From the NCBI GenBank assembly GCA_009840215.1, contig VXOC01000234.1, positions 1 through 37,689 on the forward strand: a stretch of 37,689 nucleotides of DNA. Reading direction: 5' to 3'. The stretch comes from Gemmatimonadota bacterium (lineage in GTDB: Bacteria; Gemmatimonadota; Gemmatimonadetes; Longimicrobiales; Gaopeijiaceae). The notes beneath the pieces were generated by a model. The model worked only from the letters and a program-made list of their open reading frames with translations, was not told the DNA's origin and made no database searches. Every line of letters begins with the position of its first letter. Position 1 is the stretch's first letter. Both the position numbers and the translations under genes were made by a program. Of the stretch, positions 1 to 37,689 are shown piece after piece.

Positions 1-2
1 TC

Positions 3-512
3 GAGACAGCCATCGCCCTGCAGCTCGAGGGCGACCGCACGCGGCCCGGCGGCGGCCGCTTCCGCGGCTTCTCGATGTCCGAGGACGACGTGGAGAACTA
101 CGCGGGACAGCCGTGGGTGGTGACCGCGTCGGACGGGGGGATCGCGTGGCCGGGCGACGGGCCCGTTCATCCACGTTTCTACGGCACCTTCCCTCGCAAG
201 ATCCGCCACTATGCGCTCACCATCGGCGCCCTCACACTGGAGTCGGCGATTCGGGCGCAGACCTCGTTGCCGGCCCGGATCATGGGACTGTCCGACCGCG
301 GCGAGATCCGCGAGGGCAACTGGGCGGACCTGGTCGTCTTCGACCTGGAGACCATCACCGACCAGGCCACCTTCGAGCAGCCGCACCAGCACTCGACCGG
401 CATCGATCACGTGCTGGTGAACGGGGAGTTCGTGGTGGACGAGGGGCGGATCGTGATGGCGTTGCCCGGTAGGGTGATCGTTCCGCGAAACGGGGGACGG
501 CCGGCGAGTTGA
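3..512 (+). CDS. D-aminoacylase-type amidohydrolase, C-terminal part (5' end outside window)
   Basis: The reading frame is open from base 3 to the TGA before 513, so this is the last 169 residues of a longer protein. It contains a TASDGG segment, HPRFYGTFPRKIRHYA, TLESAIRAQTSLPA, GLSDRGEIREGNWADLVVFD and HSTGIDHVLVNG. This is the usual C-terminal run of the N-acyl-D-amino-acid deacylase (D-aminoacylase) family: the late metal-site aspartate (SDGG) followed by the closing beta-sandwich. The family hydrolyses N-acyl-D-amino acids or related amides with a zinc centre. The N-terminal metal ligands and any signal peptide lie outside the window, so substrate and location cannot be judged. About 170 bases without a gene follow. 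Confidence 0.85.
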   Translation, partial: ETAIALQLEGDRTRPGGGRFRGFSMSEDDVENYAGQPWVVTASDGGIAWPGDGPVHPRFYGTFPRKIRHYALTIGALTLESAIRAQTSLPARIMGLSDRGEIREGNWADLVVFDLETITDQATFEQPHQHSTGIDHVLVNGEFVVDEGRIVMALPGRVIVPRNGGRPAS

Positions 513-682
513 GCGGCGGCCGCGCCGAGAGCGGCGTTGCGCTCGACTGCCACGGGCGCAACGACAGGAACACTGCGCCGGGGCGGGGTCGGTGCGGGAA
601 CCCGGGCAAACAGGCAACGGTAGGAGAATAGGCTGGCAGTCCAGCCTCGATGTCCCCGGATTCCCTCAGGGAGGACCCTTCC

Positions 683-2008
683 ATGCCAAACACCACCTTC
701 ACCCCGGCAATCTCCGCCCGAGCAGCCCGTCGGGAGAATCCTCCCGGCATTGGCCACGGACTGCCGACCCTGGCCTCGGCCCTCACCCTCGCATTGGCCG
801 CCTGCGGCGACGTAAACCCGTCAGGCACCAACGCCGATGTCGCGATCGACACGATCGGCGACACCGTCGTGGTGCGGACCCTCTCGGGGAGCGTGTGGGG
901 GAGCGTTGCAACGCTGGTGCCGGAAGCGTCGATCGGCGAACTGGAGGGGGCGGAGGAGTATCTCTTCGGCAGCATCTCGTCGATCGCGGTGGACGGCGAC
1001 CGCACGGTCTACGTGCTCGACGGACAGGCCCAGCACGTCCGCGTCTTCGACTCCGAAGGAACGTACGTCAGGACGCTCGGAGGGCCCGGCGAAGGGCCGA
1101 CCGAGTTCACCCGCGCCGAGGCCATCGCCCTGCTCCCGGACGGCCGGCTGGTGGTCAGGGATGCCGGCATCAAACAGCTCAAGGTCTTCGGTCCGGGCCC
1201 CGACGAGGTGGATCAGTGGCCCTACAGCACGTCCGGAACCATGTCCTATTCGAGCACCCCGCTGTACACCGACGTGCACGGCCGGACCTTCCAGACCGAT
1301 CCCGGCGGGTGGTCCCCGCCGGACGGCTTCGAACCCGATCAGATCATCGTGCTCGGGCCGGACGGGACCCATCTGGACACGATCCCCGAACCCTGGGGCG
1401 ACTACGAGGAACCCAAGGTCGAATGGGAAAGAATGAGCTTCCCTGTCCCCTTCTCGCCGTACGGGCACTGGGCGGTCGCCCCCGGCGGCCACCTCGTCTC
1501 CGCATTCTCGGCCGACTACCGCATCGACGTGGCCCATGACAACGGCGTGCTGCGGATCGAGCGGAACGCGGAGCCGCCGAGGGTGCCGGAGGGCGAGAGC
1601 AGCTCCTACCGCGACGGGCTCACCGAACAATACCGCACCCAGATGCCGGACTGGCGCTGGCAGGGGCCGCCGATCCCCGACCACAAGCCCTTCTTCAGCG
1701 AGCTGATCGCCGGACGCGGGGGACGGATCTGGGTGAAACTGGAAACGGAAGCATCTCCCGTGGAGGACCCGAACTACGAGCCGGAGCGGCCCGGGGACTC
1801 GCCGGTGCGCTGGCGGTCGGAGCTTCGCTACGACGTCTTCGAGGCCGATGGCACCTACCTCGGCACCGTGGACCCGCCGGACGGGTACTCCAGCCGGCCG
1901 ACGCCGGTGTTCGACGGTGACCTGGTGTGGGCCGCTTCGCGGGATGAGTTGGGCGTGCCGCGGCTGGTGCGGTATCGGATCAAGGTGGAGAGTGCCCCCG
2001 AGGGTTGA
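683..2008 (+). CDS. 6-bladed beta-propeller lipoprotein
   Basis: The predicted protein has 441 residues. Start ATG 683 is chosen over an in-frame ATG at 650 because a GGGAGGA ribosome site lies just upstream of it. The N-terminus ends in a lipobox-like LALAAC (Cys about 41), so it is probably an exported lipoprotein, though the n-region is long. The body has repeated strand-turn units such as SISSIAVDGDRTVYVLDG, HVRVFDSEGTYVRTLGG, AIALLPDGRLVVRDAG and QLKVFGPG, typical of NHL-like 6-bladed propellers (often annotated as the 6-bladed beta-propeller family). These are abundant in Gemmatimonadota and Bacteroidota. No catalytic residues are evident; a binding or scaffold role is likely. The stop is 8 bases before the 39-bp element at 2016. 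Confidence 0.8.
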   Translation: MPNTTFTPAISARAARRENPPGIGHGLPTLASALTLALAACGDVNPSGTNADVAIDTIGDTVVVRTLSGSVWGSVATLVPEASIGELEGAEEYLFGSISSIAVDGDRTVYVLDGQAQHVRVFDSEGTYVRTLGGPGEGPTEFTRAEAIALLPDGRLVVRDAGIKQLKVFGPGPDEVDQWPYSTSGTMSYSSTPLYTDVHGRTFQTDPGGWSPPDGFEPDQIIVLGPDGTHLDTIPEPWGDYEEPKVEWERMSFPVPFSPYGHWAVAPGGHLVSAFSADYRIDVAHDNGVLRIERNAEPPRVPEGESSSYRDGLTEQYRTQMPDWRWQGPPIPDHKPFFSELIAGRGGRIWVKLETEASPVEDPNYEPERPGDSPVRWRSELRYDVFEADGTYLGTVDPPDGYSSRPTPVFDGDLVWAASRDELGVPRLVRYRIKVESAPEG

Positions 2009-2015
2009 TCCGCAA

Positions 2016-2054
2016 TGTCAACCTTGGTTGACATTTTGTTAATCATAGTTGACA
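2016..2054 (+). promoter_or_regulatory. 39-bp tandem dyad element, copy 1
   Basis: Two 18-bp dyads are separated by TTT: TGTCAA-CCTTGG-TTGACA and TGTTAA-TCATAG-TTGACA. The first is an almost perfect palindrome (TGTCAACC-TT-GGTTGACA). Read rightwards, TTGACA at 2028-2033 is a perfect -35 hexamer. After a 17-bp spacer comes GACAAT at 2051-2056, an acceptable -10. The copy sits in the 178-base gap between the propeller gene and the esterase gene, about 130 bases before the preferred esterase start, so it probably drives the esterase. Five further copies with identical geometry occur in the window. The dyad could also fire leftwards. Confidence 0.8.
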
Positions 2055-2186
2055 ATTCTCCAAACCCATGGCCGACCGGACCGGTGTCTTGAGGGCGCGG
2101 CCGGAGGGCGCCCGCCCTGAGTCGACGCGCCGGTCGATTTCCCATAGTTTCCGAGGCAATCCCGGATGACAGGAGGCCCGCCGCCG

Positions 2187-3557
2187 ATGCACCCATTGCG
2201 CCACCGTATCTCGATCGCCCCGCTCTTCGCTCTCGCCCTGCTCACCGCGTGCGGCGACCCGGATACAGTCATTCCCGACCCCGCGCCCACCACCATCGAG
2301 ATCATCGCGGGAGACGGCCAGCGGGCCGTTCAGGGACTTCAGCTGGAGGACTCCGTGATCGTCCGCGTGCTGGACCAGGAGGGCCGGACGCTCTACGGCG
2401 CCGAGATCACCTTCACCCCGGGTGCGGGCCACGGGCAGGTCGATTCGGCGTCGGCCGCCACGGACGCCGCTGGCCGGGCGCATGCCTTCTGGACGCTCGG
2501 CACGGATCCCGGCAACCAGACCCTGACCGTCGCGGCGGGTGCGGCCAGCGCCAGCGTCGGTGCGACGGCGCTGGACCTCGAGGCGGAACTGGACGTGGTT
2601 TTCGCCCCCCCTTCACAGGCCGAGATCGACGCGGTTGGAACCGACTGGGCCGCTCGCGACGTCTCCGCCACCGGCGTGCGGGTTGAGCTCACCGAGCCAC
2701 TGTCGCTGGTGGGATCGCCCGCCACCCTGAGAATCGTTTCGCATACGGTCACCGGAGCCCGCCACTACGGGGCCATTGTCGTTCCCGACGGTGCATCCGA
2801 GGAGAGTCTGCACGTTCTGGCGTACCTGCACGGTGGCGACGGGGGCGTTTCGGTGGCAGACCTGCAGTTCGTCGCCCTGCCGCTCGGGGAGTTGCGTGAC
2901 AGCTTCGTGTACGTGGTTCCCTCCTTTCGCAGCGAACCGCTCAGGCACGACGGACAGAGCTGGATCTCGGAGGGCACGTCAAGCCCGTGGGACTACGACG
3001 TGGACGACGCGATCGCGCTCATGACCGTCGCCTTCGAAACCACGCCGGAGGCCAGACCCGGCGGCTACAGCGTCATCGGCGGCAGCCGGGGCGCCGGGGT
3101 GGCCCTGCTCGCCGGGGCCCGGGACGAGCGGATCCGGAGGATCGTCGCCTTCTACGGTCCCACCGACTTCTACGACGACTGGGTGCGGGAGATCGTGCGC
3201 GAGGCGGCGCTCCGAATGCCGCGCAGCCTCCCCGGGGTCACCCACCTCGACTCCACGGTGGTGCAGCCCTTCATACGGGGTGATCGCGGGCCCGCCGATG
3301 TTCGGCTGGAACTGGCGCGCCGGTCCTCGGTACTCTTCGCGGCCGGCCTGCCGGCGGTCCAGCTCCACCACGGAACAATCGACCAGGTCGTCTCCGTGTC
3401 ACAGGCCGAATCCATGATCCGCACCATGGAGGCGCTGGGCCGCGGGCCGCCCGACTTCGAGGCGTACATCTACGAGGGCGGGGGGCACGACTTCCTCAGT
3501 TTGCAGGAGGCCATCCAGCGCGCGGTCGAGTTCGTTTCGCGCGAGTTCGGCGGATAG
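2187..3557 (+). CDS. secreted Ig-like plus alpha/beta hydrolase lipoprotein
   Basis: The predicted protein has 456 residues. ATG 2187 is preferred to the in-frame ATG 2166 because AGGAGG precedes it and the signal peptide then begins properly. That signal peptide is HRISIAPLFALALLTAC, with lipobox Cys 22. Residues about 30-125 resemble a bacterial Ig-like (Big_1) domain, including VIVRVLDQEGRTLYGAEITFTP and TDAAGRAHAFWTLG. The remainder is an alpha/beta hydrolase of the dienelactone hydrolase/prolyl oligopeptidase type. It has the nucleophile elbow GGSRGAG (Ser about 300), an acid in HGTIDQVVSV (Asp about 399) and a catalytic His in GGGHDFLS (about 434). It probably hydrolyses esters or peptides outside the inner membrane; the substrate is unknown. 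The 39-bp element at 2016 lies upstream. Confidence 0.8.
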   Translation: MHPLRHRISIAPLFALALLTACGDPDTVIPDPAPTTIEIIAGDGQRAVQGLQLEDSVIVRVLDQEGRTLYGAEITFTPGAGHGQVDSASAATDAAGRAHAFWTLGTDPGNQTLTVAAGAASASVGATALDLEAELDVVFAPPSQAEIDAVGTDWAARDVSATGVRVELTEPLSLVGSPATLRIVSHTVTGARHYGAIVVPDGASEESLHVLAYLHGGDGGVSVADLQFVALPLGELRDSFVYVVPSFRSEPLRHDGQSWISEGTSSPWDYDVDDAIALMTVAFETTPEARPGGYSVIGGSRGAGVALLAGARDERIRRIVAFYGPTDFYDDWVREIVREAALRMPRSLPGVTHLDSTVVQPFIRGDRGPADVRLELARRSSVLFAAGLPAVQLHHGTIDQVVSVSQAESMIRTMEALGRGPPDFEAYIYEGGGHDFLSLQEAIQRAVEFVSREFGG

Positions 3558-3600
3558 CGGCCCGCTCAAGCCGGGATGACGCCACCCGTCCGGCCCGCAA

Positions 3601-4974
3601 CTACATGATCACGCGCCGCATGTATTGCCGCACCTTCTCCATGTACTTCTCGAAGAAGTACTTCTGGATGTCCATCATGTCGAGTTCGCGGCCCTGGATG
3701 TAGGCCTGCTCGATGTCGCTGGTCATGTCGAGCGGCGTTCCGGTCGTGATCAGGAAGGTCGCCTGCTTGCCCGGCTCCAGGGAGCCGACGCGGTCGTCGA
3801 GCCCGAGGAACTGCGCCGGGTTGATCGTGACCGCTTTCAGCGCCTCTTCCTCGGGAAGCCCGAAGGCGACCGCCACACCCGCTTCGAAGGGCAGCCGGTT
3901 CGAGTACAGCGACCCCGAGCCACCCGCAATCGCGAAGCGCACGCCGGCCTCGTGCAGACGCGCCGGCATCGAGTATGCGCCGTCGTAGCCCTCGTATTGC
4001 CGGCCGGGTCCGGACATCGTCGAGGTCAGGATCACCGGTATGTCCTCGGCGACCAGGCGGTCGGCGACATGGATGGCGTCCCGTCCGCCGCGGATGACGA
4101 TGCGGAGATCCTCCTCCTGCGCCCAGGTGATGGCGTCGTTCATCTGTGCCGCACCGTCGGCCGCGACCACGACTGGGAGATCGCCGTCGATGACCGGCAT
4201 CATCGCGGCGTAGCGCGAGTCGCTGCGCACCTCCTCGCCGGCGGCGACCGCGTCGCGATAGGCCCGCGCCTCCGCGAAGAAGTCCTTCAGCTGCTGGACC
4301 TGCTCCTCGTAGCTCGGCGGATCCTCCTGTGGGCCGAACCTGAAGCCGGGGAACCCGCGGAAGCCGCGGCGGTTGGGGTTCGGCCAGTTCACGTTGAGTG
4401 CCGTTGCCGACTGCATCGACATCTCCTCCCAGCTCCACCCCTCCAGGGCCATCGCGGAAGACATGCCGGAGACGAGTCCGCCGCCGGGAGTCGTGAGCGT
4501 GGTGAGCACGCCAGCCGAGCGCGTCGTGCCGATATGGCGGCTCTCGGCGTTCACCGCGATGTCCGCGCGCACGTTCGGATTGAAGTCGCCCAGTTCGTTG
4601 ACGTCGTTGGATACGTCGACCGCGCCGATCTCGGCGATCCCCACCGTGCTGTAGGCGTCAATGAGACCGGGGTAGATGTGTTTCCCCGTGGCGTCGACCA
4701 CGCGTGTTCCGGCCGGGATGTCCACGTCGGCACCGATCGCGGTGATCAACCCGTTCTCCAGGAGTATCGTCCCGTTCTCGATGACACCGCTGGTGACGGT
4801 GTGGATGGTGGCGCCGACCAGCGCAACCGGTTCGGACTGCGGGGGCACCGTCATTCGCACCTGGGCTCCCAGGACCGCCGGCGCCATCGCCCACAGGACC
4901 GTCACAACCGCCGTGACCCTGCACCCGACCCCCGGGAGACTTCTCTTCGTCGCTCTTCGCTGTGTCGTCGTCAT
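3601..4974 (-). CDS. exported amidohydrolase-family protein lacking the HxH metal motif
   Basis: The predicted protein has 457 residues with an N-terminal signal sequence (VTAVVTVLWAMAPAVLGAQ). The amidohydrolase fold is recognisable from ALVGATIHTVTSGVIENGTILLENGLITAIGADV at the N-terminal sandwich, GTRVVDATGKHIYPGLIDAY, and the C-terminal ALKAVTINPAQFLGLDDRVGSLEPGKQATFLI. Where active members carry D-x-H-x-H after PGxI, this one reads PGLIDAYSTVG, so both histidines are absent. It may be catalytically dead or use a partner. Its ATG overlaps the stop of the upstream 1002-residue amidohydrolase (ATGA, 4971-4974), implying translational coupling and probably a joint complex. An ATG start with this overlap is well supported. 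Confidence 0.85.
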   Translation of the reverse strand: MTTTQRRATKRSLPGVGCRVTAVVTVLWAMAPAVLGAQVRMTVPPQSEPVALVGATIHTVTSGVIENGTILLENGLITAIGADVDIPAGTRVVDATGKHIYPGLIDAYSTVGIAEIGAVDVSNDVNELGDFNPNVRADIAVNAESRHIGTTRSAGVLTTLTTPGGGLVSGMSSAMALEGWSWEEMSMQSATALNVNWPNPNRRGFRGFPGFRFGPQEDPPSYEEQVQQLKDFFAEARAYRDAVAAGEEVRSDSRYAAMMPVIDGDLPVVVAADGAAQMNDAITWAQEEDLRIVIRGGRDAIHVADRLVAEDIPVILTSTMSGPGRQYEGYDGAYSMPARLHEAGVRFAIAGGSGSLYSNRLPFEAGVAVAFGLPEEEALKAVTINPAQFLGLDDRVGSLEPGKQATFLITTGTPLDMTSDIEQAYIQGRELDMMDIQKYFFEKYMEKVRQYMRRVIM

Positions 4975-7900
4975 CGGTTGGCCTCCGTCTCGGCATTCCG
5001 GCCGCCGCCGCCCTCGATGGACAGGATGGCCTGGATGAGTTGTCTGCGTTCCTCCGCGACCCGGTCCCGCATCGCCGCGTCCTCCTCGAGCGAGAAGTAG
5101 CGGCGGCCATCGACCCACGTCTGCTCGGCCCGCGTGAACTGCGAAAGCGGGTCGCCGCTCCAGATCACGAAATCGCCGTCCTTGCCCGGCTCCAGCGAGC
5201 CGACCCGGTCGTCGAGCGCCATCGCCCGCGCCGCCCCGATGGTCACCGTGGACAGCGCCTGCTCGGGCGTCAGCCCCGTGCGCAACAGCTTGCCCGCCTC
5301 CCAGTTCATCCGGCTGGCGATCTGGCTGTTGTCGGAGTGCAGCGAGGTCACGACTCCGGCCTCGATCAGGATCCGTGCGTTGTACGCCGTCGCGTCGTAG
5401 GCCTCGAGCTTGAAGGCGCCCCAGTCGCTCCACACGACCGCGGCCACACCGGAAGCCGCGAGCTCCGGCGCGATCTTGTAGGCCTCGACGCCGTGCTGCA
5501 GCGCCTGGACCCGGAAGCCGAACTCCTCCGCCAGGCGGATGAGCGCGAGGAACTCGTCCGCGCGATATCCGTGCGAGGAGATGAGCAGCTCCTGGTTCAG
5601 GATGTCGAGGATCGCCTCCATGCGCAGGTCGCGCCGCGGGGGAAGTCCCTCCCCCGTCTCCTCCCACCGCTGCCACTCACGTTCGTAGTCGCGCGCGGCC
5701 ATGAAGTGATCGCGGATGATCTCCTGCGTTCCCATGCGGGTGTCGGGGTATCGTCCCTGGCGCCGTTTCGGGTTCTCGCCCAGGGCGAACTTCACCGTCC
5801 GGGGCGCGTTCTCCAGCTTGAGGTCCTCGGGCAGCGAGCCCCAGCGCATCTTCACGAAGACGTTCTCGCCCCCGATCGGGTTCGCGGAACCGTGCTTGAT
5901 GTGTGCGGTGGTGAGCCCGCCGGCCAACTGCCGGTACATCCAGATGTTGTTGTGGGTGACGACGTCGCCCATTCGCACCTCGGGAACGATCGCGAAGCCG
6001 CTCTCATTCACGGCGCTCACGCCCGAATGGATGTGCGGGTCGATCATCCCCGGGGTGACGTGCTTCCCCGTGGCGTCGATCTCGACCGCGCCGCGGGGGG
6101 CATCGAGGTCCGTGCCGACCGCTTCGATCGTCCCGGCGCGAACCAGCAGGTCGGCGCCTTCCAGCGTGCCCCGCGGGCCCTGGGTCCAGACGGTGGCGTT
6201 GCGTACCACCAGCGCGGCGGGCTGCTCCGGAATCGAGGACCGGCCGTAGTCCATCATCGGGCGGATAAACGGCAGGTCGATCTCGGGCACGTCCATCGCC
6301 ACGGTTCCGCGCTCCCGACCCTCGAAGCCCTCGGTGCGGGTGCCGCGGAAGGACGGGTCCGCCCCGTTCGGCAGCGATGTCCATCCGTAGAACTCGTCGC
6401 CGCGCACCGAGCCCGACAGGAGCGCCATTCCCTGATAGCCGAGCACTTCGCCGTTGAAGCGGGCGTCGATCCGCCCGGTCTCGGCGACAGCCCGCGCCGA
6501 AGCGAGATCGACCCGTGCGCCGCCGGGCAGCTCGGGGCCGGTGCTGGCAATGTCGAGGTAGCCGCGCAACCGGTTCAACGAACCTTCCAGCACGAGGACG
6601 GCGTCGAATCCCCACTCGTCATCCGAAGCGATCTCCCAGGTGCCCCTGGGATCGATCTGGGCCGGGCGGGTGATCCCGTAGACTCTTCCCTGCACCCACA
6701 CATCGCGGACCGTCGCCTCCTCGGTCAGCAGGTCGCCCTCCGAGACGATCAGGTTGGCCACCTTGCCCTCGGCGATGGTCCCGTGCGTGCGATCGATTCC
6801 GAGCCATGCGGCCGGTGTCGTGGTGAGCGCGGCCAGAGCGTCGTCCGTCGAGAGCCCCCGCGCGACTGCGATCCGCAGATTGGGCAGAAACTCGTTCAGC
6901 GACGACAGGCCGTCCGTGGTGATCGCGAAGCCGACCCCGGCATCCGCCAGCTGCGCCGGGCTGGTCGGCGCCAGGTACCAGTGGCGCAGGCCGGCGAGCG
7001 AGGCATCGAGCGCCGCCCCCGGATAACCCACGTCGGGGGCGTCCGGGAAGTCCAGGGGTACGATCAACGGTTCGCTCCGGTTCCGGAGCACGTCGATGAT
7101 CCGGTATTCGTTGCCGTTGCCGCGGTACCATGCCTGAAGGCCGAACTCCGACGCCAGGGTGTGTGCCCGGAGGTACTCCTCCTCTCCGCGGGTCTCGAAG
7201 ACGACAGGCTGACTGCCCTGCACGACATCATCGAGCGCCGCGAGGGCTTCGCTCGTCTCCGGAGGGAGAAAGGCGCGCCCGCTCGATTCATAGGCGTTCC
7301 ACGCGCGCATGTACCAGTCCGCGTCCATGAGCGTTTGCTTCATGAGCGCGATCGTGCCCATCGCGGAGTTCGGGTACGACCCACCGAGCTCGAACGAGCG
7401 CTGGAAACCGATCGACTGCGCGATATCGGGCCGCAGCACCCGCTCTCGAACGCCTTCGTCCCCCAGGCCGACCAGGGAGGCCGTGCCGCGGAAGATCCCC
7501 TCCTTCGGAACCGCCAGCGCCGCGCCGAAGCCCTGCGAGCGGAGCGCCGCCCGGCGGTCCTCGTCGTCCGCCAGGTTCCGGGTGGTGGAGAACCACGCCC
7601 GCACCTGCGGGTTCCAGTGCGTTGGCCCGATGTCCCCGCCCTCCGGCACCGCGCCCATGTCCAGATCGGCGTGCGCGTCAATGAAGCCCGGGTAGACCGT
7701 GAGCCCGTCGAGATCCCACACCCGCGCCCCGGGCGGCGCGTCCGTGCCTCGCCCGACCGACTGGATGAGGCCGTCGCGGATCACGATCGTTGCGTTGTCC
7801 AGGACCTGGCCCGGCCCGGTCACGACCCTGGCTCCCACCAAGGCATGGTAGCCCGTGCCGTTGTCGCGCATGCCCTCGACCGGCTGGGTCCGGCTCGCCT

Positions 7901-7979
7901 GCTGAGCCTCGACGCCGGTCGCCAGGACAAGCGCAAGACCCAGCGTGACAGGACCCAGCGTAAATGGTGTCGCCTTCAC
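4971..7979 (-). CDS. tandem two-domain exported amidohydrolase
   Basis: The predicted protein has 1002 residues and starts with GTG at 7979 behind an AAGGGGG ribosome site. The signal peptide ends in VLATGVEAQ. It has two amidohydrolase modules in tandem. The first runs to about residue 580, with LVGARVVTGPGQVLDNATIVIRDG and PGFIDAHADLDM (only an HxD-like remnant of the metal motif). The second runs from about 590 to the end, with VVRNATVWTQG, the full PGMIDPHIHSG metal motif, SSHGYRADE, LQHGVEAYKI, LHSDNSQIASRMNWEA and a closing RVGSLEPGKDGDFVIW. The second module resembles imidazolonepropionase/adenine deaminase-like secreted amidohydrolases. The natural substrate is unknown. It forms an operon with the following 457-residue homologue. 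A large opposite-strand frame across this gene is a shadow. Confidence 0.87.
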   Translation of the reverse strand: MKATPFTLGPVTLGLALVLATGVEAQQASRTQPVEGMRDNGTGYHALVGARVVTGPGQVLDNATIVIRDGLIQSVGRGTDAPPGARVWDLDGLTVYPGFIDAHADLDMGAVPEGGDIGPTHWNPQVRAWFSTTRNLADDEDRRAALRSQGFGAALAVPKEGIFRGTASLVGLGDEGVRERVLRPDIAQSIGFQRSFELGGSYPNSAMGTIALMKQTLMDADWYMRAWNAYESSGRAFLPPETSEALAALDDVVQGSQPVVFETRGEEEYLRAHTLASEFGLQAWYRGNGNEYRIIDVLRNRSEPLIVPLDFPDAPDVGYPGAALDASLAGLRHWYLAPTSPAQLADAGVGFAITTDGLSSLNEFLPNLRIAVARGLSTDDALAALTTTPAAWLGIDRTHGTIAEGKVANLIVSEGDLLTEEATVRDVWVQGRVYGITRPAQIDPRGTWEIASDDEWGFDAVLVLEGSLNRLRGYLDIASTGPELPGGARVDLASARAVAETGRIDARFNGEVLGYQGMALLSGSVRGDEFYGWTSLPNGADPSFRGTRTEGFEGRERGTVAMDVPEIDLPFIRPMMDYGRSSIPEQPAALVVRNATVWTQGPRGTLEGADLLVRAGTIEAVGTDLDAPRGAVEIDATGKHVTPGMIDPHIHSGVSAVNESGFAIVPEVRMGDVVTHNNIWMYRQLAGGLTTAHIKHGSANPIGGENVFVKMRWGSLPEDLKLENAPRTVKFALGENPKRRQGRYPDTRMGTQEIIRDHFMAARDYEREWQRWEETGEGLPPRRDLRMEAILDILNQELLISSHGYRADEFLALIRLAEEFGFRVQALQHGVEAYKIAPELAASGVAAVVWSDWGAFKLEAYDATAYNARILIEAGVVTSLHSDNSQIASRMNWEAGKLLRTGLTPEQALSTVTIGAARAMALDDRVGSLEPGKDGDFVIWSGDPLSQFTRAEQTWVDGRRYFSLEEDAAMRDRVAEERRQLIQAILSIEGGGGRNAETEANR

Positions 7980-8112
7980 GGATTTACCCCCTTGTCGCTA
8001 CTGTAACTGGAACGCTCCACGGATTAGAAATACTACCCATGCCGCAACCGCTCAAGGTCGAACGCCCGTCCTCGGGCCGTGGCGATGGTGGCTTCGCGCC
8101 GCCGCGACCGGA

Positions 8113-8556
8113 CTACGGCCCGCGGCGCTCCTCCACCCGCACCGTCACCAGGTCGTTCGCACGGTACTGCCGATGCCGCACTGACGCGGCGTAGTGCGAC
8201 AGCAGCCGAAGCGACATCTCCCGTGCGTCCGCGGGTACTCCCCCTTCCCGAATCATCCCCATCTCCTCCTCGAGGTTCGCCCCCTGCGGCGCGGCCAGAA
8301 AGTCGATCACCGCGTCCTTCCCGTCGTTGCGCGCCGCCACCCGGAGCCTTCGCGCGCCCCCGGCGTCCTCTTCACCACGCTGCACCAGGTTCATCAGCGT
8401 CTCCTCGCCCGCAGCGCATAGTCGCCGGGTCGCGTCGTCGTCCCACTCCATGCGCTCCGCGAATTCCCGCAGGAACTCCTCGAGGACGCGCCGAACACCC
8501 GCATCCAGGGACATTTCGACATTCCCGCGCCGGGACACCCACTTTCGCAGGCCCAC
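8113..8556 (-). CDS. unrecognised protein, short paralogue of upstream neighbour (HATPase-like?)
   Basis: The predicted protein has 147 residues and probably starts with GTG at 8556, 12 bases after the upstream gene's stop (8569-8571). It aligns over almost its full length with residues about 110-245 of that gene. The shared blocks are L-D-x-GVR, FLREFA, MxW-DD-T-RLC-AxEE, RQLRVA/RRLRVA, AAPQG-NLE-MGMIR, SLRLL-HYA-SV-HRQY-A-DLxTVRV. The EETLMNLV segment fits the ExxxN N-box of histidine-kinase-type (anti-sigma RsbW-like) ATPase domains. The glycine-rich boxes are not obvious, so this is only a suggestion. It has no membrane segment, unlike its paralogue. Tandem duplication is clear; function is unknown. 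Confidence 0.65.
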   Translation of the reverse strand: MGLRKWVSRRGNVEMSLDAGVRRVLEEFLREFAERMEWDDDATRRLCAAGEETLMNLVQRGEEDAGGARRLRVAARNDGKDAVIDFLAAPQGANLEEEMGMIREGGVPADAREMSLRLLSHYAASVRHRQYRANDLVTVRVEERRGP

Positions 8557-8568
8557 GAACCGCGACCC

Positions 8569-9306
8569 CTACCTCGACCCCTTGACCCGCACCGTCAGCA
8601 GGTCGATCGCGTGGTACTGGCGGTGGCTCACCGACGAGGCGTAGTGGCGCAAAAGGCGAAGTGACAGGTCACGGCCGCTCACTGGCGTGTCCCGGTCCCT
8701 GATCATCCCCATCTGATCCTCGAGGTTGGTTCCCTGGGGCGCGGCAATGAACTCCATTTCGGCCGCGTCGCCGTCACGCCGTATGGCCACCCGCAGCTGA
8801 CGGTTGGCCGCGTCCGCCACCCCCTCGTCCTGGCGGACCAGGCTCATGAAGGCTTCTTCCGCAGCGGAGCAGAGGCGCTCGGTGGAGTCGTCGCTCCACT
8901 TCATCTTGCCGGCGAACTCGCGCAGGAAGGCATCGAGCCTGGGCCGCACGCCGACATCGAGTTCCATGTCGATGTTCTGGCGGCTCGACTTCCACCTGCC
9001 CCAACCGAAAAAGACGGTGACGATGACGTAGAGGAGCACGACGACCGCGCCGATGCCGATCGCCAGCCACAGCAGATTCACGCCGCCGGAGCCGGCTTCC
9101 TGGGCCAGAAGGTGGCCCGAATTCTCGAAGGGATTGATGGGAAGATTCTCGTTCCGGGATCCGGGAGGAGCGGCGACCGGCGTCGAGCGGCCGTCGGCGT
9201 GGGGGGCCCGGATCAAAGTGAAGTTGATGGGTAGCGGGGCAATTCTACCCACCTCACGCATGCCCGACAAGGTGGGTTTCGACCGGGACAGGGCGCCGAC
9301 CGGCAC
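8569..9306 (-). CDS. membrane-anchored unrecognised protein, paralogue of downstream gene
   Basis: The frame has 245 codons from a GTG at 9306, 10 bases after the dapD stop. The real start is uncertain, since the first 70 residues look non-conserved and an internal ATG or GTG is possible. One membrane helix is plain (NLLWLAIGIGAVVVLLYVIV, residues about 79-98). A soluble domain of about 140 residues follows, homologous to the next gene. The N-box-like position reads EEAFMSLV (Ser instead of Asn), suggesting divergence from an ATP-binding role if the HATPase comparison holds. The position just after dapD suggests cotranscription, but no lysine-related function is apparent. Confidence 0.6.
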   Translation of the reverse strand: MPVGALSRSKPTLSGMREVGRIAPLPINFTLIRAPHADGRSTPVAAPPGSRNENLPINPFENSGHLLAQEAGSGGVNLLWLAIGIGAVVVLLYVIVTVFFGWGRWKSSRQNIDMELDVGVRPRLDAFLREFAGKMKWSDDSTERLCSAAEEAFMSLVRQDEGVADAANRQLRVAIRRDGDAAEMEFIAAPQGTNLEDQMGMIRDRDTPVSGRDLSLRLLRHYASSVSHRQYHAIDLLTVRVKGSR

Positions 9307-9315
9307 CCATATCTG

Positions 9316-10149
9316 TCAGCGGAGCAAATCCTCCAGCCGGATCCGCTCGCCGGTACGGTCGTCGCGGTACTTCACGATCACCGGGGCCTGCAGCGACAGG
9401 TCCCACTCGCGTCCAGGGCCCCTTCCGATGGGCCGGGACCCGGGCACTAACACCGCGTCCTCGGGAATGACCAGGGGACCGTCGTCCCCCGCGCGGATCA
9501 CTTCGCCGCGGGCGATATCGAAGACGGGCGTCGAGCGCGTGAGGATGACCCCCGCCCCCAGCACGGCCCCCCGCTTCACGATCGCGCCCTCGTAGACGCC
9601 GCAGTTGCCGCCGACGAGCACGTCGTCCTCGATGATCACGGGAAGGGCGCCGACCGGTTCGAGGACGCCGCCGATCTGCGCCCCCGCGCTGATGTGGCAG
9701 CGCCGGCCGACCTGGGCGCAGCTCCCCACCAGGGCGTGCGAGTCGATCATGGTGCCATCCCCCACCCGCGCGCCGACGTTGACGTACATGGGGGGCATGC
9801 AGGTCACGCCCCGTCCCAGGTACGCGCCCTCGCGCACCGCCGACCCGCCGGGGACCACGCGCGTCCCGCCCCCCGGGGGCGAGGTCTTCGGGGGGAAGGT
9901 CGACTTGTCGCTGAAGTGGAGGAGGCCGTCGCCGAGATCGTACCGGGCCAGGGTGCCGAGGCGGAATCCCAGCAGGATCCCGCGCTTCACCCATGCGTTC
10001 ACGCGCCAGCCCTGCGGGGCGGCGGGGTCGGGTTGGGCGGCGCGGATCTCGCCGGCGCTCAGGAGGTCGCGGAATTCGGCGAAGAGGTCGTGGTCGGCCG
10101 AGAGGGGGGTGGGGCGCGCGAAGGCCTCATCGATGCGGCGGGAGATCAA
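9316..10149 (-). CDS. dapD: 2,3,4,5-tetrahydropyridine-2,6-dicarboxylate N-succinyltransferase
   Basis: The predicted protein has 277 residues. It transfers succinyl from succinyl-CoA to tetrahydrodipicolinate in the succinylase branch of lysine/diaminopimelate synthesis, in the cytosol. The N-terminal helical part ends in GWRVNAWVKRGILLGFRLG. The left-handed parallel beta-helix follows, with hexapeptide runs such as VREGAYLGRGVTCMPPMYVNVGARV, GDGTMIDSHALVGSCAQVG, HISAGAQIGG and VIIEDDVLVGGNCGVYEGAIV, then FDIARG. No ATG is available; the start is TTG at 10149, overlapping the TGA of a 17-codon frame (TTGA). The 39-bp element ends 16 bases upstream, so dapD may have its own promoter inside the operon. 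Confidence 0.93.
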   Translation of the reverse strand: MISRRIDEAFARPTPLSADHDLFAEFRDLLSAGEIRAAQPDPAAPQGWRVNAWVKRGILLGFRLGTLARYDLGDGLLHFSDKSTFPPKTSPPGGGTRVVPGGSAVREGAYLGRGVTCMPPMYVNVGARVGDGTMIDSHALVGSCAQVGRRCHISAGAQIGGVLEPVGALPVIIEDDVLVGGNCGVYEGAIVKRGAVLGAGVILTRSTPVFDIARGEVIRAGDDGPLVIPEDAVLVPGSRPIGRGPGREWDLSLQAPVIVKYRDDRTGERIRLEDLLR

Positions 10150-10199
10150 TAGAGGGTCCCTAACTGTATACTACAGATGACATATTGTAATGTTTGCAT
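10146..10199 (-). CDS. possible 17-codon bridging ORF between dapA and dapD
   Basis: The dapA stop reads TAATG, so an ATG at 10199 starts at once. It encodes MQTLQYVICSIQLGTLY and ends in a TGA that overlaps the TTG start of dapD (TTGA). The small frame runs through the whole 39-bp element. It could act as a ribosome relay that couples dapD translation to dapA, or it could be accidental. No conservation can be checked here, so confidence is low. Confidence 0.3.
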   Translation of the reverse strand: MQTLQYVICSIQLGTLY

Positions 10200-10203
10200 T
10201 ACA
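10165..10203 (-). promoter_or_regulatory. 39-bp tandem dyad element, copy 2 (dapA-dapD junction)
   Basis: On the minus strand it reads TGTAAT-GCAAAC-ATTACA, then ATA, then TGTCAT-CTGTAG-TATACA. The first dyad has perfect 6-bp arms. Read leftwards, ATTACA (10191-10186) as -35 and TACAGT (10168-10163) as -10 are separated by 17 bp, with the dapD TTG 13 bases beyond the -10. A transcript from here would have a very short leader. The dapA stop codon TAA lies inside the first dyad. It is probably a secondary, regulated promoter within the dap operon. Confidence 0.75.
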
Positions 10204-11110
10204 TTTCCAGCGATTCCATCACGTCCCGCAGGCGCCGCCGGTTTTCGGCGCTGACCGCGGTCATGGGCAGGCGGTAGCGGGCCTCGAGCAGCCCCATCTC
10301 GGCCATGGCGTACTTCACCGGCCCCGGATTCGTCTCGATGAAGTTGGCGTCCATAAGGGGGAGCCAGCGATGGTGGATGGGACGCGCCGCGGCGAAGTCC
10401 CCCGTCAGGCACCTGTCGCACAATTCGGCCATCGGGCCGGGAATCTGGTTGGAGACGACCGAGATCACCCCGTGCGCGCCCAGCGCGATCGCCGGCAGCG
10501 TCGCGGCGTCGTCACCGGTCAGGACGGCGAAGTCCGAAGGCACCGACTGCAGGACCCACGCAACCTGAAAGATGTCTCCGGCCGCCTCCTTGACGGCCAT
10601 CACGCCGGGGATCGAGGCCAGCCGGGCGAGCGTGGCGGGTGCCAGGTTGACGCCGGTGCGGCTGGGCACGTTGTAGACGACGATGGGCAGGCTGGTGGCG
10701 CCGGCAACCGCCGAGTAGTGAAGGAAAAGGCCGTCCGGCGTCGGCTTGTTGTAGTACGGGGTGACGACGAGAAGGCCCGCGGCTCCGGTCCCTTCCAGCG
10801 ACCTGGCCAGCGCGACGACCTCGGAGGTGTTGTTGCCCCCGCACCCGGCGATGACCGGGACGGCACCCGCGGCCGCCTCAACCACCAGCTCCGCCACGCG
10901 CACCTTCTCCTGGTGGGTCAGCGTCGTGCCCTCGCCCGTGGTCCCGCACGGCACCAGGAAATGCACGCCGGCGTCCACCTGGCGGGTCACCAGAGCCCCA
11001 ACGAGGTCCTCGTCGATCATGCCGTTGGGCCGAAAGGGGGTCACCAGCGCGGTTCCGCAGCCGTGCAGCCAGTGTTGGTTTCGCTTTGCGTTGTTGTTTG
11101 CGTCGTTCAT
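10199..11110 (-). CDS. dapA: 4-hydroxy-tetrahydrodipicolinate synthase
   Basis: The predicted protein has 303 residues. It condenses pyruvate with aspartate semialdehyde, the committed step to diaminopimelate. The (beta/alpha)8 barrel begins GCGTALVTPFRPNG. CGTTGEGTTL is the pyruvate-binding GTTGE motif, VVYNVPSRTG carries the catalytic Tyr and Arg, and MAVKEAAGD the Schiff-base Lys. ATG 11110 overlaps the dapB stop (ATGA), so translation is coupled. The frame upstream of this ATG is not part of the protein. The last codons, ATG TAA, fall in the 39-bp element. Length and motifs are those of a normal, intact DapA. Confidence 0.95.
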   Translation of the reverse strand: MNDANNNAKRNQHWLHGCGTALVTPFRPNGMIDEDLVGALVTRQVDAGVHFLVPCGTTGEGTTLTHQEKVRVAELVVEAAAGAVPVIAGCGGNNTSEVVALARSLEGTGAAGLLVVTPYYNKPTPDGLFLHYSAVAGATSLPIVVYNVPSRTGVNLAPATLARLASIPGVMAVKEAAGDIFQVAWVLQSVPSDFAVLTGDDAATLPAIALGAHGVISVVSNQIPGPMAELCDRCLTGDFAAARPIHHRWLPLMDANFIETNPGPVKYAMAEMGLLEARYRLPMTAVSAENRRRLRDVMESLEM

Positions 11111-11898
11111 GAGCTGCTTGCGCTCGAAGGTCCGTCCTCGCCCACCACCTTCTCCCAGCACTCCGCGAAGTCGTACACGCCGGGACGCCCGTGGATCCAT
11201 TGCGCGGCGGCAAGGGCGCCCCGGGCGAATCCGGCCCGGGACCGCGCGGTGTGGCGGATCTGCACGGTGTCGGCGGCCGAGTCCCACTGGAGTTCGTGCG
11301 TGCCGGGAACGTGGCCGGTCCGCTGGCTGGTGACGTCGATCTCGCCGCTCCAGCCTGCGGCGCGGACCTCGTCGACGAGGTGCAGCGCGGTCCCGGAGGG
11401 GGCGTCCCGCTTGCTGCGGTGGTGCGACTCGAAGGCGGCGAGGTCGTAGCCGTCGCACCGGGCCAGGGTGCGGGCCGCAGCCGCCGCGATGCGGTAGAAG
11501 GCGTTGACGCCCACAGAGAAGTTTGCGCCGTAGACGAGGCCGATCCCGCTGCGGCGCGCGAGGGCGAGGATTTCGGCGCGCCGGTCGTCCCACCCGGTGG
11601 TGCCGACCACGGTGTCGATGCCGAGGTCGCAAAGGCGTTCCAGGTTGCCCGACATGACCGCCGCGGGGGTGGAGAAGTCGATGGCGACATCGGTCTCGTG
11701 CAGGGCCGCCCGGGTCAGCCCGGTTCCGCCCCGATTGTTCGACCCGTCCAGCCGGAGGACCACAGCGAAGCCGTGTTCCGAGGCGAGCTCCTCCACCAGG
11801 CGTCCCATCCGTCCCTGTCCCACCAGAGCGATGCGGAGAGGAGGCCGCGAGGGGGTTTCAGCGTGCATGCGAGCTGTTTGCGGGCCGACCGCGGACAT
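11107..11898 (-). CDS. dapB: 4-hydroxy-tetrahydrodipicolinate reductase
   Basis: The predicted protein has 263 residues. It reduces the DapA product with NAD(P)H. It shows the nucleotide-binding IALVGQGRMGRLVEEL, VGTTGW, YGANFSVGVNAFY and the catalytic ESHHRSKRDAPSGTA (His-His-Lys). ATG 11898 has a GGGGGCAGGG tract upstream and is used here. ATG 11868 (MHAETPS...) is nearly as good and would still overlap the asd stop by 11 bases. Either way asd, dapB and dapA are translationally linked. Nothing is missing from the family core. Confidence 0.93.
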   Translation of the reverse strand: MSAVGPQTARMHAETPSRPPLRIALVGQGRMGRLVEELASEHGFAVVLRLDGSNNRGGTGLTRAALHETDVAIDFSTPAAVMSGNLERLCDLGIDTVVGTTGWDDRRAEILALARRSGIGLVYGANFSVGVNAFYRIAAAAARTLARCDGYDLAAFESHHRSKRDAPSGTALHLVDEVRAAGWSGEIDVTSQRTGHVPGTHELQWDSAADTVQIRHTARSRAGFARGALAAAQWIHGRPGVYDFAECWEKVVGEDGPSSASSS

Positions 11899-13006
11899 CG
11901 CCCTGCCCCCGGCTGCCCGGCGCCTCGCCGTCGTCGGCGCCCTGCGGGGTTTGCCCGCGCCCCGTCACCCACCCCCCCGCCACCAGCAGCTCGGCATTCA
12001 GCACCGAGGCCCCCGCCGCACCACGAATCGTGTTGTGCCCGAGCGCCGCGAACCCGAGCCCCAGCACCGAACACTCGCGCACGCGCCCCACCGTCACCGC
12101 CATCCCCCGCCCCGCCATCACATCTCTGCGCGGCTGCGGTCGGTCGGCGCCCTGCACCACCTGAACCGGCCGCTTCGGCGCGGTCGGCAGAGCCAGCCTC
12201 TGGGGCTGCCCGCGAAAGTCCGCCATCGCTGCCCGCGCCTCCTCCGGCGAGGGCCGCGCCTCCAGTTCGACCGACGCGCACACCAGATGCCCGTCCACCG
12301 TGGGGACCCGGTTGCAGTGCGCGCTCACCGTCACCGCCGCCGGTTCCACCCTCCCCTCCCCCACCTCCCCGAGCAGCTTGCACGTCTCCACCGACAGCTT
12401 CTCCTCTTCGCCCCCGATGAATGGCACCGCGTTGCCCAGGATGTCGACCGACGGCACACCGGGGTAGCCCGCGCCGCTCACCGCCTGCAGCGTGGTCGCC
12501 AGCACGCGCCGGATGCCGAAGGGACGGAGCGGGGCGAGGGCCATGGTCAGGGTGATGGTCGAGCAGTTGGGGTTCGTGACGATCGCCCCGGGCCAGCCGC
12601 GCTCGCGCCGCTGGTGTGGAATCAGCTCGATGTGGTCGGGGTTCACCTCGGGGATCAGGAGCGGCACGTCCGCGTCGAGGCGGTGGTTGCGCGAGTTCGA
12701 CAGCACGAAGTGCCCCGCGCCGGCGAAGTCACGCTCGATTCCCCCCGCGACCGACGCGTCCATGGCCGAAAAGACCACCTCGGGGCAGTCGGCGGACACT
12801 TCGGCGGGCTGCACGACCATCCCGGCCACACCCTCGGGCATGGGATCGTCCTGCACCCAGCGCGCGGCCTCGGCGTAGGGCCGGCCCGCGCTCCGCTCGC
12901 TCGCGCCGAGCCAGGCGACCTTGAACCAGGGGTGGCCCTCCAGCTGGAGGATGAACCGCTGGCCCACCATCCCGGTGGCGCCCAGCAGCCCGACCGGGAT
13001 CCTCAA
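11858..13006 (-). CDS. asd: aspartate-semialdehyde dehydrogenase
   Basis: The predicted protein has 382 residues. It reduces aspartyl phosphate to the semialdehyde used for lysine, threonine and methionine. It has the cofactor loop [22 protein letters not shown], the nucleophile NPNCSTI and the later [13 protein letters not shown]. The NPNCSTI form and overall pattern fit the archaeal/fungal-type Asd group rather than the E. coli type. The start is read as TTG 13006 because it overlaps the stop of the upstream LVIVD gene (TTGA) and places GLLGATG near the N-terminus. The frame is open further upstream but overlaps that gene deeply. The last about 35 residues after WVTGRGQ look low-complexity and are probably not part of the fold. 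Confidence 0.93.
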
Positions 13007-15084
13007 CTGATCGGCCGGGTCCGCGGGACCAGCCGCGCCGACCACAACCCGGAATTCGTGTCCGAAAAGTAGATCCGCCCCTTGAAGGGCATGACGCTCC
13101 ACGCCATCGGCGAATTGGGCACGTACCCGGCCGGGTCGAAGGCCTTGAAGACCGCGATCTCGCGTCCCTGCGTGTACAGGTTCCCCATCAGCTCCCCTGA
13201 AACGTCCACCATGCGCACGCCCCCCTCATAGTACGCCTGGTACAGGATGTCGTCCTCCACCCAGATGTTGTGCGTGCCGTACTCCGGGACCTCGTAGCGG
13301 GCCACCATTTCGGGCGCCTCCGGGTCGGAGAAGTCGATGATCTGAATGTACCCCTGCGTCGCCAGGGGGATCCCGTGCATGCCGGTCTCGGGATCGTAGG
13401 GCAGCTGGTACGACCCGCGCCCCTGCCCCGGCCCCTCCCACGCCAGACCCCGCCGCGACATGATCTCGTCGCCCACGAAGACGTAGTGCTTCCCCGTCGA
13501 CTCCGAGATGTACGGGAAGACCGCGTGCGTGCCCCCCGTCGGGAGCGGATAGCTGCTCACGAAGACCGGGTTCCCGGGGGACCCGCCCCAGCCTCCGTGA
13601 CCCACATCCACCACCACCAGCCCGTTCTCCCACTCCGCCGAATACGCCAGCCCGTCCATCACCCACACGTCGTGGAGACGGCTGTCCGGGTGGTTGTACT
13701 CGCCCACGTAGCGCGGGTTGTAGATGTCGCTCACGTCCAGAATCACGTACTTGTCGCCACCTGCCAGCGCGAAGACGTGGTCGTTGGTTGGGAACGCGTT
13801 GTGCACCCCGCCGGTCAGCCCATGGTCGGTGACCTCCGCCGCGATCACCGGGTGGGCCGGATCGGCCAGGTCGAGGATGACCACCCCGTTGCGCCGGTCC
13901 GAGGCGCCTTCGCGTGTCATGGTCGCGTAGCGGCCGTCGGGTGACACCTTCATGTCGTTGACCGAGCGCGCGTCGACCTGGATCGAGTCCGTCTTGAAGA
14001 TGTTCGCGGGATCGGTCACATCCCACACGAATCCGTAGCCGTCGGAGCGCTTGGCCCCCGTGACCGCGTAGTCGCGCCCGTCCAGGCCCTCGAAGACCCA
14101 GAAGTCGGTGGTGCGCACCCGCTGTTCGCGGCCGTGGCCGTGGATCTCGAGCTGCTGGACCACGTCGCGGGGGACGACCTCGACGGTGGTGCGCGCAGCG
14201 AGGGGGCCGGCGTGGGCCACCACCGTGTGGAGACCGGGTAGGTCCGCGACGAAACGGCCGCCGCGCATCCGGGCCGTGGCGGCCGGGGCGATCGTCCCTG
14301 GCGGCGCCTCGTAGGCGTGGGACCACTCGACGGGGACGCGGGCGAGGAGCTGGCCGTCGTCGTCGCGCACCTCCGCACCGAAATCGATCACGTCGCCGGT
14401 GCGGGCGCGGGGGACGCCGCCGGTGATTGTGAGGCGCGTGGCCGTGAAGGGGTCGGCGGTGAGGGTGGCCGCGCCTTCCACGCCGTCGACCGTGGCGGTG
14501 ATGGTGGCCGTGCCGGGCGCGGTCGCCGTCACCCGTCCGAAGCGGTCGACCGTGGTGATTCCGGATGTCTCGCTCCGCCACTCGACCTGCGGATCGGGAC
14601 GTTCGCTGCCATCCGCGTGCTCGGCCCTCACCCCGAGCCGGATCGTGGTTCCCACCAGGAGGCGATGGTTTGTGAGGGGAGTGACGACCACCCGGGCGAC
14701 GGCCGGCCATTCGATGCGGACCGGGACCCTGACCATCACCGTTTCGCCTGCGGGAGGGCCGCCACCCTGAACCAGCGTCGCAATCAGCGCATAGTCCCCC
14801 GCCACCAGCGCGGTGACGACTCCCTGCCGCACGCGCACCGCCGAGCGCGGGCCGACGAACCGCACGGACGGCGAATCCACCTGCGCCCCGGAACGGGTCA
14901 CCCCCGTGATCTTCACCTCGGCTTCGTCGCCGACCCGCATGGTCAGTTCGGCGGGCTCCGCCACCAGCTTCACGACGGGGTCGTCGCCGGTCTGGGCGTG
15001 GAGGGGGTGGGTGGTCGCGGTGGTCACCGTCACCACGATCAGCGCGAAGGATCCGAATCGGAAGAGCTGGGCGGATCTGGACAT
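13003..15084 (-). CDS. exported Ig-like and LVIVD-repeat protein
   Basis: The predicted protein has 693 residues. ATG 15084 has GGAG correctly spaced before it. The signal peptide is [20 protein letters not shown]. Residues about 30-310 hold successive Ig-like (Big_2 type) segments, for example [20 protein letters not shown]. From about 320 to the end are LVIVD/propeller-like repeats: [73 protein letters not shown]. Such proteins are extracytoplasmic and of unknown role. Its stop overlaps the TTG of asd, so a surface protein is translationally linked to a cytosolic biosynthesis operon; this may be chance packing. A 19-bp palindrome lies 34 bases upstream. Confidence 0.85.
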
Positions 15085-15117
15085 GTTGGCTCCTTCCAGG
15101 CCGGTGGTCCGAACAAA

Positions 15118-15136
15118 CCCTAACGTTACGTCAGGG
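15118..15136. promoter_or_regulatory. 19-bp palindrome upstream of the LVIVD-asd-dap operon
   Basis: CCCTAACGTTACGTCAGGG is an inverted repeat with 9-base arms, one mismatch and a single central base. It lies between the divergent LVIVD gene (start 15084) and membrane-protein gene (15379), 34 bases from the former. Its position fits an operator. It is unlike the 39-bp element. No clear -35/-10 pair was assigned. Confidence 0.5.
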
Positions 15137-15260
15137 TTGGGGCGCCACGATCGAACGGGGCGCTCCCGTGGCTGCAATCCCGGTTCGGAAGTTGCGGCGG
15201 ATTCACCCGCCACACAACGCCCGTCCCCGACAGGCGTGGGTTCGATCCCGGACTGCCGAG

Positions 15261-15296
15261 ACTCGGAAGCGAGCACCTCCGGGTCCGCTTCCGAGT
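15261..15296. repeat. perfect 11-bp inverted repeat (stem-loop)
   Basis: ACTCGGAAGCG and CGCTTCCGAGT are perfect reverse complements separated by 14 bases, extendable by a G-T pair. It could form a strong hairpin in the leader of the gene at 15379. There is no T-run after it on either strand, so it is not a canonical intrinsic terminator. The remainder of the 15085-15378 gap holds no gene. Confidence 0.6.
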
Positions 15297-15378
15297 TCAC
15301 ACGCCAGCTCCAGCTTGCAGGCAGCCATCGATTTCCTGAGGTTTACGCACCATCCGCCTTTACCGACATGAACGATCC

Positions 15379-15990
15379 ATGACCGAAGTGCCCGCACGAA
15401 TCTCCGATTCACAGGTCAGGCTGATCCTCGAACGCGCCGCCGAGATCGACGCACGCGGCGATTCCCTGACGGTCGATGAACTGAGGCAGATTGCGGCCGA
15501 GGCCGGGATCGATCGCGCGGCGACCGAAGCCGCGATTCAGGAGATCATGGCCAGCGCGGAGGCGGAATCACAACCGGCACCGACCGTGACCGAGAACGGA
15601 GCCAACCTGCCGGCGAAGGACCCGAAGTCCATTTCGCCCCCCTGGATCGCGGCGGGAGGCGCCCTGGGAGTGGCCCTGGCGTTCGTCACGTTGGAGCTGC
15701 CCGAAGTGGCAGGCATTTCCATGCTCGGAGCAGTCGCAGTGGGCCTGATCCTCAGAGCAGTGCGGGCCATAAGGAAGAAGTCACACCTGGGTTTCCAGCT
15801 CGAGAACTTCGCGGTGTGGTTCGGGTTGGCGCTGGGCGGGGTCGCCAGCGGGGTATTCACCCCTGCAATGCTCTCGGCTGTGTTCACCGTTTGGATCGTG
15901 GCCTCCGTTGTCGGCGGGCTGATCGTGTCGTACGGTTCCCGCGAGGACGGGCCCGCGGACGACATCCCGCGAATAGGGCCGGGCCAGTAG
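15379..15990 (+). CDS. small membrane protein with N-terminal helical domain, function unknown
   Basis: The predicted protein has 203 residues. Residues 1-60 are soluble and helical ([34 protein letters not shown]), in the style of short helical N-terminal modules seen on many small membrane proteins. About four hydrophobic segments follow: [55 protein letters not shown] and [21 protein letters not shown]. The tail is charged and short. No family was recognised with confidence and no catalytic motif is seen. The gene stands alone; the next start is 173 bases away. Confidence 0.7.
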
Positions 15991-16163
15991 GGGTCGTCGA
16001 CTGCCTCTGCCGGTCACATCCCGGCTTTCCGGCGGCGAATGCTCCTGCCCAACCCACCACTGGACAGCGAAGGCACCCTGGTTCACACTATCGGACAACG
16101 GACGCGCGGGGACCGGCGCCACTTTCCGTCACATCCATCTCCCTCCACCAATCCCAGAGGACC

Positions 16164-17225
16164 ATGCCCGCATCCAACCGCATCCACGACCTCCTCGGAC
16201 CCGAAGCCGAAGACCTGCTGACCTATCGCGCCACGGGCTTTCCGAGAGACCGCCTCCACCTCCCGGGCCCCGACTTTGTGGACCGGGTCGTCGCGGGAAC
16301 GGACCGCAGTCCCCAGGTGATGCGCAGCATGCAGCAGATTCTGGGCAACGGGCGGCTGGCCGGTACCGGCTACGTCTCGATCCTGCCGGTCGACCAGGGG
16401 ATCGAGCACTCGGCCGGCGCTTCCTTCGCGCCCAACCCGGTCTATTTCGACCCCGGGAGCATCTGTGAGCTGGCCGTGGAGGGCGGGTGCAACGCCGTGG
16501 CGTCCACGCTCGGCGTGCTGGGTTCCGTGTCACGCCGCTACGCGCACCGAATCCCCTTCCTCGTCAAGCTGAACCACAACGAACTGCTGACCTATCCCAA
16601 CCGCTACGACCAGGTCATGTTCGCTAGCGTCCAGCAGGCGTGGGAGCTGGGGGCGGCGGCGGTGGGCGCTACTGTCTACTTCGGGTCCGACCAGGGGATG
16701 CGTCAGCTGCAGGAGGCGTCGGAAGCCTTCCAGATGGCGCACGAGCTGGGCATGGTGACCGTGCTGTGGTGCTACCTGCGCCAGTCCGCCTTCAACACCG
16801 GCGGGAAGAACTACCACGCGGCCGCCGACCTGACCGGGCAAGCCAACCACCTGGGGGTCACGATCGAGGCCGACATCGTGAAGCAGAAGCAGGCCGAGCT
16901 GGACGGAGGCTACCGCGCGGTCGGGTTCGGCCGCACCCACGACAAGGTCTATTCGGATCTGGTCCCCGGCGCGCACCCGATCGAGATGACGCGCTACCAG
17001 GTCGCGAACTGCTACATGGGGCGGGTCGGGCTGATCAACTCGGGCGGCTCGAGCGGAGACAACGACTTCGCGCAGGCGGCGCGCACGGCGGTGATCAACA
17101 AGCGGGCCGGCGGAATGGGGCTGATCTCGGGACGGAAGGCGTTCCAGCGCCCGATGTCGGAGGGGGTGAAGCTGCTGAACCTGATCCAGGACGTTTTCCT
17201 CGACGAGTCGATCGGGGTGGCGTAG
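16164..17225 (+). CDS. fbaB: class I fructose-bisphosphate aldolase (FbaB/DhnA type)
   Basis: The predicted protein has 353 residues. It cleaves fructose 1,6-bisphosphate to dihydroxyacetone phosphate and glyceraldehyde 3-phosphate through a Schiff base, in the cytosol. Telling segments are [77 protein letters not shown] and [12 protein letters not shown], the last matching the conserved GRKAFQRP run of FbaB-type enzymes. ATG 16164 follows CAGAGGACC. The reading frame is open far upstream but the family N-terminus begins here. Its last 214 bases are covered antisense by the 3' end of the Ig/LRR gene. The identity is firm; the stop at 17225 is normal. Confidence 0.92.
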
Positions 17226-20200
17226 GGAGAGCCGGCGCCAACCGAGAGGGCACTCCACCGTCCGCCCGGGAGGGTGAGCGATTCGAGCGCTGCATCGTCC
17301 TGCTGTCCCGTGCTCACCGTCAGCGGCAGGTCCGGGGACCGCGTGAGCACGTAGCCGTGGTGAACCGGACGGATCTCGCCCCGGGGGCTCGTGTAGTCGT
17401 CCCCAAACGGAATCTCCGGCAGAATTCCGATGTCAACGGATACCGACCCGTTTCCGGGCGAGGCCGACGTGACGTTGACGACCGCGCTCCGCACCGCACC
17501 GGTCGGGATCGTGATGGTGCCGTCGCCGCTCGACGAGCCACCGTCTACGACCAGCGGGATCCTGATGGGGAAGGGCGCACCGGCAGACACGGTGGCCTGA
17601 AGCTGGCCTGAACCCGGAGAGGTCAGAGAAACTTCGATCGGCATCGGATCGACATCGTTGCCATGCAGCCATAGCGCCTGCAGCGACGACAACCCGTGCA
17701 AGACACCGTCGGGAAGCCCACCGAGGTTGTTGTCGCTGAGCAGGAGTTGACTCAGCGCCTTTGTGCCGGCAAACAGATCGGGCGACAGCGCGTTGAGACC
17801 GGTGTTGGTCAGATCGAGTTGCTGCAGACTCGAGAGATCGCTGAACACGCCGTCGGGCAGCGTGTCCAACTCGTTGCCCTCCAGGGTGAGGGTGACAAGT
17901 GATGTCATCCCCGAGAACAGGTCTTCAGGCAGCGCGGTGAGTCCGCTTTCGTACAAGTACAGGATCTCCAGCGACGACAACCCGGAGAATACCTCGGACT
18001 GAAGGGTGGCATAGTCGTTGCCTTCAACATAGAGCCACATGAGAGAAGACAGCCCCGAGAACAGACCCGATGGCAGCGACGTGAGCCTGTTGTGGCTGAA
18101 GTTCAGTTCTTCGAGGCTGGTCAACCCCGAGAACACGTGTGCCGGCAGCGATGCGAGCTTGTTGTAGGACATGAGCAGGACTTTCAATGACGGAAGCTCC
18201 GAGAAGACATCCGACGGCAGTCCCGTCAGTTGGTTTCCGTAGAGGTGAAGCCGCAACAGTCCGGCAAGCCCGGCAAAGTCGCCCGACTTCAACGAAGTGA
18301 TGCCCTGGTTTTCAAGTGACAGACGGGAGATCGTGGCGAGTTGGGTGTCGGTAACCCCCGTGCAGTCACCGGTCCCCAGGATCTCGAGGATCCCGTTCCG
18401 GACGGCGGTGGTACGGTTGCAAATGGGGGACGGGCTGCCCGGTTCGATCACGGTAACGTCGAAGTCGAGCCTTGCGGCGACGCCCGACGGGTCGCGCCCG
18501 GTGACCTCGATTGTGGCAGCACCGGGTGCCACCGCTCCCACCGCCACCTCGCTTCCGGACACCTTCGAGGTGACCGCCGATGTGTCGGAACTCGCGGTTG
18601 TGAAGGCCAGCTCGTCATCGTCCGGGTCGACCATGTAGCGCGCGGCGTCGAGCGTCATCGAGTCGCCTGAGGTCAGGATCCTCGCGGTGACCGAGCCGAC
18701 CACCACCGGGGCGCGGTTCGTTCCGGACCCCTCGTGGACGGCTACCGTGATTTCGAGCGTCGCGGTCAGCCCGCCGGGGTCACGCGCGGTGATCGCGAGG
18801 CTCGCAGTATCCGGATCCCCCGCCCGCATCCGCACCGTGTCAGCCGAAACGGTCGCCCTGAGGACCACAGTGTCAGAACTCGTCACCGAGAAACGCAAGG
18901 GGTCGCCATCGGGATCCGAGAAACGTGAGCCGACGGCCAGTGTCCTGAAGTCGCCTTCCTCCATCGTCCGGGGCGAAATCCGGCCAACGACGATCGGAGA
19001 CCGGTTCGCGCCCGTACCGGATCCATTCGACTTCCGCACCTGCACCGAAACTTCATGCTCCGCGGACAATCCTCCATTGTCCCGTCCCACGATCGTCAGG
19101 GTCGCGGCCCCCTTCCTCACCGCCCGCACCAGGACCTCCTCTCGCGACACCCACGTCTTCGCCACCCTCGGATCCGAACTCGTCGCTTCGAAGACCAGCG
19201 AGTCGCCATCGGGATCGCTGAAGTGTGGCGAGGGACTCAGCCGACGAATCCCGGATTCGGAAAGGCGAATCGCCTGCACCTCGCCGAGCGCGAGGGGTGC
19301 ACGGTTGGGGACGCTCACGCCGAGCGTCCGGGTGGCCGTGAGGTCTTCCGGATCGGTGGCCGCGATCGTCACGGACGTCTCGCCCTTCGCGAGCGCCGCC
19401 AAGGTCAGCGAGGGTCCATCGAGCGAGACCCGGGCCACGTTGGAGTCGGAGGAGGTGGCCGCGAAGGACAGGGCGTCGCCGTCGGGATCGGTGAAGAGGG
19501 GAAGCAGCGCGAGCTCTACGGAGTCTCCAACCTCGACGGTTCGCTGCTCGATCGTACCGACCGGACGCGGGGGCCGGTTGCGTACCGTCACGGCAAGCGG
19601 TTGCACGGCCGCCAGGCCTGCCACATCGGTGGCCGTGACCGTCACGGTGGCCTCGCCCCGCGCGATGACCGCGATGGTCATGAGAGCGCCGGAAACCGTG
19701 ACATCGATCACCGCCGAGTCGGAATCGGGTGCCGAGAAGGTCAGGGGGTCCCCGTCGGGATCGCTAAACCAGGGCACCAGTTCGATTTGCGCGGTATCTC
19801 CCGGTACGGCGGTCCAGGGCGGGATCGCGCCAAGGGCGACCGGCGCCCGGTTCGGGACGGTTGCGGTCATGACCTGGGCGATGGCCAGCCCCTCGGGGTC
19901 GTTGGCAGTGATCGTGATGGCGGTCTCGCCCTTCGCGACCGCCGTGATCGTCAAGGCGGACCCGCCGATGGAGGCCCTCGTCACCGTGGTGTCCGCGGCG
20001 GCGGCCGTGTAGAACAGCAGGTCGCCGTCGGGATCGCTGAAGAGCGGCAGGAGATCGAGCGCGACTGAATCGCCGACCTCGATGGTCCGCGGCCGGATCG
20101 TTCCCCTCGCCACCGGTCCCCGGTTCGGCACGATCACCGTGAAGGTGTGCGCGACGACGAGCCCTTCCGCGTCCGTGGCCGCGATTGTCACAGCCGCCTC

Positions 20201-21322
20201 GCCCTTCGCGATCGCGGCGATCGTGACCGCCCCACCCTCCACCGCTGCGCCGACCACGGTGGAGTCCGATGTCTCGACCGCGTAGACCAGCGTGTCGCCG
20301 TCGGGGTCGTGGAAGAGGGCCACCGCGTCCAGGCGTCTGGACCCTCCAACCGGCACCGTATCGGTCGCGACGGCGCCGACGACCACGGGAGGCCGGTTCG
20401 GAACGGTGACAACGAACTCGAGCGTCGCCGCCAGCCCCTCCGGATCGGTGGCGGTTACGGCGACGGTGACCGTGCCCTTTCGCAGCGCCGCCGCCCGGAC
20501 CGTATCCCCGGAGACCGATGTCGCAAGGCCCCGCGGGTCGGATGGAGCCGCAGCGAAGATCAGCGGGTCTCCGTCCGGGTCGCTGAAGTGGGCGGCGACA
20601 TTCTGCACCACCCTCTCCCCCACTTCCACCGTTCGCTCCGGGATCGAGTCCACCGCGACCGGCCCCCGGTTCGGAACCGTCACCGTGAACTCCTGAGTGG
20701 CCGACAAACCGCCCGGATCGGTCGCAGTAACCACGATCGCAGCCGCCCCCTTCGCCAGCCCGTCCACCGTCAACAGGGCATCGATTCCGCTGACCCACGT
20801 CACGCTCGTGTCGGAGGACAGTGCCCTGTAGCTCAATTCCTGGCCGTCCGGCTCGGTGAAATACCCACTCACCTCCACCGCGGCGGACCCACCGGCGGAG
20901 ACCTCGAGCGGCGCGATGGTCCCGACCGGGGCGGGACTGCGGTTCGGCACCATGACCTTGAAGCGTGTCTTCGCCGTCAATCCGCCCGGATCGGCCGCCG
21001 CCACGGACACCATCGAGTGGCCGGGAGCCAGCCCGGTGAGCGTCAGTGTGGCCGTCGCGGCCCAGGCAGAGGCCACGCCGGAATCCGATGCGGTGGCCGA
21101 ATAGCTAAGGAGGTCACCGTTGGGGTCGTCGAAACACGCTCGGACGGTCGCTGTTTCGCCGACGTGGACCACCTGGTCGGGGATGGTGCCGCATGCCACG
21201 GGCGACTGCGGGCTGTCGCAGGCGAGACACGCCAACACACCGGCCACCGCCGCCCAGGGGCGAATGTTACATTGACAACGCTTCAAACGGCTTGCCGCCG
21301 TGTGTGGTGCTTGTGCCGACAT
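17012..21322 (-). CDS. giant Ig-like and leucine-rich-repeat lipoprotein
   Basis: The predicted protein has 1436 residues. ATG 21322 follows GGGAGAG; a TTG further upstream is less likely. A lipobox-like VLACLAC sits at the end of the signal sequence. About ten tandem Ig/cadherin-like repeats of some 85 residues follow, each with NRxPVxxGxI, VEVGDSVxL, FSDPDGDxLxF, SSDxxV and TATDPxGLxA; the SDPDGD boxes suggest calcium binding. Residues about 995-1230 form ten 24-residue leucine-rich repeats (LxxLxLxxNxLxxLPxxVFSGLSS) with a Cys-containing cap ([10 protein letters not shown] and [10 protein letters not shown]). A beta-rich tail ends the protein. The last about 71 residues are antisense to the aldolase gene and are probably read-through. 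It is likely a surface adhesion protein; LRR repeats of this eukaryote-like type are common in host-associated bacteria. Confidence 0.8.
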
Positions 21323-21935
21323 GCCACTGCTCTCCCGTTCAACGGCCAGGTGTGTGCCTTCCCCTTCATCGGGTAGCCAGAGCAAATCGACAAAACTCTA
21401 TCGCATTTGCGGCTCCTGTTCCAGTGCCGGCAGACTGTTGATTGACCCGGGAATCTCCGAGTCGGCGCGATCTGGTCGTAGCAGGAACTGATTGTCTGCC
21501 ACTCGGAATACGGGGTGCGGTCATGTAAGCGGCAACCGCAAGTGCATACAGCAATGTATGCAAAAACAGGTTTACATAACGCTTCCTTCTTGAAATCCAA
21601 CCGCCCGCCCACCCCCGATTCCGGTGGCTGTTTCCTTGAGAGGCGTCAACCCCCGACACCCACCTAGCCGGATCCGGCATTGACCGGCTCGCGCCAAACG
21701 CATAATCCTCGCGTCCACGATGCGTAAGAAGACCGTTGAAGTGCACAATTCTGTGTACAATGGGTATCGTTCGTAACAGTCGTTGTTTCAATCACATGCA
21801 CAGATCGCAGGTGGTTTCGGATCCGGCTTTTCCCGAGCGCGTTCGGGAGCTTGTCGCGCGCCTCGGCCAAAGGTGCCCGTCGAGGTGTCCGGGGCGAAGC
21901 CGCAACCAACCTTGCCCCACCGCCCATCCACGCCC
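21323..21935. other. 613-base intergenic region with two palindromes
   Basis: No convincing gene is seen; small frames here lack family features and codon bias. It is AT-richer than its surroundings. It holds TGCATACA-GCAA-TGTATGCA at 21543-21562 (perfect 8-bp arms) and GTGCACA-ATTC-TGTGTAC at 21741-21758 (7-bp arms, one mismatch), both with 4-base centres. A TTTACA lies at 21571. It is upstream of the Ig/LRR gene and probably carries that gene's promoter and operators, but no -35/-10 pair could be fixed. Confidence 0.55.
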
Positions 21936-22439
21936 TCAGTCGATCCCCGCCACCCCGCTCCGCCTCTCCATCAACACCACGTCGCGCCATCGTCCGTCGT
22001 GGAACCGGCCGAGCCGTTCATGCGTTCCCAGGACCCGAAACCCGCACTTTTCGAAGACCCGGATCGAGGCCGCGTTCTCGGGAAAGATGCCCGCCTGCAG
22101 CGTCCAGATCCCCAGTTTTTCGGTCTCTTCCACGAGCCTGCACAGCAGTCTCGTCCCCACCCCCCTTCCGCGCGCAAACTCCCCCAGGTAGATCATGACC
22201 TCGCGCACCCCCCCGTAGACCGGACGCTCCGAAACCGGGCTAAGACCGGCGTACCCCGCCACCTCGCCGTCCACCTCGGCGACGATCCGACACTCCGGAC
22301 TTCGGGCCGCGTCCCAGCTCTCCCAGTCGGGGACCTCGGTCTCGAAGGTGGCATCGCCCGACTCGATCCCCTGACGGTAGATCTCCGCAATTGCGGGCCA
22401 GTCCCGGGACGTCATCGCGCGAAAATGTATATCAGACAT
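21936..22439 (-). CDS. GNAT N-acetyltransferase, phosphinothricin acetyltransferase-like
   Basis: The predicted protein has 167 residues. It resembles PAT/YncA-type GNAT enzymes, which acetylate small amines with acetyl-CoA. It shows IHFRAMTSRDWPAIAEIYRQGI, DATFETEVPDWESWD, VDGEVAGYAGLSPVSERPVY, the acetyl-CoA loop EFARGRGVGTRLL, GIFPENAASIRVFEKCGFRVLG and FHDGRWRDVVLMERR. ATG 22439 supplies the first beta strand but lies inside the 39-bp element. The next ATG (22415, MTSRDWP) would begin 8 bases beyond the element's putative -10, giving a leaderless message but losing part of the strand. The start is therefore open; the family is firm. Confidence 0.88.
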   Translation of the reverse strand: MSDIHFRAMTSRDWPAIAEIYRQGIESGDATFETEVPDWESWDAARSPECRIVAEVDGEVAGYAGLSPVSERPVYGGVREVMIYLGEFARGRGVGTRLLCRLVEETEKLGIWTLQAGIFPENAASIRVFEKCGFRVLGTHERLGRFHDGRWRDVVLMERRSGVAGID

Positions 22440-22464
22440 TACATTCTGTAAATCAGAGTTTACG
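22426..22464 (-). promoter_or_regulatory. 39-bp tandem dyad element, copy 3 (over the GNAT start)
   Basis: On the plus strand it reads TGTATA-TCAGAC-ATTACA, TTC, TGTAAA-TCAGAG-TTTACG. Read leftwards, TTTACA (22452-22447) and TACATT (22429-22424) are 17 bp apart. The GNAT ATG at 22439 lies in the second dyad at the same place as the M20 peptidase ATG in copy 6 (TGTAATGTC). Either the annotated starts are too far upstream or a bound protein would sit directly on the start codon. Confidence 0.78.
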
Positions 22465-22580
22465 TCCAGGCGGCTGGGCGGCGTCCATCAGACGTTCGCA
22501 CCGAGCCCGCCGGCCGCGGCGACCTCAGGCGGCACCCGGACGCGATCCACTGCTGGCGGGAGTTGGTTCTCGCGTGGCTA

Positions 22581-23351
22581 CTACTCCTCCTCCTCGGGCT
22601 CGGTGGAGTGCACCGCAAACGGGATCCCCTGCGGGTCCATGCACTGCGCGATCACGTCGCCGCCGGGCACCTCCATGGGCCCGTTCAGGATCCGCCCGCC
22701 CGAGGACTTCACCGTTTCCACCGCGGCATTCACGTCCGGCACCCGCACATAGAGCGTCCACCCGACTCCCGGCATCCCCGGCGGCCCGTTCATGATGCCC
22801 CCCAGCGGGTGCTTTCCCCGGCCGAAGGTCTGGTAGAACCCCATGTCGCCCATGTCCATGCGCGCCGCCGCCTCCCAGCCGAACACCTCGGAGTAGAAGG
22901 CCCACGCGGCGTCGGCGTCGGTAGTCGCGAGTTCGTGCCAGGAAAACTCGCCCAGCTCCGGTGGCCCGTCGTGGCCCGCGGCGTCGCCTTCCGGCTCGAT
23001 GACCGCGATCACTCCGCCCTGCGGGTCCGCGATCACCGCAAAGCGCCCCACCTCGGGCACGGTTATCTCGCCCATGATGTTGCCGCCGAGGTCGCGCACC
23101 TTCGCCGCCGTCGCGTCGAGGTCGGGCGTGGAGACATAGGCCAGCCAGCAGGGAGGAACGTCCGGCGCCGGCAAGTCCATCAGGCCGCCGACCGGCATCT
23201 CGCCGTTCATCCACATCTCGTAGGGCTTTTCGCCGCCGTCCCACACGCTGGTGCCCCAGCCGGTGATCTGCGAATAGAAATCGCGGGCCGCGCCCGTGTC
23301 GGTGGTCATGATTTCGTGCCAGGAGAAGCGGCCCAGGGGTTTGTCGGACAT
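22581..23351 (-). CDS. two-domain VOC (glyoxalase/extradiol-like) protein
   Basis: The predicted protein has 256 residues. Two homologous vicinal-oxygen-chelate halves are present. Residues about 1-125 hold GRFSWHEIMTTDTGAARDFYSQITGW, GGLMDLP, AYVSTPDLDATAAKVRDLGG and FAVIADPQGGVIAVIEP. Residues about 135-250 hold GEFSWHELATTDADAAWAFYSEVFGW, GGIMNGPPG, VRVPDVNAAVETVKSSGG and AQCMDPQGIPFAVH. The paired WHE histidines are candidate metal ligands. This is the usual layout of VOC proteins often labelled glyoxalase/hydroxylase-like, with unknown substrate. ATG 23351 is chosen because the family N-terminus starts here; the upstream extension is non-coding in character. The tail is five glutamates after TEP. 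Confidence 0.87.
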   Translation of the reverse strand: MSDKPLGRFSWHEIMTTDTGAARDFYSQITGWGTSVWDGGEKPYEMWMNGEMPVGGLMDLPAPDVPPCWLAYVSTPDLDATAAKVRDLGGNIMGEITVPEVGRFAVIADPQGGVIAVIEPEGDAAGHDGPPELGEFSWHELATTDADAAWAFYSEVFGWEAAARMDMGDMGFYQTFGRGKHPLGGIMNGPPGMPGVGWTLYVRVPDVNAAVETVKSSGGRILNGPMEVPGGDVIAQCMDPQGIPFAVHSTEPEEEE

Positions 23352-23602
23352 GGTGGTCGTGTCGTCTTTCGTTCGGGTTGCAGGGGTTGCGCCGGATAGG
23401 CGAACTCGAAGTCTAAGGGCGGGGGGGAGGGTCGCCAACGGGTTGGTCGGCCAGATTCGTGGTCCGTGTCGGTCGGATGGCTGCGATGGCCAGCGCGCAC
23501 GCACCCGGCATGCCACGGCCCCGACTGGCGCCGGGACGCGGCCCGGGGAACATTGGGGTACGCCTCGTGTTGGCCTCAAACGAACAGCAGGAAGGTCTGA
23601 AG

Positions 23603-25177
23603 ATGAAAAAGCAAAGGTGGATCCCGGCGGCTACGGCCCTGACGCTCACTACCGTGGCAGCGCTTCTCACACTCACCCCCGCTCCGGGCGCCGCCCAGAA
23701 CTTCGGATCGGTGAACTTCCCGACTTCGGGAGCCGCCGAAGCGCAACCGCACTTCGAGGCTGGTCTCCTGTTGCTCCACAACTTCGAGTACGAGGACGCG
23801 GCGGCCCGGTTCCGGCGGGCGCGTGAGATCGACCCGGGCTTCGCAATGGCGTATTGGGGCGAGGCCCAGACCCACAATCACCCGATCTGGATGCAGCAGG
23901 ACCGCGACGCGGCGCTGGCCATCCTGGCGAAGTACGCTCCCACCACCGCCGAGCGCCTCGCACGGGTTCCGACCGAGCGCGAACGGGACTGGTTCGAGAC
24001 CGTCGAGGTCCTCTACGGAGACGGCCCCAAGCAGAAGCGCGACTTCCTCTACCGGGACGCCATGCGCCGCCTCTCCGAGAAGTACCCCGACGACCACGAC
24101 GCCGCGGCCCTCTACGCCCTCTCGCTCCTCGGCACCGCGCACGACGGCCGCGATTTCGCGATCTACATGAAGGCCGCCGCCGTCGCGCAACCCGTCTTCG
24201 AGGCCAACCCGATGCACCCCGGCGCCGCCCACTACATCATCCACGCCTTCGACGATCCCATCCACGCGCCGCTCGGACTCCCCGCGGCGCGCGCCTACTC
24301 GGAGATCGCGCCGGACGCCTCCCACGCGCAGCACATGACCTCGCACATCTTCGTGGCCATGGGGCTTTGGGACGATGTGGTCACCGCGAACGTGCGCGCC
24401 CGCGACGTGCAGAACGCGGGGCTGGAGCGGAAGGGTCGGCCGGCGAACGTGTGCGGGCACTACACGTCGTGGCTCCACTACGGTCACCTGCAGCAGGGAC
24501 GGCTGAAGGACGCGGCCGCCGGGATGGAGGCGTGCCGGGAACGGATGGCCGACGGGCCGACGCGCGGCGAGGCCGGGTATTTCGTGAACATGCGGGCCCG
24601 TGCGGTGATCGACGGGGGGGACTGGGGGGCGGCGCGCGCGATTACAGCTGACCTGGGGGCGAGCCCGAATGTGGCGCTGGCCTACGACTTCGTGGACGCG
24701 CTGGCCGCGCTGAAGACCGGCGATACCGAGGGCGCCAAGCGGCTAAGGTCCCGTTACGGCAGGCCGGACGACGAGCGCGACCCCCGCCGCGGCATCCTGC
24801 TGCTCGAACTGGATGGGCTGCTCGCGCTGGCGGGCGGCGACGCGGAGGCCGGTATTGCGTTGCTGGAGGAGGCGGCCGCGCGCGAAGAGGACCTGCCGTA
24901 CGAGTTCGGTCCCCCAGCGACGCTCATGCCTCCCCACGAACTCCTCGCGACCGAGCTGGCCGCGCTGGACCGCCACACGGAGGCGCGGGCCGCCTGGGAG
25001 GAGCAGCTGGCGCGCACCCCGAAACGCACCCAGTCGCTGCTGGGACTGGCGGGCACCGCAATGGCGCTGGGCGACGAGGTCGCGGCGCGTGAGGCCTACG
25101 CCGTGCTGGCGGAGGTGTGGGCCGGGGCGGACACGGGTGTTTCAGTCCCGACGGGAACCGGCAAGTCCGGGAACTAG
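23603..25177 (+). CDS. exported TPR-repeat protein
   Basis: The predicted protein has 524 residues. ATG 23603 follows GGAAGG. The signal peptide is ATALTLTTVAALLTLTPAPGAAQ. TPR-like helix pairs run through the protein, for example HFEAGLLLLHNFEYEDAAARFRRAREIDPGFAMAYWGEA, later EAGIALLEEAAAREE and HTEARAAWEEQLARTPKRTQSLLGLAGTAMALGDEVAARE. The central PGAAHYIIHAFDDPIHAP and ASHAQHMTSHIFVAMGLWD blocks are characteristic of a recurring exported TPR family. Their conserved His residues could bind metal, but no enzymatic role is established. The gene stands alone; it converges with the Rpn remnant 14 bases on. Confidence 0.85.
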   Translation: MKKQRWIPAATALTLTTVAALLTLTPAPGAAQNFGSVNFPTSGAAEAQPHFEAGLLLLHNFEYEDAAARFRRAREIDPGFAMAYWGEAQTHNHPIWMQQDRDAALAILAKYAPTTAERLARVPTERERDWFETVEVLYGDGPKQKRDFLYRDAMRRLSEKYPDDHDAAALYALSLLGTAHDGRDFAIYMKAAAVAQPVFEANPMHPGAAHYIIHAFDDPIHAPLGLPAARAYSEIAPDASHAQHMTSHIFVAMGLWDDVVTANVRARDVQNAGLERKGRPANVCGHYTSWLHYGHLQQGRLKDAAAGMEACRERMADGPTRGEAGYFVNMRARAVIDGGDWGAARAITADLGASPNVALAYDFVDALAALKTGDTEGAKRLRSRYGRPDDERDPRRGILLLELDGLLALAGGDAEAGIALLEEAAAREEDLPYEFGPPATLMPPHELLATELAALDRHTEARAAWEEQLARTPKRTQSLLGLAGTAMALGDEVAAREAYAVLAEVWAGADTGVSVPTGTGKSGN

Positions 25178-25190
25178 CCTGTAGCCCAGG

Positions 25191-26061
25191 TCAAGCCCCC
25201 CGCACCCGCCGAAGGAACTCTCCGGCGGTCTCGCACTCGATCACTGCGTCGGCCACGAGCGCGATATCTTCCTCGTTGGAGAGCCTCGCCAGCATCGGCA
25301 GGAGCTGTCCGGCGGTCCGTGGACCGAACCTGCGACCGACCATCCGGTGAACCAGTTCGCGTTCCCGCTGGATCGATGCTCTCCGCTCCCGCTCAACGCC
25401 TTTCTCGAGCTTCTCCATCCACTGGCGGTCGTATTCCTTGCCCCACTCCCTCGCCCGTTCCAACAGCGTCATCGTTCCGTTCTCCTCTTCCATGACCTTG
25501 CGTTCCAATTCCCTGCCAGCCTCACCGAACCGCCGCGCCACTGCCAGGCCAATCCATTTCCGCCCAGATCTCGATGAGAAGATACCGGAGCCGGGGGCGG
25601 TATCCAAGCAGTTCGCCGGGCACCGGGCCGAGCAGGTCGCCGATATCGGTCGGCGCGGTCCAGCGCCGCTCCCCGTTGTAGATGACAACGGGCAGCACGA
25701 AGGGGTACTCGCCACCAGGCCCGAGGTCCTCCCTGCCGAGCCGCATCCAGATCGTGGCGATGTAGTCCATCATGCGCCAGGCCATGCGGCGGTCGACGGT
25801 GGACTGAAACTCCAGCAGGATCAGGATGTAGATCCACCCACCGTCGATGGCCCCGATTCGCCAGAGCATGTCGGTGTGCCGCTGGCCGAGGTGCTCGGTG
25901 ACGAAGCTGGCGGGCATGCGTTCCAGGGTAGCGAAGTCGAGGTGGCGGGCGAAGTCATCCGCGGCCGCGCGCAGGGTATCGGCGACGGTTCGCGGGTGCG
26001 TGAAGAAGTTCTTGTACGACGCGTCGTGTTTCGGATTCCTGGGCCGCTGCTTTCCAGGCAT
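25191..26061 (-). pseudogene. Rpn-family recombination-promoting nuclease, frameshifted
   Basis: The first frame (ATG 26061 to TGA 25522, 179 residues) has HDASYKNFFTHPRTVADTL, FVTEHLGQRHTDMLWRI, WIYILILLEFQSTVDRRMAWRMMDYIATIWMRL, LPVVIYNGERRW and YRPRLRYLLIEIW. These are hallmarks of the Rpn/Transposase_31 PD-(D/E)XK family (LLEFQ supplies the catalytic Glu/Gln). The expected C-terminal part lies in another frame ending at 25191: ARRFGEAGRELERKVMEEE, then ERELVHRMVGRRFGPRTAGQLLPMLARLSNEEDIALVADAVI. One base change near 25540-25570 would join them to about 290 residues, the normal family size. It is thus a frameshifted gene, a sequencing error or, less likely, programmed slippage. Confidence 0.75.
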
Positions 26062-26435
26062 GGCGGGCGTGTCCCCGGTGGGAAGGGCGGCGGGAGACGG
26101 CGTTGGGAGCCGGGCCTGCCGGTCCTTCGGTGGTCAAGGGGAAACGGTCGCGAGGGGCCCAGGGCGCAGGAATGACTGGATGGGACTGATTTGGTGGATG
26201 GTTGGGGGATTCGGATGGCCAACCGCTTGCAGATGTAAATCGTACATTCCATATTGGAAAGTATGATTGACATTTGGTGGGATGGAGCCGTGCGTGCCCG
26301 GCGGTTGCAACGCCATGCGGCAGAGTCGGCCAAGCCGCTACACCCGCAACCGACGCAACCGTCCCGCTCCTAGTATCTTCCAACGTTGCCGCAACCCTTC
26401 ATTTGCAGCCGCACACCGTACTTCCCGGGAGCACG
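26062..26435. other. 374-base divergent intergenic region at the left edge of the R-M gene
   Basis: It separates the leftward Rpn remnant from the rightward restriction-modification gene. It contains copy 4 of the 39-bp element near its middle (173 bases from one start, 164 from the other). Frames that extend the R-M gene upstream of 26436 through this region lack family character. Nothing else is recognised. Confidence 0.6.
26234..26272. promoter_or_regulatory. 39-bp tandem dyad element, copy 4
   Basis: It reads TGTAAA-TCGTAC-ATTCCA, TAT, TGGAAA-GTATGA-TTGACA, the most degenerate copy but with exact 18-3-18 spacing. It is followed by TTTGGT, as is copy 5. Rightwards it gives ATTCCA-N17-GACATT and leftwards TTTCCA-N17-TACATC, both weak. 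It could serve either the R-M gene (start 164 bases right) or the Rpn gene (173 bases left). Confidence 0.65.
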
Positions 26436-29400
26436 ATGGCCGGACCAGACAGAAAGATGATCGCTGCGGTGGAGGCGTATTTCACCGACCTCCGACAGGT
26501 GCGGGCATCGGGCGGCGCGACGGGGGAGCGGTCGTACTATCCGGCGCTGGCGAGCCTCATCGGCGTGGTCGGGCGCACGCTCAAACCGAGAGTATTCTGT
26601 GTTCTGGAGGCGGCCGATCAGGGTGCTGGCCATCCCGACTATGCCCTCTACACCGCGAGGCAGGTACAGAAGGGCCGGCCGCGGGAGGGGCAGGTCCCGG
26701 AGCGGGGCGTCGTAGAGGTGAAGGGAGTCGGGGAAGACGCTTGGCTGACGGCGGAGTCGGATCAGGTGAGCCGCTACTGGGGCCACTACCGATTGGTACT
26801 GGTGACGAACATGCGGGACTTCGTGCTGGTGGGTGCGGACGGATCGGGCAGTGCAGCCAAGCTCGAACACTTCCGGCTGGCCGAGGACGCGAACGACTTC
26901 TGGACCAAGGTCGAAAAACCTCGCGCCTTCGCCCGCGAAGTGGGGGCGGGGCTCGGCGAATACCTTGCCCGGGCCCTTTCACACCGAGCCACCCTAACGG
27001 AGCCGAAGGACCTGGCCTGGGTGCTCGCTTCGTACGCCCGCGATGGACTCTCCCGGGTCGAGGCGGCGGGAAGACCGGCTTCCCTCATGACTCTTCGGTC
27101 TGCGCTGGAGGAGACGCTTGGCATTCGCTTCAAGGGCAAGCGCGGCGAACGCTTTTTCCGTTCTACGCTGATCCAGACGCTCTTCTACGGAATCTTCTCC
27201 GCCTGGGTGCTTTGGTCGCGTGATGAGCTCGGCAAGGACGGCCCGCCGTTCGAGGCTGGCCATGGCCCACGTAGGTTCCGGTGGCGCTTAGCTGTCTGGC
27301 ACCTGCGGGCCCCTGTTCTGCGTGCGCTTTTCGGGCAGCTGTCCGATCCCGGCCGATTGAAGCCACTCGGTCTGGTCGAGGTCCTGGACTGGGCGTCGGC
27401 GGCGCTCAACCGCGTGGACCGGGCTGCCTTCTTCGCGCGGTTCAACGAAGGCGATGCGGTGCCGTACTTCTACGAGCCGTTCCTCGAAGCCTTCGACCCG
27501 GCGCTACGCAAGCAGCTGGGCGTCTGGTACACCCCGTCGGAGGTGGTCCGCTACATGGTCGCCCGGGTAGACAAGGCGCTCAAGAACGATCTGGGAATCT
27601 CCGAAGGGCTGGCGGCGGAGAACGTCTATGTGCTGGACCCGTGCTGCGGCACCGGAGCCTACCTGGCCGAGGTGCTCCGCCGCATCGCGAAGAACCTGGA
27701 GGGGCACGGCCTCGGGGCACTCGCAGGCCAGGCGGTGAGGAAGGCAGCGACTGAGCGCGTGTTCGGGTTCGAGATCATGCCCGCGCCGTTCGTCGTCGCG
27801 CACCTGCAGGTCGGCCTGACCATGCAGAATCTGGACGCGCCCCTGGCCGCCAACGGATCTGAGCGTGCGGGCGTGTTCCTCACCAACGCGCTGACCGGGT
27901 GGGAGCCGCACATGACCAAGCCGCTGCCCTTCCCGGAACTCGAGGAAGAACGTGACCAGGCGGACCGTGTGAAGCAGGACACCCCGATTCTCGTGATCCT
28001 CGGAAACCCTCCCTACAACGGGTTCGCGGGAATGGCGGTGGACGAGGAGCGCGAGCTCTCGGAAGCGTACCGCACGACCAAGCGTGTCCGGCGGCCCGAG
28101 GGCCAGGGACTCAACGATCTCTACGTCCGCTTCTTCCGCATGGCCGAACGGCGCATCGCGGTGAGGACCGGCCAGGGGGTGGTGTGCTTCATCTCCAACT
28201 ATTCTTGGCTCGACGGACTGTCCTTTACCGGGATGCGGGAGCGCTACCTGGAGGCGTTTGACGCGATCCGGATCGACTGCCTGAACGGCGACAAGTACAA
28301 GACGGGCAAGGTCGCGCCGGACGGTTCGCCGGACCCGAGCATCTTTTCGACCGAAGGGGATCCGGTCGGCATCCAGGTAGGCACGGCCATCGCGACACTC
28401 GTCCGCAAGGCGGACCACGAGCCCGTCAGGTCGGTTGGGTTCCGGAATCTCTGGGGACAGGAGAAGCCGGAGGAGTTGATTGCGACGGCCGAGGGGGAAC
28501 CGGATTCGCTCTACTCGGAGATCGAGCCCGTGCTCCCGCTGGGGCTGCCCTTCGTGGATACGGCTGTCAGCGAGGACTGGTTCGACTGGCCCGCGCTGCC
28601 GGAGTTGTTTCCGGTATCGTTTCCGGGGGTTCAGACGGGTCGCGACGCGTTTTTGGTGGACACCGACCTTGACCGACTGCAGACGCGCGTAGGCAACTAT
28701 TTCGATCCGGCGCTGAGTCATCAGGAGATCGCCCAGCGCTATCCGAGGGTGATGAAGTCCACGGCGCGGTTCGATGCACGAGCGGTACGCGAGGGACTGC
28801 TGAAACGCGGGGACTCCGATGAATCTGGATTCGTACCCTTCGCCTACCGACCGTTCGACAACCGCTGGCTGTATTGGGAGAAGGATACGAAGCTGCTGGA
28901 CGAGAAGAGGGCCGACTACCGGCCCCATGCGTTCGAGGGGAACCTCTGGCTGTCGGCTGCCCAGCATCTGCGGAAAGGGGTGGATGAACCGCAGACCTAT
29001 CCCACGGACTACCTGGGTTCTCGTCACTTGATCGAGCGTGGCGCCCTCATGTTTCCGGCTTGGCTTCGTGAAGGGGGCCTTGGGTACGATGCCGACACCG
29101 GGCGACGCACGAATCTGTCGGCCGCGGCGGAACGCTATCTCACCTGTCTCGGTCTCGGTGTTCAGGACCTCTTCCACCACGTCCTGGCCACCTTGCACGA
29201 TCCCACCTACCGGCAGGACAACGAGGGTGCGCTGCGCGTGGAATGGCCACGTATCCCGCTGCCCGGATGGCCGGACGGCGATACCGAGGGAGCCACTGAA
29301 AAACTTGCTCAGTCGGCGGCGCATGGGCGGAAGCTCGCCGCGCTGCTAGATCCTGAAACCCCGGTCCCCGGTGTCACCCGGCCACCCCTGCGTCCCGAAA

Positions 29401-29870
29401 TCGCCGCGATCGCCGTCCCCTGTACCGTCGCGGGACGCAACATGACAGGGGAGGACTTTGCCGTCACCGCCGGGTGGGGGCACTCCGGCGCGGGCGACGC
29501 CGTGATGCCTGGCCGGGGCCGCATAGTCGAACGTTCCTACGCGCCGGAGGAGACAGCGGCCATGAGGGATGCGGCGGACGTTCTCGGCGACAGGTCTCTT
29601 GATGTCTACCTGAACGGCGAGGCCTTCTGGCGCAACATCCCCTCACCCGTCTGGGACTACCGACTCGGCGGCTACCAGGTGCTCAAGAAGTGGTTGTCCT
29701 ACCGCGAACAGAAGGTCCTCGGCCGGAGACTGCGGGCCGAGGAGGTCCAGCACTTCGCGGACACGGCGAGACGGATCGGTGCGCTGTTGATGGCACAGGC
29801 TGGAGGGGTGGGAGGGTACACGACATGGCCGGATCTTGATTCCGGCCGCTCAAATGTAATCACGACTTGA
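26436..29870 (+). CDS. single-chain restriction-modification enzyme (PD-(D/E)XK - N6 methylase - type ISP C-domain)
   Basis: The predicted protein has 1144 residues. ATG 26436 follows GGGAGCACG. The N-terminal domain carries a nuclease-like signature: HPDY (Asp about 68), VVEVKG (Glu 94, Lys 96) and a following Gln (SDQVSRYW). An amino-methyltransferase core follows, with AdoMet motif DPCCGTGAYL (about 400) and catalytic ILGNPPYNGF (NPPY about 525). The C-terminal half matches the type ISP specificity/C-domain style: PFAYRPFDNRWLYWE, SRHLIERGALMFP and the closing VWDYRLGGYQVLKKWLSYREQKVLGR. No SNF2-type helicase motifs are seen, unlike classical type ISP enzymes such as LlaGI. It therefore resembles a type IIG/IIL-like enzyme. 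The stop codon lies in copy 5 of the 39-bp element. Confidence 0.87.
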   Translation: MAGPDRKMIAAVEAYFTDLRQVRASGGATGERSYYPALASLIGVVGRTLKPRVFCVLEAADQGAGHPDYALYTARQVQKGRPREGQVPERGVVEVKGVGEDAWLTAESDQVSRYWGHYRLVLVTNMRDFVLVGADGSGSAAKLEHFRLAEDANDFWTKVEKPRAFAREVGAGLGEYLARALSHRATLTEPKDLAWVLASYARDGLSRVEAAGRPASLMTLRSALEETLGIRFKGKRGERFFRSTLIQTLFYGIFSAWVLWSRDELGKDGPPFEAGHGPRRFRWRLAVWHLRAPVLRALFGQLSDPGRLKPLGLVEVLDWASAALNRVDRAAFFARFNEGDAVPYFYEPFLEAFDPALRKQLGVWYTPSEVVRYMVARVDKALKNDLGISEGLAAENVYVLDPCCGTGAYLAEVLRRIAKNLEGHGLGALAGQAVRKAATERVFGFEIMPAPFVVAHLQVGLTMQNLDAPLAANGSERAGVFLTNALTGWEPHMTKPLPFPELEEERDQADRVKQDTPILVILGNPPYNGFAGMAVDEERELSEAYRTTKRVRRPEGQGLNDLYVRFFRMAERRIAVRTGQGVVCFISNYSWLDGLSFTGMRERYLEAFDAIRIDCLNGDKYKTGKVAPDGSPDPSIFSTEGDPVGIQVGTAIATLVRKADHEPVRSVGFRNLWGQEKPEELIATAEGEPDSLYSEIEPVLPLGLPFVDTAVSEDWFDWPALPELFPVSFPGVQTGRDAFLVDTDLDRLQTRVGNYFDPALSHQEIAQRYPRVMKSTARFDARAVREGLLKRGDSDESGFVPFAYRPFDNRWLYWEKDTKLLDEKRADYRPHAFEGNLWLSAAQHLRKGVDEPQTYPTDYLGSRHLIERGALMFPAWLREGGLGYDADTGRRTNLSAAAERYLTCLGLGVQDLFHHVLATLHDPTYRQDNEGALRVEWPRIPLPGWPDGDTEGATEKLAQSAAHGRKLAALLDPETPVPGVTRPPLRPEIAAIAVPCTVAGRNMTGEDFAVTAGWGHSGAGDAVMPGRGRIVERSYAPEETAAMRDAADVLGDRSLDVYLNGEAFWRNIPSPVWDYRLGGYQVLKKWLSYREQKVLGRRLRAEEVQHFADTARRIGALLMAQAGGVGGYTTWPDLDSGRSNVITT

Positions 29871-29893
29871 CATATTGTAATGTCTGCTTGACA
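29855..29893 (+). promoter_or_regulatory. 39-bp tandem dyad element, copy 5
   Basis: It reads TGTAAT-CACGAC-TTGACA, TAT, TGTAAT-GTCTGC-TTGACA, then TTTGGT. TTGACA at 29867-29872 is a perfect -35 hexamer and GACATT at 29890-29895, after 17 bp, a partial -10. The stop TGA of the R-M gene lies inside its first dyad. The next start (AAA ATPase, 30057) is 164 bases downstream, the same distance as between copy 4 and the R-M start. It is the likely promoter of the ATPase/TOPRIM pair. Confidence 0.8.
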
Positions 29894-30056
29894 TTTGGTC
29901 TTGACTCAACCTGTCTTGTGTGGCACGTCTCACCCCGCACGGGCTGCTTGAAGGCGATCGCTAGGTTCCGGGGGATTCTCACGCCCGGTTTGTAGGGCCA
30001 CCTGAACCCGATAGCTTTCGAAACCCCTTGAGATCAATGCTCTGGAGCGTAACGTC

Positions 30057-31241
30057 ATGCCGGAACAATCCACGGACACCCCACTTCCTCTCCAGGACCT
30101 AGTGATCACCGGGTTTCGGGGGATCCGTGACCTATCCGTAGGCCGACTTGGCCGCGTGACCCTGCTGGCAGGCAAGAATGGTGTCGGCAAGTCGACGGTC
30201 CTGGAGGCCGTGCGGGTGTTTGCCGCCAGGGGGCGTGATCCGGTGCTTGCCGAGGTGCTCCAAGGTCGAGATGAAGTCGTCGTCCCTGATGACGATGACG
30301 GCAGGATGACGATGCCCGATTTCACGGCTCTGTTTTACGGTCGGGACCAGGGGAGGAGCTCTTTCTCGCTAGGGCCCACCGATCCGTCACTCCGTGTGCG
30401 CGTTGAAGAGGCAGATCTGCCCGACGAGCAGGGCTCACTGTTTGAGAAACTCGTCCCCGACTCTGCGCTGGACGGCCCAATTCGGGGATTGAGGTCCGTA
30501 TTCAGAGGTGTCCAGCGCTTTTTCCCGGTTGTCACGAGCGGCAGCGAGGGTGACACGGGTGTCAGATACTCGTGGGCGACGCCCCACACTGCGCGGATCC
30601 TGCGACGTGCGCTCGATGAGGGGAAATACCCGGGGGCGATCTCTTGTCTTTCCCTGGGGCCTGGCGTGTTGCCGAACGATGAGATTGCGCGGTACTGGGA
30701 CGCCATTGCCCTGACCCCGCACGAGACGGCGGCTGTGAACGCGCTCAGGTTGGTAATGGGGGAGCGGGTGCAGGATGTGACCGTTGTTGGAGACGCCGGT
30801 CGTCTGCGGTCGAGTACTCGGCGCCCAACCGGTCTGCGGCCATCCAGGAAGGCCATCGTCAGGCTCCAGGGGTCTTCGCATCCGGTGCCGCTCAAGAGCC
30901 TGGGTGACGGTGCCGTGCGCCTGTTCGGCGTCGCGCTGGCGCTTGCCAACAGCCAGGACGGTTTACTGGTCATTGACGAGGTGGAGAACGGCATTCACTA
31001 CAAATTGCAGGCGGATTTCTGGCGCATGGTCCTGGCCGCGGCGCAGGCGAACCGGGTTCAGGTTCTGGCTACGACCCACAGCTTCGATTGCATAAGGGGA
31101 TTCGCGGAGGCTTCGGCCGAGGTTGCCGACTCCGCGAGTGCTCTGGTGCGCGTGGTTCGGCGGGATGGGGAGACCTGGGCGGTAGAGTACTCGGAGAAGG
31201 ATCTGAGGATTGCCGCGAAGCAGGCGATCGAGGTCCGGTGA
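30057..31241 (+). CDS. AAA-family (OLD/AAA_15-like) ATPase
   Basis: The predicted protein has 394 residues; ATG 30057 follows CTGGAG. It has the SMC-like opening ITGFRGIRDLSVGRLGRVTLLAGKNGVGKSTVLEAV (Walker A GKNGVGKST about 41-49), the signature-like SLGDGAVRLFGVALALAN, Walker B LLVIDEVENGIHY and the switch ATTHSFD. This is the pattern of OLD-type and AAA_15/AAA_21 ATPases used as sensors in phage defence. It lacks a fused nuclease domain; the overlapping next gene supplies a TOPRIM protein. The stop TGA shares bases with that gene's GTG (GTGA), so a two-protein complex is likely. The pair recalls PARIS (AriA/AriB), OLD-like and related two-gene systems. Confidence 0.85.
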   Translation: MPEQSTDTPLPLQDLVITGFRGIRDLSVGRLGRVTLLAGKNGVGKSTVLEAVRVFAARGRDPVLAEVLQGRDEVVVPDDDDGRMTMPDFTALFYGRDQGRSSFSLGPTDPSLRVRVEEADLPDEQGSLFEKLVPDSALDGPIRGLRSVFRGVQRFFPVVTSGSEGDTGVRYSWATPHTARILRRALDEGKYPGAISCLSLGPGVLPNDEIARYWDAIALTPHETAAVNALRLVMGERVQDVTVVGDAGRLRSSTRRPTGLRPSRKAIVRLQGSSHPVPLKSLGDGAVRLFGVALALANSQDGLLVIDEVENGIHYKLQADFWRMVLAAAQANRVQVLATTHSFDCIRGFAEASAEVADSASALVRVVRRDGETWAVEYSEKDLRIAAKQAIEVR

Positions 31242-31882
31242 AGGATTGCGGGGGGTCTGACCGCGTCCTTCTGGTCGAGGGCGAGAACGATCTTCATGTC
31301 GTCCTCCACCTGCGGGAACGGATCGAGCAGGCGGAAGGCCCCGGGGCAATGCCCGAATTCTGCATCGAAGAGAAGGGTGGTATCGACCCGCTACTCGATT
31401 CCATTGTCAACGAGATTCGGGTTGATGGCCGAAGAGCAATCGGCATCGTTGTTGACGCCGACGAAGATCCGCCGGGCCGGTGGGAGGACATCGCCACTCA
31501 ACTCCGTGAAGCTGGGATCCCGGTTGCGGAACGTCTGGATCCGGACGGCATTTGCATTCCGGGAAGTCGCCGTCTACCACGGGTCGGAGTCTGGCTGATG
31601 CCGGACAATCGATCCCCCGGAGAACTCGAAGACTTCGTGAGGACGATGCTGCCGGTGGGCGATCCCGTGTGGCCGTCATCGGAGGATTACATCGACGGAA
31701 TCGAGGAGGAACACCGAAAGTTCCGGAAAAAGGTGCTGCGGGCGAAGGTCCACGCTTGGCTGGCGACACGAAAGCAGCCGGGGCGCATGGGGGCGGCCCT
31801 CAAGGAAGGTGATCTGGACATCGACGGGGCCACGGCCGTCGGCTTCGCGGGCTGGTTGCGACGAGTGTTTGGCGAATTGTAA
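31238..31882 (+). CDS. TOPRIM-like protein, DUF3226/DUF4435-like, partner of the AAA ATPase
   Basis: The predicted protein has 214 residues from GTG 31238, which overlaps the ATPase stop. The frame continues upstream but would overlap the ATPase by 150 bases. The fold is read from RVLLVEGENDLHVVLHL (first TOPRIM acidic residue, Glu about 13), EKGGIDPLLDSI and IGIVVDADEDPPGRW (the D-x-D motif), followed by GVWLMPDNRSPGELEDFV and a basic, helical tail. This matches the DUF3226 style of TOPRIM proteins that sit next to AAA ATPases. Such proteins are candidate nucleases or effectors. By analogy with PARIS the ATPase would hold it inactive until triggered. That mode is an inference and has not been shown for this subfamily. 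Confidence 0.78.
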   Translation: MKDCGGSDRVLLVEGENDLHVVLHLRERIEQAEGPGAMPEFCIEEKGGIDPLLDSIVNEIRVDGRRAIGIVVDADEDPPGRWEDIATQLREAGIPVAERLDPDGICIPGSRRLPRVGVWLMPDNRSPGELEDFVRTMLPVGDPVWPSSEDYIDGIEEEHRKFRKKVLRAKVHAWLATRKQPGRMGAALKEGDLDIDGATAVGFAGWLRRVFGEL

Positions 31883-31928
31883 CCAGAATCACGGGAGCGC
31901 CACGCTTGGTGAGGGGTCCCGTTCGTTC

Positions 31929-32966
31929 TCACTTCACTAGCCATGTCACGGCTTCACGAAGCTCGGCAGTGCGGACCGAAGCCGTAACGAGGCGTGCCTG
32001 GTGGGTATCAATGCCGGTTTCCCAAGAGGCCGTGAGCACGTCGATTCCGGTGCCGGTGAGATCAGGGGCCGTCTCATGGATAGCATTTGGCCGCACAAAG
32101 TGTGCACCTGCTGAGTCGGTGAGCAACAAGTTGACTGCGAGCACGTTCGGGCGATTCTCGGACAGCTTGTTCCGGTCTTTCTTCTCATTCACTGCCTGCC
32201 GGAGCATGGTCGCGACATGGTTCCGAGGCGATCCCGCTGAGAGAGTCCTGACGTCCCCCTCCTCCCCTTCCTCGTCCCAATCCTCCACGAGCACGCGAAC
32301 CTTACCGGGTCCATCGTACACGACTTCCACGTACTGCTGTTGCGCCCTTTCGCGATAGGCCGGACAGCAAAACGGCGCCAAGTGAGAATCGAGAAAACCA
32401 CCAATGTCCGAGCCCTTCGGTAGAGACATCTTTGCGAAGTGCGTGTAGCCGCATTGAACCGGCTCTCCCAGAACCTTGGATAGGCACTCTTGAAGAAACT
32501 CAAGGAGGCCGTAGGATTTCTGAATGCTATAGCACTCGACGAACCAGCGCTGGTCACGAATGCGGACCGACAAGTCGGGGCCGCCGCCCGGTTCGCTCCA
32601 GCGAACATCATCACCGACTTCGCGAAGTCGGGCTGCGACCTGCAGTTGCCAGACCAGTGACCAGAACGTGCCGTTTTCTCGATTGGATAGGAGAGAGCGT
32701 TCGCATTCCCAATTCTCCTGCTCCATCGCCTGCTGGAGGAGCGTCTCAAGATTGGCGAAATGGCCTTCGGTATCCCACGTTCCAAGCCGCCACGCCATGT
32801 AGTGACAGTAGTACGGCGGTACTTCGCTGGATTCCTTCAGCATTGTCTCCGGGAAAGCGCTACGAATCGCAGGGTAGCGCTCCAGGCGCCGCCGCACGCG
32901 ATTCCAGTCGATGAGCGTGTGGACGAAGTACCGTGTGGGACTATCGATGCAGTCTGCCAAGTCCAC
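31929..32966 (-). CDS. unrecognised protein with PD-(D/E)XK-like core lacking the usual lysine
   Basis: The predicted protein has 345 residues from GTG 32966, overlapping the M23-like gene by 26 bases and preceded by GGATGGAG. No named family was recognised. In the middle, QVAARLREVGDDVRWSEPG then GGPDLSVRIRDQRWFVECYSIQKSY has the strand-turn-strand look of a PD-(D/E)XK nuclease: Asp 131 and Glu 144, but Tyr 146 where Lys is expected; Lys 150 could substitute. The N-terminal part is helical with several Tyr/Trp (PPYYCHYMAWRLGTWD), and the C-terminal part is mixed. It converges on the TOPRIM gene, 46 bases apart. Base composition is lower in GC than that of its neighbours, suggesting transfer. 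A role as an accessory nuclease is only a guess. Confidence 0.7.
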   Translation of the reverse strand: MDLADCIDSPTRYFVHTLIDWNRVRRRLERYPAIRSAFPETMLKESSEVPPYYCHYMAWRLGTWDTEGHFANLETLLQQAMEQENWECERSLLSNRENGTFWSLVWQLQVAARLREVGDDVRWSEPGGGPDLSVRIRDQRWFVECYSIQKSYGLLEFLQECLSKVLGEPVQCGYTHFAKMSLPKGSDIGGFLDSHLAPFCCPAYRERAQQQYVEVVYDGPGKVRVLVEDWDEEGEEGDVRTLSAGSPRNHVATMLRQAVNEKKDRNKLSENRPNVLAVNLLLTDSAGAHFVRPNAIHETAPDLTGTGIDVLTASWETGIDTHQARLVTASVRTAELREAVTWLVK

Positions 32967-33474
32967 GCTCCATCCGCTGACTGAACCCCCTCACCCGCCC
33001 CATTGCCGCAAGATCCATCCGCACCTGAAGCGGCACCGCGTCCTCCGACACCATCTCGCCGCAGAATGAGCCGACATGCACGTGCGGATGGAATGACAAG
33101 CCGTTGTTGCCGATGCAGGCGACCGGCTCGCCTGCCCGCACGGCATCCCCTTGGGATACCGTCACCTCGCGGTCAAGGACGTATGCGACGTGGACATCCG
33201 TCGGTTCGCCATCGACCAGCTGCTGGAACAGGATAGTGCTCGAGCGTCCTGAGCCCCGCACGCCGGGGGACGTGGTCTCGGGATTGATCTGGAATCCGAC
33301 GGCGATTCCGTCGAAGGGTGCCAGCAGCGGCGCGCGCCAGCTGTGCCAATCCTCGTCGCGGCCTCCGTCTCCCGCATACAGTGACAGCAGGTTGCCGTCC
33401 GGTCCGCCGTCCCGCCGCACCACGACGCAGTCGGCGGCGAGGGTATGGAGTGTTTTCGGCATCATGTTGGTCAT
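32941..33474 (-). CDS. M23-like (LytM) metallopeptidase domain protein
   Basis: The predicted protein has 177 residues. The second half shows the M23 lysostaphin-like pattern: VHVAYVLDREVTVSQGDAVRAGEPVACIGNNGLSFHPHVHVG, where HPHVH provides the HxH zinc ligands. The first half has WHSWRAPLLAPFDGIAVG, which fits the strand before the H-x3-D ligand pair in divergent form. No signal peptide is seen, so an envelope role is uncertain. ATG 33474 overlaps the stop of the truncated P450 frame (ATGA), and its 3' end overlaps the start of the 345-residue gene, so the two downstream genes form a unit. Confidence 0.7.
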   Translation of the reverse strand: MTNMMPKTLHTLAADCVVVRRDGGPDGNLLSLYAGDGGRDEDWHSWRAPLLAPFDGIAVGFQINPETTSPGVRGSGRSSTILFQQLVDGEPTDVHVAYVLDREVTVSQGDAVRAGEPVACIGNNGLSFHPHVHVGSFCGEMVSEDAVPLQVRMDLAAMGRVRGFSQRMERGLGRLHR

Positions 33475-33851
33475 TCCGAAGTGACGAGACGACTAGAGCC
33501 CCGCAGGGAGGGACCGACCGTCTCCACCAGATCCTCCTCCAGCCACCCCCGTCTGAACGGCCCGATGAAGTGCCGCGTGTAGCTGATCTGCGCGTCGCCG
33601 TCGGTGGTGACCATGTGCGAGCCGAAGACGTCCCGGATGGTCGACGCGGGAGAGTCGGTGGTGAAGCGCTCCCAGTCGGCGAGGATGCGTACCACGTCGT
33701 CGCGGCGGGTGAGCAGCCACATCCCCAGCTCGGGCGCCCAGGTCACCGGTTCGGGCGCGCGGAGTTCGTGGAAGAGGGGATACGGGTCGCCGGCGAGCGC
33801 TTCGATGGTCACTTGGGAGCCGAGCGGAAACCGGCTGGATCTGTCGCTCAT
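33471..33851 (-). pseudogene. cytochrome P450, N-terminal fragment
   Basis: The fragment has 126 codons from ATG 33851. The sequence EALAGDPYPLFHELRAPEPVTWAPELGMWLLTRRDDVVRILADWERFTTD, then DVFGSHMVTTDGDAQ and GPFRRG, is a clear N-terminal quarter of a bacterial P450. The I-helix, ExxR and heme-binding Cys regions are missing: the frame drifts into unrelated RGSSRLVTSE and stops at 33471. The break falls exactly where the M23-like gene begins, so the rest was probably deleted or displaced when the adjacent genes arrived. It is not expected to be functional. Confidence 0.8.
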
Positions 33852-33887
33852 GGTCCGCAGGCGGTCTTGTACGCCACGAGTGGCCTG

Positions 33888-33959
33888 AAGTGGCCGACAA
33901 ATCCGCCCAGAGATGGTTTGTCCGTCAAAAGTGGGCTCAAGTGGCCGACAAACTCGCCC
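33888..33959. repeat. pair of 21-bp direct repeats upstream of the P450 fragment
   Basis: AAGTGGCCGACAAATCCGCCC at 33888 and AAGTGGCCGACAAACTCGCCC at 33939 differ at two bases and lie 51 bases apart. Partial copies (AGTGGCCTGA, AAGTGGGCTCA) precede each. The layout of several short related repeats resembles the complex ends of some insertion sequences (IS21-like), but no transposase is present. It may mark a lost element. Confidence 0.5.
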
Positions 33960-34004
33960 GATCGCGGGTCGTGGAAGACGCATTGAACCGTGGGCAAACA
34001 CGAC

Positions 34005-35147
34005 TCAGTTGACCGACAATCCCACCAACAGCTCCCGCGCCGCCCCTCCCAGGCTGGTCTGTCCGCGGTTGTAGTTTCGCAGCAGCACCGCCGTCAGCCC
34101 AGTGGCGGGCTCGAAGAGAAGGTGGGCCGTGTACCCCGAGACCGATCCGCCGTGGCCCGCGAAGACCCGTCCGTCCACGGTGCTGATGGAGAAACCGAGC
34201 CCGTAGCCCGATTCCGGGTCCTCGGGGGTCTGCACCGAGAGTACCTCGGCGCGCATCTCGTCGCTGAGCAGCGACCGTCCCCCGCGCCCCATCACCCCGG
34301 CGGCGAAGGCGGCCATGTCGTCCACCGTCGAGTACACGCCCCCGTTGGGCACCTTGTACCCCCGCCCAGCGTGCTCCAGCGCCGGCCGCTCGGTGTTCAC
34401 CTGGCCGTCGCGGCCATTGGCATGCCCCCGCGAGAGCCGCGGCTGCAGGGCGTCGCCGATGACGAAGGTGCTGCCGGTCATCTCCAGCGGCTCGAAGATG
34501 CGCGACTCGACCTGCGCCATGAACGGTTCGCCGGCGGCCCGCTCCAGCGCGAACCCCAGAATGCCGAAGCCGATGTTCGAATAGGAGTATTCGGTCCCGG
34601 GCGGCGTCCGGTAGCGGGTGGTGGGAATGGACTCCAGGATCCGCGCCGTCCAGCCCTCGACCGGTCCGGCCGCCGCGCCGGACAGACCGGGCTCCCGCGC
34701 GAAACCGGCGGTGTGACTGGCCACCTGCCGCAGCGACGGCTCGGCTCCTTCCGGGCGGTCCTGAAATGCCTCGATCTCCGGAACCAGCTCTGCCAGCGGC
34801 GTCTCCAGCGTGACTGTGCCGGCGTCGGCCAGGATCGCCATCAGCACCGCGGTGACGGATTTGGAGATGGAGCCGGTACGGTAGATGGTCTCCCGGGTGG
34901 CGGGGACGCCGGCCTCGGGGTCCGCCCATCCGTACGCCTCCGACCAGAGCACTTCGCCATCGCGGGCCAGCGCCACGGTGATCGCGCCCACCCCGTCGGC
35001 TTCCACGTCTGCGGCAATCCGTTCCCCGAAGGCCTCGAGCGCCGGGAGCCATTCGTCGGGCATCCGCGGGCCGTCCGGGGCGCAGGCGGCCAGCGGCAGC
35101 AACAGCAGCAGGGCCTTCATTGCCAGTCCGGTCGGTGCCGCCCGCAT
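34005..35147 (-). CDS. beta-lactamase-family (class C/PBP4*-like) serine hydrolase lipoprotein
   Basis: The predicted protein has 380 residues. ATG 35147 follows AGGGGGACC. The signal sequence MKALLLLLPLAAC gives a lipobox (Cys about 22), so it is an anchored envelope protein. It has the active-site SISK (Ser 93, Lys 96), the second motif YSN in GTEYSYSNIGFGILG, and HGG in FAGHGGSVSGYTAHL, which together define the serine beta-lactamase-like family (Pfam Beta-lactamase). Members are esterases, D-peptidases or amidases more often than drug-destroying enzymes; no resistance role can be read from the sequence. The frame is open upstream of 35147 but lacks a signal sequence there. Confidence 0.88.
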   Translation of the reverse strand: MRAAPTGLAMKALLLLLPLAACAPDGPRMPDEWLPALEAFGERIAADVEADGVGAITVALARDGEVLWSEAYGWADPEAGVPATRETIYRTGSISKSVTAVLMAILADAGTVTLETPLAELVPEIEAFQDRPEGAEPSLRQVASHTAGFAREPGLSGAAAGPVEGWTARILESIPTTRYRTPPGTEYSYSNIGFGILGFALERAAGEPFMAQVESRIFEPLEMTGSTFVIGDALQPRLSRGHANGRDGQVNTERPALEHAGRGYKVPNGGVYSTVDDMAAFAAGVMGRGGRSLLSDEMRAEVLSVQTPEDPESGYGLGFSISTVDGRVFAGHGGSVSGYTAHLLFEPATGLTAVLLRNYNRGQTSLGGAARELLVGLSVN

Positions 35148-35463
35148 GGTCCCCCTGTCCCGTCGCGAATCCGGCCGACGCGGGGGCCAGGTGTCGCCCG
35201 CAGTTCCAGACATCCCGTTCACGCGGTCCACGCTCATCGCGGCGTTCTCCTCGTGTCGTATCGTCACGTGGCGAAAGGTCGTTCATCAGGCTCGGGCCCG
35301 GTTTCCCGCCGCCGGCCTTCACGACGGAACCTGCCATTGCCTTGCCCGGCGTGCAATCATAGGCTTGCCCGCGAGGCCGCTGAGCCCCACGGTTCCCCAC
35401 TGTCGCGCGTGGGGCCACCAATCCCCGCCCACCACCTCGACACCCTCACCGACCGGAGACCCC
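35148..35463. other. 316-base divergent intergenic region
   Basis: It lies between the leftward serine hydrolase and the rightward phosphatase. Both promoters should be here. No 39-bp element, strong palindrome or RNA gene was seen. Confidence 0.5.
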
Positions 35464-35976
35464 ATGCGCCGTCTGCTCCTCGCACGGCACGCGAAGTCGA
35501 GCTGGGGCGACCCGAGCCTCGCGGACCACGACCGGCCGCTCAACAAGAGGGGGCGCCGCGCCGCGCCCCTCGTCGCCGCCACCCTCGCCGACCGCGGCTT
35601 CGTCCCGGACGCAGTGCAGTCGAGCAGCGCGTGCCGAACCCGCGAGACCTGGGAGTTCATGGCACCGCATCTGGGCGGGCACCCCCACGTCGAGTTCCTC
35701 TCCGAGCTGTATCTGGCTTCGCCGCGGGCCGTGCTGCGCACCATCGCCACGGCGCCCGCCTCGGCCCACACGCTGATGGTCCTGGGGCACAATCCGTCGA
35801 CCCACGCCCTCGCCGCCTACCTTGCACGCACCGGCGACCAGGAAAAGCGGGACCGCATCATCCGCTCCTTTCCGACGGGGGCGGTCGCGGTCGTCGAGCT
35901 GGCCGGCGACGACTGGAGCGACGCGGGCACAGGCGGGGAACTTCTCGACTACGTCATTCCGAAGATGCTTTGCTGA
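35464..35976 (+). CDS. SixA-like histidine phosphatase
   Basis: The predicted protein has 170 residues. ATG 35464 follows GGAGACCC. It has the catalytic RHG-type motif in the SixA form, LLLARHAKSSW, then DHDRPLNKRGRRAAP, SSACRTRETWEF, ELYLASP and the second His in VLGHNPSTHALAAYL. SixA-like enzymes dephosphorylate phosphohistidine on small proteins or act on small substrates. The tail ends in DYVIPKMLC. It is followed by PPK2 after about 105 bases, both concerned with phosphate, but an operon is not certain. The longer frame upstream is antisense to the hydrolase. Confidence 0.88.
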   Translation: MRRLLLARHAKSSWGDPSLADHDRPLNKRGRRAAPLVAATLADRGFVPDAVQSSSACRTRETWEFMAPHLGGHPHVEFLSELYLASPRAVLRTIATAPASAHTLMVLGHNPSTHALAAYLARTGDQEKRDRIIRSFPTGAVAVVELAGDDWSDAGTGGELLDYVIPKMLC

Positions 35977-36081
35977 TCGACCAGGCGACCTTGGGACGGC
36001 AGATCAACCTCGCTTTCGCCTTTCGCCCGCACCGCGCTTAGGTTGAAGCCGATCTTCGATTCCGCGACGGGACACAACAGG

Positions 36082-36951
36082 ATGACCGGCGACGCTCCCC
36101 CCCCAGCCAACGATCTCGGCCCCGAAACCATCCGGCGCGTCTTCCGGGAGGGTGTCTACCCCTACACCGAGAAGATGAAACGGCGCGAATACGAGGAAAA
36201 GAAGGCCCCACTCCAGGTCGAACTGCTCAAGGTGCAGCGCTGGGTCCGGGGTTCGGGCAGGAAGATCGTCATCCTTTTCGAGGGCAGGGACGCGGCGGGC
36301 AAGGGTGGCACGATCAAGCGTTTCATGGAGCACCTCAACCCCCGGGGCGCGCGCGTCGTGGCCCTGGACAAGCCCAGCGAGGTCGAGCGCGGGCAGTGGT
36401 ACTTCCAGCGATACGTCCAGCACCTGCCCACCACCGGCGAAATGGTCCTCTTCGACCGCTCCTGGTACAACCGGGCCGGCGTCGAGCGGGTCATGGGGTT
36501 CTGCACGGGGCAGGAATACCTCGAGTTCCTGCGCCAGTGCCCCGAACTGGAGCGCATGCTGGTCAACAGCGGCATCCTGCTCTTCAAGTTCTACTTCTCG
36601 GTGTCGCAGCAGGAACAGGTGCGCCGTTTCGACAGCCGCAAGACCGACCCGCTCAAGCAGTGGAAGATCTCGCCGGTGGACATCGCCTCGCTCGACAAGT
36701 GGCCCGACTACACGCAGGCGAAGGAGGCCATGTTCTTTTACACCGACACGGCAGACGCGCCCTGGACCGTCATCAAGTCGGACGACAAGAAGCGGGCGCG
36801 GATCGCCGCCATGCAGCACTTCCTGTCGAAGCTGTCGTATCCCGACAAGGACGAGGACGTCGTCACCGGGCCCGACCCGCTTATCGTCGGTCCGGCGACC
36901 CGGGTCGTCAGCCGCGACGAGCCGATGGCGGACGATCCGGTGGCGTTGTAG
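36082..36951 (+). CDS. ppk2: polyphosphate kinase 2
   Basis: The predicted protein has 289 residues. It transfers phosphate between polyphosphate and nucleoside phosphates. It shows the PPK2 core: LQVELLKVQRWV, Walker A ILFEGRDAAGKGGTIKRF, the lid-side LDKPSEVERGQWYFQRYV, Walker B LFDRSWYNRAGVERVMGFC, then KFYFSVSQQEQVRRF, KQWKISPVD and WTVIKSDDKKRARI. ATG 36082 is preferred to the in-frame TTG 36043, since the family N-terminus (IRRVFREGVYPY) follows closely. The single-domain size fits class I enzymes (NDP phosphorylation). Confidence 0.93.
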   Translation: MTGDAPPPANDLGPETIRRVFREGVYPYTEKMKRREYEEKKAPLQVELLKVQRWVRGSGRKIVILFEGRDAAGKGGTIKRFMEHLNPRGARVVALDKPSEVERGQWYFQRYVQHLPTTGEMVLFDRSWYNRAGVERVMGFCTGQEYLEFLRQCPELERMLVNSGILLFKFYFSVSQQEQVRRFDSRKTDPLKQWKISPVDIASLDKWPDYTQAKEAMFFYTDTADAPWTVIKSDDKKRARIAAMQHFLSKLSYPDKDEDVVTGPDPLIVGPATRVVSRDEPMADDPVAL

Positions 36952-37028
36952 CCGCCGGGGGCACGGGTCTCCACGACTTCAGCCCCTCGGTTCATCCGTG
37001 GCGATGCACGCTGTTCCGTGGATTGCAC

Positions 37029-37067
37029 TGTAAACGACGCTTTACATAATGTAATGTCGCGTATACT
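37029..37067 (+). promoter_or_regulatory. 39-bp tandem dyad element, copy 6 (over the M20 start)
   Basis: It reads TGTAAA-CGACGC-TTTACA, TAA, TGTAAT-GTCGCG-TATACT. The first dyad has perfect arms identical to the TyrR-box consensus TGTAAA-N6-TTTACA. TTTACA at 37041-37046 and TACTTT at 37064-37069 are 17 bp apart. The M20 peptidase ATG (37054) lies in the second dyad at the same place as the GNAT ATG in copy 3. Confidence 0.8.
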
Positions 37068-37689
37068 TTTTCCCGCCCTCATCCTCGTTGCGACCATGAA
37101 CCCCACCACTGCCTCCGCCCAGGCCACCGCAGCCCGCGAATACGTGCGCGAAGTCCGCGAACTGGCCACCACCGGCGCGGTCCGCGAAGCTTTCCGGATC
37201 ATCGAGGGACTCGACGCGTGGGCGGTGGAACGCCTCGTCGAACTCAACGAGATCCCCGCTCCCCCGTTCATGGAGGAGGCGCGCGGGCGGCGCTTCGCCG
37301 ACCTCCTCGCCGAGTGCGGCGCCGACTCGGTGTGGACCGACTCGGAGGGGAACGTCTTCGGGCTGAGGCGCGGGCGGCGTGGTGAGCGCATCGTGGCGCT
37401 GGGCGCCCATCTCGACACCGTCTTCCCCGAGGGCACCGACGTGACGGTCCGGCAGCGCGGCGACACCCTCTTCGCGCCCGGGATCGGCGACGACACGCGG
37501 GGGCTCGTCGTGGTGCTCGCCGTGCTGCGCGCCATGAAGGAAGCCGGGATCCGGACCGGGGACGACATCGTGTTCGTGGGGGTGGTGGGCGAGGAGGGAC
37601 TGGGGGATCTGCGCGGGATGAAGCACATTTACCGAGATCCGGACGAGGGGCCGGACGCGTGGATCGAGGTGGACGGCGGGGGGCTGGCG
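37054..37689 (+). CDS. exported M20-family metallopeptidase, N-terminal part (3' end outside window)
   Basis: 212 codons are visible and open to the window edge. ATG 37054 gives a good signal peptide (MSRILFPALILVATMN then TTASAQ). The next in-frame ATG (37096) would remove it, so 37054 is preferred although it lies in the 39-bp element. M20 motifs are present: LVELNEIPAPPFMEE, the metal-binding VALGAHLDTVFPEG, GIGDDTRGLVVVLAVL with the bridging Asp, and VGVVGEEGLGDLRGMKH with the general-base Glu and a metal ligand. Members are zinc-dependent exopeptidases or amidohydrolases; the dimerisation domain and last ligands lie outside the window. Confidence 0.87.
   Translation, partial: MSRILFPALILVATMNPTTASAQATAAREYVREVRELATTGAVREAFRIIEGLDAWAVERLVELNEIPAPPFMEEARGRRFADLLAECGADSVWTDSEGNVFGLRRGRRGERIVALGAHLDTVFPEGTDVTVRQRGDTLFAPGIGDDTRGLVVVLAVLRAMKEAGIRTGDDIVFVGVVGEEGLGDLRGMKHIYRDPDEGPDAWIEVDGGGLA

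Follow-up and report, generated by a model that had tools for sequence, protein, structure and literature searches.

A paired-dyad 39-bp element dispersed through a Gemmatimonadota genus as the probable operator of an XRE-family regulator with a ModA-like sensor domain

The element in the window and its internal pattern

The window analyzed here is a 37,689-nt stretch of contig VXOC01000234.1, from a Gemmatimonadota genome (G000) of 4,085,139 bases in 370 contigs. It holds six copies of a 39-bp element composed of two 18-bp dyads separated by 3 bp (18-3-18), each box approximating TGTMAWSYRYRSWTKACA, and all six copies that had been predicted were confirmed at their coordinates. We scored the copies by the twelve letters of their four half-sites (TGT, ACA, TGT, ACA).

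Copy 1, 2016..2054, no strand: 12/12 letters; between a beta-propeller gene (683-2008, +) and a gene starting at about 2187 (+)
Copy 2, 10165..10203, no strand: 12/12 letters; between dapA (ends at 10199, -) and dapD (starts at 10149, -)
Copy 3, 22426..22464, no strand: 11/12 letters; between minus-strand genes 21936-22415 and 22581-23351
Copy 4, 26234..26272, no strand: 10/12 letters; in the gap between divergent genes, ahead of a type ISP restriction-modification gene
Copy 5, 29855..29893, no strand: 12/12 letters; overlaps the end of the type ISP gene (26436-29870, +) and precedes an AAA_21 gene (30057, +)
Copy 6, 37029..37067, no strand: 11/12 letters; between a gene at 36082-36951 (+) and one starting at about 37054 (+)

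The TGT/ACA letters, described in the original prediction as conserved, are complete in three of the six copies (2016, 10165 and 29855); one letter is lost at 22426 and at 37029 and two at 26234, where both inner half-sites are altered (ACA to CCA and TGT to TGG). In copy 2 the dapA stop codon is provided by the TGTAA of the element. This copy is also present in G018 and G021, and the stretches printed ahead of dapD for G007, G003, G011 and G004 showed none. Searches of the window and four further loci against Rfam gave no match. Elsewhere in the window, positions 17012-21385 encode a giant protein with LRR and Big/cadherin repeats.

The exact twelve-letter pattern occurs 78 times in G000, and its reversed control 0 times. 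Counts exceeded what composition would yield, as had been anticipated, with 31 exact and 8 eleven-letter matches in 357,950 bp and zero of either in three Markov shuffles. Within 400 kb of G021 sampled in even steps and not selected for sites, 3 of the 14 sites with at least 10 letters were exact; exact counts are therefore lower bounds and the true numbers are higher. Pairing was strict, as 312 of 359 TGTMW-N8-WKACA dyads from five genomes stood in exact 18-3-18 pairs, in a count for which most regions had been chosen for containing sites. In the analysis as a whole, such a choice applied to the regions taken from G000, G002, G017 and G018 and to some of those taken from G011 and G021. The only other gaps between dyads were 37 (twice) and 16 (once), all in G011, and these fit two neighbouring elements.

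The N6 cores vary, as originally described, but not at random, since they follow roughly WSYRYRSW; likewise the 18-3-18 layout of two dyads was upheld, but the symmetry statistics point to the middle of the full 39-mer as the axis. Among 123 sites without repeat flanks, in rows that include loci L193-L224, whose organism is not listed, pairs 4-36, 7-33, 12-28, 13-27, 14-26 and 16-24 covaried about this centre (z 3.9-5.9), and pair 15-25 covaried in the opposite direction. Only some pairs, including 14-26 and 16-24, covaried among 31 repeat-borne sites. Such covariation can reflect a protein complex, subclasses of sites or palindrome-correcting mutation.

Distribution of the sites and a candidate regulator

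Exact copies number 11-189 in 22 of the 23 genomes of the genus, with the maximum of 189 in G011, and zero in G009. A match, in a single copy, was found in one of 17 other genomes of the same order. When a sample of 298 genomes from the phylum was searched with a tighter pattern, 17 of 18 genus genomes had 7-170 copies, and 7 of the 280 genomes outside the genus had exactly one match each, a distribution that agrees with the lineage-wide factor envisaged at the outset. A scan of named genomes returned at least 112 stretches; 80 of these included many Gemmatimonadetes/Gemmatimonadota MAGs, one of them named Candidatus Palauibacter rhopaloidicola, and the remaining matches listed were mostly single and from scattered taxa. 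The genus of the window is probably Candidatus Palauibacter, a sponge-associated member of the Gemmatimonadota. In the only complete genome the sites were dispersed (Rayleigh p 0.06, 54 of 58 positions entered).

We examined three of the seven single sites outside the genus. The site in G248 is not near the regulator gene described below. The one in G238, a sister-genus MAG, lies on a contig (C63, L381) that matches G002 at 92% identity along 3.5 kb and at 99% along 0.5 kb, and was probably misbinned or recently transferred. In G182, of a sister genus, the only exact site stands upstream of a gene encoding an XRE-type HTH and a PBP_like domain (PF12727), which is followed by a ModA-like gene.

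The equivalent gene of G000 (C235:8980-10092) is located outside the window, and its product matches HTH_3 at residues 10-63 and PBP_like (PF12727) at 156-337. It is directly followed by a ModA-like gene (SBP_bac_11), and a ModA-like gene also follows in 7 of 8 printed genus loci. Orthologs were detected in 22 of the 23 genus genomes and not found in G009 (94% complete), the sole genus genome with zero sites. Sites and regulator thus occur together in 22 genomes and neither occurs in G009, a contrast that depends on this one genome and may stem from a single evolutionary event or from a gap in the assembly. An in-frame TGA is present in three of the 22 matches (G012, G008 and G005), and the match in G011 (L405) is partial, with 261 aa, a cut PBP domain and intact HTH matches. 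In a sample of the family, the protein was present in 54 of 116 genomes at E 1e-40 or better. Its best match among solved sequences is CylR2, a small HTH repressor.

An 18-3-18 site was located 50-128 bp upstream of the aligned regulator start in 22 of 22 genus genomes. One of its twelve letters is changed in 16 genomes and two in 6, at positions 1, 3, 16, 23 or 39, so that it is complete in 0 of 22. We do not claim that the regulator's own operator is deliberately weakened, as exact sites were also only 3 of 14 in the unselected region of G021. Of 14 sister-genus loci, several of which come from close relatives, 13 include sequence upstream of the gene. An 18-3-18 site matching 9-12 letters was present there in 9 of the 13, and in the other 4 a variant whose gap is 4 bp was recognized by eye. 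The results of our literature searches contained no description of the 39-bp sites or of an XRE-PBP operator.

Placement, conservation and carriage of the dispersed sites

Genes were predicted with a simple in-house caller in long stretches of five genomes, in which 79 sites had no repeat flanks. Of these, 71 could be placed in gaps between genes (48 co-directional, 12 convergent and 11 divergent), 5 were inside genes and 3 at contig edges. The available gaps numbered 437, 92 and 147, respectively, and the shares used did not differ from availability (divergent p 0.28, convergent p 0.47). In a count of gap types over all loci, with 98 sites free of repeat flanks, all six window copies among them, and 61 with such flanks, the divergent share did not differ between the two classes (p 0.12). 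Flanking genes had no common theme (96 of 114 listed proteins scanned; best 25 of 122 families), consistent with the original view that they are unrelated, and only one conserved site was found at a molybdoenzyme-type gene (FAD_binding_5). By a simple scan of loci from G000, G002, G011, G018 and G021, U-tract hairpin terminators were nearly absent (8 of 727 gene ends): 2 were found at the 125 gene ends that have a site and 6 at the 602 that lack one, too few for comparison. At L316:2516 and L034:4541 the site falls within a long open reading frame and is kept in two species.

A promoter class specific to the lineage, in which each copy would give the adjacent gene a -35 and a -10, had been raised as one interpretation, and we now regard it as very unlikely. 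TTKACA-N17-TACAnT can indeed be read in many copies, the median distance to the next start is 48.5 bp (60 co-directional sites), and 22 of 36 scorable co-directional sites are oriented like the genes. However, the other 14 face the opposite way, convergent gaps are occupied, divergent gaps are not enriched, and a -35/-10 pair for the adjacent gene in each copy was not supported. An RNA hairpin, acting as terminator or processing site, would suit the finding that 42 of 59 co-directional sites are closer to the stop codon on their upstream side (p 0.0004), as well as the scarcity of U-tract terminators and the covariation about the 39-mer centre. We nevertheless give this explanation the slightest chance of all, given that repeat-borne co-directional sites have a similar but weaker bias (20 of 32, p 0.07), that pair 15-25 anti-covaries and the nine inner pairs are formed in just 32-51% of rows, and that both strands are equivalent and one conserved site is located within a long open reading frame.

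Of 47 directed comparisons among G000, G018 and G021, 37 showed a site at the corresponding position and 10 did not. Alignment attributed most of these absences to repeat insertions, to poor matches or to a single chance match in coding sequence, and two appeared to be true absences of a solitary site (L041 vs L299 and L239 vs L296). Across 19 distinct orthologous pairs, identity was 99% at the 12 key letters, a value biased by the search pattern, 74% at the other letters of the site and 53-56% in the flanks; the pairs are not all independent, including two three-way sets, and a few are repeat-borne or loosely orthologous (L009 vs L351). Orthologs keep TGT/ACA while cores and flanks change, which favours the earlier idea that the window copies are putative protein-binding sites and not copied sequence. 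The dispersed sites are probably maintained by selection.

Some sites are carried by a repeat. Flanks similar to those of other sites in the same genome were found for 38 of 50 sites in G011, 10 of 39 in G000 (3 of which represent a separate local duplication on L036), 2 of 22 in G002 and 0 of 7 in G017. The five window copies that match 11 or 12 letters had no such flanks. What the similar flanks have in common is a dispersed imperfect palindrome of ~250 bp with tips like TAGCAGYCCGTGGACA. Two carrier insertions face an empty orthologous place (L235 vs L136 and L034 vs L316), and in the former pair a TA duplication was recognized by eye, which concerns the ~250-bp carrier only and not a solitary 39-mer. 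Where a repeat carries the 39-mer, this part is better preserved than the rest, and orthologous repeat copies with and without it were observed (L352 and L035). The carrier resembles ERIC/REP-type elements and IS630-type MITEs, which are intergenic imperfect palindromes, in its intergenic position, its palindromic form and its apparent insertion at TA, but differs from them in holding an apparent regulator operator near its middle. The similar flanks in G011 and G000 and the insertions opposite empty sites could also mean that the element is mainly a mobile repeat, a MITE core or relic with no host protein. We consider this quite improbable, as the five tested window copies and most sites of G000, G002 and G018 lack repeat flanks, the 39-mer is conserved where flanks differ, and it is missing from some copies of the repeat.

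A proposed operator and its multiplication

Any assignment of a binding protein has to be weighed against another global regulator, such as a TyrR- or PpsR-type protein, ArgR or an unknown nucleoid protein, for which the site upstream of the XRE-PBP gene would be one target among others. PpsR/CrtJ and TyrR contain a Fis-type HTH. The unrelated flanking genes would suit such a regulator, as would the motif itself: PpsR has the consensus TGT-N12-ACA, the TyrR box reads TGTAAA-N6-TTTACA, and such dyads are often paired, as here (PMC4452267, PMC4374768). ArgR uses two 18-bp ARG boxes spaced 3 bp apart, as in our element (PMC6640053). On balance this explanation is unlikely. In the examples from these sources PpsR/CrtJ and TyrR pairs are at least 8 bp apart, as against 3 bp here, and the distribution does not match. 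Five genus genomes, G009 among them, have 3-6 Fis-type (HTH_8) matches each and G023 has 10, and no group of these tracks the sites (30 loci). TyrR, whose box the original prediction had recognized in the half-sites, is not supported: no Fis-type HTH group follows the sites in six genomes, whereas the XRE-PBP regulator does. ArgR is a hexamer of a different protein family with a different target sequence, and we rejected ARG boxes because the letters conserved in each box here, TGT at 1-3 and ACA at 16-18, differ from those of the ARG box. Finally, the sole exact site of G182 and the 18-3-18 sites of 9 of 13 sister-genus loci are upstream of the XRE-PBP gene.

The element is thus probably the operator of the XRE-family HTH regulator with a ModA-like PBP sensor domain (PF12727), an ancestral mod operator that has been multiplied. 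As the upstream site is found in 22 of 22 genus loci and 9 of 13 sister-genus loci, this operator would have been autoregulatory before its spread across the genus. ModE-type molybdate repressors similarly control mod transport from an upstream operator, but have other DNA-binding and sensor domains and few targets. From gene order and domain kinship, we infer that molybdate would be the ligand of the regulator. PF12727 is also fused to MoeA, a molybdenum-cofactor protein, in Desulfovibrio (PMC10102598).

In its ancestral role, as suggested by the sister genera, the regulator would control its own mod operon, and in the genus the operator would have been multiplied to tens to hundreds of mostly intergenic sites, some of them inside the ~250-bp MITE-like repeat. 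With their spacing of ~10.5 bp, the four half-sites would accommodate two dimers side by side on one DNA face, an arrangement that formed part of the original prediction and fits the spacing; alternatively, they may accommodate one dimer with two flanking subunits. Because pairing is near-obligate, binding of the putative tetramer may be cooperative. At the dispersed sites, bound protein would most likely act locally, as a repressor or as a roadblock to elongation between genes. C-proteins of restriction-modification systems belong to the XRE family and, unlike the present system, act at one local box, without a sensor domain and without genome-wide sites. The predicted likeness of the proposed regulator to C.Kpn2I lies in a small HTH controller that binds a composite box as two dimers and regulates its own expression, and bound C.Kpn2I stalls elongating RNA polymerase (PMC6237814). 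Because of this stalling, and because the 21-bp spacing of dimers fits the gap, we rank local repression or roadblocking above a nucleoid-like role.

A broader reading, which we offer tentatively, is that a molybdate-type repressor has become a chromosome-wide DNA-binding protein with more than 100 mostly non-promoter sites, acquired partly via the MITE, at which tetramers would form roadblocks or insulators and make gene boundaries molybdate-responsive. That such roadblocks or insulators would operate in a lineage nearly free of U-tract terminators is an equally speculative part of it. The system may allow the passage of a regulator from local to global action to be traced within one bacterial genus, with the stages represented by the operator of the sister genera, the tens to hundreds of copies here, the transposable repeat as a vehicle and the natural absence in one species. 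For a lineage that is apparently uncultured, it also names a candidate protein behind a genome-wide signal, and it raises the question of whether DNA-bound proteins serve as gene-end roadblocks genome-wide in bacteria.

Some further observations concern the carrier repeat. MITE-like elements of ~250 bp lie at L235:1366-1620, L034:2398-2658 and L136:2697-2948. Two copies were folded, and each formed a single long hairpin over its full length, with the 39-mer close to the apex. At L232 (G021:C1, ~207,100-207,900) three identical copies of the repeat follow one another head to tail at a period of 249 bp. The right tip of the repeat holds three nearly identical IS110-family elements, at L359, L360 and L364, as if this tip were their target.
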